DNA of 64,000 bases. It comes from an uncultured Oscillospiraceae bacterium (GTDB lineage Bacteria > Bacillota > Clostridia > Oscillospirales > Oscillospiraceae). The notes beneath the pieces were generated by a model, which did not search any database, was not told the origin of the DNA, and was given only the letters and a program-made list of their open reading frames with translations. Below, one piece after another: positions 1 to 64,000 of the stretch. The DNA is taken from NCBI GenBank assembly GCA_934573935.1, contig CAKTMO010000006.1, positions 1-64,000 of the forward strand, written 5' to 3'. The stretch's first letter is position 1, and each line of letters starts with the position of its first letter. Both the position numbers and the translations under genes were made by a program.

Positions 1-4
1 TTTT

Positions 5-81
5 TGGCACGCCGTGAGGGATTCGAACCCCCGGCCTTCTGGTCCGTAGCCAGACGCTCTATCCAGCTGAGCTAACGGCGC
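5..81 (-). tRNA. tRNA-Arg (anticodon ACG), CCA encoded
   Basis: On the minus strand the segment folds as a complete cloverleaf: a 7-bp acceptor stem (GCGCCGT with ACGGCGT, one G-T pair), a D arm, an anticodon arm TCTGG/CCAGA with loop CTACGGA, and a T arm with TTCGAAT. The loop places ACG as anticodon, so the tRNA reads CGN arginine codons after A34 deamination to inosine. The 3' end carries an encoded CCA followed by an A-run (T-run on the plus strand). Confidence 0.95.
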
Positions 82-166
82 ATGTCTCTCCAGACGACTT
101 GCTCATAATAACATACCTTTTCAAAAAAAGCAAGAGGTATTTTTGCTTTTTTTGATTTTTTTCGGG

Positions 167-195
167 TTGTCAAAGGGGAGAAATTGTGGTATCGT
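167..195 (+). promoter_or_regulatory. Sigma-A-type promoter of the DivIVA-like gene
   Basis: TTGTCA at 167-172 and TATCGT at 190-195 are separated by 17 bp, about 40 bp before the ATG at 237. The -10 is imperfect. Confidence 0.45.
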
Positions 196-236
196 AAAGA
201 AAAAGATTTTATACATGATTGGCGGAGGGGAAAACC

Positions 237-851
237 ATGAGCACGAATTTCAGAACGTGTATGTTTGGCGGCTTTGATCGGACCGATGTGATCAAATATA
301 TTGAAAAATCCGCCAAAGAGACGCAGGAGCGGATCGAGACGTTGGAAAAAGAAAACGGTGCGCTGCGTGAGGATAAGGAACGGATGGAGCAGGCGCTTCG
401 CACGCTGCATGCCCAGAGAAAGCAGGAGCGGCAGGATGAGGCGGAGCAGGTATCCTTGCAGCAGCAGCTGGAGATGATGCGGGCGGAGCTGAACACCGCA
501 AAGGAGGAGGCAGACGCCCTGCGCTGCGAGAAGGAGACGCTGCACGTGGAGAACGAGAGACTGCGGGCGGCGGCCAGCGAATATATGAGTCTGAAGGAGC
601 ACATTGCGGACATTGAGATCAGCGCCCACCGCCGCACGGAGGAATTCCGTGCCCAGGCCATTGAGCGGCTGCGCCAGATCATTGGTCAGCAGCGGGGCTG
701 GTGTCAGGCGCAGCGGGGGCAATATGCCTTTATCAACGAAAAGCTGCTGCAGGAGGTGCGGCGGACGGAGGACATTCTGGTGAACTGTGACTTCTCCGGC
801 TTTGACACCATGCTGGAGGGATTGCAGAATCTTGAGGATTCGCTGAAGTAA
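237..851 (+). CDS. DivIVA-like coiled-coil protein
   Basis: The 204-residue product begins MSTNFRTCMFGGFDRTDVIK, the short ordered N-terminal motif with an FGGFD-type turn typical of DivIVA/GpsB-like proteins of Clostridia. A long charged coiled coil follows from about residue 20 to 150, rich in E, R, Q and K, with a less regular tail that includes a glutamine-rich patch (IIGQQRGWCQAQRGQ). The ATG at 237 was chosen because GGCGGAGGGG lies 7-16 bases upstream; an in-frame TTG at 219 has no ribosome site. Such proteins usually act as membrane-curvature or polar scaffolds in division or envelope growth, but this exact role is inferred. It is a single-gene unit ending at a strong hairpin. Confidence 0.65.
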   Translation: MSTNFRTCMFGGFDRTDVIKYIEKSAKETQERIETLEKENGALREDKERMEQALRTLHAQRKQERQDEAEQVSLQQQLEMMRAELNTAKEEADALRCEKETLHVENERLRAAASEYMSLKEHIADIEISAHRRTEEFRAQAIERLRQIIGQQRGWCQAQRGQYAFINEKLLQEVRRTEDILVNCDFSGFDTMLEGLQNLEDSLK

Positions 852-862
852 TACGAAATGCA

Positions 863-899
863 GAAAAAATGCCCCCGCCTGTAAAGGCGGGGGCATTTT
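863..899. terminator. Bidirectional terminator between divIVA-like gene and asnA
   Basis: The perfect 12-bp stem ATGCCCCCGCCT/AGGCGGGGGCAT has a GTAA loop and is flanked by an A-run and a T-run, so it can end both converging genes. Confidence 0.9.
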
Positions 900-916
900 A
901 TAGGCTTGCGGAAAGA

Positions 917-1927
917 TCACAGCAGCATGATGCCGACGTCAGCGCAGGCTTTTTCGGTTTCGGCATCCCACAGGCTGGCCTGCACCTCGCCAATATGGCA
1001 GGTGCCGATCATCAGCATGCACAGACGGGACTGGCCGATACCGCCGCCGATGGTCAGGGGCAGCTCGCCGTTGAGCAGCATCTTGTGGAAGGGCAGTTCA
1101 CGGCGGTCGTTGCAGCCGCGGGCGTTCAGCTGATAGTCCATGGCGGCCTCATCCACGCGGATACCCATGGAGGAGATCTCGAAGGAGCTGTCCAGAATGG
1201 GGTTATACAGCAGAATATCGCCGTTCAGGGACCAGTCGTCATAGTCGGGGGCGCGGCCGTCGTGGGGCTTTCCGGAGCGCTTCAGATTATCGCCGATCTG
1301 CATGAGGAACACGGTATGATGCTCACGGCAGATGGCGTGCTCGCGCTCTTTGGGAGTCAGGTCGGGCCAGCGGTCTTCCAGCTCCTGGGTGGTGACGAAA
1401 TAGACCTCGCGCTCCAGCTTGGTATGTAGGCTGGGAAAGGCGATCTGCAGCGCGTCGTTGGTCTCCACAACGGCACCCACGATGGCACGGACGGTCTGCT
1501 TCAGGAAGTTGACGTTGCGATCCTCACGGGAAATGACCTTTTCCCAGTCCCACTGGTCCACGTAGACGGAGTGGAGGTTATCCACCTCTTCGTCGCGGCG
1601 GATGGCGTTCATATCGGTAAAGAGACCCTTGCCGACATTGAACTCATAACGCTTCAGGGCCAGACGCTTCCACTTGGCCAGAGAATGCACCACCTGGCCG
1701 TTAGCACCGACGTCGGGAATATCAAAGGAAACAGGGCGCTCCACGCCGTTGAGGTTGTCATTCAAACCGGAGTCCTCACGGACAAACAGGGGGGCGGAGA
1801 CCCGACGCAGATTCAGCGCTTGACCCAGATTGACCTGAAAGTTACTCTTGATGAACTCGATAGCACGCTGCATTTCGTAGACAGACAGCGGCGTTTTGTA
1901 ACCGGCGGGAATGAAAACCTTACTCAT
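917..1927 (-). CDS. asnA: Aspartate--ammonia ligase (AsnA)
   Basis: The 336-residue product matches the ammonia-dependent asparagine synthetase AsnA in length and signature segments (MSKVFIPAGYKTPLSVYEMQ; NLRRVSAPLFV; GLNDNLNGVERPVSFD). AsnA is a cytosolic class II aminoacyl-tRNA-synthetase-like enzyme making asparagine from aspartate, ammonia and ATP via an aspartyl-AMP intermediate. The second half keeps the family blocks DQWDWEKVI, HTVFLMQIGD and GGGIGQSRLCML. It is monocistronic, with its own promoter about 40 bp upstream and a shared terminator downstream. No glutamine-hydrolysing domain is present, so ammonia is the expected nitrogen donor. Confidence 0.97.
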   Translation of the reverse strand: MSKVFIPAGYKTPLSVYEMQRAIEFIKSNFQVNLGQALNLRRVSAPLFVREDSGLNDNLNGVERPVSFDIPDVGANGQVVHSLAKWKRLALKRYEFNVGKGLFTDMNAIRRDEEVDNLHSVYVDQWDWEKVISREDRNVNFLKQTVRAIVGAVVETNDALQIAFPSLHTKLEREVYFVTTQELEDRWPDLTPKEREHAICREHHTVFLMQIGDNLKRSGKPHDGRAPDYDDWSLNGDILLYNPILDSSFEISSMGIRVDEAAMDYQLNARGCNDRRELPFHKMLLNGELPLTIGGGIGQSRLCMLMIGTCHIGEVQASLWDAETEKACADVGIMLL

Positions 1928-1962
1928 GCCTTAGCACCTCTTTCTTAAAAAATATGCACTTT

Positions 1963-1991
1963 ATTATAGCGGGACGGATTTTAGTTGACAA
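1963..1991 (-). promoter_or_regulatory. asnA promoter
   Basis: On the minus strand TTGTCA (1986-1991) and TATAAT (1963-1968) have a 17-bp spacer, upstream of the asnA start at 1927. Confidence 0.75.
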
Positions 1992-2015
1992 GGGTAAAAA
2001 TCCCTAAAATTCATG

Positions 2016-2053
2016 AAAAAAACTGCCGCATCCTTGTGGATGCGGCAGTTTTT
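2016..2053 (-). terminator. Terminator of the aminotransferase gene
   Basis: A 16-bp stem (AAAAACTGCCGCATCC and its complement) with a TTGT loop and T-runs lies 14 bp past the aminotransferase stop codon. Confidence 0.92.
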
Positions 2054-2066
2054 CTATAAGCAGCGC

Positions 2067-3257
2067 TTATTTGAAGGATTCGATCATGGCCTTGAAGGCG
2101 GGCAGGCTGCGGCGGATCATGTCGTTGGACACACAGTAGCTCAGGCGGAAGAAGCCGGGGCAGCCGAAGCCGTCAGCGGGCACCACCAGCAGGTTGTGGC
2201 CCAGCTTGGCCTTCTCGGAGAAGACGTTGGCGTCGCCGTTGGGCGCCTTGACGAACAGATAGAAGGCGCCGTCGGGCTTGGCACACTCATAGCCCATCTC
2301 AGTCAGGCTGTTGTACAGCAGGTTGCGGTTTTCATCGTAGGCAACCAGGTCGGGGCGCTCCTCGGCGCAGTACTCGATGACCTTCTGCATCAGGGTCGGG
2401 GGGCAGACGTGGCCCATGATGCGGGCAGCACCGGAGATAGCGGCGTACACAGCATGGCTGTCGTCGGCGAAGCCGGGGACGTAGACGTAGCCGATACGCT
2501 CACCGGGCAGGGACAGGGACTTGGAGTAGGAATAACACACGATGGTGTTCTTGTACAGGCAGGGGATGAAGGGGACTTTCACGCCGCCGTAGACCAGCTC
2601 ACGATAGGGCTCGTCGGCGATGATGTAGATGGGATGGCCGTACTCGGCGCTCTTGCGCTCCAGCAGAGCGGCCAGACCCTTCAGGGTCTCCTCGGTGTAC
2701 ACAACGCCGGAGGGGTTGTTGGGGGAGTTGACGATGATGGCCTGGGTGTGCTTGGTGATGCGCTTCTCCACCTCATCCAGATGGATCTGGAAGGCCTTGG
2801 TATCTGCGGGAACGACAACCAGCTTGCCGCCGTTGGCGTTGACGAAGGGGCGGTACTCAGGGAAGAAGGGGGCGATGGCCATGATCTCGGTGTCGGCATC
2901 CACGATCAGGGCCTTGATGATGGAGATCAGGGCGGGGGCGGCGCCGCAGGTAAAGAACAGCTCGCTGGCCTTTACATCCAGGCCGAAGCGGGCGGCCAGA
3001 TCCTTGGCGACGGCGGCGCGGGCTTCCTCAAAGCCGGGGGCCATGGAATAGCCGTGCAGCTTGATGGAATCGGTCTCGTCCACGATCTTCTTGATGGACT
3101 CGTTGACCTTCTTGGGGGCGGGGATGCTGGGATTGCCCAGAGAATAGTCATAGACATTTTCTGGGCCGACGACCTTGGCCTGCTCCAGACCATAGGCGAA
3201 CAGCTGGCGAATGACGGAGGGGGCAGTACCGAGAGTGTAATATTCCTGATTGACCAT
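2067..3257 (-). CDS. PLP-dependent class I/II aminotransferase
   Basis: This is a 396-residue fold-type I aminotransferase. Family blocks are in order: YDYSLGNPSIPAP near the N terminus, LHGYSMAPGFEEAR (substrate loop), TCGAAPALISI, the cofactor motif NSPNNPSGVVY, ADEPYRELVYGG, and CYSYSKSLSLPGERIGYVY containing the Schiff-base lysine. It probably transaminates an amino acid (aspartate, alanine or aromatic type); the substrate cannot be read from sequence. The ATG at 3257 is preferred because AGGAGCT lies just upstream; longer in-frame starts would extend into the 5' leader. It has its own promoter and terminator, and two CGCATGCG boxes lie in its leader. Confidence 0.9.
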   Translation of the reverse strand: MVNQEYYTLGTAPSVIRQLFAYGLEQAKVVGPENVYDYSLGNPSIPAPKKVNESIKKIVDETDSIKLHGYSMAPGFEEARAAVAKDLAARFGLDVKASELFFTCGAAPALISIIKALIVDADTEIMAIAPFFPEYRPFVNANGGKLVVVPADTKAFQIHLDEVEKRITKHTQAIIVNSPNNPSGVVYTEETLKGLAALLERKSAEYGHPIYIIADEPYRELVYGGVKVPFIPCLYKNTIVCYSYSKSLSLPGERIGYVYVPGFADDSHAVYAAISGAARIMGHVCPPTLMQKVIEYCAEERPDLVAYDENRNLLYNSLTEMGYECAKPDGAFYLFVKAPNGDANVFSEKAKLGHNLLVVPADGFGCPGFFRLSYCVSNDMIRRSLPAFKAMIESFK

Positions 3258-3285
3258 GATAACAGCTCCTATTTTTTTATTTTTC

Positions 3286-3308
3286 CGCATGCGGCTCAAA
3301 CGCATGCG
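3286..3308 (-). promoter_or_regulatory. Paired CGCATGCG boxes in the aminotransferase leader
   Basis: Two copies of the self-complementary octamer CGCATGCG (3286-3293 and 3301-3308) are separated by 7 bp and sit directly after the predicted transcription start. They could be an operator or form an RNA hairpin. Confidence 0.4.
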
Positions 3309-3320
3309 TGACCAACTATT

Positions 3321-3349
3321 ACTATACGAGTGTTTTCTTTGATTGTCAA
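3321..3349 (-). promoter_or_regulatory. Aminotransferase promoter
   Basis: On the minus strand TTGACA (3344-3349) and TATAGT (3321-3326) have a 17-bp spacer. Confidence 0.8.
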
Positions 3350-3411
3350 GTATTTATCAAAGAAAAAGGAATTTAACGGAAAAATTTATGCAAACGAAAC
3401 AACCGGCAGTC

Positions 3412-4326
3412 TCAGTTCAGCTCCATCCGCTGGGCCAGTACGCTGCCGGCGGCGATGGAAGCCAGCTTGGACTCGGCGCTGTCGGCACGGGATACCAGCA
3501 CGATAGGCACCTTGGCACCCAAGATGATACCGGCGTTCTTGGCGTTGCCGAACAGGGAAGCGGCCTTGCCGATGCCGTTGCCCACCTCGTAGTTGGGCAC
3601 CAGCAGAATGTCGGCATCGCCTGCGCCGGGGGCGGTGTAGTGCTTGTGGTGGCAGGCTTCCTTGCTGACCGCCAGGTCGAGAGCCACGGGGCCGCAGACG
3701 TTCATGTTGTACTTGCTCCAGCGCTCGGTCATGTGGGCCAGGGCATCGGCGTCCACGGTGGACTGGATCTTGGGGTTGACCACCTCCGCGCCGCAGATGC
3801 AGGCGGCGTTGATGCTCTCATAGCCCAGGGCGTGCAGCACCATGGCGGCATTCTCCAGGATCTCGGCCTTCTTGTCCAGATCGGGGAAGGTGTTGACGCC
3901 GCCGTCGGTGAGGATCACCATCTTGCCGTAGGCGGGGATCTCGTAGAACATGCAGTGGGTGGTGAGATGGCTGGTGCGTAGGCCGCACTCCTTATTAAAT
4001 ACGGCGCGCATCAGATCGGCGGTGCCCAGAATGCCTTTCATCAGGAAATTGGCCTTACCCTCAGCGCACAGGGCCACGGCCTTGGCGGCGCAGTCGGTGT
4101 CGCTGTCACCGGCGATGATCTCGTAATCGTCGGGATTCTCGCCCAGACCGGACAGCATGTCCTTGATCTCGTCCACATGGCCCACCAGAATGGGGGTGGC
4201 GATGCCCTCCTTGCGGGCCTCCACCACCGCCTCGATGACGGGCTGGTCATGAGCGGCGGCCACGGCGATAACGCCGGTCTTACCGCCCTTGGCGGCCTCT
4301 AAAATGCCGTTTATGGTATTGATCAT
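3412..4326 (-). CDS. Phosphate butyryl/acetyltransferase-family protein (Ptb paralogue 1)
   Basis: The 304-residue product belongs to the PTA/PTB family, which exchanges CoA and phosphate between acyl-CoA and acyl phosphate. Visible blocks are TGVIAVAAAHDQPVIEAV at the N terminus, NFLMKGILGTADLMRAVFNK, MVILTDGGVNTFPDL and GAGDADILLVPNYEVGNGIGKA. Its length matches phosphate butyryltransferase rather than the longer Pta. In butyrate producers it would work with a butyrate kinase, but no kinase gene is next to it. A second paralogue lies at 54894-55799; the two differ across much of their length, so different substrates are possible. It is monocistronic with a strong promoter. Confidence 0.85.
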   Translation of the reverse strand: MINTINGILEAAKGGKTGVIAVAAAHDQPVIEAVVEARKEGIATPILVGHVDEIKDMLSGLGENPDDYEIIAGDSDTDCAAKAVALCAEGKANFLMKGILGTADLMRAVFNKECGLRTSHLTTHCMFYEIPAYGKMVILTDGGVNTFPDLDKKAEILENAAMVLHALGYESINAACICGAEVVNPKIQSTVDADALAHMTERWSKYNMNVCGPVALDLAVSKEACHHKHYTAPGAGDADILLVPNYEVGNGIGKAASLFGNAKNAGIILGAKVPIVLVSRADSAESKLASIAAGSVLAQRMELN

Positions 4327-4382
4327 GTACGTTTCCTCCTGAAAATCGTTTGTACGGATGGGGGATCATGGTTACTTTTACC

Positions 4383-4411
4383 ATTATACATCGCAGGAAA
4401 GCTATCGTCAA
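4383..4411 (-). promoter_or_regulatory. Promoter of ptb paralogue 1
   Basis: On the minus strand TTGACG (4406-4411) and TATAAT (4383-4388) have a 17-bp spacer. Confidence 0.8.
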
Positions 4412-4469
4412 CGATAAACCGAAGGATTCAATGAAATATTTTGTAAAATGCGGGGATGGCAGAAAACGG

Positions 4470-4498
4470 TTGAAGAAAGGGAAGAAGTATGGTAAGAT
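4470..4498 (+). promoter_or_regulatory. queA promoter
   Basis: TTGAAG (4470-4475) and TAAGAT (4493-4498) have a 17-bp spacer. Its position argues against an upstream in-frame start at 4489 for queA. Confidence 0.55.
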
Positions 4499-4542
4499 AC
4501 AAAATTACGAAACACTATATTCCATCAGAAGTGAGCGAGAGC

Positions 4543-5568
<1,026 letters not shown>

Positions 5569-5594
5569 GATAGAACAGACACGGGCATACTATA

Positions 5595-5623
5595 TTGACG
5601 CGTGTTTTCAGAAAATGTATAAT
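5595..5623 (+). promoter_or_regulatory. Promoter of the DUF4160-DUF2442 pair
   Basis: TTGACG (5595-5600) and TATAAT (5618-5623) have a 17-bp spacer; a TG immediately precedes the -10. Confidence 0.8.
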
Positions 5624-5645
5624 GGAAACCGAAGGAGGGATGCAG

Positions 5646-5911
5646 ATGCCGGAGCTTTGCAGGTTTTACAATATTGTGATCAAGATGCTTTCAGCGATAC
5701 CGACAAGCATCATAAACCGCACTTTTATGTGCATTATAATGAGTACGAAGCATCTGTCGGCGTGGATGGTGAAATGATCGCGGGTAGTCTTCCGGTCAAA
5801 CAACTGAAACTGGTACAGGCGTGGGCGGCCATCCACGAGGATGAACTCTACGCCGCATGGAACAAGGCGGTACAAAACATCCCATTCGGCAAGATCGAAC
5901 CGCTGAGATAA
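5646..5911 (+). pseudogene. DUF4160 family protein, frameshifted
   Basis: The frame starting at the ATG at 5646, with AAGGAGG 7 bases before it, encodes MPELCRFYNIVIKM, the usual DUF4160 start. Homology then continues in another frame as TDKHHKPHFYVHYNEYEASV and runs to KQLKLVQAWAAIHEDELYAAW and IEPLR, stopping at 5911. One base appears to be lost between about 5685 and 5697. DUF4160 proteins are small and often paired with DUF2442, a toxin-antitoxin-like arrangement whose function is not settled. The promoter, ribosome site and downstream partner are intact, so this is a recent mutation, a sequencing error or (less likely) recoding. Confidence 0.8.
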
Positions 5912-5925
5912 GGAGGAACGCGCTT

Positions 5926-6219
5926 ATGTATATCTCTAACGGAATTGCGTATGCAGGCGAACAGGAGCCTGTCATCAAGGTCTGCGGCGTTCGTCCGCTG
6001 ACCGGTCACAAGCTTTGGCTCCGATTTACAACGGGAGAAGTAAAAGTTTTTGACTTTACGCCGCTGCTGAAGGACGCCGGTTTTGCACCGTTGGCCGATG
6101 AGCGCACATTTGCAGGCGTATATATTGATTATGGCGTGACTGTTTGGAATGACGGCGACATTGATATTGCACCGGAGTACCTGTACGAACATTCGGTGGC
6201 GGTGGAAGACATTGCCTGA
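5926..6219 (+). CDS. DUF2442 domain-containing protein
   Basis: The 97-residue product has the DUF2442 layout: IKVCGVRPLTGHKLWLRFTTGEVKVFDF, then FAPLADERTFAGVYIDYGVTVWN and a final DIDIAPEYLYEHS. It starts 14 bp after the DUF4160 stop, with AAGGAGG overlapping the intergenic gap, so the two are cotranscribed. DUF2442 proteins are seen as partners of DUF4160 in toxin-antitoxin-like pairs; no activity can be assigned here. With the partner broken, this may now be an orphan. Confidence 0.85.
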   Translation: MYISNGIAYAGEQEPVIKVCGVRPLTGHKLWLRFTTGEVKVFDFTPLLKDAGFAPLADERTFAGVYIDYGVTVWNDGDIDIAPEYLYEHSVAVEDIA

Positions 6220-6238
6220 AGAAACGTGGTTTTAGACT

Positions 6239-6268
6239 GAGGTGCGGCAGTCGTGACTGCCGCACCTC
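6239..6268 (+). terminator. Hairpin after DUF2442
   Basis: The arms GAGGTGCGGCAG and CTGCCGCACCTC form a near-perfect hairpin 20 bp after the stop codon. The T-run after it is weak, so termination efficiency is uncertain. Confidence 0.6.
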
Positions 6269-6373
6269 GTTGTGAATACTGGGAAAAACAGAGTAAGCTA
6301 TATTCGCTTTTGTGTCTTTAGCTCATTTTGCCGATGTGATTTTTTATTGATTCATAGAAATTAGGAGAATAGA

Positions 6374-7510
6374 ATGTTCAAAGTCATCAAAAAACAGGGC
6401 CGCGCACGGCGGGGACAGTTTCAGTGTGCCCATGGCGGCGTGGTGCAGACGCCGGTGTTCATGAATGTGGGGACGCAGGCGGCCATCAAGGGCGGTATCG
6501 ACGCCTTTGACCTGCGGGATCAGCTGGGTTGTCAGATCGAGCTGAGCAACACCTATCACCTGCATCTCCGCCCAGGCGACGAGACCATCAAGGCGCTGGG
6601 CGGCCTCCACAGGTTTATGCGATGGGATGGCCCCATCCTGACGGACAGTGGAGGTTTTCAAGTATTTTCCCTTGCCAGTCTGCGCAAAATCAAGGAAGAA
6701 GGTGTGACCTTCGCCTCTCATCTGGATGGACACCGCATTTTTATGGGGCCGGAGGAGAGTATGCGTATCCAGTCCAATCTGGGCAGCGATATCGCCATGG
6801 CCTTTGACGAATGTGTGGAGAATCCGGCGCCCTACGACTACGCCAAAGCGTCCTGCGAGCGGACACTGCGGTGGCTGGAGCGGTGCAAGGCGGAGCATGA
6901 CCGGCTCAACGCGCTGCCGGATACGGTGAATCCCAGGCAGATGCTGTTCGGCATCAATCAGGGCGCTACTTACGCCGACCTGCGGATCTGGCACATGCAG
7001 CAGATCGCAAAAATCGACTGCGACGGCTTTGCCATCGGCGGCTTGGCGGTGGGCGAGCCTACTGAGGTGATGTATGAGATCATCGACGCGGTGGAGCCCT
7101 ATATGCCTGCGGACAAGCCGCGGTATTTGATGGGTGTGGGTACGCCCAGCAATATCATCGAGGGCGTGGCCCGCGGTGTGGATTTCTTCGACTGTGTGAT
7201 GCCAGCCCGCAATGCCCGCCATGGCAAGCTGTTTACCTGGCAGGGCACCATGAACATCAAAAATGCCCAGTACAAGCTGGACGACGGCCCCATTGATCCC
7301 CAGTGCGACTGCCCCGTTTGCCGGAAGTTCAGCCGAGCCTATCTGCGCCATTTGTTTACGGCACAGGAGATGCTGGGCATGCGCCTGGCGGTGATGCACA
7401 ACCTGTATTTCTATAACAAGCTGACCCAGCGCATCCGCGACGCGCTGGATGAGAACGCCTTTGATGCCTTCCGCGCCGAGTACAGCCGGAAGCTGGCGGA
7501 AAAAGTATAA
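6374..7510 (+). CDS. tgt: tRNA-guanine transglycosylase (Tgt)
   Basis: Tgt exchanges guanine 34 for preQ1 in tRNAs with GUN anticodons. The 378-residue product has FKVIKKQGRARRGQF at the start, ILTDSGGFQVFSLA with the catalytic aspartate region, GINQGA, GGLAVGEP, MGVGTPSNIIEGVARGVDFFDCVMPARNARHG, and a zinc site built from CDCPVC plus a later histidine. The start is supported by AGGAG 6-10 bases upstream. yajC follows, as in many bacteria, but with its own promoter. Confidence 0.98.
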   Translation: MFKVIKKQGRARRGQFQCAHGGVVQTPVFMNVGTQAAIKGGIDAFDLRDQLGCQIELSNTYHLHLRPGDETIKALGGLHRFMRWDGPILTDSGGFQVFSLASLRKIKEEGVTFASHLDGHRIFMGPEESMRIQSNLGSDIAMAFDECVENPAPYDYAKASCERTLRWLERCKAEHDRLNALPDTVNPRQMLFGINQGATYADLRIWHMQQIAKIDCDGFAIGGLAVGEPTEVMYEIIDAVEPYMPADKPRYLMGVGTPSNIIEGVARGVDFFDCVMPARNARHGKLFTWQGTMNIKNAQYKLDDGPIDPQCDCPVCRKFSRAYLRHLFTAQEMLGMRLAVMHNLYFYNKLTQRIRDALDENAFDAFRAEYSRKLAEKV

Positions 7511-7538
7511 ATTTTCTTGCCAAGTGCTGCCAAACCCC

Positions 7539-7567
7539 TTGCCAAAAGGACAAGTATTCTGTATAAT
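7539..7567 (+). promoter_or_regulatory. yajC promoter
   Basis: TTGCCA (7539-7544) and TATAAT (7562-7567) have a 17-bp spacer. Confidence 0.8.
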
Positions 7568-7600
7568 AATTAAGATATCTGTGAAAAAGGAGTATCCCCT

Positions 7601-8062
7601 ATGTTCAATCTGATCACAACGGCGTATGCCGAATCCGGAGCCACCTCCACCACGGCTGGCGGCGGCATGTCCTCTATCCTGATGATCGTCGTGATGTTGG
7701 CGATCTTCTATTTCTTGCTGATCCGTCCTGAGAACAAGCGGAAAAAGCAGGCGGAAGAGATGCGCAGCTCCCTGAAGAAAGGCGACTGGCTGACCACCAT
7801 CGGCGGCGTGTATGGCCGCGTTGTTTCCATCACGGACCGCACCGTGGTCATCGAGACCAGCGAAGATCGCGTCCGCGTTGAGTTCCTGAAGTCTGCCATC
7901 GGCCAGGTGGGTACGCTGGACGAGCAGGCTGCCGCCATGCAGCGCGGCGGTCGGAAGCCCGCCAAGAAGGATGAAGCGGAGGCTCCCGCCGAAGTCGAGG
8001 CTCCCAAGGAGGAGACCACTGTGGAGGAAGCTGCCGCAGAGGAAACGAAGATCGAGGAGTAA
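7601..8062 (+). CDS. yajC: Preprotein translocase subunit YajC
   Basis: The 153-residue product has one transmembrane helix (SSILMIVVMLAIFYFLLIRP, about residues 24-43), then the YajC signature RPENKRKKQAEEMRSSLKKGDWL and GGVYGRVVSITDRTVVIE. YajC is an accessory membrane subunit of the Sec machinery with SecDF. The C-terminal 45 residues are a low-complexity tail of A, E, K and P, longer than in E. coli YajC (110 residues). It has its own promoter and a strong terminator. The next gene, a TIGR04086 membrane protein, is a common neighbour of yajC in Clostridia. Confidence 0.95.
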   Translation: MFNLITTAYAESGATSTTAGGGMSSILMIVVMLAIFYFLLIRPENKRKKQAEEMRSSLKKGDWLTTIGGVYGRVVSITDRTVVIETSEDRVRVEFLKSAIGQVGTLDEQAAAMQRGGRKPAKKDEAEAPAEVEAPKEETTVEEAAAEETKIEE

Positions 8063-8074
8063 AACCCTTAAAGA

Positions 8075-8108
8075 AAAAATGACGCTCTCATTCGAGAGCG
8101 TCATTTTT
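8075..8108 (+). terminator. yajC terminator
   Basis: A 15-bp stem (AAAAATGACGCTCTC and complement) with an ATTC loop and T-run lies 12 bp after the yajC stop. Confidence 0.92.
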
Positions 8109-8183
8109 CTTTCTCTCCGCCGCCATAAACCGCCGCGGCGGGGCATACAGTGACAAGAGGAATATGATAAGGGGGTACGTGCG

Positions 8184-8609
8184 ATGTCTCTTGGGGTGGT
8201 TTTGGGAAAGCGGACATGGATCGCGGTGGCATTGGGGGTGGTTTTGCTCCTGCTATGGACGGCGTTGGGGGCGTTATTGGTCACGAAAGGCGTGCTGTCG
8301 CTGACAATGGTGGATGGATGGCTCTACGGCGGCTGCGGCATGACGGCGTTTGCAGCGGGCTTCTTCGCCGGAAAAGGGAAGGGAGGACGGCTTGCGTCGC
8401 TGGCGGCTGTGGCGCTGCTGTACGGCATTTTATGGGCGGCGGCGCTGGCCAGCTCGCAGCCGTTAAGCTTCCAGCCCCGTGGGCTGGGGATCACGCTGGC
8501 GATGCTGGGCGGCGGAATGCTCTCCTATATGCTGCGGAGCGGACGGCGGAAAAAACGGCACAGGGTCAAAGCATCGGCGGTCAGGCGGCGTGCCGGATCG
8601 GCGACATAA
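8184..8609 (+). CDS. TIGR04086-family membrane protein
   Basis: The 141-residue product has about four hydrophobic helices (roughly residues 12-33, 41-62, 68-90, 99-116) and an arginine/lysine-rich cytoplasmic tail (RRKKRHRVKASAVRRR). Size, helix layout and position after yajC fit the TIGR04086 family found in Clostridia and Bacilli. Its function is unknown. The start is preceded by a GGGGG-type ribosome site. Confidence 0.65.
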   Translation: MSLGVVLGKRTWIAVALGVVLLLLWTALGALLVTKGVLSLTMVDGWLYGGCGMTAFAAGFFAGKGKGGRLASLAAVALLYGILWAAALASSQPLSFQPRGLGITLAMLGGGMLSYMLRSGRRKKRHRVKASAVRRRAGSAT

Positions 8610-8961
8610 TGGGGCATGGTGAAAATCACGAAATTGACCGATCGCCGCAGGAAGCGCTTGACAAGAAGATGCCAATGAGGACTTCAACAGAAAAACGGCC
8701 GCTCCTCCATATTTGGTGGGGCGGCTGTAATTTTCTCACCACATTTCGCATGTGCGGGGAGGAGAGACGAACGGATTTTTGATCGATTGACAAGGTTTAC
8801 ATAATGCTGTTTACATAATATTTTGACATAACTGACAAAAATTCTGGAATTCGCAGAAAGACCTTGCGGAGAGGAAGAATTTGCCCTATAGTATTGATGG
8901 CAGTGGATGGCGTCTATTTCTCCGGCTTGTCTCATATGCTGGGACGAGGGAGTGATCGGCC
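8610..8961. other. Intergenic region before spoIIM: hairpin and tandem GTTTACATAAT repeats
   Basis: This 352-bp gap has no convincing gene. It holds an 11-bp hairpin with one mismatch (8698-8725, GCCGCTCCTCC against GGTGGGGCGGC) followed by TAATTTTC, a possible weak terminator. Two direct repeats of GTTTACATAAT at 8795-8805 and 8809-8819 overlap a TTGACA at 8787-8792, suggesting a regulated promoter for spoIIM. Confidence 0.4.
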
Positions 8962-9564
8962 ATGAAGCTACGAAAGGTGTTGCATAGAGCGCAGGCATCG
9001 CAGCCGCGGATTTCGCGTTTGCTGTTGCTGTGCGCGTTTTTTGCCGTTGGCATCGTAGGCGGGCAGCTGGTGCCCCGCACGACGGTCAGCGGCGAGCTGG
9101 CGGAGTATGTGCGCGGCCTTGCGCATCTGACAGCGCAGAGCGACACGGTCAGAGCATCGCTGCTGGGGGTGGCCGTCGCCTATCTGCGGGAGCCGGCTGT
9201 TCTTTTTTTGCTGAGTTTTTGTGCCTTTGGCACGGTGTTGATCCCGTTGGTCTGCGCGTGGCAGGGGTTTACGTTGTCCTTTGCGGTGGCGTGCCTTGCC
9301 AACGGACTGGGACAGGACGGCTTTTTGCTGTCTCTGGCGGCGTTTGGGATACGGGCGGCGATCCTGCTGCCCTGCACGCTGCTGATCGCCCAGTGGGCGA
9401 TGGACAGAGCGCTGCTCCGCCTGCACAGACAGGGCGGGGGCGACGGCGCCGCTTTGTGGCGCAGAAGACTGGTGGTCTGCCTGATGCTGCTGGTTTTGGG
9501 CATCGTATTGGAAGCGATGGTAGTCCCGCAGCTGTTTTCTCTGGCGTTGAGCCGGATTATCTGA
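8962..9564 (+). CDS. spoIIM: Stage II sporulation protein M-like (SpoIIM)
   Basis: The 200-residue integral membrane protein has about five hydrophobic segments (near residues 21-38, 70-95, 100-117, 125-150 and 172-192) and the SpoIIM pattern of a central glycine-rich hydrophobic region (FGTVLIPLVCAWQGFTLSFA). In Bacillus, SpoIIM forms the SpoIIDMP complex that remodels septal peptidoglycan and drives engulfment. xerD lies 21 bp downstream; the spoIIM-xerD (ripX) neighbourhood is also known from Bacillus. The ATG at 8962 follows a GAGGGAG ribosome site. Confidence 0.8.
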   Translation: MKLRKVLHRAQASQPRISRLLLLCAFFAVGIVGGQLVPRTTVSGELAEYVRGLAHLTAQSDTVRASLLGVAVAYLREPAVLFLLSFCAFGTVLIPLVCAWQGFTLSFAVACLANGLGQDGFLLSLAAFGIRAAILLPCTLLIAQWAMDRALLRLHRQGGGDGAALWRRRLVVCLMLLVLGIVLEAMVVPQLFSLALSRII

Positions 9565-9585
9565 GAGGAAAGGAGAGATGCGTAT

Positions 9586-10470
9586 ATGGCCGATCATATT
9601 GCGGATTACCGCCGCTATTTGGCCGAAGAGAAACAGGTGCGGAGCAATACGCTGAACTCCTATATCCGTGACCTGAACCAGTTCAAGACATGGCTGGCTG
9701 GCGCGGGTATCTCCGATTGGAAAAAGGTCAAAAAGGAGACCATCAGCGAATATCTGCAATATATGGACAGCAGCGGGAAATCACCGGCCACGGTCACCCG
9801 TTCCGCCGCATCGATCCGGTCGTTCTATCAGTTCATGGCGCAGTCGGGACGGGTGAAGAACGATCCGGCCAAGACGGTATCCGGCAGGAAGGTACAGCGG
9901 AAATACCCAGAGGTGCTGACTGACCGCGAGGTGGAGCTGTTTTTGGAGCAGCCAAAATGTGTTGATGAAAAGGGCTTTCGGGATCACGCCATGCTGGAGC
10001 TGCTGTATGCCACCGGCATACGGGTGTCGGAGCTGATCGGCCTGAACGTGGAGGATGTGAACCTGACGGTGGGATTTATCCGCTGCGCCGGCAACGGGAA
10101 GGAGCGCGTTATCCCCTTGTACGCGGCGGCGGTCAAGGCGCTGCGGGAGTATATGACGGTCATCCGCCCCAGGATCCTGGAGGATGAGGCGGAACGGGCG
10201 CTGTTCGTCAACATGAACGGCAGCCGTATGACGCGCCAGGGCTTTTGGAAGATCATCAAGCACTATCAGGAGAAGGCGGAGATCACCAAGGATATCACGC
10301 CCCATATGCTGCGCCACAGCTTTGCGGTGCATCTGCTGGAAAACGGCGCGGATCTGCGTTCTATTCAGGAAATGCTGGGGCATGCGGATATCTCCTCCAC
10401 CCAGATCTATACCCATGTGGCGCAGAAGCAGCTGAAGGACGTGTATCAAAAGGCACATCCCAGAGCGTGA
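9586..10470 (+). CDS. xerD: Site-specific tyrosine recombinase XerD
   Basis: XerD, with XerC, resolves chromosome dimers at dif. The 294-residue protein has a core-binding domain (about 1-90) and a catalytic domain with the tyrosine-recombinase residues: Arg in ATGIRVSEL, His and Arg in HMLRHSFA, His in MLGHADI and the nucleophile Tyr in STQIYTHV. Its length matches XerD. It follows spoIIM by 21 bp and ends at a terminator. A second Xer-like recombinase (56691-57716) is longer and more divergent. Confidence 0.93.
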   Translation: MADHIADYRRYLAEEKQVRSNTLNSYIRDLNQFKTWLAGAGISDWKKVKKETISEYLQYMDSSGKSPATVTRSAASIRSFYQFMAQSGRVKNDPAKTVSGRKVQRKYPEVLTDREVELFLEQPKCVDEKGFRDHAMLELLYATGIRVSELIGLNVEDVNLTVGFIRCAGNGKERVIPLYAAAVKALREYMTVIRPRILEDEAERALFVNMNGSRMTRQGFWKIIKHYQEKAEITKDITPHMLRHSFAVHLLENGADLRSIQEMLGHADISSTQIYTHVAQKQLKDVYQKAHPRA

Positions 10471-10481
10471 TCACATAGAGA

Positions 10482-10518
10482 GTGCAGCCCAGCCGGTTTG
10501 CGGGGCTGTACTTTTTTT
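10482..10518 (+). terminator. xerD terminator
   Basis: A hairpin of GTGCAGCCC with GGGCTGTAC, 12 bp after the stop, is followed by seven T. Confidence 0.85.
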
Positions 10519-10548
10519 GCCCTTTGCCGCCTTTGCGGCGAATTATGG

Positions 10549-10577
10549 TTGCCACAGGCGGGGAAAAAGAGTATAAT
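10549..10577 (+). promoter_or_regulatory. ruvCAB promoter
   Basis: TTGCCA (10549-10554) and TATAAT (10572-10577) have a 17-bp spacer. Confidence 0.8.
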
Positions 10578-10606
10578 AGATTGAATTATTATGGGGAGGG
10601 AGCGCT

Positions 10607-11119
10607 GTGCGTATTTTGGGGATCGATCCAGGCGTCGCCATTGTGGGCTTTGGCGTGCTGGATTGCGCCGGAGCCACACAGAAAATGATACAGTACGGCG
10701 CCATCAATACACCGGCCGGTATGCCGCTGGCCGCCCGTCTGGCATTGATCGAAAGCGATCTTCAGCAGCTGATCGAAGCGTTTCATCCGGACGAAATGGC
10801 GATCGAGGAGCTGTTTTTCAGCAAGAACATTACCACCGGCATCGCGGTGGCCCATGCCAGGGGCGTGATACTGTGTACGGCGGAAAAGCTGCATCTGCCC
10901 ATCTATGAATACACACCCATGCAGGTCAAGCAGGCCGTGGTGGGCTACGGCCTGGCGGAGAAAAAGCAGGTGATGGACATGACCCGCCGTCTGCTGAAGC
11001 TGAAGGCCATCCCGCGGCCGGACGATGCGGCTGACGCGCTGGCGATCGCCATCTGCCATGCCCGCAGCGCCACCAGCCTGCTGCGGCGCAGCGATCCCAA
11101 TGTGAAGGAGACCGTGTGA
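10607..11119 (+). CDS. ruvC: Holliday junction resolvase RuvC
   Basis: The 170-residue endonuclease cleaves Holliday junctions with RuvAB. Catalytic acidic residues lie in MRILGIDPG (first Asp), AIEELFF (Glu) and the C-terminal PDDAADALAIA (Asp pair). The start is GTG, preceded by GGGGAGG. Its stop overlaps the ruvA start region, giving a ruvC-ruvA-ruvB operon. Confidence 0.96.
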   Translation: MRILGIDPGVAIVGFGVLDCAGATQKMIQYGAINTPAGMPLAARLALIESDLQQLIEAFHPDEMAIEELFFSKNITTGIAVAHARGVILCTAEKLHLPIYEYTPMQVKQAVVGYGLAEKKQVMDMTRRLLKLKAIPRPDDAADALAIAICHARSATSLLRRSDPNVKETV

Positions 11120-11121
11120 CT

Positions 11122-11724
11122 ATGTTTTACTATCTTAACGGCATCGTGGCCGAGCGCGAGGCAAATCTGGCGGTCATCGACTGCGGCGGCGTGGGCTATG
11201 CCTGCGCCACCACCAACTATACGCTGTCACAGCTGAAAAAGGGCGAAAAGGCCAAGCTGTACACCTATATGAGCGTCCGCGAGGATGCCGTGGAGCTGTT
11301 TGGCTTTTCCAGCCAGGGCGAGCTGCACAGCTTCAGGCTGCTGCTGAATGTGTCCGGTATCGGCCCGAAGGCGGCGCTGGCGATCTTGTCCGCCATCACG
11401 CCGGCGGATCTGGCCATGGCGGTGGTGATGGGCGATGAAAAGACACTGACTGCCGTTCCTGGCATCGGCAAGAAGATCGCCCAGCGGATCATTCTGGAGC
11501 TGAAGGATAAGCTGGCCAAGGAGCAATCCTTCTTTACGGCGGGTGATGGCGGCGGCGCGCCGGTGATGGCCGTTCCTGGCGATAAAGCCAAGGAGGCGGC
11601 GGCGGCACTGGCGGTACTGGGCTACAGCGGCGCCGAGGTGGTGGCGGCATTGAAGGGCATCGACATGACCGCCCTGCCGCTGGAGGAGATCATCCGCCAG
11701 GCGCTGAAGCGTATGGTGAAGTGA
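11122..11724 (+). CDS. ruvA: Holliday junction branch migration protein RuvA
   Basis: RuvA binds four-way junctions and recruits the RuvB motor. The 200-residue product has the N-terminal OB fold ([19 protein letters not shown]), the paired helix-hairpin-helix motifs ([15 protein letters not shown] and [19 protein letters not shown]) and the C-terminal RuvB-binding domain from about residue 150. The ATG at 11122 gives the usual MFYYL start; an overlapping GTG at 11116, five bases after AAGGAG, is an alternative adding two residues. It is translationally coupled to ruvC. Confidence 0.96.
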
Positions 11725-11737
11725 AGGAGAGGACAGC

Positions 11738-12778
11738 ATGAGCATTGATTACGGAAACGACATCTATGAAGAGCCTATTGTGTCCACCACCTTTCTGCCG
11801 GAGGACGCGCAGGAGCGGTCTCTGCGGCCCCACACGCTGAAAGAGTATATCGGCCAGGAAAAGGCCAAGGGAAACCTGTCTGTATTTATCGAGGCGGCGC
11901 GCCGCCGCGGCGAGTCGCTGGATCACGTGCTGCTGCACGGCCCTCCTGGGCTGGGCAAGACCACGCTGGCGGGGATCATTGCCGCCGAGATGGGTGTCAA
12001 TATCCGCATCACCTCCGGTCCGGCCATTGAGAAGCCGGGCGATTTGGCGGCACTGCTGACCAATCTCAGCGAGAACGACATTCTCTTCGTTGACGAGATC
12101 CATCGGCTGAATCGCGCCGTGGAGGAGATCCTGTATCCCGCCATGGAGGACTATGCCATTGATATCATTATCGGCAAGGGGCCCTCCGCTAATTCGATTC
12201 GTCTGGATCTGCCGCATTTTACATTGATCGGCGCTACCACCCGCGCCGGTTCGTTGTCCGCGCCGCTGCGGGACCGCTTTGGCGTGACGCTGCGGCTGGA
12301 GCTGTATACGCCGGATGAGCTACAGGAGATCGTGACCCGCAGCGCCGGTATTCTGGAGGTGCCCATCGAGGAGGCAGGCGCTATGGAGATCGCCCGCCGC
12401 TCCCGCGGGACGCCCCGTATCGCCAACCGGATGCTGCGGCGTGTCCGCGACTTTGCGGAAGTGAAGGCCGACGGCGTGATCACCCGCGAGGTGGCGGACA
12501 GCGCGCTGCTGGCGCTGGAGGTGGACTATCTGGGACTGGATCAGGTGGACCGCCGGATGCTGCGGGCGATCATTGAGAATTACGGCGGCGGTCCGGTGGG
12601 ACTTGATACGCTGGCGGCCACCATCGGGGAAGAGTCCGTGACGCTGGAGGATGTGTATGAGCCGTATCTGATGCAGCTGGGTTTCCTGACCCGCACGCCC
12701 CGTGGGCGCTGTGTGACCCAGAAGGCCTACGAGCATCTGCACATGGCGTTTTCCGGACAAACGCAATTGGAGCTGTAA
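11738..12778 (+). CDS. ruvB: Holliday junction helicase RuvB
   Basis: The 346-residue AAA+ ATPase drives branch migration. Walker A is [11 protein letters not shown], Walker B is [11 protein letters not shown], sensor I is IGATTRAG with the arginine finger region APLRDRFG, and the C-terminal winged helix carries [10 protein letters not shown]. It starts 13 bp after ruvA with AAGGAGAGG upstream and is the last gene of ruvCAB before glmM, 13 bp further on. Confidence 0.98.
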
Positions 12779-12791
12779 GGGAGAGTTGAAA

Positions 12792-14141
12792 ATGGGCAAA
12801 TTATTTGGCACAGACGGTATTCGCGGCGTGGTGGGCACGACCCTGACGGCGGAGCTGGCCTTTCATGTGGGGCAGGCGGTGGCCACTGTTTTGCGGGAAG
12901 AACTGGGCCACAAGCCGCTGATCACCATCGGAAAAGACACACGCATTTCCTCGGATATGCTGGAGGCGGCATTGAGCGCCGGCATCTGCTCGGCAGGCGG
13001 CGACGTGCTGCTGTTAGGGGTGATCCCCACCCCCGCTGTGGCGTTCCTGACCGTGCAGGAGAAGGCGGACGCAGGCGTGGTCATCTCCGCCAGTCACAAT
13101 CCCTATGAGTACAACGGCATCAAGGTTTTCAACGGCCAGGGCTATAAGCTGCCCGACGCGATGGAGAACCGTGTGGAGGAGCTGATCCTGCGCCACGACC
13201 AGCTGCCGGTCATGACCGGAGGCGGCTTGGGCCGCTGCCGGAATGGCGCGCAGGAGATGCATGACGATTATATCGGCTATCTGCTGGACACCATCGGCTG
13301 CGACCTGTCCGGCCTGCGGGTGCTGGTGGACTGCGCCAACGGCGCTGCCGCCGCCACGGCGCCCGATCTGTTTCAGCGCCTGCCGGTGATGGCGGATTTC
13401 ATCAACATTGATCCCGACGGTGTCAATATCAACAGCGGCTGCGGCTCCACCCATCTGGAACAGCTTTCCGCCATGACGGTGGCGGGGAAGTACCAGCTGG
13501 GCATTGCCTTTGACGGCGATGCGGACCGCTGCCTGCTGGTGGATGAAAAGGGAAATACCATTGACGGCGACAAGATCATGGCTGTGTGCGGCAAGGCGCT
13601 GCGGCAGGAGGGGAAGCTGACCAACAATGCCATGGTGGCCACGGTCATGTCCAACCTGGGGCTGCACGAGTTCTGCCGCGGCGAACAGATCCAGCTGGTC
13701 TGCACCGATGTGGGCGACCGGCACGTGCTGGAAAAAATGGTGGAATGTGACTACGCCATCGGCGGCGAGCAGTCGGGCCATATGATCTTTCGCCAGTATG
13801 CCACCACCGGTGACGGCGAGCTGACGGCTCTGCAATTTCTCAAGGCGCTGAAGGGCTCCGGCCAGACCGCGTCTGAGCTGGCGGGGTGCTGCGCACAGTA
13901 TCCGCAGGAGCTGATCAATGTGGCGCTGCCTCACACAGCGGGAGAGAAGGAACGCATCATGGCGTCGCCCCTTCTGTGGCAGGCTGTGCGGGAAAAAGAG
14001 GCGGCGCTGGGCGACGAGGGTCGTGTTCTGATCCGTCCCTCCGGTACGGAAGCGCTGATCCGCGTGATGGTGGAAGCCAAAACCGATGAATTGGCCCACG
14101 AAACGGCGGCGGATTTGGCGGAATTGGTCAAAAAGATATAG
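12792..14141 (+). CDS. glmM: Phosphoglucosamine mutase GlmM
   Basis: GlmM converts glucosamine-6-phosphate to glucosamine-1-phosphate for UDP-GlcNAc and peptidoglycan synthesis. The 449-residue product has MGKLFGTDGIRGVVG at the N terminus, the phosphoserine loop VVISASHNPYEYNGIK, the metal-binding loop AFDGDADRCL, the sugar loop GGEQSGH and the phosphate-binding RPSGTEALIRVMVEA. The ATG at 12792 gives the family start; an in-frame TTG two codons upstream is unlikely. It follows ruvB closely and may be cotranscribed. Confidence 0.97.
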   Translation: MGKLFGTDGIRGVVGTTLTAELAFHVGQAVATVLREELGHKPLITIGKDTRISSDMLEAALSAGICSAGGDVLLLGVIPTPAVAFLTVQEKADAGVVISASHNPYEYNGIKVFNGQGYKLPDAMENRVEELILRHDQLPVMTGGGLGRCRNGAQEMHDDYIGYLLDTIGCDLSGLRVLVDCANGAAAATAPDLFQRLPVMADFINIDPDGVNINSGCGSTHLEQLSAMTVAGKYQLGIAFDGDADRCLLVDEKGNTIDGDKIMAVCGKALRQEGKLTNNAMVATVMSNLGLHEFCRGEQIQLVCTDVGDRHVLEKMVECDYAIGGEQSGHMIFRQYATTGDGELTALQFLKALKGSGQTASELAGCCAQYPQELINVALPHTAGEKERIMASPLLWQAVREKEAALGDEGRVLIRPSGTEALIRVMVEAKTDELAHETAADLAELVKKI

Positions 14142-14177
14142 GAGATCACAACTATTTCACAAATTTTCTCGGATAGC

Positions 14178-14207
14178 TTGACAAATGAATTATCGAAAAG
14201 GTATAAT
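14178..14207 (+). promoter_or_regulatory. Promoter of the SigH-like gene
   Basis: TTGACA (14178-14183) and TATAAT (14202-14207) are separated by 18 bp. The transcription start would fall at about 14213-14215, on the ATG of the gene. Confidence 0.8.
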
Positions 14208-14212
14208 AGATA

Positions 14213-14836
14213 ATGGTAAATAGCAAAGAGGATCGTTATGATTTTTTAGAGACATTGGCTGACGAGCAGCTCTGTGCCGCCTGCCAGAAGGGGAACCGGA
14301 ATGCCGAGGATGTTTTGGCGGCGCGGTATCACCGGCTGGTGCGCCGCATCGCCCGTCCCTACTTCCTTGCCGGCGGCGACAATGAGGATCTGTTGCAGGA
14401 GGGGATGGTGGGGCTGATCAAGGCCATGCGCGAATATGACCCCGCGCAGTCCGCGTCCTTCTGCACCTTTGCCGAGGTGTGTATCCGCCGGCGTCTCTAT
14501 TCGGTGCTGAAATCCGCTGCGTCGGGCAAGCATCAGCCGTTGAATCAGGCGATCCCCCTGAATCCCTCATTCTTTGACGTCAGTCTCGCTTTTGCACAGG
14601 ACGACCCCGAGGTTCTGCTGATCGACAGGGAAAAAACCGCCGGTCTGCTGGAGTACGCATGCAAACAGTTATCCGCCTTCGAAGCTGAGATTTTAGGGTA
14701 CTATTTGGACGGTCTCACCTGCCGTGAGATCGCAGAGACTGTGGGCAAACCACCGAAATCTGTGGAAAATGCTGTGCAGCGTATACGCCGCAAGATCGGG
14801 CGGCAACTTTCATCCGGCGATTCCAGCAAAGGCTGA
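14213..14836 (+). CDS. Sigma-70 family RNA polymerase sigma factor (SigH-like)
   Basis: The 207-residue product resembles the SigH/Spo0H branch. Region 2 includes LVRRIARPYFLAGGDNEDLLQEGMVGLIKAMREYDP and FCTFAEVCIRRRLYSVLK; region 4 includes SAFEAEILGYYLDGLTCREIAETVGKPPKSVENAVQRIRRKI. SigH drives entry into sporulation in Bacilli and Clostridia. The ATG at 14213 lies at the predicted transcription start and has no room for a ribosome site, so either the mRNA is leaderless or translation begins at an in-frame TTG at 14255, which keeps the conserved LADEQLC segment. Confidence 0.8.
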   Translation: MVNSKEDRYDFLETLADEQLCAACQKGNRNAEDVLAARYHRLVRRIARPYFLAGGDNEDLLQEGMVGLIKAMREYDPAQSASFCTFAEVCIRRRLYSVLKSAASGKHQPLNQAIPLNPSFFDVSLAFAQDDPEVLLIDREKTAGLLEYACKQLSAFEAEILGYYLDGLTCREIAETVGKPPKSVENAVQRIRRKIGRQLSSGDSSKG

Positions 14837-14869
14837 ACGCAATATATTTCTCAAAGAGAGGGTAAAATC

Positions 14870-15148
14870 ATGTACGAAGACAAGACCTTAGTTTGCAAAG
14901 AGTGTGGCAATGAATTCGTTTTCACCGCCGGTGAGCAGGAGTTCTACGCTGAGCGCGGCTTCCAGAATGAGCCCCAGCGCTGCAAGGCCTGCCGCGACGC
15001 TCGCAAGAACGCTGCCCGCGGTCCCCGTGAGTATTTCACTGCCGTGTGCGCTGCCTGCGGCGGCGAGGCCAAGGTTCCCTTTGAGCCCAAGTCCGACCGT
15101 CCTGTGTATTGCAGCGATTGCTTCGCCAAGATGCGTCAGAACGGCTAA
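14870..15148 (+). CDS. Zinc-ribbon domain protein
   Basis: The 92-residue protein carries two zinc-binding modules: CKEC (about 10-13) with CKAC (38-41), and CAAC (60-63) with CSDC (81-84). The first matches a probable zinc-ribbon family common in Clostridia; the second has the CxxC-x17-CxxC spacing. The role is unknown; nucleic-acid or metal binding is plausible. AGAGAGGG precedes the start. It sits between the sigma factor and a terminator. Confidence 0.8.
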   Translation: MYEDKTLVCKECGNEFVFTAGEQEFYAERGFQNEPQRCKACRDARKNAARGPREYFTAVCAACGGEAKVPFEPKSDRPVYCSDCFAKMRQNG

Positions 15149-15178
15149 TTCATCTCCCACACCTATGCTGATTTGATA

Positions 15179-15215
15179 AAAAGCCTCCGGCACGCGATGT
15201 GTGCCGGAGGCTTTT
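15179..15215. terminator. Bidirectional terminator
   Basis: A 15-bp stem (AAAAGCCTCCGGCAC and complement) with a 7-base loop ends the zinc-ribbon gene and the converging GntR gene. Confidence 0.92.
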
Positions 15216-15232
15216 CTGTGTCTGTAAGGGGC

Positions 15233-15880
15233 TTATAATTCCGTTACCGCGGTTTCCACCACGCGGGTCATCTGGTCGGAGTAGGTCTGCAGCGTTGCGC
15301 ATACCGCGTCGGCATCGCCGTTCATGGTGTCCAGCAGCATCTGCTGAAGGATCTCAATGTCCGCCGCGCGCTGTGGGATGCAGGAGGCGTAAATATAGCG
15401 CAGCAATAGCTGTTGACCCTGGATGGCAAGCATATGCCGGTCCAGCCGCCGGTTGCCGCAATTGTGGTAATAGGCTCCCAGAAATTCCTTGAAGGCCATC
15501 ACCTCGTCGTGTTCGGTCTCGGCATCGGCGTAATCCTCCAGCTGCTTGCGCAACTGCTCCACAATGGTCAATCGGTCACCGTAGGTCATGGCCAGATGGA
15601 TCGCGGCGCTGTGCAGCGTCATGCCAAGCTGCTGGATCTCGATCACGTCATGGGGCGCAAGTGAGATGATGTGGGCGCCCACGTTGTTTTCGTAGACCAC
15701 CAGCCCCTCTTGCTGCAGGCGGTTGATGGCTTCGCGGATAGGGGTGCAGCTGACGCCCATGCGATCCCGCAGCTCGTTGACGTTCAGCTTTGAGCCGAGA
15801 GGGAGCTGCAGCTGAATGATGGACTCCCGCAGCTTATCATATACCATATCCACCAGGGACTTTTTTTGAATAGAGAGCAT
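15233..15880 (-). CDS. GntR-family transcriptional regulator (FCD/FadR type)
   Basis: The 215-residue product has an N-terminal winged helix (VDMVYDKLRESIIQLQLPLGSKLNVNELRDRMGVSCTPIREA, about 10-55) and an all-helical C-terminal ligand-binding domain of the FCD type from about residue 75. These regulators bind small acids or amino-acid derivatives. It is divergent from a B3/B4-domain gene across a 197-bp region with matching CTTGCAT-type half-sites, so it probably controls both genes. A GGAGGC-type site supports the start. Confidence 0.9.
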   Translation of the reverse strand: MLSIQKKSLVDMVYDKLRESIIQLQLPLGSKLNVNELRDRMGVSCTPIREAINRLQQEGLVVYENNVGAHIISLAPHDVIEIQQLGMTLHSAAIHLAMTYGDRLTIVEQLRKQLEDYADAETEHDEVMAFKEFLGAYYHNCGNRRLDRHMLAIQGQQLLLRYIYASCIPQRAADIEILQQMLLDTMNGDADAVCATLQTYSDQMTRVVETAVTEL

Positions 15881-15904
15881 AAGTGCCTCCTGAATATATT
15901 GCTT

Positions 15905-15919
15905 CTTGCAAAATGCAAG
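15905..15919. promoter_or_regulatory. Inverted repeat CTTGCA-N3-TGCAAG, candidate GntR operator 1
   Basis: The arms CTTGCA and TGCAAG flank three A. The site sits just downstream of the -10 of the GntR gene promoter, a position where repressor binding would block transcription. Confidence 0.6.
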
Positions 15920-15922
15920 TTT

Positions 15923-15951
15923 ATTATAGTAACATGCGCAGTAAAATGCAA
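15923..15951 (-). promoter_or_regulatory. GntR gene promoter
   Basis: On the minus strand TTGCAT (15946-15951) and TATAAT (15923-15928) have a 17-bp spacer. The -35 lies within a CTTGCAT half-site. Confidence 0.7.
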
Positions 15952-15995
15952 GTGAAAAACAATAGAATTTGTCGAAAATAAAATTATTTTTGGGC

Positions 15996-16023
15996 TTGCA
16001 TTTTTGGCGAAAAGTGATATCAT
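15996..16023 (+). promoter_or_regulatory. B3/B4 gene promoter
   Basis: TTGCAT (15996-16001) and TATCAT (16018-16023) have a 16-bp spacer. Again the -35 overlaps a CTTGCAT half-site. Confidence 0.6.
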
Positions 16024-16037
16024 ATCTTGCAAGATAT
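16022..16037. promoter_or_regulatory. Perfect 16-bp palindrome, candidate GntR operator 2
   Basis: ATATCTTGCAAGATAT is fully self-complementary, contains the same CTTGCAAG core as operator 1, and overlaps the -10 and likely start site of the plus-strand promoter. Confidence 0.65.
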
Positions 16038-16077
16038 ATTTTTGCGTCAGGGTACGCAGATAGAAGGAGGCAATGTT

Positions 16078-16791
16078 ATGTACTATCAGGTGTCAACGGA
16101 GTTTTTTGAGAAGCTGCCCACCGCGTATTTTGGCGCCGTGGCGGTACGCGGGCTGGACAATACCCGCGAAATACCGGAGCTGGAGCAGATGCTGGCGGAG
16201 AATGTGACTGCCTGCGAGGCGTATTTTACCGGAAAGAAGCCGAAGGAGACGGAGGACATCGTTCCGTACCGCACTGCATTTACCGCGTTGGGCATCAATC
16301 CCAATAAATTCATGTGCTCCATCGAGGCGCTGCTGACCCGCATTGCCAAGGGAAAAGGTTTCCCGCATATCAACGCCGCTGTGGATCTGGGAAACGCCGT
16401 GTCCATCAAGTACCGCCTGCCTATGGGGGCTCACGACCTGGATACCATTGACCAGGGGCTAGATGTGCGTCTGGCGGAGGAGGGAGATACGTTTATCCCC
16501 TTTGGCAGCACCGAGGAGGAGACGCCTGATGTGGGCGAGGCTGTCTATGCCTCCGGCAACGAGATCCGCACCCGCCGCTGGACATGGCGTCAGTCCGAAC
16601 GCGGCAAGATCACCAATGAGACCAAGGCTATCCTGTTTCCCATCGACGGCTTTTCCGATGTGAATCAGGAGGAGGTCCACAAGGCCGCCGATGAATTGAT
16701 CGACCTGCTGCACCGCTACTTCGGCGACGGCATCCAGATCGAGGTGGGCTATGTCAATAAGGATCAGCCCCGCTTTGAGTTTTTCAAATAA
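16078..16791 (+). CDS. B3/B4 domain-containing protein
   Basis: The 237-residue product is a free-standing B3/B4 domain, the fold found in the phenylalanyl-tRNA synthetase beta subunit, where it contributes to editing of mischarged tRNA. Features include PYRTAFTALGINPNKFMCSIEALLTRI and the later NETKAILFPIDGFSD. Free-standing homologues may hydrolyse misacylated tRNAs or D-amino-acid adducts; the substrate here is unknown. AAGGAGG lies 7 bases before the ATG. It is divergent from the GntR regulator, suggesting ligand-controlled expression. Confidence 0.8.
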   Translation: MYYQVSTEFFEKLPTAYFGAVAVRGLDNTREIPELEQMLAENVTACEAYFTGKKPKETEDIVPYRTAFTALGINPNKFMCSIEALLTRIAKGKGFPHINAAVDLGNAVSIKYRLPMGAHDLDTIDQGLDVRLAEEGDTFIPFGSTEEETPDVGEAVYASGNEIRTRRWTWRQSERGKITNETKAILFPIDGFSDVNQEEVHKAADELIDLLHRYFGDGIQIEVGYVNKDQPRFEFFK

Positions 16792-16792
16792 C

Positions 16793-16834
16793 AAAAAGGA
16801 ACGCTTTTCCCATGGGAAAGCGTTCCTTTTTTGT
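16793..16834. terminator. Bidirectional terminator between B3/B4 gene and selD
   Basis: A nearly perfect palindrome centred on CCCATGGG, with A- and T-runs at its ends, separates the two converging genes. Confidence 0.9.
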
Positions 16835-17871
16835 TACTCCAGAATGATCCAGTTTTCCTCGCGGGGGGTAACATGGCCGACGATGGCCGCGTCAGGGATC
16901 ACGTCCCGCAGCTCCTTCAGGCAGGCTGCGGCATCGGCGGCGTTCACCGCCATCAGCAATCCGCCGCTGGTCTGGGGATCGTACAGCAGATCCTGCATCG
17001 TGCGGCTGACGCCATTGCGGACGGTGACGCCTGCCTCGGCATATTCCCGATTCCGGTAAGCGCCGGCAGGGAGAAAGCCCATATCGGCAAGCTCCCAGGC
17101 TTCGGGATGGAAGGGGACATCGGCGCTTTGGATGTGGATGGTGCAGCCGCTGCCCTGGGCCATCTCAAAGCTGTGGCCCAGCAGCGCGAAACCGGTCACG
17201 TCGGTGCAGCTGTGAACGCGGTATTTCACCATAATGTCCCGTGCGGTCTTGTTCAGCGTGGCCATTTGCCGGTAGATACGCGCCATCACATCCTCGGACA
17301 CCATTCCCGCTTTGGCGGAGGTCGTCAATACGCCGACGCCTAGGGGCTTGGTGAGGATCAGCACGTCGCCGGGCCGCGCGCCGCTGTTGGTGAGGATGCG
17401 GTCAGGATGCACGAATCCCGACACCGCAAGGCCATAGATAGGCTCCGCGCCGTGGATGGTGTGCCCACCGGTGATGATAACGCCCGCCTCGTAGGCCTTG
17501 TCGTAACCGCCCCGCAGCAGCTCCTGCACCATGTCGGCGGTCATTGCCTCGGGAATACACATGATGTTCAGCGCCAGTTTCGGCTCGCCGCCCATGGCGT
17601 ATATATCGCTGATGGCATTGGCCGCGGCGATCTGGCCGTACAGAAACGGATCGTCCACAATGGGCGGGAAAAAGTCGGTGGTCTGCACCAGCGCCGTATG
17701 CTCGTCCAGATAGTATACGCTGGCGTCGTCGGACTTGTCGAAGCCCACCAGCAGACGGGGATCGGTGTGGGTGCGGAAACCCTCCAGCAGATGCACCAGT
17801 GTTCCTGCGCCCACCTTTGCGCCGCATCCGGCACATGAGGCCAGCTTGGTCAATTTCACTTCAGTTTCCAT
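16834..17871 (-). CDS. selD: Selenide, water dikinase (SelD)
   Basis: SelD makes selenophosphate from selenide and ATP. The 345-residue product has the N-terminal active-site loop SCAGCGAKVGAG, where the conserved Cys and Lys (C17 and K20 in E. coli) are present but the second Cys of the E. coli GCGCK motif is Ala. The AIR-synthase-type domains follow, with TTDFFPPIVDDP, AMGGEPKLALNI, GGHTIHGAEPIYGLAVSG and TDVTGFALLGH. It is the last gene of yedE-yedF-DUF3343-selD. The gene encodes Cys rather than Sec at the active site. Confidence 0.97.
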   Translation of the reverse strand: METEVKLTKLASCAGCGAKVGAGTLVHLLEGFRTHTDPRLLVGFDKSDDASVYYLDEHTALVQTTDFFPPIVDDPFLYGQIAAANAISDIYAMGGEPKLALNIMCIPEAMTADMVQELLRGGYDKAYEAGVIITGGHTIHGAEPIYGLAVSGFVHPDRILTNSGARPGDVLILTKPLGVGVLTTSAKAGMVSEDVMARIYRQMATLNKTARDIMVKYRVHSCTDVTGFALLGHSFEMAQGSGCTIHIQSADVPFHPEAWELADMGFLPAGAYRNREYAEAGVTVRNGVSRTMQDLLYDPQTSGGLLMAVNAADAAACLKELRDVIPDAAIVGHVTPREENWIILE

Positions 17872-17874
17872 GCT

Positions 17875-18126
17875 TCAGTCCTCCTGGGCATCGGTGTGAT
17901 ACACGGTGGTGTATTGCTGTCCATCCCATGCCGCAATCTGTTCAATCTCGTCAAGGCATGGGCCGTCAGGCGGCAGATAGCGGTCCTCACAGCGGACGCA
18001 GGTGCCGCAGCTGCTGCTGAGACTGCGCGGCACCGGCATCATCCGGCAGGAGACGCCCTGCTGCTGACATAGCTGCTTGTACCGCACTGCGCCGAAGTGG
18101 GAGAAAAACGTAACGATGTAAATCAC
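17875..18126 (-). CDS. DUF3343 domain-containing protein
   Basis: The 83-residue product begins MIYIVTFFSHFGAVRYKQLC and has SLSSSCGTCVRC, the cysteine cluster of DUF3343 proteins, which have been proposed as sulfur or selenium carriers and occur in selenium cassettes. The GTG start at 18126 overlaps the yedF stop (GTGA), so translation is coupled; a longer in-frame GTG at 18147 would lie inside yedF. selD starts 3 bp downstream. A role in delivering selenium to SelD is inferred from context. Confidence 0.85.
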   Translation of the reverse strand: MIYIVTFFSHFGAVRYKQLCQQQGVSCRMMPVPRSLSSSCGTCVRCEDRYLPPDGPCLDEIEQIAAWDGQQYTTVYHTDAQED

Positions 18127-18329
18127 TTGGTAAAGGTCAGCGTCCACTCGCCGTCCTTTTCCGAAACAGCGACCTGATAGCCCTGATGCTGGGCATAACG
18201 GGTGGTGTTCTCGCGGGAGGCGTGGTTGTCTATGATGATCTGATAGGAGGGCTCTTTGCTCTCCATAGCGCTGCGCAGCAGTACAACGGGTTCGGGGCAG
18301 GAAAGACCCCGTGCGTCGATTACTTTCAT
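18123..18329 (-). CDS. yedF: TusA/SirA-like sulfurtransferase (YedF)
   Basis: The 68-residue product has the SirA/TusA fold signature MKVIDARGLSCPEPVVLLR with the conserved Cys in the CPxP motif. Together with YedE it forms a common selenium-utilisation pair, where it may carry selenium or sulfur as a persulfide-like adduct. It starts 12 bp after yedE and overlaps DUF3343 by 4 bp. Confidence 0.9.
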   Translation of the reverse strand: MKVIDARGLSCPEPVVLLRSAMESKEPSYQIIIDNHASRENTTRYAQHQGYQVAVSEKDGEWTLTFTK

Positions 18330-18341
18330 ATCGGTATCTCC

Positions 18342-19424
18342 TTATTTCTTCTTGAAAGTGTTCAGGCAGGCGATCAGCGCTACCACGATGATGCCGAGGA
18401 TCACGGCGATCTTACCGGCGCTGGTGGGGCCGTCGGCGCTGGAGGCCAGGCCGAAGTTGTGGCAGAAAGCAGCGCCCACGATCAGGCCCAGAACGGTCAC
18501 AGCGCTGTCGGAGTTGCCCTCGCCGGACAGCACCAGCTGGCGCAGGGGGCATCCACCCAGCAGCACGCAGCCAAAGCCCACCAGCAGCATGCCGAGGCAG
18601 TTCCAGAGGCCGTCGGTGTGGGCCACGGGCTGGCCCTCAAAGCCCAGGTGGAAGAAGGTGGCTTCGCTTACGCCGTTGAGGATCAGGTTGCAGACCAGTG
18701 CGCTGACCAGAATGGCGCCAAAGCCCATCAGCAGCTTCGGCTCACGGAACAGCACGACGTCACGGATGCCGCCCACCATGCACAGGCGGGTACGCTGGGC
18801 CAGAGCGCCCACAATGAGACCGGCTGCCAGGCTGATGGCCACAGCAGCGTGCTTGGCGCCTGGGCCGCCGCCCGCTTCCGTGAAGAAGATGAAGGCGGGA
18901 GCCGCCACCAGCAGAATAAAAACGATCACCTGAACAACGGGGAAGATCACGCCGTCCAGCTTGGGCTGGGCATAGGTGCGCTTCAGGGAATAGCCCCGCT
19001 TCAGGAAGAACACACCGGCAAGGATGCCCAGCGCAAAACCCAGCAGGCCCAGCAGCGCGTTCAGATCGCCGCCTGCCAGACGCAGGATCATACGGAAGGG
19101 GCAGCCCAGGAACATCAGGCAGCCCACCATGACGAAGAAGCCCAGCACAAAGCGGGTGACGGGAGCGCTGCCGCCCTTGGCGGAAAACTCATTTTTGGCA
19201 AGGGCCATCACAAAGCTGCCCAGCACCAGGCCGATGATCTCAGGCCGGATGTACTGCACAGCGGCGGCACGGTGCAGGCCGAGACCACCGGCGGTATCCC
19301 GCAGGAAACAGGCGATGCAGAACCCCATGTTGGCAGGATTGCCGAAAAAGACCAGCAGCGATGCGATCACACCGATGATCAGTCCGGCAACCACGATTTG
19401 AATTCGTTCGCGTTTGACATTCAT
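18342..19424 (-). CDS. yedE: YedE-family putative selenium transporter
   Basis: The 360-residue polytopic membrane protein has about ten hydrophobic segments and the YeeE/YedE motifs with conserved cysteines (MGFCIACFLRD; MFLGCPFRMILRLAGG; RLCMVGGIRD; LLGGCPLRQL). Two such half-repeats suggest the inward-facing cysteines pass a chalcogen compound. Selenium as substrate is inferred from selD and yedF next to it. It is the first gene of the cassette, divergent from the csd-lysR pair. Confidence 0.93.
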   Translation of the reverse strand: MNVKRERIQIVVAGLIIGVIASLLVFFGNPANMGFCIACFLRDTAGGLGLHRAAAVQYIRPEIIGLVLGSFVMALAKNEFSAKGGSAPVTRFVLGFFVMVGCLMFLGCPFRMILRLAGGDLNALLGLLGFALGILAGVFFLKRGYSLKRTYAQPKLDGVIFPVVQVIVFILLVAAPAFIFFTEAGGGPGAKHAAVAISLAAGLIVGALAQRTRLCMVGGIRDVVLFREPKLLMGFGAILVSALVCNLILNGVSEATFFHLGFEGQPVAHTDGLWNCLGMLLVGFGCVLLGGCPLRQLVLSGEGNSDSAVTVLGLIVGAAFCHNFGLASSADGPTSAGKIAVILGIIVVALIACLNTFKKK

Positions 19425-19476
19425 TTGGATATTTCTCCTCTTTATAAAATAATCTTACCATAAGATACCACTCTGG

Positions 19477-19498
19477 TTGATAGATTGTCCAATATCAA
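19477..19498. promoter_or_regulatory. Candidate LysR operator TTGATA-N10-TATCAA
   Basis: The 22-bp inverted repeat lies in the divergent region between yedE and the cysteine desulfurase gene, matching the T-N11-A layout of LysR-type sites. The LysR gene is two genes away in the same cassette. Confidence 0.5.
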
Positions 19499-19587
19499 TT
19501 ATAGATATATCCACTAAAAAGATTTGCGTTTCCAATAAATGTGTGGTAAGCTAATGAAAAGCAAGAAAAACAAAGGAGTGCGAGACC

Positions 19588-20751
19588 GTGGAACGGATCT
19601 ATCTGGACAATGCCAGCACCAGCTTTCCAAAGGTGGAGGGCGTGGCCGAGGCGGTGTATCATTATATCAGGGACTGCGGCTGCAACATCAGCCGCGGCGA
19701 CTATGACGAGGCGTATCAGGCGGAGGAGACGGTGCTGCATACCCGTCAACTGCTGACGGAGCTGTTTCACGGCCCCGATTGCCGCAACGTGGTTTTTACC
19801 CGCAATATTACGGAGAGCCTGAATGTTCTGCTGAAGGGCCTGCTGCATGCGGGGGACCACGTGCTGGTTTCCGCGATGGAGCACAATGCCGTCATGCGTC
19901 CGCTGGTACAGCTGGAGGAGCGGGGCGTCACCTTTGACCGCATTCCCTGCGGCGCGGACGGCACGCTGAATGTGTCGGCAATGGAGACGCTGCTGCGTCC
20001 CAATACCCGCGCGGTGGTGATGCTGCATGCCAGCAATGTCTGCGGCACGGTGATGCCGGCGGCGCAGGTGGGGGCGTTTTGTCAGCGCCACGGATTACGG
20101 TTTATTCTGGATACCGCCCAGACGGCGGGGGTGCTGCCGATCCACATGGAGGAGATGCACATTGACGCACTGGCCTTTACCGGCCACAAGGGGCTGCTGG
20201 GCCCACAGGGCGTCGGCGGCTTTATTCTTCAGCCGGAGCTGGTGGATCAGGTGACGCCGCTGATCGCGGGCGGCACGGGAAGCGTCAGTCATGAGGAGCG
20301 GATGCCGTCCTTCATGCCGGATCGTTTCGAGGCGGGGACCATGAATCTTCCTGGCATTATGGGGCTGCATGCCGCCCTTTGCTGGCTGAAGCAGGAATCC
20401 ATTGAAGCGGTGCGGGCCCACGAATTGGCCTTGACAGAGCGCTTCCTGAACGGCGCATTGGAGATCCCGCGCCTGCGCATGGTGGGGCGGCAGGACACGC
20501 TGAACCGTGTCGGCGTGGTGTCCGTAACGGCGGAGGGACTGGATCCCGCGCTGATGGCCGATGCTCTGGAGCGGGAATATGGCATCATGGTGCGCGTGGG
20601 GCTCCACTGTGCGCCCAATGCCCACAAAACACTTGGGACATTTCCCACAGGAACGGTACGGTTTTCCTTCGGGTATCGCAACACGCCGCAGCAGGTGGAT
20701 ACGGTGCTGGCCGCTTTGCGTGATTTGTGCGGGAGGACGGCATGGAACTGA
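19588..20751 (+). CDS. Class V aminotransferase / cysteine desulfurase family protein
   Basis: The 387-residue PLP enzyme begins [15 protein letters not shown], with [35 protein letters not shown] and the Schiff-base lysine in [16 protein letters not shown] cysteine occurs in the mobile-loop region ([17 protein letters not shown]), as needed for desulfurase or selenocysteine lyase activity. In selenium cassettes such enzymes may release sulfur or selenium for SelD; this is inferred. AAAGGAG precedes the start. The stop lies 10 bp inside lysR. Confidence 0.9.
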
Positions 20752-21638
20752 AGCAATTGCAATCATTTTGCGCCGTTGTAAAGTACAGAAGCTTCACAAA
20801 AGCAGCAGAGAAATTATACCTGTCTCAGCCTACCATCAGCACCCATGTGCGGCAGCTGGAGGAGGAATTTCAGACCAGCCTGATCATCCGCACCACCAAG
20901 TCCGTGGAGGTAACGCCGCGCGGTCAGGAGCTGTACGAGTGCGCCTGCAATATCGTGAATCTGCGGGACAACCTGATGCGCAGCTGGAGCGACGAGGATG
21001 AAAAAATGATCCGCATCGGTGCGTCCACCATTCCCTCCGCCTACATCCTTCCGGAGATACTGCCCGCTTTCCGTGCCATACGGCCCACGTCGCAGTTTCT
21101 TGTGTTCCAGAGTGACAGTCAGGGCATCGTGGACGGCCTGCTGTGCGGCGCGTTTGACGTGGGACTGATCGGCGCGGATATGCATGAGGAGGCGCTGGAG
21201 CTGACGCCCTTTTATGAGGATCGCATGGTGCTGATCACGCCGGTCAACGAGCATTTTCGCGGCTTCGCCGAAAAAGGCGCCATGACGCTGCCGGAGATCT
21301 GCCGCGAGCCGATGCTGCTGCGGGAAAAGGGCAGCGGCAGCAAGAAATGCGTGTCTGCCTATTTCGAGCAGATGGGTGTGGACGAATGCGACTTGACCAT
21401 TACGGCGCGGCTCAACGATCAGGAATCCATCAAGAATCTGGTGGCCGGCGGGCTGGGGATCTCCATTATTTCAGAAAAAGCCGCCGAAGATGCGGTGAAG
21501 TCCGGACGGTTGATGACATTTCCGCTGCCGGAGGCCGGTGTGCGGCGTTCGTTGTACGTTGCTTGCCGCCGCGGTGCGCCGATGAACGGCCAGACCCACC
21601 AGTTTGTTAATTTCGTCAAAGCTTTTTATCAAAATTGA
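20742..21638 (+). CDS. LysR-family regulator of the selenium cassette
   Basis: The 298-residue product has an N-terminal helix-turn-helix ([37 protein letters not shown] split across residues 5-42) and a periplasmic-binding-protein-like effector domain from about residue 90. It resembles the LysR regulators recurrently found with yedE/selD. The ATG at 20742 overlaps the desulfurase gene by 10 bp, so the two are coupled. The likely target is the divergent yedE/csd promoter region, where a TTGATA-TATCAA repeat lies. Confidence 0.9.
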
Positions 21639-21671
21639 CGGCGGCAGCGCAAGAAATTTCCGCGACTTTGA

Positions 21672-21700
21672 TTGACAAGCGCACAGCGGTGTGATATAAC
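21672..21700 (+). promoter_or_regulatory. SCIFF promoter
   Basis: TTGACA (21672-21677) and TATAAC (21695-21700) have a 17-bp spacer, 33 bp before the scfA start. Confidence 0.85.
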
Positions 21701-21733
21701 TTTATAAGATAATCACATGGGAGGACATTCATC

Positions 21734-21883
21734 ATGAAGCACATCAATACCATCGAGACTCGTGACCTTTGCGAGAGCGCCAAGAACGGCGGCTGCGGCG
21801 AGTGCCAGACTTCCTGCCAGTCTGCCTGCAAGACCAGTTGCGGTATTGCCAATCAGGCCTGCGAAAACAAGGAAACCAAGTAA
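21734..21883 (+). CDS. scfA: Six-cysteine peptide SCIFF precursor
   Basis: The 49-residue peptide begins MKHINTIETRDLCESAKNGG and then has six cysteines at regular spacing (positions 21, 24, 28, 32, 36, 43) after an earlier C13, in the near-universal clostridial SCIFF core CGECQTSCQSACKTSC. The radical SAM enzyme encoded next forms a Cys-to-Thr thioether cross-link in it. GGGAGGA lies 9 bases before the ATG. The final product and its biological role are not known. Confidence 0.97.
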   Translation: MKHINTIETRDLCESAKNGGCGECQTSCQSACKTSCGIANQACENKETK

Positions 21884-21902
21884 ACGGGTACTTGAAACTA
21901 TG

Positions 21903-21929
21903 ATGCCGCCCCTTTTGGGCGGCATTTTT
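21903..21929 (+). terminator. Hairpin between SCIFF precursor and maturase
   Basis: A perfect 9-bp stem ATGCCGCCC/GGGCGGCAT with a CTTTT loop and a T-run, 20 bp after scfA. It probably lets most transcripts end after the precursor, so that precursor exceeds maturase. Confidence 0.9.
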
Positions 21930-21949
21930 AGCGTGAGGGGAATATAAGT

Positions 21950-23335
21950 ATGATTCATCAATATAAACTGGGCGGCTACAACATCGTGCTGGATATTTGC
22001 TCCGGCTCTGTCCACGCGGTGGACGAGCTGGCCTATGATATCATCGCCATGTTCGAGACGGACAGCCGCGAGACCATTGTCCAAAAGCTGGCGGAAAAGT
22101 ATCACGCCGCCGAGGGCGTGACGCCGGAAGAGATCGGCGCGTGCTACGACCAGATCGCCCAGCTGAAGGCGGCAGGCAAGTTGTTTACAGCCGATACCTT
22201 TCAGCCCATGGCGGGCGAACTGAAGGCCCGTACCTCCGGCGTTATCAAGGCCCTGTGCCTGCACATCGCCCACACCTGCAACCTGAACTGCTCCTATTGC
22301 TTTGCCAGCCAGGGCAAATATCACGGCGATCGTGCCCTGATGAGCTTTGAGGTGGGCAAGCAGGCGCTGGATTTCCTCATTGAAAATTCCGGCTCCCGCC
22401 ACAATCTGGAGGTGGATTTCTTCGGCGGTGAGCCGCTGATGAACTTCGATGTGGTAAAGAAGCTGGTGGCATATGCCCGTTCCATCGAAAAAGAACATGG
22501 GAAGCATTTTCGCTTTACACTGACGACAAACGGCGTACTGATCGATGATGACGTGATCGAATTTGCCAACCGCGAAATGAGCAACGTGGTGCTGAGTCTG
22601 GATGGCCGCAAGGAGATCCACGACCGCTATCGCGTGGACTACGCCGGAAACGGCAGCTGGGAGAAGATCGTGCCGAAATTCCAGAAGCTGGTGGACGCCC
22701 GCGGCGGAAAGAACTACTACATGCGCGGCACCTTTACCCACGCCAATCCGGATTTTTTAGAGGATATTAAGACCATGCTGGATCTGGGCTTTTCCGAGCT
22801 GAGCATGGAGCCGGTGGTGACCGCGGCGGATGACCCCTCTGCACTGACCGCAGAGGACAGAGCCATCGTCATGGAGCAGTATGAAAAGCTGGCGGCACTG
22901 ATGCTGCAGCGGGACAAAGAGGGGAGACCCTTTACCTTCTATCATTATATGATCGACCTGAAGGGCGGCCCCTGCATCTACAAGCGGATCTCCGGCTGCG
23001 GCTCCGGCACGGAGTATATGGCTGTGACGCCCTGGGGCGACCTGTATCCCTGCCACCAGTTTGTGGGCGATGAGAAATTCAAGCTGGGCGATATCTGGCA
23101 CGGCGTGGATAACCACGCCATTCAGGAGGAATTTGCCTCCTGCAACGTTTATGCCCACGAGGAGTGCAAGGACTGCTGGGCGCGGCTGTACTGCTCCGGC
23201 GGCTGCGCCGCCAACGCCTATCATGCTACCGGCTCTGTCCGAGGTGTGTATGAGGCGGGCTGCGAGCTGTTCCGCAAGCGTATGGAGTGCGCCATCATGG
23301 TGGCGGTGGCCCGCGAACTGGGTGCGGCGCAATGA
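21950..23335 (+). CDS. scfB: SCIFF peptide maturase, radical SAM/SPASM protein
   Basis: The 461-residue enzyme installs a thioether in SCIFF. An N-terminal peptide-recognition region (about 1-90) precedes the radical SAM core with CNLNCSYCFA (CX3CX2C) and DFFGGEPLMNF. The C-terminal SPASM/twitch domain carries further Fe-S cysteines (CGSGTEYMAVTPWGDLYPCH; CKDCWARLYCSGGCAANAY; AGCELF). It follows scfA after a terminator and overlaps the next gene (ATGA). Confidence 0.97.
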   Translation: MIHQYKLGGYNIVLDICSGSVHAVDELAYDIIAMFETDSRETIVQKLAEKYHAAEGVTPEEIGACYDQIAQLKAAGKLFTADTFQPMAGELKARTSGVIKALCLHIAHTCNLNCSYCFASQGKYHGDRALMSFEVGKQALDFLIENSGSRHNLEVDFFGGEPLMNFDVVKKLVAYARSIEKEHGKHFRFTLTTNGVLIDDDVIEFANREMSNVVLSLDGRKEIHDRYRVDYAGNGSWEKIVPKFQKLVDARGGKNYYMRGTFTHANPDFLEDIKTMLDLGFSELSMEPVVTAADDPSALTAEDRAIVMEQYEKLAALMLQRDKEGRPFTFYHYMIDLKGGPCIYKRISGCGSGTEYMAVTPWGDLYPCHQFVGDEKFKLGDIWHGVDNHAIQEEFASCNVYAHEECKDCWARLYCSGGCAANAYHATGSVRGVYEAGCELFRKRMECAIMVAVARELGAAQ

Positions 23336-24672
23336 GCGCCCCCATCTGCGATTTTGTTCGCCGGTATACGCAGAGCTGTCCTGTCCGTTTTCATATGCCC
23401 GGCCATAAAGGGGAGGCCCTGTTGGGCTTTGAACCGCTGGATATAACGGAGATCGACGGCGCGGATGAGCTGTTCACCGCCCACGGCATCATTGCGGAGA
23501 GCGAGGCACAGGCCGGTGCGCTGTTTGGCGCCCACACGGTGTACGCCACCGGCGGATCGACTCTGTGCATCCAGACCATGCTGCACCTGACGGCGCTGTA
23601 CGCCGCGTCGAAAGGGGAGCGGCCCTGCATTTTAGCGGCCCGCAACGCCCATAAGGCGTTTATCAACGCCGCCGCGCTGCTGGATCTGGAGGTGCGGTGG
23701 CTTTACCCTGATACAGAGGGCGATACCTATGTCAGCTGCCCTGTTACACCGGAGAAAGTGCGCCGTATGTTGGCAAGCACCATAGAGCACCCCACGGCGG
23801 TATATCTGACAAGTCCGGATTATCTGGGCAACATTCAGGACATTCGGGGCATCGCAGAGGTCTGCCATCAGTACGGCGTGCTGCTGGTGGTGGATAACGC
23901 CCATGGCGCCTATTTGAAGTTTCTGCCGCAGTCCCGTCATCCCATGGATCTTGGCGCGGATATGTGCTGCGATTCCGCCCACAAAACACTGGGCGTTATC
24001 ACCGGCGGCGCGTATCTGCACATTTCGCCTGCCGCACCCCAATTGCTGAGGCAGCAGGCGAAGGCGTCCATGTCGCTGTTTGGCTCCAGCAGTCCGTCCT
24101 ATCTGATCTTGCAGTCGCTGGACGCCGCCAACGACCGGATGGCGCAGTTTCAGGAGAAGCTGGCAGCGTTTCTGCCCCGTGTCAGCGCGTTAAAAGACCG
24201 TTTGACAGCCCACGGCTTTTCTCTGGCAGGAGACGAGCCGCTGAAGATAACGCTTTGCCCGAAGTCTTTCGGCTATACCGGCACGCAGATCGCCGCTTTG
24301 CTGGAGGAATATCGGATGTTTCCGGAATTCTATGATGCGGATCATGTGGTACTGATGCTGTCACCCGCAAACGGGGAAAGGGATCTGGCGCAGCTAAAGC
24401 GCACGCTTTGCGGCGTTCCGCGGAAACCGGCCGTCTGCCAGCCGCCGCCGGCCGTTCCGCATCCGGAGCAGGTACTGCCCCCGCGCTGTGCGCTGATGCG
24501 GGAAAGCGAAATACTGCCGCTGGAGCAATGCCTGGGGCGCATCTCGGCTGCCGCTGCGATCAGCTGCCCGCCGGCCATTCCCATCGCCGTGTGCGGCGAG
24601 CGTATGGACCGGCAGGTGGTGGACTGTTTGCGCTATTATGACGTTTCGGCCTGTGCAGTCGTAAAAGAATAG
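23332..24672 (+). CDS. Orn/Lys/Arg decarboxylase-family PLP enzyme
   Basis: The 446-residue product is a fold-type I PLP enzyme of the small Orn/Lys/Arg decarboxylase family. It starts near CPVRFHMPGHKGE and includes FGAHTVYATGGSTLCIQT, VVDNAHGAYLKF and the Schiff-base lysine in DSAHKTLGVITGGAYLH. A C-terminal domain from about residue 370 matches the decarboxylase C-terminal module. The substrate is not readable; these short forms are often called arginine decarboxylase. The ATG overlaps the scfB stop, so they are coupled. Confidence 0.88.
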   Translation: MSAPICDFVRRYTQSCPVRFHMPGHKGEALLGFEPLDITEIDGADELFTAHGIIAESEAQAGALFGAHTVYATGGSTLCIQTMLHLTALYAASKGERPCILAARNAHKAFINAAALLDLEVRWLYPDTEGDTYVSCPVTPEKVRRMLASTIEHPTAVYLTSPDYLGNIQDIRGIAEVCHQYGVLLVVDNAHGAYLKFLPQSRHPMDLGADMCCDSAHKTLGVITGGAYLHISPAAPQLLRQQAKASMSLFGSSSPSYLILQSLDAANDRMAQFQEKLAAFLPRVSALKDRLTAHGFSLAGDEPLKITLCPKSFGYTGTQIAALLEEYRMFPEFYDADHVVLMLSPANGERDLAQLKRTLCGVPRKPAVCQPPPAVPHPEQVLPPRCALMRESEILPLEQCLGRISAAAAISCPPAIPIAVCGERMDRQVVDCLRYYDVSACAVVKE

Positions 24673-24675
24673 AAG

Positions 24676-24708
24676 AATGGGACCGTGGTGCATTGCCACG
24701 GTCCCATT
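24676..24708 (+). terminator. Terminator after the decarboxylase gene
   Basis: The 13-bp perfect stem AATGGGACCGTGG and complement has a 7-base loop, 4 bp after the stop. Confidence 0.85.
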
Positions 24709-24764
24709 GTTAATATCAACAAATTCCACACTGCGTAATTGTGCTTTTTCCACATAAGCTTCCC

Positions 24765-24793
24765 TTGACTTTCTGAGAGCGGAGCATTATAAT
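24765..24793 (+). promoter_or_regulatory. MATE gene promoter
   Basis: TTGACT (24765-24770) and TATAAT (24788-24793) have a 17-bp spacer. Confidence 0.85.
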
Positions 24794-24831
24794 CGGTCAG
24801 CAAAATGCAAAGGAAAGTGAGGAAACAAGCC

Positions 24832-26337
24832 ATGGAACAGGCGCGCAGGCATGTTGGTACGTCGTCGCTTTTTCAGCCGGTGGATCTGACGCAGGGCGTG
24901 TGTTGGAAGACCATCCTGATCTTTTCGCTGCCGATTATTCTCTCTTATTTGCTGCAGCAGGTGTATACGATCAGCGACGCCGCCATTGTGGGCCAGACGC
25001 TGACTGCCCAGGAGGTGGCCGGTGTAAATGACACCACATCGCTGGTGTTTATCTTTTTACAGTTTGCCTTTGGCGTAAGCGCAGGCTTCTGCGTCATTAC
25101 CTCGTGCAGTGTAGGCTGCCGCGACCAGCGGGGCGTGCGCCGCTCGCTGGCAACGCAGATCCTGCTGTCTGCGGCTTTGACGGTGCTGCTGACGGTATTG
25201 GCGCTGACGCTGCTGGACCCTATGCTGGCGTGGATCCATATTACACCGGATAATCCGGAGGTCTATCGGGCCGCCCATACGTATTGCGCCGTGATCTTTG
25301 CGGGCATCGGCGCGCAGCTTTTCTATAATTTCATCTGCTCATTCCTTCGCAGTCTGGGCGATTCCGTTACGCCCCTGCTGTTTTTGCTGTTTTCCACGGT
25401 TTTGAACGTTGGGCTGGATCTGCTGTTTATCCTGTCCTTTCGCTGGGGTGTTACCGGTGCGGCGGTGGCCACGGTGGCGGCGCAGCTTATCAGCACGGTG
25501 GCCTGCTTTATTTACGCCCTGTTCCGGTATCCGGACATCCGGCCGCATCGGGAGGACTGGCGCGTCACCTGGTGGGATATCCGCCGCCATATCACGCAGG
25601 GCGTCCCGCTGGGTCTGCAGTTCTCTGTTCTGGCGGTGGGTATCATCGTGATGCAGAGTATGGTGGTACGCTTTGACATGCTGGACGGCGTCATGGCTTC
25701 CAACGCGGCGCAGAACGGCTTTGGCGCGGCCAACAAGCTTTCCAACCTGATGATGACGCCGATGAACGGCCTGGGTGCGGCTATGACCAGCTTCACCGCC
25801 CAGAATCTGGGCGCGGGAAAGCCGGACCGCATCAAACGGGGGACCCTTCAGGCACTGGTGATGATGGCAATTCTGGCGGTGGCTGCCGCGGGGATCGGTC
25901 TGCTGCTGACCTGCAGCGAGTTCTATCTGCGGATCTTTCTCAGTGCGGATAAGGTGACGGCGGATACCATCCGATACGGAAATGCCCTGCTCTATGTGGA
26001 CTTTTCCATGTATCTGTTTCTGGGCTTTATCTTTGCAGTGCGCAACTGCGTGCAGGGGATCGGCAGGTCGGAATTTGTCCTTGGCGCAGGGGCAGCGGAG
26101 CTGGTGGCGCGGATCGTGGTCAGCCTGCTGCTGCCGCCGCTGTTTGCCGGAGGCACCATTGACGCGAGCGCATCGCCGGTGGCGTTCTATGCCCTGTGCG
26201 CCGCCGATCCCTTCGCGTGGATTGCCTCCGACGCCGTGCTGATGACGCCGTTTGTGCGCAATATCCTGAAGGGCGACTACCGCTATATGCACCGCCACAG
26301 AATACGGCAGGGCGCGGAGGAAAACGCACTGTCCTGA
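24832..26337 (+). CDS. MATE-family efflux transporter
   Basis: The 501-residue protein has twelve predicted membrane helices in two related halves. Family features include LPIILSYLLQQVYTISDAAIVG near the first helix, AAQNGFGAANKLSNLMMTPMNGLGAAMTSFTAQNLGAG in the second half and a positively charged C-terminal tail (YRYMHRHRIRQG). MATE proteins export cationic drugs or metabolites using Na+ or H+ gradients; the substrate is unknown. The ATG at 24832 has GTGAGG upstream; an earlier ATG at 24805 lacks a ribosome site. It has its own promoter. Confidence 0.92.
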   Translation: MEQARRHVGTSSLFQPVDLTQGVCWKTILIFSLPIILSYLLQQVYTISDAAIVGQTLTAQEVAGVNDTTSLVFIFLQFAFGVSAGFCVITSCSVGCRDQRGVRRSLATQILLSAALTVLLTVLALTLLDPMLAWIHITPDNPEVYRAAHTYCAVIFAGIGAQLFYNFICSFLRSLGDSVTPLLFLLFSTVLNVGLDLLFILSFRWGVTGAAVATVAAQLISTVACFIYALFRYPDIRPHREDWRVTWWDIRRHITQGVPLGLQFSVLAVGIIVMQSMVVRFDMLDGVMASNAAQNGFGAANKLSNLMMTPMNGLGAAMTSFTAQNLGAGKPDRIKRGTLQALVMMAILAVAAAGIGLLLTCSEFYLRIFLSADKVTADTIRYGNALLYVDFSMYLFLGFIFAVRNCVQGIGRSEFVLGAGAAELVARIVVSLLLPPLFAGGTIDASASPVAFYALCAADPFAWIASDAVLMTPFVRNILKGDYRYMHRHRIRQGAEENALS

Positions 26338-26385
26338 AAACGCGTGGCACTTTTGTTCTGCTTTACTTTTTCATCGGCCGCTCTC

Positions 26386-26414
26386 TTGACGGCGCCGGTG
26401 GAATACGGTACACT
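26386..26414 (+). promoter_or_regulatory. feoAB promoter
   Basis: TTGACG (26386-26391) and TACACT (26409-26414) have a 17-bp spacer. No clear Fur box was recognised. Confidence 0.65.
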
Positions 26415-26453
26415 TTAAGTGACAATGGATAAGAGTAACGGAAGGATATTTTT

Positions 26454-28820
26454 ATGACAGGACAAGAGAGACAGATAACGTTGAATACTCTGGCCATCGG
26501 CCAGTCGGCCCGCATCGCTGCGGTGGGGGGCGAGGGCGGTCTGCGTCAGCATTTTCTGGACATGGGACTGATCCCTGGCGCAGATGTGACGCTGGTGAAG
26601 TTTGCGCCCATGGGGGACCCCATGGAGCTGCGGATCCACGGATACGAGTTGACGCTGCGTTTGTCGGACGCTGCGCAGATCACCGTGACGCCGATCAAAC
26701 CGGCAGTGCGGACAGCCAAGGAACGGGATGCGTGCATCGACTGCGAGCACCCCGGCCTGGGCGAAGGAGGACGATACCACAGCAAAGCGGAGGAACATCC
26801 GCTTCCGGAAGAAACCACGCTGACATTTGCGCTGGCGGGCAATCAGAACTGCGGAAAGACCACGCTGTTCAACCAGTTGACCGGCTCCAACCAGCACGTG
26901 GGCAATTTCCCCGGCGTGACGGTGGACAGAAAGAGCGGTGCGATCCGCGATTATCCCAACACGGAGATCACGGATCTGCCCGGCATTTACTCCATGTCAC
27001 CCTACACCAGTGAGGAGATCGTGACCCGACAATTCATCATCAATGAAAAGCCCACCGGCATCATCAATATTGTGGATGCCACCAATATCGAGCGGAATCT
27101 GTATCTGACCATGCAGCTGCTGGAGCTGGATGTCCCCATGGTGCTGGCGCTGAATATGATGGACGAGGTGCGGGGCAACGGCGGCGCTATTCGCATCAAT
27201 GAGATGGAGGCCCTGTTGGGCATCCCTGTGGTGCCCATCTCCGCCGCCAAGAACGAGGGCGTGGACGAGCTGGTTCACCATGCGATCCATGTGGCCAAGT
27301 ATCAGGAAAAACCGGGGCGCACGGATTTTTGCGGTATGAACGATCACGGCGGCGCGGTGCACCGCTGCCTGCACGCCATCATGCATCTGATCGCCGACCA
27401 CGCGGAGGAGGCGGGGATCCCTGTCAGATTTGCCGCCACCAAGCTGGTGGAGGGCGACCATCGGGTACTGGAAGCGCTGGCGCTGGATCAGAACGAGCGG
27501 GAGATGCTGGAGCATATCATCGTCCAGATGGAGACGGAGCGGGGTCTTGACCGCGCTGCCGCCATTGCGGATATGCGCTTTTCCTTCATTCAGGAGCTGG
27601 TAGACGCCACAGTCATCAAGCCGCACGAGAGCAAGGAGCACCTTCGCAGCCAGAAGATTGACAGGATACTGACGGGAAAATACACCGCGATCCCCGCCTT
27701 TATCGGCATCATGGGGCTGGTGTTTCTTCTGACCTTCAATGTGATCGGCGCGTGGCTGCAGGGATTGCTGGAAAACGCCATCCAATGGCTGACGCTGCTG
27801 GTCAGCAACGCGCTGGTGTCGTGGGAGGTAAACGAGGCGGTGCGCTCGCTGGTGGTGGATGGTATTTTCACGGGAGTCGGCAGCGTATTGAGCTTTTTGC
27901 CTATCATTGTGACGCTGTTTTTCTTCCTGTCCCTGCTGGAAGACACAGGCTATATGGCGCGTGTGGCCTTTGTGATGGATAAGCTGCTGCGTAAGATCGG
28001 CCTGTCAGGCCGCAGCATTGTGCCCATGCTGATCGGCTTCGGCTGCACAGTTCCCGGCGTCATGGCCAGCCGCACTTTGCCCTCGGAGCGTGACCGCAAG
28101 ATGACCATTTTGCTGACGCCCTTTATGAGCTGCTCGGCCAAGCTGCCGATCTATGGATTCTTCACCGCTGCTTTTTTCCCGAAGCACAGCGGCCTTGTGA
28201 TGGTCGGACTGTATTTTCTGGGCATTGCTGTGGGGATCTTAGTGGCGCTGATCTTCAAAAACACCCTGTTTCGGGGTGAGGCTGTTCCCTTTGTGATGGA
28301 GCTGCCCAACTATCGCATGCCGGGCTTAAAGAATGTGGGACAGCTTCTCTGGGACAAGGCCAAGGACTTTTTGCAGCGTGCCTTTACGGTGATCTTCCTG
28401 GCGACTATCGTGATCTGGTTCCTGCAGACCTTTGATCTGCATCTGCAGATCGTACAGGACTCCCAGGACAGCATTCTGGCGCTGGTGGCAAGCCGTATCG
28501 CACCTGTTTTCAAGCCGCTGGGCTTTGGCGACTGGCGCATCTCCACGGCGCTGATCACCGGCTTTATTGCCAAGGAGAGCGTGGTTTCCACGCTGATGGT
28601 GCTGGTGGGCGACGGCATTACCACACTGCTGACGGTGGGCGCTGCCGCGCCGCTGCTGGTGTTCTGTCTGCTGTATACGCCCTGCGTGGCGGCCATCGCC
28701 TCCGTCCGGCGTGAGTTGGGCGGCAAGTGGGCGTTGTGCATGGTGGCGCTGCAGTGTGCCATCGCCTGGGTCTGTGCGTGCCTGCTGCGGACGATCATGC
28801 TGCTGGCGGGGGTGGCCTGA
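26454..28820 (+). CDS. feoB: Ferrous iron transporter, FeoA-FeoB fusion
   Basis: The 788-residue protein fuses an N-terminal FeoA-like SH3 domain (about 10-80, with RQHFLDMGLIPGADVTLVKFAPMGDP) to FeoB. The G domain has G1 GNQNCGKTTLFN, G3 DLPGIYS and G4 NMMD; the membrane part carries the two Gate motifs with cysteines (MLIGFGCTVPGVMASR; PFMSCSAKLPIYGFF; LYTPCVAAIASVRRE). It imports Fe2+ across the cytoplasmic membrane. A small Cys-rich partner overlaps its stop codon. Confidence 0.97.
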   Translation: MTGQERQITLNTLAIGQSARIAAVGGEGGLRQHFLDMGLIPGADVTLVKFAPMGDPMELRIHGYELTLRLSDAAQITVTPIKPAVRTAKERDACIDCEHPGLGEGGRYHSKAEEHPLPEETTLTFALAGNQNCGKTTLFNQLTGSNQHVGNFPGVTVDRKSGAIRDYPNTEITDLPGIYSMSPYTSEEIVTRQFIINEKPTGIINIVDATNIERNLYLTMQLLELDVPMVLALNMMDEVRGNGGAIRINEMEALLGIPVVPISAAKNEGVDELVHHAIHVAKYQEKPGRTDFCGMNDHGGAVHRCLHAIMHLIADHAEEAGIPVRFAATKLVEGDHRVLEALALDQNEREMLEHIIVQMETERGLDRAAAIADMRFSFIQELVDATVIKPHESKEHLRSQKIDRILTGKYTAIPAFIGIMGLVFLLTFNVIGAWLQGLLENAIQWLTLLVSNALVSWEVNEAVRSLVVDGIFTGVGSVLSFLPIIVTLFFFLSLLEDTGYMARVAFVMDKLLRKIGLSGRSIVPMLIGFGCTVPGVMASRTLPSERDRKMTILLTPFMSCSAKLPIYGFFTAAFFPKHSGLVMVGLYFLGIAVGILVALIFKNTLFRGEAVPFVMELPNYRMPGLKNVGQLLWDKAKDFLQRAFTVIFLATIVIWFLQTFDLHLQIVQDSQDSILALVASRIAPVFKPLGFGDWRISTALITGFIAKESVVSTLMVLVGDGITTLLTVGAAAPLLVFCLLYTPCVAAIASVRRELGGKWALCMVALQCAIAWVCACLLRTIMLLAGVA

Positions 28821-28960
28821 TGAACGGAGCCACGATTTTGGTGGTGCTGACGGTGATCGCCGCTGTGGTGGCAGCGGTACACGCCTGCCGGAAGCAGGGA
28901 CGGGGCGGCTGCTGCCGCGACTGCCGGCACTGCGGAAAATGCACAGAAAAACATACATAA
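28820..28960 (+). CDS. FeoB-associated Cys-rich membrane protein
   Basis: The 46-residue protein has one transmembrane helix (ATILVVLTVIAAVVAAVHA) and a C-terminal cluster of cysteines (C-x7-CC-x2-C-x2-C-x2-C) as in the FeoB-associated Cys-rich family. The ATG overlaps the feoB stop by one base (TGATG), so it is coupled. It may bind iron or act as a FeoC-like accessory; this is inferred. Confidence 0.92.
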   Translation: MNGATILVVLTVIAAVVAAVHACRKQGRGGCCRDCRHCGKCTEKHT

Positions 28961-28962
28961 GG

Positions 28963-28995
28963 AAATGCCGCAGGCATGGAAGCCTGCGGCATTTT
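28963..28995. terminator. Bidirectional terminator after feo operon
   Basis: The 13-bp stem AAATGCCGCAGGC and complement, 2 bp after the small gene, also faces the converging ModE-like gene. Confidence 0.88.
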
Positions 28996-29009
28996 GGGAT
29001 ATGATGTGA

Positions 29010-29354
29010 TCAGAGAAAATCTTTGAACCGCTGGGTGAACAGTTTGTCGCCGTACTCCTGCAGTTCTTTGCAGAAGCTGTCGTAGGCGGTCAGCATGGCG
29101 GCACCCTCCGCGGTCAGCGATGCGCCGCCGCCATGTTTGCCGCCGGCGGTGGAGTCCAACAGCTTGAAGCCCAGCGCGTTTTCGGCGTTTTTGATGACCG
29201 TCCACGCCTTGGAATAGGCCATTTCCATCTCCAGCGCGGCAGCGCGCAACGAATGGAGCCGTTCCACACGGTGGAGCAGCTGAGCAACGCCGGGGCCGAA
29301 GCACTTGGCATCGGTAAACAGGCGGCAGGATAGGTTGTATCGTAATTCTTTCAT
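29010..29354 (-). CDS. ModE-like winged-helix (LysR-type HTH) regulator
   Basis: The 114-residue product has only the ModE-type DNA-binding domain: CFGPGVAQLLHRVERLHSLRAAALEMEMAYSKAWTVIKNAENALGFKLL, split as recognition helix and wing, followed by TAGGKHGGGASLTAEG. There is no molybdate-binding Di-mop domain. Such short ModE-like proteins often sit with molybdenum-cofactor or molybdenum-hydroxylase genes, and here yqeB is divergent. The ATG at 29354 (MKELRYNLS) is preferred over upstream starts. Control of yqeB is inferred. Confidence 0.8.
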   Translation of the reverse strand: MKELRYNLSCRLFTDAKCFGPGVAQLLHRVERLHSLRAAALEMEMAYSKAWTVIKNAENALGFKLLDSTAGGKHGGGASLTAEGAAMLTAYDSFCKELQEYGDKLFTQRFKDFL

Positions 29355-29455
29355 AAGAATATTGTACCAGCCTCGGAAGAAATCGTCAAGCATGATTGAC
29401 TATCCCGACCGGACGTGCTATTCTCATGGAAAAGAAAAAAGGAGGAAAACGCCCT

Positions 29456-30238
29456 ATGCGTGTACTGATCCGCGGCGCGGGGGATATTGCCACCGGCATC
29501 GCCCTGCGGCTGTATCGCGCCCGCTTCCAGGTCGTGATGACCGATCTGCCGAGACCCACCGCCATTCGCCGCACGGTCTGCTTTTCACAGGCCATCGTCC
29601 ACGGCGAGACGGAGGTAGAAGGCGTTCGGGCCATATGCGCCGCTGATGCCGACGCGGCAGAAGAGATCATGGCCCGAGGCGACATCCCCGTATTGGCCGA
29701 TCCAGAGTGCGCCTGCCGTGTTGCGCTGCGGCCTGACGCATTGGTGGACGCCATCCTGGCCAAGCGGAATCTGGGCACCGCCATGACAGATGCGCCGGTG
29801 GTCGTGGGGATCGGCCCGGGCTTTACCGCGGGGGAGGATTGCCATGCCGTGGTGGAGACCATGCGCGGACACACGCTGGGCCGCGTGATCTACCAGGGCA
29901 GCGCGCTGCCCAACACCAACATCCCAGGGCTGATTGGCGGCTATGCCGGCGAGCGGGTGCTGCGTGCGCCGGATGACGGGATCTTCCATACGGTGCTGGA
30001 TATCGGTGCACTGGTGAAATCCGGCGATGTGGCGGGAACGGTGAACGGCAAGCCCATGTGCTGCACCATTGACGGCGTGTTGAGGGGCCTTTTGGCGGAT
30101 GGGACGCCGGTGCACAAGGGGATGAAATCCGGTGACGTTGATCCGCGCTGCAGGGAGGAGTACTGCTTTACCGCGTCGGACAAAGCGCTTGCGGTAGGCG
30201 GCGGCGTGCTGGAGGCGCTGCTGCATTTGTGCAGATAG
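29456..30238 (+). CDS. yqeB: Selenium-dependent molybdenum hydroxylase system protein, YqeB family
   Basis: The 260-residue product starts MRVLIRGAGDIATGIALRLYRA, a Rossmann-type GxGxxATG loop, and matches the EF2563/YqeB family associated with selenium-containing molybdenum hydroxylases such as xanthine dehydrogenase. The start is set by AAAGGAGG 9 bases upstream. The family is a marker for labile-selenium molybdoenzymes; the selD-yedE cassette 10 kb away fits that use. No hydroxylase subunit gene is in the window. Confidence 0.88.
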   Translation: MRVLIRGAGDIATGIALRLYRARFQVVMTDLPRPTAIRRTVCFSQAIVHGETEVEGVRAICAADADAAEEIMARGDIPVLADPECACRVALRPDALVDAILAKRNLGTAMTDAPVVVGIGPGFTAGEDCHAVVETMRGHTLGRVIYQGSALPNTNIPGLIGGYAGERVLRAPDDGIFHTVLDIGALVKSGDVAGTVNGKPMCCTIDGVLRGLLADGTPVHKGMKSGDVDPRCREEYCFTASDKALAVGGGVLEALLHLCR

Positions 30239-30316
30239 CCTTATTTTTTGTTAGGTTTTCTAAATAATTGTAAGATTTTTTATGTGTTTTCAACAGTAGA
30301 ATATCCGCGAAAGCTG

Positions 30317-30325
30317 TGGTATAAT
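30317..30325 (+). promoter_or_regulatory. pckA extended -10 promoter
   Basis: TGGTATAAT is an extended -10 element about 75 bp before the pckA start. No good -35 is visible. Confidence 0.6.
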
Positions 30326-30400
30326 AACAATACCCTCAAAATGGGGGAACATTCCGAACAACATAATTTTACAATAAATTATTGAAAAGGAGAATACAAC

Positions 30401-31999
30401 ATGATCGATCTGAAGAAGTACGGTATTACCGGCGTAAGCGAAGTCGTTTACAACCCTTCCTATGAAGAGCTCTTTGCCGAAGAGACCAAGAAGGATCTGA
30501 CCGGCTATGAGGTCGGCCAGGTCACCGAGCTTGGCGCCGTGAATGTGATGACCGGCATCTACACCGGCCGCTCTCCTAAGGATAAGTATATCGTCATGGA
30601 CGAGAACTCCAAGGACACCGTCTGGTGGACCAGCGAGGGCTATAAGAACGACAACCATCCCATGAGCGAGGACGTCTGGGCCAAGGTGAAGGATATCGCC
30701 GTCAACGAGCTGTGCAACAAGCGCCTGTTCGTAGTGGATGCTTTCTGCGGTGCCAACAAGGACACCCGCATGGCTGTCCGCTTCATCATGGAGGTGGCAT
30801 GGCAGGCTCATTTCGTGGAAAACATGTTCATCAAGCCCACCGCTGAGGAACTGAAGAACTTCGAACCTGATTTTGTGGTGTACAACGCCTCCAAGGCCAA
30901 AGTGGAGGATTATAAGGCGCTGGGCCTGAACTCTGAGACCTGCGTGGCCTTCAACATCACTTCCTGTGAGCAGGTCATCATCAACACCTGGTACGGCGGC
31001 GAAATGAAGAAGGGTATGTTCTCCATGATGAACTACTACCTGCCCCTGAAGGGCATCGCCTCCATGCACTGCTCCGCCAACACCGACATGAACGGCGAGA
31101 ACACCGCCATCTTCTTCGGCCTGTCCGGCACCGGCAAGACCACCCTGTCCACCGACCCCAAGCGTCTGCTGATCGGCGATGACGAGCACGGCTGGGACGA
31201 CAACGGCGTGTTTAACTTCGAGGGCGGCTGCTATGCCAAGGTCATCAATCTGGACAAGGATTCCGAGCCTGATATTTACAACGCCATCCGCCGCGATGCG
31301 CTGCTGGAGAACGTTACGGTCGATGCCAACGGCAAGATCGACTTTGATGACAAGTCCGTCACCGAGAATACCCGCGTCAGCTATCCCATCGACCACATCA
31401 AGAACATCGTGCGTCCCATCTCTGCGGCTCCCGCGGCGAAGAACGTGATCTTCCTGTCCGCCGACGCCTTCGGCGTGCTGCCTCCCGTGTCCATCCTGAC
31501 GCCGGAGCAGACCCAGTACTACTTCCTGTCCGGTTTCACCGCCAAGCTGGCCGGTACGGAGCGTGGCATCACCGAGCCGACCCCGACCTTCTCCGCCTGC
31601 TTCGGCCAGGCCTTCCTGGAGCTGCATCCCACCAAGTACGCCGAAGAGCTGGTGAAGAAGATGGAGCTGTCCGGCGCCAAGGCCTATCTGGTCAACACCG
31701 GCTGGAACGGTACCGGCAAGCGTATCTCCATTAAGGATACCCGCGGCATCATCGACGCCATTCTGTCCGGCGCCATCAAGATCGCGCCCACCAAGACGAT
31801 CCCCCACTTCAACTTTGAGGTGCCCACCGCACTGCCTGGTGTGGATCCCGCTATTCTGGATCCCCGTGACACTTATGCCGATGTTTCCGAATGGGAGAAC
31901 AAGGCGCAGGATCTGGCCGGCCGCTTCGTGAAGAACTTTGCCAAGTATGAGACCAACGAGGCCGGTAAGGCTCTGGTCAAGGCTGGCCCCAAGGCATAA
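30401..31999 (+). CDS. pckA: Phosphoenolpyruvate carboxykinase (ATP)
   Basis: The 532-residue enzyme interconverts oxaloacetate plus ATP and PEP plus CO2. It carries [19 protein letters not shown], the substrate arginine region, the metal-ligand block [13 protein letters not shown] (here [18 protein letters not shown]), the P-loop [13 protein letters not shown], and the kinase-2 motif [11 protein letters not shown]. In anaerobes it often works in the carboxylating direction to fix CO2 toward fumarate or succinate. Codon use is strongly biased, suggesting high expression. Monocistronic with strong terminator. Confidence 0.98.
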
Positions 32000-32018
32000 A
32001 CAGCCTTGCGATGCTGAC

Positions 32019-32052
32019 AAAAATGCCGGTAGCTTGCTTCCGGCATTTTTTC
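32019..32052 (+). terminator. pckA terminator
   Basis: The 11-bp stem AAAAATGCCGG and complement has a 10-base loop and T-run. Confidence 0.9.
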
Positions 32053-32083
32053 TGTAAATCATAGGAGAAAAAGGAGATCCTCT

Positions 32084-32392
32084 ATGCTGGAAGTGAAAAT
32101 TCTGATCTCTGATCTGGATTATGACGGCGTTGTGGAGCTGGCAGCTCCTCTGGCCGCGGAAAAGCTTGCCCAAAAAGGCGGCCTGATGGGCAGGCTGTCG
32201 GGAAGCGTCGAAGGACTGAAAAAGCTGATCTACAACAAATACCTGGCCGGAAAAACACAGGAGGAGCGGGATCAGCTTGCCGCCGAGCTTGCCGCCAAAC
32301 ATCAAAAACTGCTGATGGAAAAAGCCGCTGAACTGGCGGAACGAAACGGCGTTCACGTGCAGGTGCGGGATATCTCCCTGCGAAAATTATAA
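32084..32392 (+). CDS. Hypothetical protein, helical
   Basis: The 102-residue product was not recognised. It begins with a beta-like segment (MLEVKILISDLDYDGVVELA), has a charged helical middle with a lysine/glutamate-rich stretch (about 55-90), and ends HVQVRDISLRKL. There is no membrane segment or signal peptide. AAAGGAG lies 9 bases before the ATG, and it sits between two terminators, so it is a real single-gene unit perhaps served by read-through from pckA. Confidence 0.65.
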   Translation: MLEVKILISDLDYDGVVELAAPLAAEKLAQKGGLMGRLSGSVEGLKKLIYNKYLAGKTQEERDQLAAELAAKHQKLLMEKAAELAERNGVHVQVRDISLRKL

Positions 32393-32393
32393 A

Positions 32394-32429
32394 AAATAAC
32401 GGCAAAGGGTGAAACCTTTGCCGTTATTT
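32394..32429. terminator. Bidirectional terminator
   Basis: A 15-bp stem (AAATAACGGCAAAGG and complement) with a GTGAAA loop lies right after the stop of the hypothetical gene and faces the converging aldolase gene. Confidence 0.88.
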
Positions 32430-32460
32430 CAACGTCTATAATATAGTGTTGGGATAGCCC

Positions 32461-33501
32461 TTATTGTTTCAGGGCATTGACTGCCTGACGCAGCGCATCA
32501 ACATTCTCCTGCGTGGTGGCCCAGCTGCCGCAGAAGCGCACACCGGAATGGGTGGCATCGACCCGCGTCCAGTACTCATAGCCGAAGCTTTTGCCCAGGA
32601 TCGCCAACTCATCATCGGGAATGATGGGATACTGCTGGTTGGTGGGGGAGTCAAACAGCAGGGGGTAGCCGTTGGATACGAAGATGTCACGGATCTGGAA
32701 GGCCATGTCAATGGCATTGCGGGCGATCTTGAAGTACAAATCGTCGGTGAACAGGGTGTCGAACTGGATGCCCAGCAGACGACCCTTGGCCAGCATGCCG
32801 CCCCGCTGCTTCATCATGAAGCGGAAGTCCTTCTTCAGCGCGGGATTCATGATGACCACCGCCTCGCCGAACAGAGCGCCCACCTTGGTACCGCCGATGT
32901 AGAACACATCGCACAGACGGGCCAGCTCCGGCAGGGTGATGTCGTTGGCTTCACATACCAGACCGTAGCCCAGACGGGCGCCGTCGATAAACAGTGGCAG
33001 GCCATAGGCGCGGCAGATATCATAAATGGCAGTCAGCTCCGCCTTGCTGTACAGCATGCCGGTCTCGGTAGGCTGAGAGATGTAGACCATGCCGGGCTGG
33101 ACGATATGCTCGGTGGACTCATCGTGTTTGTGCCACTCCACATAGTCGGCGATCTGCTGGGCCGTGATCTTGCCATCGTCCGTGGGCAGGGTGATGACCT
33201 TATGTCCGGTGGACTCGATAGCTCCGGTCTCGTGGCAGTTGATGTGGCCGCTGACGGCGGACATCACGCCCTGCCAAGGCCGCAGGATCGAGGCGATGAC
33301 GGTGGTGTTGGTCTGGGTGCCGCCCACCAGGAAGTGCACGTCGGCGTCCGGCGCCTGACATGCCGCCTTGATCTTCTCACGGGCGGAGGCGCAGATCTCA
33401 TCCTCGCTGTAGCCGATGGTCTGCATCATATTGGTCTCGGCCAGCCGCGCCATGATGGCGCTGTGTGCGCCTTCCAGATAGTCGCTGTTAAAATAGATCA
33501 T
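32461..33501 (-). CDS. Low-specificity threonine aldolase / beta-eliminating lyase family
   Basis: The 346-residue PLP enzyme has YFNSDYLEGAHSAIMARL at the start, HFLVGGTQTNTTVIASIL, SGHINCHETGAIESTGHKV, LFIDGARLGYGL and the Schiff-base lysine in FYIGGTKVGALFGEAVV. Threonine aldolases split L-threonine to glycine and acetaldehyde. Family assignment is firm; strict substrate is not. AGGAGC precedes the ATG. It is monocistronic. Confidence 0.92.
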   Translation of the reverse strand: MIYFNSDYLEGAHSAIMARLAETNMMQTIGYSEDEICASAREKIKAACQAPDADVHFLVGGTQTNTTVIASILRPWQGVMSAVSGHINCHETGAIESTGHKVITLPTDDGKITAQQIADYVEWHKHDESTEHIVQPGMVYISQPTETGMLYSKAELTAIYDICRAYGLPLFIDGARLGYGLVCEANDITLPELARLCDVFYIGGTKVGALFGEAVVIMNPALKKDFRFMMKQRGGMLAKGRLLGIQFDTLFTDDLYFKIARNAIDMAFQIRDIFVSNGYPLLFDSPTNQQYPIIPDDELAILGKSFGYEYWTRVDATHSGVRFCGSWATTQENVDALRQAVNALKQ

Positions 33502-33583
33502 GATAGGTGCTCCTTTATATTAGCTTTCCATCACTATTCTATCCCATTTGTCCCGCTAAGTAAAGAGAAATTTCCAATATAGC

Positions 33584-33612
33584 TTGCAAAGTGAGACACA
33601 ATCTGCTACAAT
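33584..33612 (+). promoter_or_regulatory. Sortase B promoter
   Basis: TTGCAA (33584-33589) and TACAAT (33607-33612) have a 17-bp spacer. Confidence 0.7.
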
Positions 33613-33639
33613 ACTCTATACGACAAGGAGGCTTGTTTG

Positions 33640-34482
33640 ATGAACAATAATACAAACTATCCCGAATATCAAGAGGGCGGAAAACGCGCCGCAGGTGCCC
33701 GCCGCAGAAAAGGAAAAAAACAGAACCGCGCTTTATACTATGTGATCTTAGTGGTGCTGCTGGGCGTGCTGGTGTTTTCCGCCGTGAAGATCATCAGCTA
33801 TTTCAGACAGCAGGCGGCGGCAGCCGATGCGCAGCAGGGCGTGCTGGATGACTTTATCACGCCGGCCAACTCTGATGACACCACTGATGGACAGGGAACG
33901 ACTTCGGATGATACGAAGACTCCCGATCAGGATTCCATTACGGTGAACTTTGATAAGATGCTTGAAAAGTATCCGGATGTTGTTGGCTTTATCTATGCCG
34001 CCAACACCAATATCAAGTATGCGATCCAGCACGGCAAGGGCAATGATTATTACCTGACCCACGACAGCGAGGGCAATACCAACAACAACGGCAGTATCTT
34101 TGTGGAACAGCTGAACAGCGGCTCCTTCTCGGATAATAATACCATCATTTACGGTCACAACATGAAGACCGGCATGATGTTTGCCAACCTGCGTAACTAC
34201 CACACGGACAAGTCCTATTACGCTGCCCACCCCTATATGTATATCTACACCCCCAGCCAGAACTATCGTCTGGATCTGTTTGCCGGCTTTGTCTGTGAGC
34301 ATGACGACGAGATCTACAATACGTCTCTGACCCAGGAACAGTTGGAGGCTATGGCGGCCAAGTCCGACTTTACGTCGAAGATCGGCACGCCCACCGGCAA
34401 GACGGTGACACTGTCCACTTGCTCCTACGAGTTTGACAACGCCCGCTATGTGGTGATCGGCTCTCTGGTTCCCATTGATTGA
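33640..34482 (+). CDS. srtB: Class B sortase
   Basis: The 280-residue protein has a basic cytoplasmic start, one transmembrane anchor (ALYYVILVVLLGVLVFSAVKII, about 31-52), a low-complexity linker rich in D, T and Q, and the sortase domain. The catalytic triad is visible: His in TIIYGHNMKTG, Cys in LSTCSYEF and Arg in NARYVVIG. Class B sortases attach proteins to peptidoglycan or act in pilus anchoring; no substrate gene is adjacent. AAGGAGG precedes the ATG at 33640. Confidence 0.92.
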   Translation: MNNNTNYPEYQEGGKRAAGARRRKGKKQNRALYYVILVVLLGVLVFSAVKIISYFRQQAAAADAQQGVLDDFITPANSDDTTDGQGTTSDDTKTPDQDSITVNFDKMLEKYPDVVGFIYAANTNIKYAIQHGKGNDYYLTHDSEGNTNNNGSIFVEQLNSGSFSDNNTIIYGHNMKTGMMFANLRNYHTDKSYYAAHPYMYIYTPSQNYRLDLFAGFVCEHDDEIYNTSLTQEQLEAMAAKSDFTSKIGTPTGKTVTLSTCSYEFDNARYVVIGSLVPID

Positions 34483-34498
34483 TAACGATTATCTGTGA

Positions 34499-34538
34499 AC
34501 AAAAACACCCGTGTTGCGCACACGGGTGTTTTTTGTTT
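34499..34538. terminator. Bidirectional terminator between srtB and cotJC
   Basis: The stem AAAACACCCGTGT and complement has a 5-base loop and A/T-runs on both sides. Confidence 0.9.
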
Positions 34539-34565
34539 ACGGCGAAGAGAGCAGAAGAGCAGCCG

Positions 34566-34981
34566 TTATTGATCGAAGCTGGGATTGATATAGTATACGT
34601 TCTTCTGATCCATCCGCTCCTTGGCAAGACGCAGTCCCTCGCCGAAGCGCTGGAAGTGTACGATCTCACGGGCACGCAGGAACTTGATGACGTCGTTCAC
34701 ATCAGGATCGTCACTGAGCCGCAGAATGTTGTCGTAGGTAACACGCGCCTTTTGTTCCGCGGCCAGATCTTCGGTCAGATCGGCGATCAGGTCGCCCTTG
34801 ACTGCCATAGACGCAGCGTTCCAAGGAAAACCGGAAGCCGCCGTGGGGTAGACACTCGCCGTGTGATCCACAAAGTAGGCGTCAAAGCCTGCGGTTTTAA
34901 TGTCATCCTCACTAAGATTCCGCGTCAGCTGGTGCACGATGGTGCCGATCATCTCCAGGTGTCCCAGTTCCTCTGTGCCGA
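34566..34981 (-). CDS. cotJC: cotJC, 3' part (spore coat protein CotJC, manganese catalase family), interrupted
   Basis: This segment encodes the C-terminal 134 residues or so of CotJC: EELGHLEMIGTIVHQLTRNL, then HTASVYPTAASGFPW and FLRAREIVHFQRFGEG, the di-manganese catalase fold. It has no start of its own and begins abruptly at the 14-bp repeat 34968-34981. The missing N-terminal 65 residues lie 16.4 kb away at 51352-51546 on the same strand. Joining the two at the repeat gives an intact 198-codon gene, near the 189 residues of Bacillus CotJC. The half shows no stops or decay, which suggests the whole gene is still used. Confidence 0.93.
34968..34981. repeat. Left attachment core of the element (attL)
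   Basis: TTCCTCTGTGCCGA occurs here and at 51352-51365 in direct orientation. The flanks differ beyond these 14 bases (CAG before and CTGG after here; GACGC before and TATC after there). Confidence 0.9.
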
Positions 34982-35181
34982 CTGGGGAAACGAAAATGCC
35001 ACAAATCGCGGAAAGCCTTGTGCCACAAGGCTTTCAAGGCGCGGAAACCGGCGAAAATGCGAATGTGCGAAAGGCAGGGTGGCTCTGTTCCTTTGCAACC
35101 GATTACCGGCACCGTGGGGTAAGCAAGCACTACCGCGTCGATGTGATGGCCGTACTTCCAGAGGGAGGTGAGGCAGAGTGA
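34982..35181 (+). other. Detached 3' tail of the recombinase reading frame
   Basis: An open frame from the left repeat (codon ACT at 34981) runs 66 codons to TGA at 35179-35181 (GETKMPQIAESLV ... RVDVMAVLPEGGEAE) and lacks a start. It is in register with the recombinase frame at the right repeat, so in the excised circle it would be the C-terminal end of the recombinase (535 + 66 residues). Its stop overlaps the parB GTG, with AGGGAGGTGAGG before it. In the integrated state this segment is probably untranslated leader for parB. Confidence 0.8.
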
Positions 35182-36011
35182 AGGAGTACATTCAGCAGCT
35201 TCCACCGGACAAGCTGGTGTCGTTCCAGAACCATCCCTATCAGGTGCGGGAGGATGCCGCCCTGTCAGAACTGATGGAGAGTATCCGCACACACGGTGTA
35301 TTATCGCCGTTGCTGGCGCGGCCAAAAGGGGAGAGCTACGAGTTGGTCAGTGGACACCGGCGGCGTCTGGCGGCGCAGAAGCTGGGGCTGAAGACTGTTC
35401 CTGTGTTGGTACGGGAGATGACCGACGATGAAGCGGTGATCCTGATGGTGGACAGCAATCTCCAGCGTGAAAATCTGCTGCCCAGCGAGAAGGCATTTGC
35501 CTACAAAATGAAACTGGAGGCGATGAAGCATCAGGGAAAAGCAACTTCGTGCAAAGTCTGCACGAAGTCAAGAACTGATGAACTTATCGGACAACGCGAA
35601 TCCGTTAGCGCAAGGACTATTCAGAACTACATCCGTTTGACCAACCTCGTCCCGCCGCTGCTGCAAATGGTAGACGATGGCCGCATCGCCTTTTCGCCTG
35701 CCGTAGAGCTGTCTTATCTCACCAAAGAGGAGCAGGCAGAGCTGTGGGACTTGATCGGGCAGGAGGATGCCACGCCATCGCTGTCACAGGCCATCCGCAT
35801 GAAGCAGTTGTCCCGTGAAGCTAAGCTGACGCCGGAGGTGCTGTACGCGATCCTCACCGAAGAAAAGCCCAACCAGAAGGAGCAGGTGCGGATTAAAACG
35901 GAGTCCCTGCGAAAGTATTTTCCGCGCAATTACTCCGCCCAGCAAATGGAACGGGAAATTCTCAAGCTGCTGGAGACCCGCTACAGGACGAAGAACAGGG
36001 GAGAGCGGTGA
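35178..36011 (+). CDS. ParB/RepB/Spo0J-family partition protein
   Basis: The 277-residue product has the ParB N-terminal domain: LVSFQNHPYQVREDAALSELMESIRTHGVLSPLLARP, then YELVSGHRRRLAAQKLGL, the CTP/arginine motif region of ParB, followed by ADDEAVILMVDSNLQREN-like sequence (MTDDEAVILMVDSNLQREN) and an HTH near 140-165 (SARTIQNYIRLTNLVPPLL). A cysteine-containing loop (ATSCKVCTKSRTDE) is typical of versions on mobile elements. No parA is nearby. The GTG start overlaps the stop of the preceding frame (GTGA). Confidence 0.9.
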   Translation: MKEYIQQLPPDKLVSFQNHPYQVREDAALSELMESIRTHGVLSPLLARPKGESYELVSGHRRRLAAQKLGLKTVPVLVREMTDDEAVILMVDSNLQRENLLPSEKAFAYKMKLEAMKHQGKATSCKVCTKSRTDELIGQRESVSARTIQNYIRLTNLVPPLLQMVDDGRIAFSPAVELSYLTKEEQAELWDLIGQEDATPSLSQAIRMKQLSREAKLTPEVLYAILTEEKPNQKEQVRIKTESLRKYFPRNYSAQQMEREILKLLETRYRTKNRGER

Positions 36012-36070
36012 TTTTGTACACTGGTGTTATACGGACAGGCCCTGTAAAATAGCCGCAGGAGGTGTATCAC

Positions 36071-36340
36071 ATGAGCGAAAGATTACAGGAACCCTTACCG
36101 AAGACTATCTGCCGGAATGAAATTTATTATGAGCTGCGCGGTGAGCAGTATTACCCATGTCTGCTGGTGCCGCCGGAGCCGGACGCCAGCGAGGAAGATC
36201 AACTGCGCTTCATCATCCGGCAGATGGCGGAAGCACAGGGCATTGACGAGGACTTGAAAGCGCGTGATCCTATGGCGTGGATCGGCGCGATGAACAACAT
36301 CAAAAGCGCGGCTCTTGAGATCATGCGGGATATATCATGA
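36071..36340 (+). CDS. TnpV-like transposon-encoded protein
   Basis: The 89-residue product ends in FIIRQMAEAQGIDEDLKARDPMAWIGAMNNIKSAALEI, close in pattern to the C-terminal part of TnpV proteins of Tn4451-like elements (GIDENLKARD, MNN). The first half (MSERLQEPLPKTICRNEIYYELRGEQYYPCL) also follows the TnpV start. The central segment is shorter than usual. Function is unknown. CAGGAGG precedes the ATG; the stop overlaps the next gene. Confidence 0.65.
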   Translation: MSERLQEPLPKTICRNEIYYELRGEQYYPCLLVPPEPDASEEDQLRFIIRQMAEAQGIDEDLKARDPMAWIGAMNNIKSAALEIMRDIS

Positions 36341-36627
36341 GGAACTATCAGTATATGCGGGCGCTTTGGGCGGAGTTCTGCCGCAGCAACGCGTGTCAGG
36401 CACAGCATCATGACCAGCGATACCAGCGCTTGAGCAAACAGCTTCCGGATGCACAGCGTCGGCAGCTTCTGCGTATTGTGGACGCGGCAGACGCACACTG
36501 TGAAGCGGCGTCTTTCGAGGGCTTTGTGGCGGGCTTTTGCCTTGCTGCCGGAATCGCCAGAGAGACGATGCGGGACAGGTACTCTTATGAGGACGCCATC
36601 GAGGCGAGAGGACAGTTTCGCCGGTAA
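36337..36627 (+). CDS. Small element protein, DUF6809-like
   Basis: The 96-residue product is helical, with LLRIVDAADAHCEAASFEGFVAGFCLAAGIARETM resembling the F-x-x-GF-x-LA-x-GI pattern of small proteins common on clostridial mobile elements. The assignment to DUF6809 is tentative. It overlaps the TnpV-like gene by 4 bp (ATGA), so they are coupled. No function is known. Confidence 0.5.
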   Translation: MRNYQYMRALWAEFCRSNACQAQHHDQRYQRLSKQLPDAQRRQLLRIVDAADAHCEAASFEGFVAGFCLAAGIARETMRDRYSYEDAIEARGQFRR

Positions 36628-36702
36628 AAATCAATACCACATCAGCAAGCGGAGACAGGTCAAGTGGCCTGTCTCCGCTATTTTTTTGCAGAGGAGCATA
36701 AA

Positions 36703-37050
36703 ATGGACTATTTTTACAAATCAGAATCCGAGACCTATGCGTTTTACCGCGTTCCCAAGCTGTTATTTACGCATATCTTCTATAAAGACTTGCCATGTGA
36801 AGCAAAGCTGCTTTACGGTATGTTAGTGGACAGAATGACGCTTTCCGACCGGAATTTTTGGAGAGATCGCGAGGGAAACACCTACATCTATTTCAGCATA
36901 GAGACGATCATGCGAAGCCTCAACTGCGCCCACGGTAAGGCGGAGAAGCTTCTGGCTTCGCTGGAAGATTATGGTCTGGTAGATCGCAGGCGGCAGGGCC
37001 TTGGAAAGCCTTCCCGATTATATCCGCAGCCATTTGCCCGTGAGATGTGA
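36703..37050 (+). CDS. Replication initiator RepA N-terminal domain protein, short form
   Basis: The 115-residue product matches the RepA_N domain: MDYFYKSESETYAFYRVPKLLFT, LPCEAKLLYGMLVDRMTLSDRN, YIYFSIETIMRSLNC and KAEKLLASLEDYGLVDRRRQGLGKPSRLYP. Full RepA_N initiators are usually well over 200 residues; here the C-terminal specificity domain is missing, so it may be a remnant or may act only as a regulator. GAGGAG precedes the ATG at 36703. A plasmid-like ancestry of the element is suggested. Confidence 0.85.
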   Translation: MDYFYKSESETYAFYRVPKLLFTHIFYKDLPCEAKLLYGMLVDRMTLSDRNFWRDREGNTYIYFSIETIMRSLNCAHGKAEKLLASLEDYGLVDRRRQGLGKPSRLYPQPFAREM

Positions 37051-37182
37051 TCCTGAATTTCGGTGTTCTGATACGCCGATATTCAGTGTTGCCGGATCGC
37101 CGGTTTTCGGCGTTCAATAAGACAGAGAGAATAAAACTGATTGGTTAAGAAACTGAATGTGACAGGAAAGGACGGAATGATT

Positions 37183-37350
37183 ATGAAAGAGAATAAGATC
37201 AGAAGCAAACAAGTCAACCTTCGATTGACAGAAGCGGAATACAGGCGTTTGGACGAGGCGGCACAGGCCAGCGGATTAGGGCGGTCAGCCTATCTTCGGA
37301 TGGTACTGTACGCTTCGTGGCTTCGTGAGGGAGCCAAAAAAGCAAAATAG
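37183..37350 (+). CDS. Ribbon-helix-helix protein, MobC/plasmid-type
   Basis: The 55-residue product has a ribbon-helix-helix: IRSKQVNLRLTEAEYRRLDEAAQASGLGRSAYLRMVLYA, with the beta strand KQVNLRL. Such proteins serve as relaxosome accessory factors (MobC-like) or antitoxin/plasmid regulators. Two ATGs (37177, 37183) are possible; 37183 is about 10 bases from AGGAAAGGA. No relaxase gene follows, although this is where one would be expected in related mobilisable elements. Confidence 0.7.
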   Translation: MKENKIRSKQVNLRLTEAEYRRLDEAAQASGLGRSAYLRMVLYASWLREGAKKAK

Positions 37351-37410
37351 AAATTGCGTGTTTTGCACGATCAGCCGCCATGAAGGCGCAGAAGCTTCCG
37401 CTGTAGGGGG

Positions 37411-37450
37411 AAACAGATTCCGTATTGCGAGTGCGATACGGAATCTGTTT
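37411..37450. repeat. 15-bp perfect inverted repeat, candidate oriT/origin hairpin
   Basis: Arms AAACAGATTCCGTAT and ATACGGAATCTGTTT flank a 10-base loop TGCGAGTGCG. No T-run follows on either strand, so it is probably not a terminator. Confidence 0.75.
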
Positions 37451-37531
37451 CCGCAAGCATAGCATTTTGACAGCAAAATGCGCTTGTTAAGGGGACAGCC
37501 CCCCTAATACCCCCGCTATCGCAATATCAAT

Positions 37532-37572
37532 AATTTGCACCTAAACGGGATTTTCCCGTCCAGGTGCAAATT
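37532..37572. repeat. Nested inverted repeat
   Basis: Outer arms AATTTGCACCT/AGGTGCAAATT enclose inner arms ACGGGA/TCCCGT with a TTT loop and two mismatched bases on each side. Confidence 0.75.
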
Positions 37573-37597
37573 TCATGTATAGAATGGCACGGTTTGT

Positions 37598-37626
37598 TTG
37601 ACTTTGTTCGCAGAAAGGTATATAAT
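37598..37626 (+). promoter_or_regulatory. Promoter of the HTH-fic(-cas) operon
   Basis: TTGACT (37598-37603) and TATAAT (37621-37626) have a 17-bp spacer, 109 bp before the first start codon. Confidence 0.8.
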
Positions 37627-37676
37627 ATATGCAGTAAAAAACTGCGACAGGGCCAATCACCAGCCGCGCTATGCAA

Positions 37677-37707
37677 CAGTCCTGTGCTTTCCGCAGGGCT
37701 GCTTTTT
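37677..37707 (+). terminator. Leader terminator / attenuator before HTH-fic
   Basis: CAGTCCTG pairs with CAGGGCTG over a 9-base loop, followed by TTTTT. It lies between the promoter and the first gene, where it could limit transcription of the fic-cas operon. Confidence 0.5.
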
Positions 37708-37734
37708 GCTATTTTTGAGATAAGGAGAATGTCC

Positions 37735-37947
37735 ATGGAATATATGTCCATCACACAGGCAGCAGAGAAGTGGGGCATCACCCAACGCCGTATTCAAGTT
37801 CTCTGCAAAGAGGAACGCATCCCCGGTGCGATCCGCATCGGCTACGTCTGGGCCATCCCCGCAGACGCCGAGAAGCCCAAGGACGCAAGAGTGCGAAGCG
37901 GGAAATATGTGAAGGCAGCTCTGAACACTGCCAGCAAGGAAAAGTGA
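37735..37947 (+). CDS. Helix-turn-helix domain protein (AlpA/excisionase-like)
   Basis: The 70-residue product is a MerR-like winged helix: MEYMSITQAAEKWGITQRRIQVLCKEERIPGAIRIGYVWAIPADAEKP, the pattern of DNA-binding excisionase or antitoxin-like proteins that precede Fic genes. AAGGAG lies 7 bases before the ATG at 37735; the ATG at 37729 is too close to it. The fic gene starts 9 bp downstream. It may regulate fic or serve as its partner. Confidence 0.8.
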   Translation: MEYMSITQAAEKWGITQRRIQVLCKEERIPGAIRIGYVWAIPADAEKPKDARVRSGKYVKAALNTASKEK

Positions 37948-37956
37948 GGGAAAATT

Positions 37957-38562
37957 ATGGCTCTTGAGAATAAATTAGGCATCACCAGCTCCGCCGAGCT
38001 TGCCCGCGAGGAGGAGCGTATCAGTAAAAAGAAAGCAGTTGAGCTTTTTGAAAGCGGTACACTGGACAAGCTGGAGCCGGGGAAGTTTGCCTCTCTGCAA
38101 GCGATCCACAAGGCGCTGTTTGAGGATATCTACGACTTTGCGGGGCAGCTTCGCACGGTGAATCTGGCAAAGGGGAATTTTCGCTTTGCGCCGCTGATCT
38201 ATCTGGAGGCGGCGCTGGCCAACATCGACAAAATGCCGCAGTCCACCTATGACGAGATCATCGAGAAGTATGTGGAGATGAATGTCGCCCATCCATTCCG
38301 CGAGGGCAATGGCCGCAGCACACGCATCTGGCTTGACCTGATGCTGAAAAGTGGCATCGGTCAGGTGGTGGACTGGAGTAAGGTAGACAAGGAGGACTAT
38401 CTCCTTGCCATGGAGCGCAGCCCTATTAAAGACGTGGAGATCAAGGTGTTGTTGAAAGACGCCCTTACCAGCGACGTGAACAGCCGCGAGATCTTTATGA
38501 AGGGCATCGACCACAGCTATTATTACGAGGGATATACGACATTTAAGGCGGAAGAATTGTAA
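37957..38562 (+). CDS. Fic family protein
   Basis: The 201-residue product carries the complete Fic active-site motif [12 protein letters not shown] (about residues 109-120) and the preceding [19 protein letters not shown] beta-hairpin. Fic enzymes transfer AMP or other phosphoryl groups to target hydroxyls and serve as toxins or regulators. No clear S/T-x-x-x-E-G/N inhibitory helix was found, so self-inhibition is uncertain. It lies 41 bp before cas3 on the same strand, between a promoter and the cas operon. Confidence 0.9.
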
Positions 38563-38603
38563 GTCATTTCAAGGAGTGAAGTGAATCGTGCGTAGAAGGG
38601 GTG

Positions 38604-40781
38604 ATGGTTTTGCAGTACTATGCACATGTTCGGGAAAGTGCCAATGACAATAAGAAATATCAGACGGTTGCCCAGCACTTGACGGGTACGGCTGAGCTTT
38701 GCCGCGGTTTTGCGGCGGCATTTGGGGCGGACGCTGACGGGGAACTGGCAGGATTGGCCCACGACATCGGTAAATGCACAGAAGAGTTTCAAAACCGTCT
38801 GCTGAATGACGGCCCCATTGTTGACCACGCCACGGCGGGCGCGATGGCCTGTGCCGTGCGGGGAAGCCGTTATGTTTCCGCCTGCGTGGCAGGACATCAC
38901 GGCGGCCTGCCGGATTTTGGCAACATGCGGACAGCCCGGAAAGATGACGGGACGTTCTATGGACGGCTACTGAAAGGACGCGACGAACAGTGCCTGGGGC
39001 GCTGCGGTGACAGCGGCGTAACATTACCGCCGCCGACGGTCTCGGCAGCGCAGAAGCTGACTCCTCTGCAAGCCTCGTTTTGGATGCGAATGCTCTATTC
39101 CTGTCTGGTGGATGCCGACTTTCTGGATACGGAGCAGTTCATGAACGGTGAACGCGGTCGGGGCGGATACGATGATATCCCTACGCTATTAGCACGGCTG
39201 CAGGCGTATATCGAACCATGGCAGCAGCCCAAGACAGAGCTGAATCAGCTGCGCTGTGAAATCTTGAATACTTGTATAAGAGCGAGCAGTAAACCAAAAG
39301 GCATTTACACGCTGACAGTCCCAACCGGCGGAGGAAAAACGGTGACGTCGCTGGCCTTTGCGCTGCGCCACGCGGTGGAACACGGGATGCGGCGGGTAAT
39401 TTATGTGATTCCGTATACCTCTATCATCGACCAGAACGCCCAGGTGTTCCGGGATATTCTGGGAAGCGGCAATGTGCTGGAGCACCATTCCGGTGTGCAG
39501 TTCGACCTCTTCGACGGCGCACCGGCGGAGGATGTCCGGAAAGCGTTGGCCACGGAGAATTGGGACATGCCGGTGGTGGTCACCACGGCAGTACAGCTTT
39601 TTGAGTCCATGTATGCCGCTCGCTCCTCCCGGTGCCGTAAGCTGCACAATCTGGCCAATAGCGTCATTATCTTCGACGAAGCGCAGATGCTGCCGCTGCC
39701 GCATCTGCGGCCCTGTGTGGCGGCCATGGCTTCACTGGCGGAGCAATTTCATTCCACGGTGGTACTATGTACCGCAACGCAGCCGTCACTGGACGACCTG
39801 CTGCATACCTATGCGCCAGACCGTCCTGTAACAGAACTCTGCCCGCAGACGGCTGCACTGTATGACCGCTTCCGCCGCGTGACCTTCCGGCAGGTTGGAA
39901 CGCTGACCGATGAGGCGCTGGCGGAGCATCTGGGCGGGCAGCGGCAAGTCCTCTGCATCGTCAACAGCCGTAAGGCGGCCCAAAGCCTATATGCGCTTCT
40001 GCCGCCGGAGGGCAGCTACCACCTGTCCACCCTGATGATCCCGGCCCAGCGTCAGGCACTGCTTGTTGAGATCAGAGAACGACTGAGACGGGACGAACCG
40101 TGCCGGGTGGTGTCAACCTCGCTGATCGAGGCGGGTGTCGATGTGGATTTTCCTGCCGTGTACCGGGAACTGGCGGGGCTGGATTCCGTCATGCAGGCGG
40201 CGGGCCGCTGCAACCGTGAAGGAAAGCGTCCTGCGGACGAGAGCGTTGTCACAATCTTTGAGCGGACGGAGCTGCCGCCGCTGCTGTTCCAAACCGCCAT
40301 CGGTGCGGCCAGAGAAGCGCTGGAAGAAGATCGTGAGCCTGCTGCGCCTGAGACGATGGCACGCTATTTTCACAGTCTGCGCGGTCTGACCGGCGACGCG
40401 CTGGATAAGCAGGGCGTTATCAAGGCATTTACGCAGGGCATCGAGGGCTGTGAATTTCCGTTCCGGACGGTGGCGGAGACATTCCATCTCATCGACCAGA
40501 ATACATACACCGTCTACATTCCCTATGGCGAGGGTGCGACCTTGCTCCGGCAGTTGCAGGACGGCGAGTGCTCCAAGGGGCTGTACCGTAAGCTGGGCCG
40601 CTATGCCGTCTCCGTATATGATAAGCACTTTCAGGCGCTGCATCATGCAGGCGCATTGCTGACGGCGCGGGAGGTTCCCGCACTGGACAGCGACAGCGCG
40701 ATATTGACAGATTTGACGCTGTACAGCGAGACCATGGGCCTGTCTCTGGAGCCGGAGACTGGTAAGGCGGAGTTTATCTGA
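38604..40781 (+). CDS. cas3: CRISPR-associated nuclease-helicase Cas3 (type I-C)
   Basis: The 725-residue effector has an N-terminal HD nuclease domain (LAGLAHDIGK near 48-57, then DHATAGA and AGHHGG) and an SF2 helicase: Walker A TVPTGGGKTVTS, DEAQ in IIFDEAQMLPLP, motif III TATQPS and motif VI QAAGRCNREG. Cas3 unwinds and degrades DNA marked by Cascade. The ATG at 38604 is used; a GTG lies directly before it. It is the first cas gene and may be cotranscribed with fic. Confidence 0.96.
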   Translation: MVLQYYAHVRESANDNKKYQTVAQHLTGTAELCRGFAAAFGADADGELAGLAHDIGKCTEEFQNRLLNDGPIVDHATAGAMACAVRGSRYVSACVAGHHGGLPDFGNMRTARKDDGTFYGRLLKGRDEQCLGRCGDSGVTLPPPTVSAAQKLTPLQASFWMRMLYSCLVDADFLDTEQFMNGERGRGGYDDIPTLLARLQAYIEPWQQPKTELNQLRCEILNTCIRASSKPKGIYTLTVPTGGGKTVTSLAFALRHAVEHGMRRVIYVIPYTSIIDQNAQVFRDILGSGNVLEHHSGVQFDLFDGAPAEDVRKALATENWDMPVVVTTAVQLFESMYAARSSRCRKLHNLANSVIIFDEAQMLPLPHLRPCVAAMASLAEQFHSTVVLCTATQPSLDDLLHTYAPDRPVTELCPQTAALYDRFRRVTFRQVGTLTDEALAEHLGGQRQVLCIVNSRKAAQSLYALLPPEGSYHLSTLMIPAQRQALLVEIRERLRRDEPCRVVSTSLIEAGVDVDFPAVYRELAGLDSVMQAAGRCNREGKRPADESVVTIFERTELPPLLFQTAIGAAREALEEDREPAAPETMARYFHSLRGLTGDALDKQGVIKAFTQGIEGCEFPFRTVAETFHLIDQNTYTVYIPYGEGATLLRQLQDGECSKGLYRKLGRYAVSVYDKHFQALHHAGALLTAREVPALDSDSAILTDLTLYSETMGLSLEPETGKAEFI

Positions 40782-40848
40782 TGTCCGTTTTATTGGACAA
40801 CATACCATGTAAGCTATATTTTATAAAGAAAGAGGGGGGAGTGATCTT

Positions 40849-41511
40849 ATGGCGATACAAGTGGAAGTGTGGGGCGATTATGCGCTATTCACGCGGCCGG
40901 AGATGAAAACAGAGCGCGTCAGCTATGATGTCATGACGCCGTCGGCGGCCCGAGGGCTGCTGGAAAGCATCTACTGGCATCCTGGCATGAAATGGCGCAT
41001 TGACCGAATTCATGTGTGCAGTCCCATTCGCTTCACCAATATTCGCCGCAATGAGGTGAAGGACACTATCAGTGCCCGCAAGGTAAAAACCGTCATGGAA
41101 AAAGGAAAAGGAGAACTGTATCTTGCTACGCCGGAGAGCATCCAGCAGCGGGCGGCCATGGTGCTGCGGAACGTACATTATGTGATCGATGCCCACTTTG
41201 ACCTGACGGAGAGCGCGGCGCCCGGCGACAACGCAGGAAAGTTTCAGGACATCATCAAGCGCCGTTTGGAACGTGGCCAGTGTTACAGCGCGCCCTATTT
41301 TGGCACGCGGGAGTTTCCAGCCCATTTTCGCCGCTGCACAGAACTGCCGCCCTGCCCGGATGAGTTGGAGGGCGTTCGTGACCTTGGCTGGATGCTGTGG
41401 GATATGGACTACAGCGATGCCCAGAACATCACGCCTCGGTTTTTCCGGGCCAGCCTGACGGATGGCGTGCTGACCGTGCCGCCGTGGGACAGCAAGGAGG
41501 TGAGGGGATGA
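40849..41511 (+). CDS. cas5c: Type I-C Cas5c (Cas5d), crRNA-processing subunit
   Basis: In type I-C systems Cas5 replaces Cas6 and cleaves the repeat hairpin of pre-crRNA, then stays on the 5' handle. The 220-residue product begins MAIQVEVWGDYALFTRPEMK and shows YDVMTPSAARGLLESIYWHPGMKWRIDRIHV, the Cas5d signature. GGGGGGAG precedes the start. The gap after cas3 contains a short TGTCC/GGACA hairpin and a possible weak promoter. Its stop overlaps cas8c (ATGA). Confidence 0.96.
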   Translation: MAIQVEVWGDYALFTRPEMKTERVSYDVMTPSAARGLLESIYWHPGMKWRIDRIHVCSPIRFTNIRRNEVKDTISARKVKTVMEKGKGELYLATPESIQQRAAMVLRNVHYVIDAHFDLTESAAPGDNAGKFQDIIKRRLERGQCYSAPYFGTREFPAHFRRCTELPPCPDELEGVRDLGWMLWDMDYSDAQNITPRFFRASLTDGVLTVPPWDSKEVRG

Positions 41512-43247
41512 TCCTGCAAGCGCTAACGCGGTATTATGAGGATCTTCTCCGGCGCGGCGAGATTGCCGCTCCCGGTTGGAGCCCGGCAAAGATCAGCTTC
41601 GCCCTGTGCCTTGATAAAGACGGTCAGGTGACGCAGATTATCAATATTCAACAGCCGTCCGAAAAGGGAAAGACTCTAATACCCCAGACGATCGAAAAAT
41701 TACCTGCCCCGGTAAAGCGTACTGTTGGTATTGATTCCAACTTCCTGTGGGATAACTCCGCCTATCTGCTGGGCGTTGACCAGAAGGGGAAGCCGGAGCG
41801 CAGCCGGGATTGCTTCCGTGCCGCCGCAAGCCTGCACCATGCTGTGTTGGATGGCGTGGATTCGCCCATTGCCAAAGCGATTCTGGCTTTCTTCGACACC
41901 TGGCAACCGGAAAAAGCGATGGAACACCCCGCCCTGGCCGGACAGTACGAGGCAGTCACCGCAGGCGGAAATCTGCTGTTCCGGGTGGATGGCTACTATT
42001 CTCATGAGGATACCGCCATCCGTGAGGCATGGCAGCGGTATCGGGACGGCGCGGACGAGGACGCCGTGAAAATGCAGTGCCTTGTCACCGGACGCGAGGA
42101 CGAGATCACAGCCACCCACCCCGCCATCAAGGGGGTGCGAGACGCCCAGTCCAGCGGCGCGGCACTGGTGTCGTTCAACGCGCCGGCCTTTTGCTCCTAT
42201 GGACGGGAACAGAATTATAATGCGCCGGTAGGCAAGTACGCGGCCTTCGCCTACACTGCCGCGTTGAACCACCTGCTGGCAGACAGAAACAATGTGCAGG
42301 TCATCGGCGATACCACCATCGTCTGCTGGGCTGAGGGCGCAGAGCCGGTTTATCAGGACTTGTTCATGTCCTTCATGTCTGACAAAATGCCATCGACCAT
42401 ATCGGACAATGACCTGCGCGCAGCATTGAGAGACTTGGCAAAAGGACTGCCCTGCAATGACTTGGGTGTCGATCCCAACCGTACCTTTTACATTCTGGGT
42501 CTGGCGCCCAACGCGGCCAGGCTCTCTGTCCGATTTTTCCTGCGGGACAGCTTCGGTAAGCTGATGCGGAATGTCAATGAACACTATGAGCGGTTGGAGA
42601 TCGTGAAGCCCGCCTACGCCAAACCCGGCGTGCTGTCCCTGTGGGCGCTGCTGCGGGAGACGGTGAATCTCAATTCCAAGGATAAGTCACCCTCACCGGC
42701 CATGGCAGGAGCTACAGCGCGGGCCGTCTTTTCCGGCGGACTGTACCCCGCGTCGCTGCTGAAGGCTGTCATGCTGCGGATCCGCGCGGAGCGGAATATT
42801 ACTTGGGGCCGCGCGGCCATCATCAAGGCGTATTATCTGAAAAATCCACATAAAGACTGTCCAGAGGAGGTTTTGACCGTGAGTCTCAACGAAGCCAGTA
42901 CCAACATTCCTTACACGCTGGGCCGGTTGTTCTCTGTTTACGAAGCGGCGCAGCAGGCGGCAAATCCCGGCATCAATACAACCATCAAGGATAAGTATTT
43001 CAACTCGGCGGCGACTATGCCCGCCAGCATTTTCCCAGTGCTGAACAATCTCTATCAGAAGCATCTGCGGAAGCTGGAGACCGGACAGCGCGTCTATTTC
43101 GACAAGCAGGTCAGCGCGTTGAAGGGCGTGTTGAGCGAGAGTTACCCCACCCGCATGACGCTGGCCCAGCAAGGCGCTTTCGACCTTGGCTACTATCACC
43201 AGACACAGAAGCGGTATACGAAAAAGGAGGAGAATGAAAATGTCTGA
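41508..43247 (+). CDS. cas8c: Type I-C Cascade large subunit Cas8c (Csd1)
   Basis: The 579-residue Csd1-family protein recognises the PAM in the Cascade complex. Family features include FLWDNSAYLLG, LVTGREDEITATHPAIKGV, LVSFNAPAFCSYGREQNYNAPVGKYAAFAYTAALNHLL and TFYILGLAPNAARLSVRFF. The last 122 codons also encode the small subunit Cas11c from an internal start. The ATG overlaps cas5c and the stop overlaps cas7c by 8 bp. Confidence 0.96.
   Translation: MILQALTRYYEDLLRRGEIAAPGWSPAKISFALCLDKDGQVTQIINIQQPSEKGKTLIPQTIEKLPAPVKRTVGIDSNFLWDNSAYLLGVDQKGKPERSRDCFRAAASLHHAVLDGVDSPIAKAILAFFDTWQPEKAMEHPALAGQYEAVTAGGNLLFRVDGYYSHEDTAIREAWQRYRDGADEDAVKMQCLVTGREDEITATHPAIKGVRDAQSSGAALVSFNAPAFCSYGREQNYNAPVGKYAAFAYTAALNHLLADRNNVQVIGDTTIVCWAEGAEPVYQDLFMSFMSDKMPSTISDNDLRAALRDLAKGLPCNDLGVDPNRTFYILGLAPNAARLSVRFFLRDSFGKLMRNVNEHYERLEIVKPAYAKPGVLSLWALLRETVNLNSKDKSPSPAMAGATARAVFSGGLYPASLLKAVMLRIRAERNITWGRAAIIKAYYLKNPHKDCPEEVLTVSLNEASTNIPYTLGRLFSVYEAAQQAANPGINTTIKDKYFNSAATMPASIFPVLNNLYQKHLRKLETGQRVYFDKQVSALKGVLSESYPTRMTLAQQGAFDLGYYHQTQKRYTKKEENENV
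42879..43247 (+). CDS. cas11c: Cas11c small subunit from an internal start in cas8c
   Basis: An in-frame GTG at 42879 is preceded by AGAGGAGG at 42863-42870, an 8-base spacing, strong for this genome. Translation from it gives a 122-residue helical protein starting MSLNEASTNIPYTLGRLFSV. Independent translation of Cas11 from within cas8 is established for type I-C, I-B and I-D systems. Several copies of the product line the inner surface of Cascade. The signal is read directly from sequence; expression is inferred. Confidence 0.8.
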   Translation: MSLNEASTNIPYTLGRLFSVYEAAQQAANPGINTTIKDKYFNSAATMPASIFPVLNNLYQKHLRKLETGQRVYFDKQVSALKGVLSESYPTRMTLAQQGAFDLGYYHQTQKRYTKKEENENV

Positions 43248-44130
43248 GCCCATTAAGAACCGGTATGAATTTGTGGTATTTTTCGATGTGGAAAACGGCA
43301 ATCCCAACGGCGACCCCGACGCGGGCAACATGCCCCGCGTAGACCCGGAGACCGGCTACGGTCTGGTGACGGACGTCTGCCTGAAGCGAAAGATCCGCAA
43401 CTATGTGGAGATGGCGAAGGAAGGGAAGGAGGGCTACCGCATCTACATCAAGGACGGCGTACCTCTGAACAGCAGCGACAAGGAGGCCTGCGCCTATGTG
43501 GGCGTGGACGCGGATAAGCTGAAGGACGCCAAGAAAAAGGACGAGCATCTGGACGAAAAGCTGCGGGACTTCATGTGCCGGAATTTCTACGATATCCGTA
43601 CCTTCGGCGCGGTAATGACTACCTTTGTCAAGGGTGCGCTGAACTGCGGACAGGTGCGCGGGCCGGTGCAGCTGGGCTTTGCCCGCAGCGTTGACCCGAT
43701 CATGCCTCAGGAGGTCACTATCACCCGCGTAGCCATCACCACGGAGGCGGACGCGGAGAAGAAAGGCACCGAAATGGGCCGCAAGTACATCGTTCCCTAT
43801 GGCCTGTACCGGGCGGAGGGCTATGTCTCCGCCAATCTGGCCCGCAAGACAACCGGCTTCTCTGAGGATGACCTGAACCTGCTGTGGACGGCCATCCTGA
43901 ATATGTTTGAAAATGACCACTCCGCCGCCCGCGGCAAGATGGCCGTGCGTGAGCTGATCATATTCAGGCACGACTCTGAACTGGGCTGCGCTCCGGCCCA
44001 TAAGCTGTTTGATCTGGTGAAGGCCGCTCACAAGGACGGCGTCACCGTCCCCAGAAGCTACGGCGACTACACCGTTACGGTGGACGAAGCAGCTTTGCCC
44101 GTTGGCGTTACCTGCACGCGGCTGGGGTGA
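43240..44130 (+). CDS. cas7c: Type I-C Cascade backbone subunit Cas7c (Csd2)
   Basis: The 296-residue Csd2 protein forms the crRNA-covering filament. It begins with the Cas7 start NRYEFVVFFDVENGNPNGDPDAGNMPRVD and contains TDVCLKRKIRNYV, DIRTFGAVM and GQVRGPVQLGFARSVDPI. The ATG at 43240 is 9 bases after AAGGAGG; an ATG at 43234 is too close. It overlaps cas8c, and cas4 begins at the overlapping GTGA. Confidence 0.97.
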   Translation: MSEPIKNRYEFVVFFDVENGNPNGDPDAGNMPRVDPETGYGLVTDVCLKRKIRNYVEMAKEGKEGYRIYIKDGVPLNSSDKEACAYVGVDADKLKDAKKKDEHLDEKLRDFMCRNFYDIRTFGAVMTTFVKGALNCGQVRGPVQLGFARSVDPIMPQEVTITRVAITTEADAEKKGTEMGRKYIVPYGLYRAEGYVSANLARKTTGFSEDDLNLLWTAILNMFENDHSAARGKMAVRELIIFRHDSELGCAPAHKLFDLVKAAHKDGVTVPRSYGDYTVTVDEAALPVGVTCTRLG

Positions 44131-44789
44131 TCTATCCGGAGGAGAGCTTTCTCCAGCTCTCCGGCTTGCAGCACTTCAAATTCTGCCGCAGGCAATGGGC
44201 ACTGATCCATATCGAAAATCAATGGGCGGAGAATTACCGCACCACGGATGGTGCGATCCTCCACGAGCGGGCTCACGATAAGGACTTCACCGAGAGTCGC
44301 GGCGACCTGCTCATTACACGGGACATGCGGATATTCTCCCCGACTTTGGGCGTTTCCGGCGCCTGCGATGTGCTAGAATTCCACCGCGGCGCCGAGGGTA
44401 TTCCGCTAAAAGGCAGAGATGGCCTGTGGCAGCCTTACCCGGTGGAGTACAAGCGCGGCAAGCCCAAGCAGGACACCACGGACGCCTTGCAGCTCTGCGG
44501 ACAGGCCATGTGTCTGGAGGAGATGCTCTGCTGCGATATCCCGACCGGCGCGCTGTACTACGGCGAGACGCGCCGCCGTACAGAGGTCGAATTCATACCA
44601 GAGCTGCGGCAGGAGGTTAAGACGCTTCTTGAGGAAATGCATACTCTGTATGAACGTGGCTGGACGCCGAAGGTCAAACCGACAAAGGCCTGCAACGCCT
44701 GCTCTCTCAAGGAGCTGTGTCTGCCAAAGCTGATGCGGAAACGATCCGTCACAGACTATCTGCGGGAGCATCTGGAGGTGACGCCATGA
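44127..44789 (+). CDS. cas4: CRISPR-associated exonuclease Cas4
   Basis: The 220-residue RecB-family nuclease sets PAM specificity and trims prespacers with Cas1-Cas2. An N-terminal Cys (FCRR, about 20) and the C-terminal CNACSLKELC supply the Fe-S cluster. The nuclease core has HERAH, GACDVLEF and PVEYKRGKPK. The start is GTG overlapping the cas7c stop; the stop overlaps cas1 (ATGA). Confidence 0.96.
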   Translation: MIYPEESFLQLSGLQHFKFCRRQWALIHIENQWAENYRTTDGAILHERAHDKDFTESRGDLLITRDMRIFSPTLGVSGACDVLEFHRGAEGIPLKGRDGLWQPYPVEYKRGKPKQDTTDALQLCGQAMCLEEMLCCDIPTGALYYGETRRRTEVEFIPELRQEVKTLLEEMHTLYERGWTPKVKPTKACNACSLKELCLPKLMRKRSVTDYLREHLEVTP

Positions 44790-45817
44790 GACAGCTTTTG
44801 AATACCTTGTTCGTCACATCGGAGGATGTGTACCTTTCACTTGATGGCGAGAATGTGGTGGCTAACCGGGGCGGGGAGGCCGTTGCCCGCTATCCGCTCC
44901 ATACGCTGCAAAGCATTGTGTCCTTTTCTTACTCCGGCGCTTCACCGGCACTGATGGGCACCTGTGCCAAGCGGGAGATCGGGCTGGCTTTCTGTACGCC
45001 GAGAGGACGCTTCCTCGCCCGTGTCTCCGGACAAATGCAGGGAAATGTACTGCTGCGCAGGACACAGTACCGGGTCGCCGACGATCCCTCCGGAAGCTGC
45101 CGCGTGGCGCGAATGATGATTTTGGGCAAGGTCTATAACGCTCGTTGGAGCGTAGAGCGTACCCGACGGGATCATGCCATGCGGATCGACAGTGAGCGCT
45201 TTGCGGCGGTGTCACAGCAGCTACAGGGCTTATTGCCGCAGATCACGGCGGAAACCTCGCTCGACAGTCTCCGGGGCTTGGAGGGTGCCGGTGCAACTGC
45301 TTATTTCAGTGTACTGGATGACATGATTTTGCAGAGGAAGGATACCTTCTTTTTCCGGGAGCGCAGCCGCCGTCCACCGCTGGATGCCTTCAACGCGATA
45401 CTGTCCTTTGCGTACAGCCTACTGGCACACGACTGCGCTTCCGCTTTGGAAAGTGTCGGTCTGGATGCCTATGTAGGATTTCTTCACCGCGACCGTCCGG
45501 GGCGGGAATCCCTTGCGCTGGACTTAATGGAGGAGCTGCGTCCCTGCTTTGCGGATCGTTTTGTGCTGACGATGGTCAATAACCGCGTCATAAAGCCAGA
45601 GGATTTCGATTTCCGGGAGAGTGGTGCTGTATTTTTGACGGATACAGTACGTAAAAGCTTTTTGCAGAAATGGCAGGAGCGCAAAAGGGAAACGATCACT
45701 CATCCGTTTCTGGAGGAGAAGCTTCCTTGGGGGCTGGTTCCTTATGTGCAGAGTCTCTTGTTGGCCAGGTATCTGCGGGGTGATCTGGACGACTATCCGC
45801 CGTTTTTATGGAAGTGA
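44786..45817 (+). CDS. cas1: CRISPR integrase Cas1 (type I-C)
   Basis: The 343-residue integrase has the N-terminal beta domain (MRQLLNTLFVTSEDVYLSLDGENV) and the helical catalytic domain with metal ligands in LEGAGATAYF (Glu), GFLHRDRPGRESLALDLMEELRP (His and Asp). It forms the spacer-insertion complex with Cas2. Both ends overlap or nearly touch neighbours (cas4 by 4 bp, cas2 7 bp after). Confidence 0.97.
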   Translation: MRQLLNTLFVTSEDVYLSLDGENVVANRGGEAVARYPLHTLQSIVSFSYSGASPALMGTCAKREIGLAFCTPRGRFLARVSGQMQGNVLLRRTQYRVADDPSGSCRVARMMILGKVYNARWSVERTRRDHAMRIDSERFAAVSQQLQGLLPQITAETSLDSLRGLEGAGATAYFSVLDDMILQRKDTFFFRERSRRPPLDAFNAILSFAYSLLAHDCASALESVGLDAYVGFLHRDRPGRESLALDLMEELRPCFADRFVLTMVNNRVIKPEDFDFRESGAVFLTDTVRKSFLQKWQERKRETITHPFLEEKLPWGLVPYVQSLLLARYLRGDLDDYPPFLWK

Positions 45818-45824
45818 GGAACCT

Positions 45825-46115
45825 ATGCTGGTATTGATCACCTATGATGTAAATACAGAGGATGCCGCTGGGCGTCGGCGTTTGCGGCAGATAGCCAAGC
45901 AGTGCGTCAACTATGGCCAAAGGGTGCAGAATTCTGTGTTTGAGTGTTTGTTGGACACAGCGCAGTGCCGCAGCCTGCAAAATACACTTTGTAAAATCAT
46001 GGATCCTAAGCGGGATAGTTTGCGGTTTTACTATTTGGGAAAGCAGTACGAAAAGAAGATCGAGCATTTTGGCTGCAAGCAAACGTATCTGCCGGAGGAC
46101 ACACTGATGGTCTAG
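45825..46115 (+). CDS. cas2: CRISPR-associated Cas2 (type I-C)
   Basis: The 96-residue protein has the ferredoxin-like Cas2 fold with MLVLITYDVNTEDAAGRRRLRQIAK and VQNSVFECLLD. It bridges Cas1 dimers during spacer acquisition. GTGAGGA lies before the ATG. It ends the cas operon; the leader and array follow on the same strand. Confidence 0.96.
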   Translation: MLVLITYDVNTEDAAGRRRLRQIAKQCVNYGQRVQNSVFECLLDTAQCRSLQNTLCKIMDPKRDSLRFYYLGKQYEKKIEHFGCKQTYLPEDTLMV

Positions 46116-46286
46116 TGCAAAGGGCAAGCGAACAGAAAGTATCAGGCGGGTTCGCACCTATTTTTGCAAGTATATGCTCCCGGTTTTATAAGGAAAACGT
46201 TCTGATAGGCGACGTTGCACGTTATCTTTTCTACTTTTATTGTCTGTTATTGCAAAAATGCAGAAGATTTTTTGTGTATTTTTGCT
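46116..46286 (+). promoter_or_regulatory. CRISPR leader
   Basis: The 171-bp AT-rich segment between cas2 and the first repeat should hold the array promoter and the Cas1-Cas2 integration signals. It ends in TTTTTTGTGTATTTTTGCT directly before repeat 1. No gene is seen. Confidence 0.8.
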
Positions 46287-46987
46287 GTCGCACCCCGCAA
46301 GGGGTGCGTGGATTGAAATCCTCACGGCGCAGACTGTTTACCAGCCTGACAAGTCGCACCCCGCAAGGGGTGCGTGGATTGAAATTCTGCTTGACTATTA
46401 AGATGAATGAGCAGCACAAGTCGCACCCCGCAAGGGGTGCGTGGATTGAAATGGTAAAAACGCAACATACTGGTACAGCCCACAGCGTCGCACCCCGCAA
46501 GGGGTGCGTGGATTGAAATTCCCGCACATACAGCGTCGTGGAGGTGTTCCTCGTCGCACCCCGCAAGGGGTGCGTGGATTGAAATATTTCCGCACCGGCA
46601 CCGGTGTCAGCAGCTACACGTCGCACCCCGCAAGGGGTGCGTGGATTGAAATACGCTGAAAAGCGGCGGGGTGGAGATCAGCTCGGGTCGCACCCCGCAA
46701 GGGGTGCGTGGATTGAAATCAAAGTGTTAGCGTCAATCTGAGTAGGCCCACCACGTCGCACCCCGCAAGGGGTGCGTGGATTGAAATAGCAGGTATCTGG
46801 TAAACTGCGGCCCATTAAGCGTCGCACCCCGCAAGGGGTGCGTGGATTGAAATGCCATCGTTACACCTCCTCCGTGTACATCAGCGCCGTCGCACCCCGC
46901 AAGGGGTGCGTGGATTGAAATCAGATATACGCCTGTTCCTTCTGCTGGCTACAGGTCGCGCCCCGCATGGGGCGCAATAGGAAAGGC
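46287..46987 (+). CRISPR. Type I-C CRISPR array, 10 intact repeats plus 1 degenerate, 10 spacers
   Basis: The 33-nt repeat begins GTCGCACCCCGCAAGGGGTG and ends GTGGATTGAAAT. Intact copies start at 46287, 46353, 46420, 46487, 46553, 46620, 46687, 46755, 46821 and 46889 and are identical. An eleventh at 46955 is degenerate (GCGCCCCGCATGGGGCGC core, altered tail), marking the old end. Spacers are 33-35 nt. Each repeat forms a GCACCCC/GGGGTGC stem with a GCAA loop, the Cas5c cleavage hairpin. The array is transcribed from the cas2 side. Confidence 0.98.
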
Positions 46988-47012
46988 CGCTGGCAAATGT
47001 CAGCGGCCTTTC
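46981..47012. terminator. Bidirectional terminator after the CRISPR array
   Basis: The 12-bp stem GAAAGGCCGCTG/CAGCGGCCTTTC has an 8-base loop. It overlaps the last bases of the degenerate repeat and faces the converging HipA-like gene. Confidence 0.85.
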
Positions 47013-47015
47013 TTG

Positions 47016-48152
47016 TTACATATCCAACAAAACCCTCGCCCGTTTCTGTACCTGCTTTTCGATCATCCGCAGGCGCTTTGCGGGCAAGTTATACCGTGGG
47101 TGCTTCTTGAAGCGGAACGTCAGCAGATGCCGCAGTTTTTCCCGCAGTTCCGGCGTCAGAACGCTTTTTGCCGTGCCGAGGAAGTCATCGTATACGCTGG
47201 GAGCCAGCGTTTCGATGTATTCCTCCAGCGCCGCGTCGCTTGTCCAGGCGTCCATACCGGCGAAATTGAACAGCGAATTGCCGTGGTCGAACAGCGGGGC
47301 AGGGGAGACAACGGTATTTGTCTGGTTGTCCACCATCACGCCGAAGTTTCCGAAGTGGCGATCCACATTGCAGATCACAGCGTCGAACACCAGCATTTCG
47401 CGCAGCGCCGCAGTGAACTCCGGGCCGAGACTTTCGTAATACGCCTTAACGGCGTTCATGCCGCCCTTTGTGACAAGATGGCCCACGGGAATGTAGGAAT
47501 ACTCCTTACTGGTGAAAAGCTCGCAGGTGGAGCACAGAACGCCCTTCCAGCAGGAGAGACCATAGGGAATTGCCCGAACGCCCATGGCGGCGGCGATTTG
47601 CGCGGCGTAAAACTCCGAGTACGGCTCAAAGCCTGTGTTGGACGCGCCTTCAGTGCCGCCCTTATAGAGATAGACCTTGCCGCTAATCCGCCGCCAGCAC
47701 TTACGCAGCATTCCGTTTGTTGTAAACTCCGGGCTGGAGAACAGGGATGAGCGCAGACTGCTGCCGTAGCCGGTGAAGGCCAGTTCAGCCAGCACATTGC
47801 TGAAAGGATTATCGTAGAGGTTGACTTTCTCAAAAATATCGCCGTTATCCGCCTGCACGACCCAATAGCAGTCGTTAAGGGATAGACCTTTACAAATATT
47901 GATAATAGACAGAGGACGGTTCAGATTCAAGCCGCATTTTGCCAGCAGATTGTGAACATAGGCGCGGTTCTTGGGAATGGTGCGGCGGCGCAGCCAACGG
48001 CTCAAGCCATCCGGTGTCAGCGTCAGATCCAACGGCAGCAGGCTTCTGCTTTCCTCGTCGATCCAAAGAATCTGAATCTCTGGCTCGCTGGTGTCCGTGG
48101 TGGCGGAAAACTTGAGCAACGGCTTATCAAATTGTTTCAGAAAATACTCCAT
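47016..48152 (-). CDS. HipA-like kinase domain protein
   Basis: The 378-residue product has a HipA/PI3-kinase-like catalytic core: YLYKGG for ATP binding (about 161), the catalytic loop ICNVDRHFGNFGVM (about 260-273) and the metal motif PLFDHGNSL (about 285-293). HipA-family kinases can phosphorylate aminoacyl-tRNA synthetases or other targets and cause growth arrest. No HipB-type antitoxin is adjacent; a DUF6076 gene lies upstream on the same strand. The ATG at 48152 follows GGAAAGGCGG. It has its own extended -10 promoter. Confidence 0.8.
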   Translation of the reverse strand: MEYFLKQFDKPLLKFSATTDTSEPEIQILWIDEESRSLLPLDLTLTPDGLSRWLRRRTIPKNRAYVHNLLAKCGLNLNRPLSIINICKGLSLNDCYWVVQADNGDIFEKVNLYDNPFSNVLAELAFTGYGSSLRSSLFSSPEFTTNGMLRKCWRRISGKVYLYKGGTEGASNTGFEPYSEFYAAQIAAAMGVRAIPYGLSCWKGVLCSTCELFTSKEYSYIPVGHLVTKGGMNAVKAYYESLGPEFTAALREMLVFDAVICNVDRHFGNFGVMVDNQTNTVVSPAPLFDHGNSLFNFAGMDAWTSDAALEEYIETLAPSVYDDFLGTAKSVLTPELREKLRHLLTFRFKKHPRYNLPAKRLRMIEKQVQKRARVLLDM

Positions 48153-48181
48153 TGTGTTCCGCCTTTCCAAAGAATAGGTAC

Positions 48182-48210
48182 ATTATACCATAGAAACCAC
48201 GTTTTGAAAA
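48182..48210 (-). promoter_or_regulatory. Promoter of the HipA-like gene, with AACCACGTT repeats
   Basis: On the minus strand TTTTCA (48205-48210) and TATAAT (48182-48187, extended by TGG) have a 17-bp spacer. AACCACGTT at 48195-48203 sits within the spacer and recurs at 48226-48234. Confidence 0.6.
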
Positions 48211-48232
48211 CAGAAAATTACCATGAACCACG

Positions 48233-49192
48233 TTACTTGCGGGGAGGCAGCTCGGTAAGCGCTTTCAGTTGGTTATAGGTCAATTTCCCGTCAACATACA
48301 GGTCACGCACCTGTTCCGTATGGGCCTTCCACTTCTGAAATTCTTCATCCGTGTAGACAGTCGGGGCACGGCGTACCCGCATATCATATGCTTTGATCTG
48401 CTGCCGAATCAGTTTCAAGCCTTTATCGGCGGCAATTTTCTTTTCATGCTTCTCTTTTGCGGCCAGTTCCTTGCAGGTTTTTCCTTTCTTGCTGGAAATG
48501 TGATCGCAGTACCGGGCTTTTGAGGAATAGGGGAGAAAATATCGATGGCAATACTCGCACTTTTGAATCATAACATTCTGCTCAGCCATTTCCAATACTT
48601 CCGTCAAGAAGGCAGCTTCCATATTATCAGAGCCTTCAACTCGTGCGATTCGGACATCTGCTGGTGGCTCATAAACGCGGTCAGCGAAAAGGATGGGGTA
48701 AAATGAGCGGCCATTTACATAGATTTTTCGTTCTATTTTCATCAAATCGGGAAGCCTCAAAAAGAGCGCCGCATTTTGAGGCGACTTACTCATGTAGAGA
48801 CACAAGCGCTGCATTGCACTTTGGCCAGAATCATTTAATAGAAAAACATCGTCTGCGATTTCCCGAAGCCGGTTTTGGGATTCGATCAAAACACTCAGCT
48901 TATCTGCAAGCTCTCGGTAGGGGATGTCAGCATTATGGAGAGAGTAATCCAGAAGATACTCAAAGAAAGTATGGATCGGCGTGAGCTGATCAATTACTTT
49001 CTGTAAGGTTCTATGAATCGTCATTTTCGTCGTCCATTTTTCATCGATAGATAACAGTGCCTTTTGTAATGACACAAAATCCGTGGACAAAAAGGTAATA
49101 AAGGCAGTACCAAGTCGATTTTCCACAGGCTTCCGGTCTGTTTCGATGAATTCTTTCTTCGGTCCAAAACTAAAACAATACAGTGCTCTCAA
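48233..49192 (-). CDS. DUF6076 domain-containing protein
   Basis: The 319-residue product has an unrecognised N-terminal half and a C-terminal zinc-binding segment: KCEYCHRYFLPYSSKARYCD followed by KGKTCKELAAKEKHEKK, the layout of DUF6076 proteins. A basic helical end (RRAPTVYTDEEFQKWK) follows. The start is TTG, 8 bases after AAGGGGG. It is 80 bp upstream of the HipA-like gene on the same strand, and the two may form a defence or toxin module; this is inferred. Confidence 0.65.
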   Translation of the reverse strand: MRALYCFSFGPKKEFIETDRKPVENRLGTAFITFLSTDFVSLQKALLSIDEKWTTKMTIHRTLQKVIDQLTPIHTFFEYLLDYSLHNADIPYRELADKLSVLIESQNRLREIADDVFLLNDSGQSAMQRLCLYMSKSPQNAALFLRLPDLMKIERKIYVNGRSFYPILFADRVYEPPADVRIARVEGSDNMEAAFLTEVLEMAEQNVMIQKCEYCHRYFLPYSSKARYCDHISSKKGKTCKELAAKEKHEKKIAADKGLKLIRQQIKAYDMRVRRAPTVYTDEEFQKWKAHTEQVRDLYVDGKLTYNQLKALTELPPRK

Positions 49193-49513
49193 GGCTTTTA
49201 CCCCCTTGTTCTATTCTATTAAACTTCAAATGTGGAATATTATTCTCAACATAATTACTTTACCACATCTTGCGATTCCCGTCAACGCTTGCTATGCTTT
49301 TAGTGGAAGCGGAAAGTGAAACGGCCGGACTTCCACACAAGTAAATGACCGCCGGGGCATTCCTTTTTCGGGGAAGCAGGCCATAACCGTCTATGACGTG
49401 AGCGTGCCAAGAAGAAGGAAGCGTATCTCTGTCAGGCCGGAGATCGCACTCGGAGAAACGGCAAACAAATTTATCCCGCCACGCGCATAAGTTCTAAGGA
49501 AGGAGGGAGCGGG
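49193..49513. other. Intergenic region between DUF6076 and SHOCT-like genes
   Basis: This 321-bp gap holds the AT-rich start region of the minus-strand DUF6076 gene (about 49205-49265) and then a GC-rich stretch without a plausible start codon and reading frame. No hairpin terminator or RNA gene was recognised. Confidence 0.4.
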
Positions 49514-49681
49514 ATGGCAAGCAAGCCGGAATTATGGGAAAAGCAAGACGATGGCACAGTCAACCGGGAGTTTATGTTGGCGTATGAGCGATCCGTTCTG
49601 CTCTCCTTGCAGGAACAGGGCATTCTCACCCAGCAGCAATATGAAGAATGTGTCAGAATGCTGGAACGCAAAGGAATGTAA
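49514..49681 (+). CDS. SHOCT-like small protein preceding recombinase
   Basis: The 55-residue product contains EFMLAYERSVLLSLQEQGILTQQQYEECVRML, a short-helix pattern like SHOCT domains seen in small genes directly before serine recombinases on clostridial elements. GAAGGAGGGAGCGGG lies before the ATG. It is 78 bp before the recombinase and probably cotranscribed; it may act as an accessory (directionality) factor, which is inference only. Confidence 0.7.
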   Translation: MASKPELWEKQDDGTVNREFMLAYERSVLLSLQEQGILTQQQYEECVRMLERKGM

Positions 49682-49759
49682 AGTAATTAAACCTAACATA
49701 TGTCACACATTCGTATACAGCAGCTTTTTGCGCTATACTTGAGGAAAGGAGGCGATTGT

Positions 49760-51397
49760 ATGTTACAAGTAGCGGCATATTGCCGCGTGTCCACGGACAA
49801 GGAGGATCAAGCCAACTCGTTCGAGGCCCAGCAGCGGTATTTCCGTGAGCGCATCGAGCGTGAACCGGACTGGGAGCTGCAAGGTATCTATGCCGATGAG
49901 GGCATCTCCGGCACTTCTACCAAAAAGCGAATGGAGTTCAACCGCATGATCCACGCAGCGGAGATGGGAAAGATCGATCTGATCGTGACCAAGGAGGTCA
50001 GCCGTTTTGCCCGCAATACAGTGGACGCTTTGAAAATCACCCGTGAGCTTCGGCGGCGGGACGTGGGCGTTCTGTTCCTCAACGACAACATCGACACACG
50101 GGATCACGACAGCGAGTTTCGATTGTCCATCATGAGCTCCGTGGCACAGGAGGAGAGCCGCAAGACCTCCGACCGCTCCAAGTGGGGACAGACCCGCAGT
50201 ATGGAGCAGGGCGTGGTATTCGGCGGCTCGCTGCTGGGTTACGATGTGCAGGGCGGCAAGATGACCATCAATCCGGAGGGCGCGGAGATCGTTCGTCTGA
50301 TCTTCCGCAAGTATCTGGATGAGCGTAAGGGCTGCGGCACGATTGCCCGTGAGCTGCGGGAAGCGGGTATTCTCAGCAGCCGGGGAAAATGCAGTTGGTC
50401 GTCGGCCACCGTGACGAAGATTCTGAAAAATGAAAAGTATTGCGGCGATCTGGTGCAGAAAAAGACCTACACGCCGGATTTCCTGACCCACGAAAAGCAC
50501 TACAACCACGGTCAGGAGCCGAGGGTGGAGATCAAGGATCACCACGAACCCATCATCGACCGCGAAACGTGGCAGGCTGTCCAGCAGGAGCTGCGCCGCC
50601 GCAATCGAGCGCAGGGCAGCGGCGGCCACGGCAACCGCTATCCGCTGTCCGGCAAGATACGCTGCGGCGAGTGCGGCAAGAGCTTTGTCCGCCGCACTAA
50701 GACCCGCAAGGCTGGCGATTCCTACCGCCGCTGGTGCTGCTTCACCGCCACCAACGAGGGCCTGCGCCGCACAGACGGAGCAGGGAACTTTTTGGGATGC
50801 AGCGTAGGCCGCCAGATACGGGAGGATGTGGCTATGGACATCCTGCGGCGTTCTGTGGACGCTGTGACGCTGGATAAGAAGGCTATCATTTCCGACCTTA
50901 CCCGTATCGTGGAGCGGGTGCTATCCAACGGCGGAGATGACGGTCAGCAGGAACTGCGCCGCTTGGAGCTGGAATTGGAGAAGCTGCAAAGCCGCAGTGA
51001 CGCGATCCTAGACCGCTTCCTTGACCAGACCCTCAGCAAATCGGATTTTCAACGGGCCAAAGCCCGCTGTGAAGCGGAGATCAGCCGGACACAGGAAAAG
51101 CTGGAAGCCATCCGCCAGCGGCAGAAGCTGGATACCGACACCAGAACGCTCAAGCCGGACATTCGCGCCGCCATTACCAGTATCGTCACCGGCCAGACAG
51201 CGGACGACAGCTTTTATGGCCGTCTGCTGCACCACATGACCGTGTATCAGGACGGCAGGGTAGAGGTGGCATTGAATCTGCTGCCCGCCAAATGGACGTA
51301 TGTGCTGGACGGTCTGGAGAAGTACCGCGCCAAAATTAGGGCGCATGACGCTTCCTCTGTGCCGATATCGGTCAGCAGGCCCTTTAATTCCGGATAG
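49760..51397 (+). CDS. Large serine recombinase of the element
   Basis: The 545-residue protein has an N-terminal resolvase domain with nucleophile Ser11 in AAYCRVSTDKEDQ, EGISGTSTKKRMEFNRM and VAQEESRKTSDRSKWGQ; a recombinase domain; a zinc ribbon (RCGECGKSF); and a coiled coil (about 395-465). The ATG at 49760 follows GAAAGGAGG. The right attachment repeat (51352-51365) lies inside its 3' end, so its last 10 codons (ISVSRPFNSG) come from antisense cotJC. In the circular form it would have 601 residues. SpoIVCA of skin is of the same family. Confidence 0.95.
   Translation: MLQVAAYCRVSTDKEDQANSFEAQQRYFRERIEREPDWELQGIYADEGISGTSTKKRMEFNRMIHAAEMGKIDLIVTKEVSRFARNTVDALKITRELRRRDVGVLFLNDNIDTRDHDSEFRLSIMSSVAQEESRKTSDRSKWGQTRSMEQGVVFGGSLLGYDVQGGKMTINPEGAEIVRLIFRKYLDERKGCGTIARELREAGILSSRGKCSWSSATVTKILKNEKYCGDLVQKKTYTPDFLTHEKHYNHGQEPRVEIKDHHEPIIDRETWQAVQQELRRRNRAQGSGGHGNRYPLSGKIRCGECGKSFVRRTKTRKAGDSYRRWCCFTATNEGLRRTDGAGNFLGCSVGRQIREDVAMDILRRSVDAVTLDKKAIISDLTRIVERVLSNGGDDGQQELRRLELELEKLQSRSDAILDRFLDQTLSKSDFQRAKARCEAEISRTQEKLEAIRQRQKLDTDTRTLKPDIRAAITSIVTGQTADDSFYGRLLHHMTVYQDGRVEVALNLLPAKWTYVLDGLEKYRAKIRAHDASSVPISVSRPFNSG
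51352..51365. repeat. Right attachment core of the element (attR)
   Basis: TTCCTCTGTGCCGA, the second copy of the 14-bp direct repeat, inside both the recombinase 3' end and the cotJC frame on the other strand. Confidence 0.9.
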
Positions 51398-51546
51398 GGC
51401 ATGGAGTAGCGCTGGCTCAAGTAACGCAGCGATGCGCCGAGCTCGCCGTCAGGGCCACCGTATTGGCTGATGATCAGGGCGGCCAACTTGGGGTTGGTGT
51501 TTTTGATTTTTACGGGATATTGCAGCTTTTTCTCATAGACAAACAT
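51352..51546 (-). CDS. cotJC: cotJC, 5' part (N-terminal 65 codons), interrupted
   Basis: The segment encodes MFVYEKKLQYPVKIKNTNPK through GLLTDIGTEE, the N-terminal part of the CotJC manganese-catalase-like coat protein. After the repeat the frame runs into element DNA for 34 foreign residues and stops near 51247. The remaining codons lie at 34566-34981. The ATG at 51546 overlaps the stop of the CotJA-CotJB fusion by one base (TAATG), so the operon is intact up to the insertion. The break is next to the conserved E-x-x-H metal-ligand motif (EELGH). Confidence 0.93.
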
Positions 51547-52103
51547 TATTCGTTTCCTCCTTCATCCCAGGGCCAGGGATCATCCAGCCACTTGAAAGAG
51601 CCTTCTGTGATGTCCGTTTGCAGGAGTGGGCCGTGCATCTCTTCATATCTTTTGCGGCCCTCCTGCCCAAGACGGACATAGTTCCAGTAAAGCGCCAGGG
51701 CTTCCTGATCGTTCCGATGGGTGGTCAAATAGAGTCCCAGCTCGTCAATTGCAAAGTCCAATGCCATCAGTTCGGAGAGATGGGTGTTTGCTGCCGGAAA
51801 ACGGGTTTTCAGCTCTCGATGAAACGGCAGATCAAGGCCTGGAAACAGCGTTCCGCGCTGCAGCGCCTCGCGGTTATCATAGCGTTTCGGGTCGTTTTCC
51901 TGCATGGCGATAAAGGGGAAGGCCATAGCGGCACAGGCCCCTGGTAAGCTGCCGTTTTTACCGCCGCATCCGGTCTCAACGCTCATACGTGGTGCGTTGG
52001 CCGTTGTTACCGGCGCAGCGGGAGACGGCACAGCCGTCTGCTCTGCCGGCGCGGCTGCCGGCGTCTGAACTCTGCCGGCAATAGATTGTTCAATATACAA
52101 CAA
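51546..52103 (-). CDS. cotJB: CotJA-CotJB fusion spore coat protein
   Basis: The 185-residue product joins a CotJA-like part (PFIAMQENDPKRYDNREALQRGTLFPGLDLPF, about 66-95) and a CotJB part (LMALDFAIDELGLYLTTHRNDQEALALYWNYV to SFKWLDDPWPWD). In Bacillus these are two separate genes, cotJA and cotJB, made in the mother cell under sigma-E. The N-terminal region is alanine/proline-rich. The start is TTG, 6 bases after AAGGAGG; no ATG fits. cotJC follows with a one-base overlap. Confidence 0.85.
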   Translation of the reverse strand: MLYIEQSIAGRVQTPAAAPAEQTAVPSPAAPVTTANAPRMSVETGCGGKNGSLPGACAAMAFPFIAMQENDPKRYDNREALQRGTLFPGLDLPFHRELKTRFPAANTHLSELMALDFAIDELGLYLTTHRNDQEALALYWNYVRLGQEGRKRYEEMHGPLLQTDITEGSFKWLDDPWPWDEGGNE

Positions 52104-52149
52104 AGTGTTCCTCCTTTTAAGCGTAGGTCAGCCTGTAACGGCTCATGCC

Positions 52150-52157
52150 AGTATATG
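52150..52157 (-). promoter_or_regulatory. Sigma-E-like -10 of the cotJ operon
   Basis: On the minus strand CATATACT matches 7 of 8 positions of the sigma-E -10 consensus CATACANT and lies 47 bp upstream of the TTG start. The -35 is not clear. Confidence 0.35.
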
Positions 52158-52199
52158 CCGCGGCCGCAAAACTGGGGATTTCTTTTTGCAAACGTTTGT

Positions 52200-52207
52200 G
52201 ATACAAT
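52200..52207 (+). promoter_or_regulatory. Sigma-E/G-like -10 of the amidase gene
   Basis: GATACAAT matches 7 of 8 positions of the sigma-E -10 consensus, 50 bp before the amidase start; the -35 is weak. Confidence 0.35.
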
Positions 52208-52256
52208 GCATAATATCGGTAGTATCGGAATAGATTGCCCCGAAAGGGGTGGTGTG

Positions 52257-52970
52257 ATGGTTTTGCTGATCCGCCGAAAATGGGCGATGGGAGCCGCAGC
52301 ATTTCTGTTGTTGGCGATAAGCGCGTTTTTGCTGGCGACGGACACACCTGCGGTAGTCCAGGCTTTCTCCTATACGAACCTCCCCACCAGAGAAGTGGTC
52401 ATTCTTGACGCGGGACATGGCGGTGCTGACGGCGGTGCGCTATCAGATGACGGTACGCCGGAGAGCGGCGTCAATTTGGCGATCGTCCTGCGCTTGCGGG
52501 ATTTTTTCGCGCTGATGGGGCAGGAAACAGTGCTGACCCGCACGGACGAGGCATCTCTTGCCGATCCGGACTGTGCAACGCTGCGCCAGCAAAAGGTCAG
52601 TGACACCAAAAATCGGGTGGCTTTGATCAACAGCGTGCCGAACGGCTGCTTGATCAGTATTCATCAAAATACGCTGCCAGGACATCCGAATGTTCACGGA
52701 GCGCAGGTATTCTATGGCAAAATGGCAGGCAGTGACGCCCGTGCGGAAACAGTCCAGCGGGAATTGAACAACGTTATCAACGCAGATAATGAAAAAGCGA
52801 CCAAGCCCATAGGGAAGGATATTTATATCATGGCCCACGCACAGTGTCCGGCGCTGTTGGTGGAGTGCGGCTTTCTCAGCAACAGGACGGAAACGGCACA
52901 GCTGCTGCGTCCGGAATACCAGACAAAGCTGGCGGTAGCCATTGGCTGCGGCTATCTGCAATATCAATAA
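52257..52970 (+). CDS. cwlD: N-acetylmuramoyl-L-alanine amidase, CwlD-like
   Basis: The 237-residue protein has a signal-anchor (MGAAAFLLLAISAFLLATD, about 10-28) and an amidase_3 domain with the zinc ligands His and Glu in VVILDAGHGGADGGA, the SGVNLA motif, LISIHQN (His) and the catalytic LLVECGFLSN (Glu). CwlD makes muramic-delta-lactam in spore cortex and is needed for germination. Sporulation context (cotJ divergent) supports CwlD over a vegetative amidase. The ATG at 52257 is preferred; earlier in-frame codons lie in the leader. Confidence 0.85.
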   Translation: MVLLIRRKWAMGAAAFLLLAISAFLLATDTPAVVQAFSYTNLPTREVVILDAGHGGADGGALSDDGTPESGVNLAIVLRLRDFFALMGQETVLTRTDEASLADPDCATLRQQKVSDTKNRVALINSVPNGCLISIHQNTLPGHPNVHGAQVFYGKMAGSDARAETVQRELNNVINADNEKATKPIGKDIYIMAHAQCPALLVECGFLSNRTETAQLLRPEYQTKLAVAIGCGYLQYQ

Positions 52971-52983
52971 ACGGGTGATACGA

Positions 52984-54351
52984 ATGAAAAAGGCAACGAT
53001 CTATTTCTGTACTGAGTGCGGTAACGAAAGCCCCAAATGGGCAGGGAAGTGCCCTGCCTGCGGTGCATGGAACAGCATGGTGGAGCAGAAAACGGAAACA
53101 GGGAAGGGAAGCGGCCGTATCTCTTCCACTGCACGGATCGTAAAGGCGCATCCCATTACGGAATTGGCATCGGAAACCGAGCTTCGGTTTTCCACAGGCA
53201 TGGGCGAATTGGATCGTGTGTTGGGCGGCGGTGCGGTAGAGGGGTCGCTGGTTCTGGTAGGCGGCGCGCCGGGGATCGGTAAATCCACGCTGCTGCTTCA
53301 GATCTGCCAGACACTGGGGCAAAGCTGCCGCGTACTGTATGTTTCTGGTGAGGAATCTACCCGTCAGCTCAAAATGCGTGCCGAGCGTCTGCGGGTGGAT
53401 ACGCCAAATCTGCTGGTGCTGTCGGAAACACAGCTGGGCGACGTGTTGTCCTGCGTGGAGCAGGAAAAACCCGACGTTCTGATCATCGACTCGATCCAAA
53501 CACTGTATAACGAAGAAAATGACGGAATCCCAGGCGGCATAGGTCAGGTAAAGCAATGTACCTTAACACTTATGCAGCTGGCAAAAAGTCAGAATATCAC
53601 CATTTTTGTCATCGGCCACGTCAACAAGGAAGGGGCGATCGCCGGGCCGAAGGTATTGGAGCACATGGTGGACTGTGTGCTGTACTTTGAGGGCGACCAG
53701 CATATGACCTACCGCATTCTGCGGGCGGCAAAAAACCGTTTTGGCGCTACCAACGAGATCGGTGTGTTCGAGATGATGGACTGCGGATTGCGAGAAGTAG
53801 AGAACCCTTCAGAAATGCTGTTATCCGGACGCCCCACTGACGCCCCAGGCACCTGCGTGACCTGCGCCATGGAGGGCGCGCGGCCTGTGCTGGCAGAGGT
53901 GCAGGCTTTGGTGGCGCCCGCTGCGGGATCAAAGCCGCTGCGTTCCAGCAATGGTTTTGATTATAACCGTGCCTCCATGCTGCTGGCGGTACTGGAAAAA
54001 CGGGGTGGCCTGAAGGTCAGCCAATGTGACACCTATCTCAACATTATCGGCGGTCTGACTCTGGAAGAACCGGCGGCTGATCTGGCGGCGGTGATCGCGG
54101 TGGCTTCCAGCTATCTGGACAAGGCAGTGCCGGACACGCTGGCAGCCGTGGGAGAGGTTGGCCTTTCCGGCGAAATACGCAGTATCAGCCACCTTGAACA
54201 GCGGCTTTCCGAGGTGCAGCGGCTGGGCTTTACCCACTGCATGATCCCTGCCCATCGGGCGGAGGAGCTGAAGCCGCTTCCTGGTTTGACGCTTCTGCCG
54301 GTGAAAAACATCGGTCAGGCGTTGCGCTTACTGGCGCAGGGGGTATCGTAA
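52984..54351 (+). CDS. radA: DNA repair protein RadA
   Basis: RadA promotes branch migration in recombinational repair. The 455-residue protein has a C4 zinc finger (CTECGNESPKWAGKCPACGAW), Walker A GGAPGIGKSTLL, Walker B VLIIDSIQTLY, the KNRFGATNEIGVFEM motif, and a Lon-like C-terminal domain from about residue 280. It begins 13 bp after the amidase stop and may share its transcript. Confidence 0.97.
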   Translation: MKKATIYFCTECGNESPKWAGKCPACGAWNSMVEQKTETGKGSGRISSTARIVKAHPITELASETELRFSTGMGELDRVLGGGAVEGSLVLVGGAPGIGKSTLLLQICQTLGQSCRVLYVSGEESTRQLKMRAERLRVDTPNLLVLSETQLGDVLSCVEQEKPDVLIIDSIQTLYNEENDGIPGGIGQVKQCTLTLMQLAKSQNITIFVIGHVNKEGAIAGPKVLEHMVDCVLYFEGDQHMTYRILRAAKNRFGATNEIGVFEMMDCGLREVENPSEMLLSGRPTDAPGTCVTCAMEGARPVLAEVQALVAPAAGSKPLRSSNGFDYNRASMLLAVLEKRGGLKVSQCDTYLNIIGGLTLEEPAADLAAVIAVASSYLDKAVPDTLAAVGEVGLSGEIRSISHLEQRLSEVQRLGFTHCMIPAHRAEELKPLPGLTLLPVKNIGQALRLLAQGVS

Positions 54352-54381
54352 AAAGTCCGCAGGCTTTGCCTGCGGACTTTT
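54351..54381. terminator. Bidirectional terminator after radA
   Basis: The 13-bp stem AAAAGTCCGCAGG and complement has a CTTTG loop and overlaps the radA stop codon by one base. Confidence 0.9.
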
Positions 54382-54388
54382 GTCTTAA

Positions 54389-54697
54389 TTATTTTTTCTT
54401 ATTGGATTTCTCCTGATTGGCCAGCGGGCCTTTTCCGTTGATGGCGCGGTAATGGTTCAGCTTATCCACGCGCTGCTGGCGCTTTCTGGCCTTTTCCTTT
54501 TCTTTGGCTTTCTTAATGGCAGCTTCCTGATCCCGCTTTTTCTTCTTCCAATACTGCTCTTTCTCGTAGTTTTCTACGTCTTTCTCGTACTTTTCCGGAT
54601 GCCTTGCCCAGTCGATACGCAGCACCGTCAGGGAAATGATCAAAATCGCGCCAACGGCGATCAGTCCGTAAAAAATGAAGGAATAGAAATCATCCAT
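54389..54697 (-). CDS. Small membrane protein with basic coiled-coil tail
   Basis: The 102-residue product has one N-terminal helix (FIFYGLIAVGAILIISLTVL, about 8-27) and a long charged cytoplasmic tail rich in K, E and R (about 40-80). The family was not recognised. AGGAGGC precedes the ATG. It is a single-gene unit converging with radA. Confidence 0.65.
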   Translation of the reverse strand: MDDFYSFIFYGLIAVGAILIISLTVLRIDWARHPEKYEKDVENYEKEQYWKKKKRDQEAAIKKAKEKEKARKRQQRVDKLNHYRAINGKGPLANQEKSNKKK

Positions 54698-54893
54698 AGA
54701 AAGAGCCTCCTGTTAAATCTGTACGAATAGTATACCGTAAAACCGCCATAAAGGCAAGAACTGTTTTCGCTTACAGAAAAAAGGAGAAAAAATGCGCAGA
54801 TTTGGTTGTTTTTGCAAAAGCGTCAGTGTATAATAAGCGGGTAAATCGACCATAGCATCCGCAGAGAGCAAATTACAAATCTGGAGGAACAAA

Positions 54894-55799
54894 ATGATGT
54901 TTACCAATTTCAAGGATCTGGAGGCCTATGTACTGGGCCAGAATCTGAAAAAGCGCATTGCGCTGGCCAACGCCCACGACGAGCCCGCTTTGAGCGCTGT
55001 TGTTCACGCCAAGCGCAAGGGCGTGGTGGAAGGCACCCTGATCGGCAAGAAGGACATGATCATCGACATGCTGCACGAGATGGGCGAGAACGAGGCGGAT
55101 TACGAGATCGTGGATTTTGACGGCGAAGAGCTGGAAGCCGCCAAGATCGCCGTCAAGCTGGTGAAGGAAGGAAAGGCCGACATCCCCATGAAGGGCATTC
55201 TGCAGACCTCCAGCTTTGCCAAGGCGATCCTGAACCGCGAGACCGGCCTGATCCCCGACGGTGCACGCCGTCTGGTGAGCCAGGTGGGCATCTTCGAGTA
55301 TGAAGGCCGCTTTGTAATGATCACCGATGCCGCCATCAACATTGCCCCCGATGTGGAAACGCAGATCGGTATCGTTGAAAATGCGCTGCCCGTTGCCAAG
55401 GCACTGGGCAACGACTGCCCCAAGGTCGCCATTCTGTCCGCCGTGGAGAACGTGACGGAGAAGATGCCTTCTACCGTCAGTGCCGCCGCCATCAAGGAGC
55501 GGGGGATCCCTGGCTGCCTGGTGACCGGTCCTCTGGCGCTGGACGGTGCGATCTCCATGGAGTCTGTGAAGCACAAAGCCATCAAGGATCCTGTTGCCGG
55601 TCAGGCCGACATCCTGCTGGTGCCATTTATCGAGATCGGCAACGTGCTGTATAAGGCCGTGACCTACATTGCCGGCAAGACCGTTGCCAGCACCATTTGC
55701 GGCGCATCCTGCCCCGTCATCATCACCAGCCGCGCTGACACGCCCGACAGCAAGTATTATTCCATCCTGCTGGCCGTTCTGCGCTGCCTGAAGGCATAA
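54894..55799 (+). CDS. ptb: Phosphate butyryltransferase-family protein (Ptb paralogue 2)
   Basis: The 301-residue PTA/PTB-family enzyme has RIALANAHDEPALSAV, EGKADIPMKGILQTSSFAKAILNRE, MITDAAINIAPD and GQADILLVPFIEIGNVLYKAVTYIAG. It would convert butyryl-CoA and phosphate to butyryl phosphate, or use another acyl-CoA. Its blocks are closer to characterised Ptb than those of paralogue 1 (3412-4326), but no buk gene is adjacent. GGAGG lies 6 bases before the ATG, and a TATAAT with TTGTTT 17 bp upstream forms a likely promoter at 54806-54834. Confidence 0.88.
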   Translation: MMFTNFKDLEAYVLGQNLKKRIALANAHDEPALSAVVHAKRKGVVEGTLIGKKDMIIDMLHEMGENEADYEIVDFDGEELEAAKIAVKLVKEGKADIPMKGILQTSSFAKAILNRETGLIPDGARRLVSQVGIFEYEGRFVMITDAAINIAPDVETQIGIVENALPVAKALGNDCPKVAILSAVENVTEKMPSTVSAAAIKERGIPGCLVTGPLALDGAISMESVKHKAIKDPVAGQADILLVPFIEIGNVLYKAVTYIAGKTVASTICGASCPVIITSRADTPDSKYYSILLAVLRCLKA

Positions 55800-55816
55800 A
55801 GATCCGTATGTAATGA

Positions 55817-55842
55817 CAAAGGACGGCGAAAGCCGTCCTTTG
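55817..55842 (+). terminator. ptb terminator
   Basis: The perfect 11-bp stem CAAAGGACGGC/GCCGTCCTTTG has a GAAA loop, with only a short T-run. Confidence 0.75.
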
Positions 55843-55867
55843 CTCTGCCAGAAAAATGGAGGCATCT

Positions 55868-56272
55868 GTGGGAAAAATCTTATCTTTTGCGGAGGTAAGC
55901 CGTATATTGGAGCAGGACCGGCTTGCCCCTTATCTCTGCGACCTGCGCGAAAAGGGAGATGGCAAACTGCATATCCTTATTTGCCGCGCCGCAGCCCCTT
56001 CTGAACCGGAGCCGGACACGTGGGAGATCGTTTTCGAAGACTATATTCTCTATCAAATCCGCAACGAGTCATTTTGCTCTTTTGCTCCGGAAGAGAGCCG
56101 GACAGGGAAGTACCTGGCTGTGTTTGAAACATCAAGACTGCTGGAATACCTGCCCTTGGCGGTGGATGCAGGGCTGCTGGAGCACACGAGCCCCTGGAAG
56201 CATTATGCCGTTTTTACGCAGGACCAGATCATTGATGTCATCGCATCGAAAGAACCGGTTATCTATCAATAG
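55868..56272 (+). CDS. Hypothetical protein
   Basis: The 134-residue product was not recognised. It has no membrane segment; acidic and aromatic residues are frequent (TWEIVFEDYILYQIRNESFC; HYAVFTQDQIIDVI). The GTG at 55868 is chosen because GGAGG lies 5 bases upstream; an ATG four codons earlier sits before that site. It follows ptb by 68 bp, and a hairpin with T-run ends it. Confidence 0.6.
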   Translation: MGKILSFAEVSRILEQDRLAPYLCDLREKGDGKLHILICRAAAPSEPEPDTWEIVFEDYILYQIRNESFCSFAPEESRTGKYLAVFETSRLLEYLPLAVDAGLLEHTSPWKHYAVFTQDQIIDVIASKEPVIYQ

Positions 56273-56292
56273 CTGGCGTGCCCGTATGCCTT

Positions 56293-56592
56293 CGATTCAA
56301 CAAAATTTTGTCCGATGGACTTGTTATCCATCGGACATTTTTGTATAATAGGAGGGAAGCTGAATACAACCGTATTCCGCAGACATTCGCTGGACGGTGC
56401 GGCTATTGACGGCAAGGATCATGTATGCTGCCAATGGTTCAGCGCAAGAGTGCTGTGTCCGGCGGTCGGGCAATCTGTAAAGGTGCGGTATTCCAGCAAG
56501 AATCCCTCAGGGGCCAGCTGGCTTAGGATAGGGAGTGGAGAAAAATCTCCACTCGATTCAACAAAATAAAAATTTTGTTGAATCGAGTGGAG
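56293..56592. repeat. MITE-like segment with 17-bp terminal inverted repeats and two competing hairpins
   Basis: CGATTCAACAAAATTTT at 56293-56309 recurs inverted at 56569-56585, bounding a segment of about 293 bp. Within it the right part forms two exclusive hairpins: 8-bp arms 56533-56540 with 56547-56554, or 21-bp perfect arms 56547-56567 with 56572-56592. A frame with no good start codon runs through the middle to TAA at 56567-56569. It sits before a tyrosine recombinase gene. Confidence 0.6.
56310..56342 (+). terminator. Terminator after hypothetical gene
   Basis: The 10-bp perfect stem GTCCGATGGA/TCCATCGGAC has a 7-base loop and is followed by ATTTTTG. Confidence 0.8.
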
Positions 56593-56690
56593 GTTAAGAT
56601 CCGTTTTTGACAAAAACGGACTTGTTGAAAGCATCCGCTGCGTACCGTGAAGGATTGGAACCATTACACACATTTAATAGGATACATACC

Positions 56691-57716
56691 ATGGCTATTG
56701 ATTATCGTACACAATCACCGCGTATTCTGGCAGATTTCCTCAGCTATCACGAGACCATCAAGGCGCACTCTCAGCGCACTGTGGATGAATACTTTCTGGA
56801 TCTGCGGAATTTCTTTCGCTATATCAAGCGTCTGCGCGATCCGGCGCTGCGCGAGATGCCCTTTGATCAAATCGATATTATGGATGTTGACCTGGCTCTG
56901 ATCCGGACCATTACCTTGTCGGATATTTACGGCTATATGACGTATCTCAGCCGTGACCGTGTGCAGCACGCGAATTGTGAAAGTTCTAACAAAGGACTGA
57001 ATGCCGCATCCAGAGCACGAAAATTGGCCACGATTCGATCTTTTTTCAACTATCTATGCAATAAAGTCCATGTTTTGGAAGAAAATCCCTGCAAGGATAT
57101 TGATACACCCAAGCAGAAGAAATCCCTTCCCCGCTATCTGACGCTGGAGGACTCCCTCTCCCTGCTGGATGCGGTGGATGGCAAACATAAAGAACGGGAC
57201 TTCTGCATTATTACGCTGTTTTTGAACTGCGGATTGCGTATTTCGGAACTGATTGGATTAAATATCAGCGATATACAGGGCGACGCCATGCGGGTGCTGG
57301 GAAAAGGCAATAAAACCCGCGTGGTATACCTGAATGACGCGTGCAAGGACGCGCTTGCGCGGTATCTGGAGGTACGCCGTCCCATCAGCGGACGGGATCG
57401 GGACGCGCTGTTTCTCTCGGAACGGGATCAGCGCATCAGCCGCGCGATGGTACATTCACTGGTGAAGAAGCATCTTTCGATGGCTGGTCTGGATAGTTCC
57501 CAGTATTCCAGCCACAAGCTGCGGCACACAGCAGCCACTCTGATGCTGCAAAACGGCGTGGATGTCAAGGCCGTGCAGGAGGTGCTGGGTCACGAGCATC
57601 TCAATACAACCGAGGTCTATACCCACATCGACAACGAGTCCCTGCGGGTAGCCGCAAAAGCCAATCCCCTGTCCCATGTGAAAATGAAAGGAAAAATAGA
57701 GAAAGAGACGGAGTGA
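56691..57716 (+). CDS. Tyrosine recombinase, XerC-like
   Basis: The 341-residue integrase has the SAM-like core-binding domain (about 10-140, ILADFLSYHETIKAHSQRTVDEYFLDLRNFFRYI) and the catalytic residues Arg in NCGLRISELIGL, His-Arg in SHKLRHTAATL, His in VLGHEHL and Tyr in TTEVYTHI. It is longer than XerD with an insertion around 110-125. It could be the XerC partner of XerD at 9586-10470, or a mobile-element integrase. The ATG at 56691 is used although its ribosome site (TAGGA) is weak; a TTG at 56607 is another option. Confidence 0.85.
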   Translation: MAIDYRTQSPRILADFLSYHETIKAHSQRTVDEYFLDLRNFFRYIKRLRDPALREMPFDQIDIMDVDLALIRTITLSDIYGYMTYLSRDRVQHANCESSNKGLNAASRARKLATIRSFFNYLCNKVHVLEENPCKDIDTPKQKKSLPRYLTLEDSLSLLDAVDGKHKERDFCIITLFLNCGLRISELIGLNISDIQGDAMRVLGKGNKTRVVYLNDACKDALARYLEVRRPISGRDRDALFLSERDQRISRAMVHSLVKKHLSMAGLDSSQYSSHKLRHTAATLMLQNGVDVKAVQEVLGHEHLNTTEVYTHIDNESLRVAAKANPLSHVKMKGKIEKETE

Positions 57717-57729
57717 CCTCCGTCTTTTT
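57706..57729. terminator. Bidirectional terminator overlapping the recombinase stop
   Basis: AGACGGAG/CTCCGTCT has a TGAC loop that contains the stop codon, then a T-run. Confidence 0.85.
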
Positions 57730-57730
57730 C

Positions 57731-58234
57731 TTATTCCGGATAATACCCCAAAATGTGCAGCACACGGTATTGCTGATAGTCATAGGTGTCCAGCGGCCGA
57801 CAGTTCGCGTCATAGCTGTGGGCGGCAATTTGTATTCCCGATGCCTGGCCGCTGCCGTCATTGGCGATGACCACCGGCGAATGCTGAAATACATCACCCT
57901 TGAATATCAGCTGGATCACATCACCTGGTTCCGCTATCGCCAGATCCTGTGTCACCGTACAGACCGGCCCAGGAGAGGGCTCCGGACGTACCAGAAAGTT
58001 ATGCAGGTATTCAACACCCGTCCAGGCAGGCGCCTTGTCATCGGCGCTGATGTAGAACCAGCCGAACGTCGGTGTAAAGTTCATCACACCGGTACCGGCA
58101 TAGATACATTGCGATGCGAAATTCGTGCAGTCTCCGCCGATACTCTCGTAATCATAGAAGTCCGGATTGCGGCCATAGGCCCAATATCTTGCGTACGCCT
58201 CCGTCTCATCACGGCGATAGGGCAACAGCGCCAT
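57731..58234 (-). CDS. Amidase_6-type domain protein
   Basis: The 167-residue product begins MALLPYRRDETEAYARYWAYGRNPDFYDYESIGGDCTNFASQCIY, the conserved DCTNFxSQ motif of the putative amidase_6 (NlpC/P60-like cysteine peptidase) family; a His in VFQHSPVVI completes the likely pair. There is no signal peptide, so the product stays in the cytoplasm or works inside the spore/mother cell. The substrate is unknown. ATG 58234 follows a GGGGGGAG site. The P-type ATPase gene ends 37 bp before its start. Confidence 0.85.
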   Translation of the reverse strand: MALLPYRRDETEAYARYWAYGRNPDFYDYESIGGDCTNFASQCIYAGTGVMNFTPTFGWFYISADDKAPAWTGVEYLHNFLVRPEPSPGPVCTVTQDLAIAEPGDVIQLIFKGDVFQHSPVVIANDGSGQASGIQIAAHSYDANCRPLDTYDYQQYRVLHILGYYPE

Positions 58235-58270
58235 CACACTCCCCCCTGCACATTCTATGCGCAGACATGG

Positions 58271-60295
58271 TTATTTGGTGTGCAGCGCCCGCAGACTGTT
58301 GAGGATCGCCAGCATGCATACGCCTACATCCGCGAACACCGCCAGCCACAGGCCGATATCCGTAAGAAGCGACAGCGCCAGGATCAGGATCTTGATGGCG
58401 ATGGAGAACACAATATTCTGCTTGGCGATCGCCATCGTCTTTCGGGCGATGCGGATGGCCAGCGGCAGGCGGGACAGCTCATCCGTCATGATGACTACAT
58501 CGGCCGCCTCCATGGCGGCATCGCTGCCCAGGCCGCCCATCGCCACACCTACATCAGCGGCAGCCAGCACCGGCGCGTCGTTGATGCCGTCGCCGGCATA
58601 CACCACGCTGCCCAGCTTGCGCAGATCCTCCAGATGGGTGACCTTCTCCTCCGGCAACAGCTGCCCCCAGGCGTTATCCAGCCCTACCTCCTTGGCAATG
58701 CTGTCGGCTGTAGCCTGACGGTCGCCGGACAGCATGGTCAGATTATGCAGCCCCAACTTTCGCAGTGCGGCAATAGCGTCCTTCGTGTCGGGCTTCAGCG
58801 TATCGCTCAGGCCAATGCAGCCCAGATACTGCCCGCCATATGCCACATAGACTGCCGTTGTGCCGGTAGGCTGCGTGGTGACGGCAATGCCCTCCAGCAG
58901 CTCCGGCTTTCCTGCCAGCGCGGTCTTGCCGTCCAGGGTCGCCCGAATACCGTTGCCGGACAGCTCTTCGATCTTTGTCAGACGATCAGCATCCACTGGC
59001 TTTCCGTAGGCCTTCAGGATCGACTTTGCCAGGGGGTGGGTGGATTGACTCTCACAACAGGCGGCAACCTCCAGAAGCTGCGCTTCCGTTACGCCGTCGG
59101 CACAGGCCAGAGAGGTAACGGAGAATTCTCCGCGGGTCAACGTACCGGTTTTATCAAATGCGGCGATCTCCGCCTTGGACAGCAGCTCCAGATAGTTGCT
59201 GCCCTTCATCAAAATACCATTGTGGCTGGCGCAGCCGATGCCGGAGAAAAAGCTCAGCGGCACAGAGATCACCAACGCGCAGGGACAGGAGATAACCAGG
59301 AAAGCCAGTGCCTTATGGATGAACGTTGACCACGCGCCCATTCCCAGCAGCGGCGGAAGGATCGCCACCAGCACGGCGATGCCGCACACCACCGGCGTAT
59401 ACACACGGGCAAACCGTGTGATAAAGCGCTCCGGCTGTGCCTTGTTGTCCTGCGCGTCCTCCACCAGCGCCATGATGCGGCTGACGGAGGATTCGCCAAA
59501 GGGCTTTGTGACTTTGATCTTCAAAAGTCCGCTCTGGTTGACGCAGCCCGCCAGCGCGGCGCTGCCCACCGTCCACTCCTGCGGCATGGATTCGCCGGTC
59601 AGTGCCGATGTATCCACCGAGGAGCTTCCCTCGATCACCTCGCCATCCAGCGGCACGCGCTCACCGGGCCGTACCAGTATGATATCATTCACCGAGACGG
59701 TCTCCGCCTTGACGGTCACGACCTCGTCGCCCTTGACCAGATTGGCGTGATCGGGCCGGACGTTCACCAGTGCCTTGATGGAAGCGCGGGAAGAGCCTAC
59801 CGCCTTATCCTGCAGCCATTCACCGATCTCGTACAGCAGCATAACAGCAACAGCTTCCGGATACTTTCCGATGCAGAACGCGCCGATAGAAGCTACGGTC
59901 ATCAAAAAGTTTTCATCAAAGATCTCGCCGTGGGAAATGTTCTCCACAGCCTCCTTCAGCACGGAGAACCCCGCCAGCAGATAGGCTGCGATACATACCA
60001 CCAGCTGCCAGGTGCCCTCCAGCCAGAAGATGGAAGCCAGCAGACCGACGGCAGACAGGCCCATGCGGACATAGGTCATCACACCTTGCTCCTCATCCTC
60101 TCCGTGCTCGTGGGAATGCCCGTGGTCATGACCGCAGCAGCAGCCATGGCTGTGCTCATGAGAGTGGCTGTGATCATGAGTATGTTCATGATGCTGTTCG
60201 TGTTTGTGGCCGCTCTCATGCTCGTGTTCATGCTCACAGCAACAATGCTCGTGCTCATGTTCATGTTCAAATTCGTGCTCGTGATTGCAGGACAT
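58271..60295 (-). CDS. Zn/Cd/Pb-translocating P1B-type ATPase with His-rich N terminus
   Basis: The 674-residue exporter has an N-terminal 65-residue tail dominated by His, Glu and Cys (EHEHEHEHCCCEHEHEHE is typical) in place of the usual heavy-metal domain. Core motifs are the phosphatase TGES, the metal site ISCPCALVIS, phosphorylation site DKTGTLTRG, THPLAKSIL and GDGINDAPVL. Such ATPases export Zn2+, Cd2+ or Pb2+. It follows an ArsR repressor by 2 bp and is probably induced by these metals through it. Confidence 0.95.
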   Translation of the reverse strand: MSCNHEHEFEHEHEHEHCCCEHEHEHESGHKHEQHHEHTHDHSHSHEHSHGCCCGHDHGHSHEHGEDEEQGVMTYVRMGLSAVGLLASIFWLEGTWQLVVCIAAYLLAGFSVLKEAVENISHGEIFDENFLMTVASIGAFCIGKYPEAVAVMLLYEIGEWLQDKAVGSSRASIKALVNVRPDHANLVKGDEVVTVKAETVSVNDIILVRPGERVPLDGEVIEGSSSVDTSALTGESMPQEWTVGSAALAGCVNQSGLLKIKVTKPFGESSVSRIMALVEDAQDNKAQPERFITRFARVYTPVVCGIAVLVAILPPLLGMGAWSTFIHKALAFLVISCPCALVISVPLSFFSGIGCASHNGILMKGSNYLELLSKAEIAAFDKTGTLTRGEFSVTSLACADGVTEAQLLEVAACCESQSTHPLAKSILKAYGKPVDADRLTKIEELSGNGIRATLDGKTALAGKPELLEGIAVTTQPTGTTAVYVAYGGQYLGCIGLSDTLKPDTKDAIAALRKLGLHNLTMLSGDRQATADSIAKEVGLDNAWGQLLPEEKVTHLEDLRKLGSVVYAGDGINDAPVLAAADVGVAMGGLGSDAAMEAADVVIMTDELSRLPLAIRIARKTMAIAKQNIVFSIAIKILILALSLLTDIGLWLAVFADVGVCMLAILNSLRALHTK

Positions 60296-60297
60296 CG

Positions 60298-60660
60298 TTA
60301 TCCCTCCATTTTTTCCATAATATGGTCAAAGGCCATTGCAAAAATATGATCGATGTGGTCATCATCCAGGGAATAATAGACCACTCTTCCCTGTTTGCGG
60401 CTTTTCACCAGTCGTGCCTCCCGCAGAATACGCAGCTGATGGCTGACCGCGGATTGCGTCATCGTCAGCAGGGCCGCCAGATCGTTGACACACATTTCTT
60501 CAATGTGCAGTGCGCAAATGATCCGGCTGCGGCTGGAATCGCCGAATACCCGAAACAGCTCGGAAACCTCGTAGATGGGTTCCTCCTGCGGCATCTGCTC
60601 CTGTACACGGCGTACCACGTCCTCGTGGATCACATTGTTTTCAGAACTGATAATCTCCAT
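60298..60660 (-). CDS. ArsR/SmtB-family metal-sensing repressor
   Basis: The 120-residue repressor has a winged helix (VFGDSSRSRIICALHIEEMCVNDLAALLTMTQSAVSHQLRILREARLVKSRKQGRVVYYSLDDDHIDHIFAMAFDHI, split over 46-118). The conserved CVNDLA cysteine and the DDHIDHIF/AMAFDHI alpha-5 histidines/acids fit CadC/CzrA-type Cd/Zn sensors. The ATG at 60660 follows AAGGAGGG. Its operators overlap its promoter, so it should repress itself and the ATPase. Confidence 0.93.
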   Translation of the reverse strand: MEIISSENNVIHEDVVRRVQEQMPQEEPIYEVSELFRVFGDSSRSRIICALHIEEMCVNDLAALLTMTQSAVSHQLRILREARLVKSRKQGRVVYYSLDDDHIDHIFAMAFDHIMEKMEG

Positions 60661-60673
60661 GGTGCCCTCCTTA

Positions 60674-60708
60674 ATATGAGCAATCATTCATATGAATTAT
60701 GATTCATA
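60674..60708. promoter_or_regulatory. ArsR operators
   Basis: ATATGA-N8-TCATAT (60674-60693) overlaps TATGAAT-N4-ATTCATA (60691-60708), both like ArsR/SmtB 12-2-12 sites. They overlap the -10 and start of the arsR promoter. Confidence 0.75.
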
Positions 60709-60735
60709 TATACACCAGTTTCAAAGAAATGTCAA
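60707..60735 (-). promoter_or_regulatory. arsR-ATPase promoter
   Basis: On the minus strand TTGACA (60730-60735) and TATATA (60707-60712) have a 17-bp spacer. Confidence 0.8.
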
Positions 60736-60775
60736 GAGGATTTTTTATTTTTCTTTCCCTTTTCTTCTCTGTTCA

Positions 60776-60804
60776 TTGACTTTAGCGGACAAATGCATTA
60801 ACAT
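60776..60804 (+). promoter_or_regulatory. Transketolase promoter
   Basis: TTGACT (60776-60781) and TAACAT (60799-60804) have a 17-bp spacer. Confidence 0.65.
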
Positions 60805-60839
60805 AGCATGTGGAATAAAATTGATTTGGAGGTTTCTCA

Positions 60840-61649
60840 ATGAATACGGCAGAACTTTCCAGCGTATGCAAGCAGGTGCGCCGTGACATCATCACCATGA
60901 TCGCCAACGCGGGCAGCGGCCACCCCGGCGGCTCCCTGTCCATGGTGGAGCTGATGACCAGCGTATTCTACAACCATATGCGTATCGACCCCAAGGATCC
61001 CAAGAATCCCGACCGTGACCGCTTTGTGCTGAGCAAGGGCCACGCCGCCCCCTGCTACTATGCGGTGCTGGCGGAGCTGGGTTTTATCAGCCGCGACGAA
61101 TTCACCAATTTCCGCCAGCTGCACAGCATTCTGCAGGGCCATCCCGACTGCAAGAAGGTGCCTGGCGTGGACGCATCCACCGGCTCTCTGGGCCAGGGCT
61201 GCTCCATCGCTGTGGGTATGGCGCTGGGCGCTAAGCAGCTGAAGAAGGACACCAAGGTCTATACCATTCTGGGCGACGGTGAGTGTCAGGAGGGCCAGAT
61301 TTGGGAGGCTTTCATGGCCGCCAACCACTATAAGCTGGACAACTTGACCATTATCATCGACAACAACGGCTTGCAGATCGACGGCAGCAATGACGAGGTC
61401 ATGAGCCTGGGCGACCTGAGCGCCAAGCTGCGCGCCTTCGGCTTTGACTTCTATGAGATCGACGGCCACGACCTGGACGCCATTGAGGCGGCGCTCAGCG
61501 CGCCGGTGGTCCCCGGCAAGCCCCGCTGCATCCTGGCGCACACCGTCAAGGGCAAGGGCGTGTCCTACATGGAAAATCAGGCTGGCTGGCACGGTAAGGC
61601 GCCCAACGCGGAGCAGCGTGACCAGGCATTGCAGGAATTGGAGGGCTGA
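60840..61649 (+). CDS. tktA: Transketolase, N-terminal subunit
   Basis: The 269-residue subunit carries the thiamine diphosphate-binding half: GHPGGSLSMVELM, SKGHAAPCYYAVLAELG, the TPP motif GDGECQEGQIWEAFMAANHYKLDNLT and DNNGLQIDG. With the C-terminal subunit it transfers two-carbon units between sugar phosphates in the pentose phosphate pathway. GGAGG precedes the ATG. The partner gene starts 3 bp after its stop. Confidence 0.95.
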   Translation: MNTAELSSVCKQVRRDIITMIANAGSGHPGGSLSMVELMTSVFYNHMRIDPKDPKNPDRDRFVLSKGHAAPCYYAVLAELGFISRDEFTNFRQLHSILQGHPDCKKVPGVDASTGSLGQGCSIAVGMALGAKQLKKDTKVYTILGDGECQEGQIWEAFMAANHYKLDNLTIIIDNNGLQIDGSNDEVMSLGDLSAKLRAFGFDFYEIDGHDLDAIEAALSAPVVPGKPRCILAHTVKGKGVSYMENQAGWHGKAPNAEQRDQALQELEG

Positions 61650-61652
61650 GAC

Positions 61653-62579
61653 ATGAGTGAAAAAATCGCGACCCGTGAAGCCTACGGTAAAGCGCTGGTA
61701 GAGCTGGGCAACCAGAACGATAAGGTAGTGGTGCTGGACGCCGACCTGGCAGGCGCCACCATGACAAAATACTTCAAGGCTGCGCACCCCGAGCGCTTCT
61801 ATGACTGCGGTATTGCCGAGGCCAATATGATGAACATCGGCGCGGGCCTGTCCACCATGGGCCTGATCCCCTTCTGCTCCACCTTCGCCATGTTCGGTGC
61901 AGGCCGTGCCTATGAGCAGATCCGCAACTCCATCGCCTATCCCAAATTCAACGTGAAGATATGCTGCTCCCACGCCGGCGTTTCTGTGGGCGAGGATGGC
62001 GGCAGCCATCAGTCCATTGAGGACATCGGCCTGATGCGGATGATCCCCGGTATGACAGTTATCGTCCCCGCCGATGCCAATGAGGCCCGCAAAGCCACCT
62101 TCGCCCTGACGGAATTCCATGGCCCTGTCTACATGCGTCTGGCCCGTCTGGCCACGCCTGTGTTTGAGGAGGACTATCCCTTCCAGATCGGCAAAGCCAA
62201 CGTGCTGCGTGAGGGCAAGGATGCGGCGGTGTTCGCCTGCGGCCTGATGGTCAACGAGGCGCTGGAGGCCGCCAAGCTGCTGTCCGCCGAGGGTATCGAG
62301 ATCACCGTTATCAACATGCACACCATCAAGCCCCTGGACGCTGAATGCGTGGTGAAGTACGCCGAGAAGTGCGGCAATGTCATTACCGTGGAGGAGCACA
62401 GCGTTATCGGCGGTCTGGGCGACGCGGTGGCAGACGCGCTGATGGGCAAGGTCTGCTGCAAGTTCAAGAAGATCGGCGTCAACGACCAGTTCGGCCAGTC
62501 CGGCAAGGCTGCCGACGTGCTGCGGGAATACGGTCTGACCGCCGATCAGATTGCGGCAAAGATCAAGGAAACGCTGTAA
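61653..62579 (+). CDS. tktB: Transketolase, C-terminal subunit
   Basis: The 308-residue subunit has the pyrimidine-binding and C-terminal domains: ATREAYGKALVELG, VLDADLAGATMTKYF, DCGIAEANMMNIGAGLSTMG with the catalytic Glu, and SHAGVSVGEDGGSHQSIEDIGLMR. Splitting of transketolase in two genes is common in Clostridia. It overlaps no gene but sits 3 bp after the N-terminal subunit, forming one operon with the next two small genes. Confidence 0.95.
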   Translation: MSEKIATREAYGKALVELGNQNDKVVVLDADLAGATMTKYFKAAHPERFYDCGIAEANMMNIGAGLSTMGLIPFCSTFAMFGAGRAYEQIRNSIAYPKFNVKICCSHAGVSVGEDGGSHQSIEDIGLMRMIPGMTVIVPADANEARKATFALTEFHGPVYMRLARLATPVFEEDYPFQIGKANVLREGKDAAVFACGLMVNEALEAAKLLSAEGIEITVINMHTIKPLDAECVVKYAEKCGNVITVEEHSVIGGLGDAVADALMGKVCCKFKKIGVNDQFGQSGKAADVLREYGLTADQIAAKIKETL

Positions 62580-62594
62580 AAAGGAGAAAGCACC

Positions 62595-62936
62595 ATGGAT
62601 ATCACTTCTCTGCTGGGTAATGTTATAGACAAGGACATGCTGGAAAAACTCAGCAAGTCCGCCAATGTCAACACCACGGATGTGTCCAGCGTGCTGAAAA
62701 ACGCCGCCCCATCTGTGATGAAGCATCTGGATGGCGACAGCGACGTGGCCAAGGCTGTTAAAAAGCTGCTGAGCAGCGATGAGGTGGAAAAAATCGCCAA
62801 GAAGGTCGGCATTAGCGGCGACAGTGTGAAAAACGTTTTGAACCAGGCCGTCCCCCTGCTGAAAGAGCTGCTGAGCAAACAAAACGGCAATGTGTCCGAT
62901 CTGCTGGACGGCATCACCGGCAAACTGTTCAAGTGA
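62595..62936 (+). CDS. Helical protein, DUF937-like
   Basis: The 113-residue product is alpha-helical: MDITSLLGNVIDKDMLEKLSKSANV, then LKNAAPSVMKHLDGD, VGISGDSVKNVLNQAVPLLKELL and SDLLDGITGKLFK. The repeated helical pairs and the LxNxxP pattern resemble DUF937/YidB-like proteins. No function is known. AAAGGAG precedes the start, and it follows tktB by 15 bp. Confidence 0.6.
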   Translation: MDITSLLGNVIDKDMLEKLSKSANVNTTDVSSVLKNAAPSVMKHLDGDSDVAKAVKKLLSSDEVEKIAKKVGISGDSVKNVLNQAVPLLKELLSKQNGNVSDLLDGITGKLFK

Positions 62937-62947
62937 GGTGACGGCGG

Positions 62948-63160
62948 ATGACGGCCCCCAAGTGCCCCTACTGCTCCGGCGAAATGCGGCCCGGCGTGCT
63001 GCGGACAGCTCAAAGCGCCGGTGTGTGCTTTGAGCCGACTCCTGGTCTCAGCGACACTGTTGATCTGGCGGGACCGTACCTGTTCCGCAGAGATATCCAG
63101 TTTCAAGCGTTCGGCTGCAGCAAATGCCAGGCGATCCTTCTGCGCTATACGGAAACGTAA
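62948..63160 (+). CDS. Zinc-ribbon protein, DUF6487-like
   Basis: The 70-residue product has CPYC near the start and CSKC near the end, a two-knuckle zinc ribbon as in small clostridial DUF6487-type proteins. Its start lies 11 bp after the previous stop, with GAGGTGACGG upstream. The function is unknown. Confidence 0.75.
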   Translation: MTAPKCPYCSGEMRPGVLRTAQSAGVCFEPTPGLSDTVDLAGPYLFRRDIQFQAFGCSKCQAILLRYTET

Positions 63161-63164
63161 TATG

Positions 63165-63196
63165 AAAAAATCCCCCGACCAAGTCGGGGGATTTTT
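63165..63196. terminator. Bidirectional terminator between zinc-ribbon gene and fba
   Basis: The stem AAAAATCCCCCGAC and complement has a short CAA loop and T-runs. Confidence 0.92.
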
Positions 63197-63212
63197 ATCT
63201 CATGAAAGCGAT

Positions 63213-64000
63213 TTATGCCTTGCCGGCGCAGCCCAGCACGTCAACCAGCTTGTGACGTACCAGCTCCTTGATGTTGGCGCGGGCGGGCTTCAGATACTCA
63301 CGGGGATCGAACTTGTCGGGATGCTCGTCCATGAACTGACGAATGGTGCCGGTCATGGCCAGACGCAGGTCAGAGTCGATGTTAATTTTGCACACAGACA
63401 GGCGTGCAGCCTGACGCAGCTGCTCCTCGGGCACGCCGATGGCGTTGGGCATCTTGCCGCCGTGTTCGTTGATCATCTTCACATAGTCCTGAGGGACGGA
63501 GGAAGAACCGTGCAGCACGATGGGGAAACCAGGCAGACGCTTGCTGACCTCTTCCAGCACGTCGAAGCGCAGGGGAGGCGGCACCAGGATGCCCTTCTCG
63601 TTGACGGTGCACTGCTCAGGCTTGAACTTATACGCGCCGTGGCTGGTGCCGATGGCGATGGCCAGAGAGTCACAGCCGGTCTTGGCAACAAACTCCTCCA
63701 CCTCCTCGGGACGGGTATAGGATGCCTCGTGGGCAGCCACCTTGACCTCATCCTCGATACCGGCCAGCGTGCCCAGCTCCGCCTCAACGACAACGCCGTG
63801 GTCGTGAGCATACTCCACCACCTTCTTGGTGATCTCGATATTCTCCGCGAAGGGCTTGGAGGAAGCATCGATCATCACGGAGGTAAAGCCGCCGTCGATG
63901 CAGCTCTTGCATGTCTCAAAATCGGGACCGTGATCCAGATGCAGCACGATGGGGATATCGGGGCAGCAGGCCACGGCGGCCTCCACCAGCTTCACCAGAT
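63213..64000 (-). CDS. fba: Fructose-bisphosphate aldolase class II, 3' part
   Basis: The visible 262 or so residues cover most of a class II aldolase: VLHLDHGPDFETCKSCIDGGFTSVMIDASSKPF, VVEAELGTLAGIEDEV, AIAIGTSHGAYKF, FPIVLHGSSSVPQ and INIDSDLRLAMTGTIRQ. The zinc ligands His (LDHG), His (SHG) and His (LHGSS) are present. It cleaves fructose-1,6-bisphosphate in glycolysis. The 5' end lies beyond the window. Confidence 0.96.
   Translation of the reverse strand, partial: LVKLVEAAVACCPDIPIVLHLDHGPDFETCKSCIDGGFTSVMIDASSKPFAENIEITKKVVEYAHDHGVVVEAELGTLAGIEDEVKVAAHEASYTRPEEVEEFVAKTGCDSLAIAIGTSHGAYKFKPEQCTVNEKGILVPPPLRFDVLEEVSKRLPGFPIVLHGSSSVPQDYVKMINEHGGKMPNAIGVPEEQLRQAARLSVCKINIDSDLRLAMTGTIRQFMDEHPDKFDPREYLKPARANIKELVRHKLVDVLGCAGKA

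Follow-up and report, generated by a model that had tools for sequence, protein, structure and literature searches.

The spore coat gene cotJC is split by a mobile CRISPR island in the window, that is, the whole stretch of 64,000 nucleotides analysed here, which probably comes from a relative of the gut bacterium Oscillibacter, and the island's own large serine recombinase (LSR) probably excises this 16.4-kb element in the sporulating mother cell, which would rebuild cotJC. The first-pass annotation had proposed such a skin-like design. It stands as the best reading and is supported by the recurrence of the interruption at fixed sites, the selection on the split pieces, a candidate recombination directionality factor (RDF) with a mother-cell-type -10 box, the splits of sigK and spoIIID, and the unsplit forespore gene gpr. 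The cotJ genes are presumably active in the mother cell during sporulation. Because the island would stay in the forespore, its loss from the mother cell would be costless and cotJC would serve as a safe harbour.

Organization of the split cotJC gene and of the island

cotJC is interrupted at codon 62, with 16,384 bp between two 14-bp repeats (Table 1). The repeat TTCCTCTGTGCCGA is present in exactly two copies in the window, where its sole further match at up to two mismatches is at positions 37802-37815. The two halves had been described earlier as free of decay and as rejoining at the repeat without frameshift or stop. The window sequence confirms this: both pieces form an in-frame gene of 198 codons plus a stop, with no internal stop, and all 20 uninterrupted cotJC genes taken from the family align with the joined DNA, 15 without a gap. 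As had also been noted, the 5' piece is still coupled to a CotJA/CotJB-like frame directly upstream, and the LSR gene abuts the right repeat. Its last codons lie within the antisense strand of cotJC. Aligning the junctions across genomes leaves a shared core of about GG, within codon 62; some of the 14-bp identity is therefore dispensable. What excludes chance is recurrence more than the repeat itself: related LSRs occupy this codon in numerous other genomes. The 3' piece of the window contains an internal ATG (128 codons) and could therefore be translated separately.

The island has its own site-specific recombinase with matching attachment repeats, as well as a type I-C CRISPR-Cas system with the full cas gene set and an array. 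Its gene content (RepA_N, ParB and NikA-like genes) and signs of interspecies transfer, namely near-identical LSRs or islands in diverged hosts, point to an integrative mobilisable element. No relaxase family was detected among the ten window proteins that were profile-scanned.

Table 1. Features of the split cotJC locus and of the island, in window coordinates.
Feature	Position	Strand	Basis
cotJC 3' piece, codons ~61-198 and stop	34566-34981	-	aligns to Mn catalases
Left repeat (attL)	34968-34981	+	core GG of cotJC codon 62, junction alignment
66-codon tail of the recombinase frame, predicted for the circular form; its stop and the ParB start share GTGA	34982-35181	+	sequence
ParB-like protein	35178-36011	+	PF02195 3.8e-19, HTH_ParB 2.6e-6
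TnpV-like protein	36062-36340	+	PF14198 4.8e-12
RepA_N replication-initiator-like protein	36664-37050	+	PF06970 6.9e-22
NikA-like ribbon-helix-helix mobilisation protein	37141-37350	+	PF21983 1e-8
Small HTH_17-like protein	37729-37947	+	PF12728 5.7e-5, below curated cut-off
Fic-domain protein	37957-38562	+	PF02661 2.3e-13; PADLOC PDC-S04 5.3e-103
Complete type I-C cas operon: cas3, cas5c, cas8c, cas7c, cas4, cas1, cas2	38601-46115	+	best PADLOC matches, E 6e-42 to 9e-225
CRISPR array, 10 repeats of 33 bp	46287-46921	+	array detected in sequence
HipA-like protein	47016-48149	-	weak PF07804 5.3e-4, below cut-off; PDC-M03A 5.2e-15
DUF6076 protein	48233-49192	-	PF19553 4.8e-13
Predicted mother-cell (sigma-E/K-type) promoter: CAAATTT, 13 nt, CATAAGTT	49466-49493	+	-35 in the window only approximate
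55-aa acidic protein (pI 4.8), candidate RDF	49514-49681	+	homologue upstream of LSR
LSR; stop inside the cotJC flank	49760-51397	+	PF00239, PF07508, PF13408
Right repeat (attR)	51352-51365	+	repeat match and junction alignment
cotJC 5' piece, codons 1-65	51352-51546	-	window sequence
CotJA/CotJB-like frame, directly upstream of cotJC	51546-52103	-	name given by eye; Pusillibacter faecalis has an annotated CotJB at this place
CATATACT, possible -10 box of the cotJ operon	52150-52157	-	pattern match only

Recurrence of the interruption in related genomes

A cotJC piece was found at 75 of the 80 loci with related LSRs, and the break is near codon 62 in most of them. In a sample of 150 genomes from the family, 85 have an uninterrupted cotJC, 48 have pieces only, one has only a distant paralog and 16 gave no match. 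The genomes with cotJC only in pieces thus represent 48 of the 134 with a match, and the pieces jointly cover the gene in 41 of them. In a sample of the class, cotJC is in pieces in about 23 of the 74 genomes with a match. L061 (=G095) and L067 (=G150) are duplicates, omitted from the later pair lists; L211 (G245) and G231 were left unclassified. A close second intact cotJC was detected in none of 40 LSR-bearing relatives in one count (two contain only a full-length paralog at 36-38%) and in six of 34 in another, the six being a point against the excision reading.

Simple insertional loss would have an LSR family target the conserved codons of a dispensable gene, cotJC being dead in the carriers and its halves clean from recent insertion. 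The top cotJC matches to the window in the family sample, G163 and G064 (92-93% identity), are uninterrupted, which fits a recent insertion in the window, and the CotJC paralogs of C. difficile are apparently partly redundant. We nevertheless consider this explanation unlikely, on the evidence of selection, promoters and target genes given below.

Selection on the pieces and age of the islands

Divergence is often far lower between LSRs than between their hosts, a further point in favour of insertional loss: dS is 0.02 for the LSR versus 0.63 for cotJC in the pair G024/G026, and 0.00 versus 0.46 in the pair L071/L078. Related islands have passed between species, and many are younger than the divergence of their hosts, so the undecayed cotJC pieces found there may reflect recency. 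Given the young age of many LSRs relative to their hosts, clean halves alone were dropped as an argument for excision. The selection test was limited to pairs with a syntenic island. For the cotJC 3' piece in such co-inherited islands, nonsynonymous changes versus synonymous changes are 0/266 versus 26/79 in G076/G170, 10/326 versus 54/100 in L059/L060, and 13/331 versus 47/98 in G150/G315. Contrary to what insertional loss would predict, the 3' piece in co-inherited islands, whose interior dS is about 1, is under strong purifying selection although it is cut from the operon promoter and the start codon. Nor was a true stop found in the scored core codons of the cotJC pieces, two flagged codons being alignment overruns.

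The recombinase and the small acidic protein

In the predicted circle, the recombinase frame would cross the attachment site and run 66 codons further, up to parB; the insertion would truncate the tail of the recombinase as well as split cotJC. The tail shows weak to moderate selection (pairwise w 0.05 to 2); the evidence for it is therefore the length over which it stays open, together with a shared motif. Searches for recombinases that include the circle tail found none. The LSR frame has only 292-310 aa in L059, L060 and L063. Sigma-A-like promoters precede 14 of 82 LSRs, versus 1.4 expected, and a sigma-E/K-type promoter was found directly before the LSR at none of the 82 loci. The sigma-A-like promoters present in some relatives suggest that growing cells probably produce the recombinase itself.

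The 55-aa acidic protein encoded just before the LSR is conserved, with a homologue ahead of the LSR at 67 of 111 loci, and likely acts as the directionality factor that sets the direction of recombination. Family searches gave no family match for the protein of the window. Its predicted structure is a two-helix hairpin (mean pLDDT 81, pTM 0.56), a fold of a kind that matches too many structures. The mother-cell-type promoter of its gene likely sets the timing of excision. A CATANNNT box lies at most 70 bp upstream of the small gene in 28 of 47 loci. A box 18-52 bp ahead of the small ORF occurs at 26 of 47 loci, compared with 35 of the 629 control genes (p 9e-18). This short-box test was chosen after those upstream sequences had been viewed, and 19 of the 47 loci have no box. 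Stricter two-part patterns ahead of the small ORF show no clear enrichment at 67 loci (sigma-E, 3 versus 1.5 expected; sigma-K, 5 versus 1.8). The mother-cell-type boxes before small genes argue against insertional loss. Unrelated small proteins with a CATANNNT box also occur in some of the islands in sigK, at site C and at site A. At sites A, C and B2, an all-against-all comparison grouped no small ORFs into families; seeded searches found some.

No joined or circular junction was found, and the cotJC pieces in the IMG/VR, phage and plasmid records examined are all integrated forms. The record MT839280.1, filed as "Bacteriophage sp.", is in fact a piece of bacterial chromosome that contains the integrated junction. 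Testing contig ends for mixed forms gave a null result (5 of 108 versus 1.95 expected).

Other sporulation genes in the same genomes

Among the genomes without uninterrupted cotJC, complementary sigK pieces are present in at least 11 of 49, spoIIID is split beside an LSR in five of 45, and the forespore gene gpr is split in none of 45. The gene spoIVA, itself a mother-cell gene, is present in 47 of the 49 genomes without uninterrupted cotJC versus six of the 16 without cotJC. No true split of spoIVA was found in the 47, so some mother-cell genes are not targets. Apparent splits at contig ends were not counted (spoIVA in G065, G150 and G056; spoIIID in G113 and G115). PF08281 was a poor choice as a sporulation marker and was set aside. 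The presence of LSR-bearing islands in spoIIID and sigK of genomes that keep spoIVA, with gpr unsplit, speaks against insertional loss. It is very improbable that an ordinary mobilisable element leaves randomly or on stress, a subpopulation of cells with rebuilt cotJC supplying the function: the mobile-element genes of the island (RepA_N, ParB, NikA-like, LSR), the sigma-A-like promoters before LSRs and the yin element of yabG, reported in both forms at all time points, would agree with it, but the CATANNNT boxes before the small ORF and the choice of target genes do not.

Comparison with known elements

Like the sporulation gene-intervening elements skin, SPbeta, vfbin, vrin, gin and yin, the cotJC island lies in a mother-cell gene whose halves are in frame. 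In SSV-type archaeal viruses, attP is inside the integrase gene and insertion splits the integrase. The cotJC island shares this position of the attachment site within the recombinase gene; unlike it, the SSV enzymes are tyrosine integrases and no host gene is rebuilt on exit.

The skin element of C. difficile, located in sigK, has a recombinase, CD1231, expressed from a sigma-A promoter and a small acidic RDF, CD1234, under sigma-E (PMC5025042). Here too a gene is split by an LSR-bearing element, and some of the genomes studied have a split sigK as well. The cotJC island differs in its target, a coat enzyme gene, in its cargo (CRISPR-Cas, ParB and RepA_N), in its attachment site inside the LSR frame and in an RDF role that is predicted. 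SPbeta interrupts spsM in B. subtilis (SprA/SprB), a spore-surface gene rebuilt in the mother cell; its RDF has 58 aa and a promoter with a perfect sigma-E/K -10 and an imperfect -35, the start site being 20 nt before the start codon (PMC4191935). The LSR of the window has the SPbeta recombinase YokA among its relatives in the PDB. SPbeta is an active prophage, whereas no phage structural family was found among the window proteins scanned (a subset of the ORFs). Skin and SPbeta have the layout predicted here, a growing-cell recombinase and a small RDF under a mother-cell promoter.

The gin element, in gerE of Bacillus cereus (GirC/GirX), is a non-phage island with an LSR and a tiny RDF, by which a mother-cell gene is rebuilt (PMC5595907). 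The cotJC island is likewise a non-phage island with an LSR and a tiny candidate RDF in a mother-cell gene; gin differs in its host, Bacillus, its three recombinases and its target. The element yin, in yabG of Clostridium botulinum, also occupies a sporulation gene and its excised form was seen; it is reported as unique to one strain (PMC10747680), unlike the cotJC target, which is common to many genera.

Break sites and extent of gene splitting

CotJC aligns with the manganese catalases 1jku and 6j42 (phmmer), including the motifs GGPDGE, GTEELGH, AAEQ and REIVH, and is predicted to have the manganese catalase fold with conserved metal-ligand motifs. The breaks in cotJC cluster at about four sites (codons ~30, 62-65, ~135 and ~170-178), near residues aligned to the predicted manganese ligands.

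Developmental gene rearrangement in spore formers has so far been known for a handful of genes and strains. Here, about one in three of the sampled genomes with cotJC has the gene in pieces, in some cases through several islands at once, and in some of these genomes the splits extend to two mother-cell regulators. We incline, with moderate confidence, to the view that gut Clostridia edit the mother-cell chromosome on a large scale. In this proposal, independent islands would divide cotJC (at about four metal-motif sites), spoIIID and sigK into two to four pieces; every island would bring a serine recombinase of its own and an unrelated small directionality protein driven from a mother-cell promoter. 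With the attachment site inside the recombinase gene, as in the cotJC family, the coat gene and the recombinase would each be completed on the other's exit, and genes of the terminal cell would be harmless harbours that spread CRISPR, restriction and metabolic cargo. If excision is true, programmed genome editing of the mother cell would be routine in gut Clostridia, defence cargo inside sporulation genes would be explained as costless, and sporulation tests based on gene presence in metagenome-assembled genomes would be less reliable. The islands also supply a set of recombinase and small-protein pairs.

Three or four cotJC pieces are present in some genomes. As points against excision, the pieces are about 157 kb apart in G218 and inverted in G135, and core genes lie between them in An172.

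The split cotJC gene and the content of the island

The cotJC gene of the window is divided into two pieces, each terminating in the 14-bp repeat TTCCTCTGTGCCGA. The claim of the first-pass annotation that these halves join at the shared repeat into a 198-codon gene is borne out: the joined pieces give 198 codons and a stop, and their DNA aligns with all 20 uninterrupted genes that were fetched from genomes of the same family, in 15 cases without a gap. Alignment of the junctions across many genomes places the crossover core approximately at the GG of codon 62.

Positions of the features described in the window
Feature	Position	Strand	Remark
cotJC, 5' piece	51352-51546	minus	
cotJC, 3' piece	34566-34981	minus	internal ATG, so that separate translation is possible
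Selenium-metabolism-like cluster and feoB	16834-30238		selD-like, YedE-like and yqeB-like; named by eye

From its left start, the island encodes ParB, TnpV-like, RepA_N, NikA-like and HTH proteins, then a Fic protein, followed by the full type I-C cas operon and its CRISPR array of 10 repeats. Its right part encodes HipA-like and DUF6076 proteins, a 55-aa protein (candidate recombination directionality factor) and a large serine recombinase (LSR). No phage structural family was among those matched by the scanned island proteins, which represent a subset of the ORFs. The cotJC island is best read as a variant of the sporulation gene-intervening elements, for which excision in the mother cell is predicted as the most likely mechanism. 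No report of an island in cotJC or spoIIID was found among the titles and abstract openings listed from the open PMC library, and reports may exist elsewhere; by word search, "cotJ" is absent from the main text of PMC4191935, PMC5595907 and PMC11536998, as are words beginning with "cot" from that of PMC10747680.

In the circle predicted for the excised island, the LSR frame extends beyond the attachment site by 48-72 codons for 20 of the 27 junction pairs tested, and several of these 20 are close relatives; of the other seven, two continue for 24 and 32 codons and five have no such frame. The stop codon of the 66-codon tail of the window LSR overlaps the parB start (GTGA), and the tails of the Ruminococcus group have in common a closing DKxxRxxFxVxVYA-like motif. 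Integrated islands have about 15 codons of antisense cotJC in place of the tail. The tail is under weak selection, and that of the fetched locus L122 has diverged.

Distribution of split cotJC genes

A scan of GTDB genomes for the LSR confirmed 158 loci. Of the best 80 of these, 75 have a cotJC piece, mostly with a break near codon 62; the five lacking one are L049, L056, L069, L079 and L080. No close uninterrupted cotJC was found in the 40 genomes of loci L001-L040, two of which have a full-length paralog (36-38% identity). An intact second cotJC (61-71%) occurs in six of 34 further genomes (G295, G298, G300, G304, G310 and G321), four of them Anaerocolumna. In the loci examined for this, 114 LSR frames lie 400 bp or less from a cotJC piece.

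Uninterrupted and split cotJC genes both occur in the family of Oscillibacter valericigenes An907. Of 150 genomes, including the centre G006 and G001 (both known beforehand to be split), 134 have a cotJC match: 85 have an uninterrupted gene, 48 have pieces only and one (G087) has a distant paralog only, as tallied by eye from tables. Five of the 85 uninterrupted genes stop early (codon 176-183). The recovered pieces span the whole gene in 41 of the 48 pieces-only genomes, seven drafts missing a piece, and five of the 48 carry an additional full-length paralog (36-41%). In a class-wide sample of 108 genomes, 74 have a match, of which about 23 are split without an uninterrupted orthologue (also tallied by eye, with the centre counted in and two unclear cases left out).

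In Pusillibacter faecalis MM59 (L200), the split cotJC and LSR are on a 504-kb plasmid-labelled replicon also bearing radA. MT839280.1 (L198), labelled "Bacteriophage sp." in GenBank, is a bacterial chromosomal stretch carrying the integrated junction. The islands of L113, L114, L120 and L064 are about 3-4 kb long and, besides the LSR, carry little other than a gene that by eye resembles a pyrimidine-nucleoside phosphorylase.

Break sites in cotJC

The breaks are clustered at codons ~30 (site A), 62 (site B), ~135 (site C) and ~170-178 (site D, the least certain); the LSRs of L111, L118 and L123 form a second, distant class that cuts near codon 64-65. In an alignment of CotJC with manganese catalases, the CotJC motifs GGPDGE (30-35), GTEELGH (62-68), AAEQ (134-137) and REIVH (165-169) fall on the metal-ligand motifs of these enzymes. 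The recombinases therefore seem to target the least variable codons of cotJC.

Several genomes contain three cotJC pieces, all on one contig with two LSRs in G139. Anaeromassilibacillus sp. An172 (L202-L206) has four pieces on one contig, over 48 kb; the last interval includes core housekeeping genes (e.g. priA- and gmk-like frames, named by eye) and is therefore not a plain mobile island, its excision implying that such genes would be stripped from the mother-cell chromosome. Additional 3'-end fragments (codons ~161-198) in G044, G067, G103 and G076 suggest that site-D elements may carry a replacement end of cotJC.

Age of the islands and selection on the pieces

The LSRs are frequently far less diverged than their hosts, and the island of L071 is nearly identical to that of L078, yet their flanking genes are at dS ~0.4-0.5; the islands thus move. 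The selection test was limited to pairs whose island is syntenic and has diverged about as far as the host. In these pairs, the 3' pieces are separated from the operon promoter and start codon, and the counts point to purifying selection. The Anaerocolumna pair, which has a second cotJC copy, gives a weaker signal.

Substitutions in 3' pieces of cotJC between paired genomes (G) or loci (L); simple NG86-type counts, some frames taking in a few island codons and within-clade pairs being non-independent
Pair	Nonsynonymous	Synonymous	p	Remark
G076/G170	0/266	26/79	< 1e-15	
L059/L060	10/326	54/100	< 1e-15	
L059/L063	13/274	47/89	< 1e-15	
G150/G315	13/331	47/98	< 1e-15	
G108/G183	16/296	52/88	< 1e-15	LSR only 52% identical
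G036/G040	2/402	26/117	< 1e-15	
L046/L051	30/288	34/75		Anaerocolumna

No true stop was found in the 142 core codons scored in cotJC pieces; stop codons flagged in G020 and G031 were rejected as overruns into island sequence. The LSR frame is shortened to 292-310 aa in the co-inherited islands of L059, L060 and L063, but it remains open and constrained.

The small protein and the predicted control of excision

A protein of ~55 aa is encoded immediately before the LSR at 67 of 111 loci; that of the window is acidic (pI 4.8), with no family match in Pfam or NCBIfam. Full two-part promoter patterns before this small ORF are only slightly above chance (sigma-E, 3 vs 1.5 expected; sigma-K, 5 vs 1.8; n = 67). 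In a test of the -10 box only, a post hoc choice since it was prompted by viewing the same upstream sequences, the sigma-E/K-type box CATANNNT was found 18-52 bp before the start at 26 of 47 non-redundant loci, compared with 35 of 629 control genes from these loci (p = 9e-18), and at 70 bp or less at 28 of 47 (shuffles: mean 3.5, maximum 12). The control matches include cotJA- and cwlD-like genes (named by eye). In many cases a -35-like CA(A/T)A is located 16 nt upstream. The LSR is preceded by sigma-A-like promoters at 14 of 82 loci (1.4 expected), and by no sigma-E/K-type promoter at these 82. Other small-protein families also carry the box: four of four members from five sigK loci (one via an internal start), three of three from seven site C loci searched (two identical) and two of five at site A. 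The same layout, in which growing cells make the recombinase and a mother-cell promoter drives a small directionality factor, is described for the C. difficile skin element (PMC5025042) and for SPbeta (PMC4191935). From these upstream sequences, we predict that the small gene would control excision under a mother-cell-type promoter.

Other sporulation genes

The survey covered the 49 family genomes without uninterrupted cotJC. spoIVA is present in 47 of them, vs six of the 16 genomes without a cotJC match, and is truly split in none of the 47. The forespore gene gpr is present in 45 and split in none of these; compared with gpr, splits give p = 6e-4 for sigK and p = 0.056 for spoIIID.

Complementary sigK pieces with a break near codon 115 occur in at least 11 of the 49 genomes, at least five times on one contig and in order; no sigK match reached the curated cut-off of the family in any genome, the B. 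subtilis control included. The five stretches fetched (L235-L239) all contain an LSR, which abuts a piece in four, and a ~58-aa small-protein family with a nearby CATANNNT box is found in four. Among the matches listed, other genomes show sigK fragments beginning near codon 60.

spoIIID is present in 45 of the 49. In G059, G066, G079, G135 (pieces on two contigs) and G139, the gene is broken between SKSTVH and KDLSERL, and an LSR lies next to the 3' piece; G170 has similar pieces on two contigs, with no LSR seen. The LSR beside the split spoIIID belongs to another subfamily (L221, L222, L223, L224 and L229). In L224 (G079), the spoIIID interval appears by eye to hold an F1Fo ATP synthase operon.
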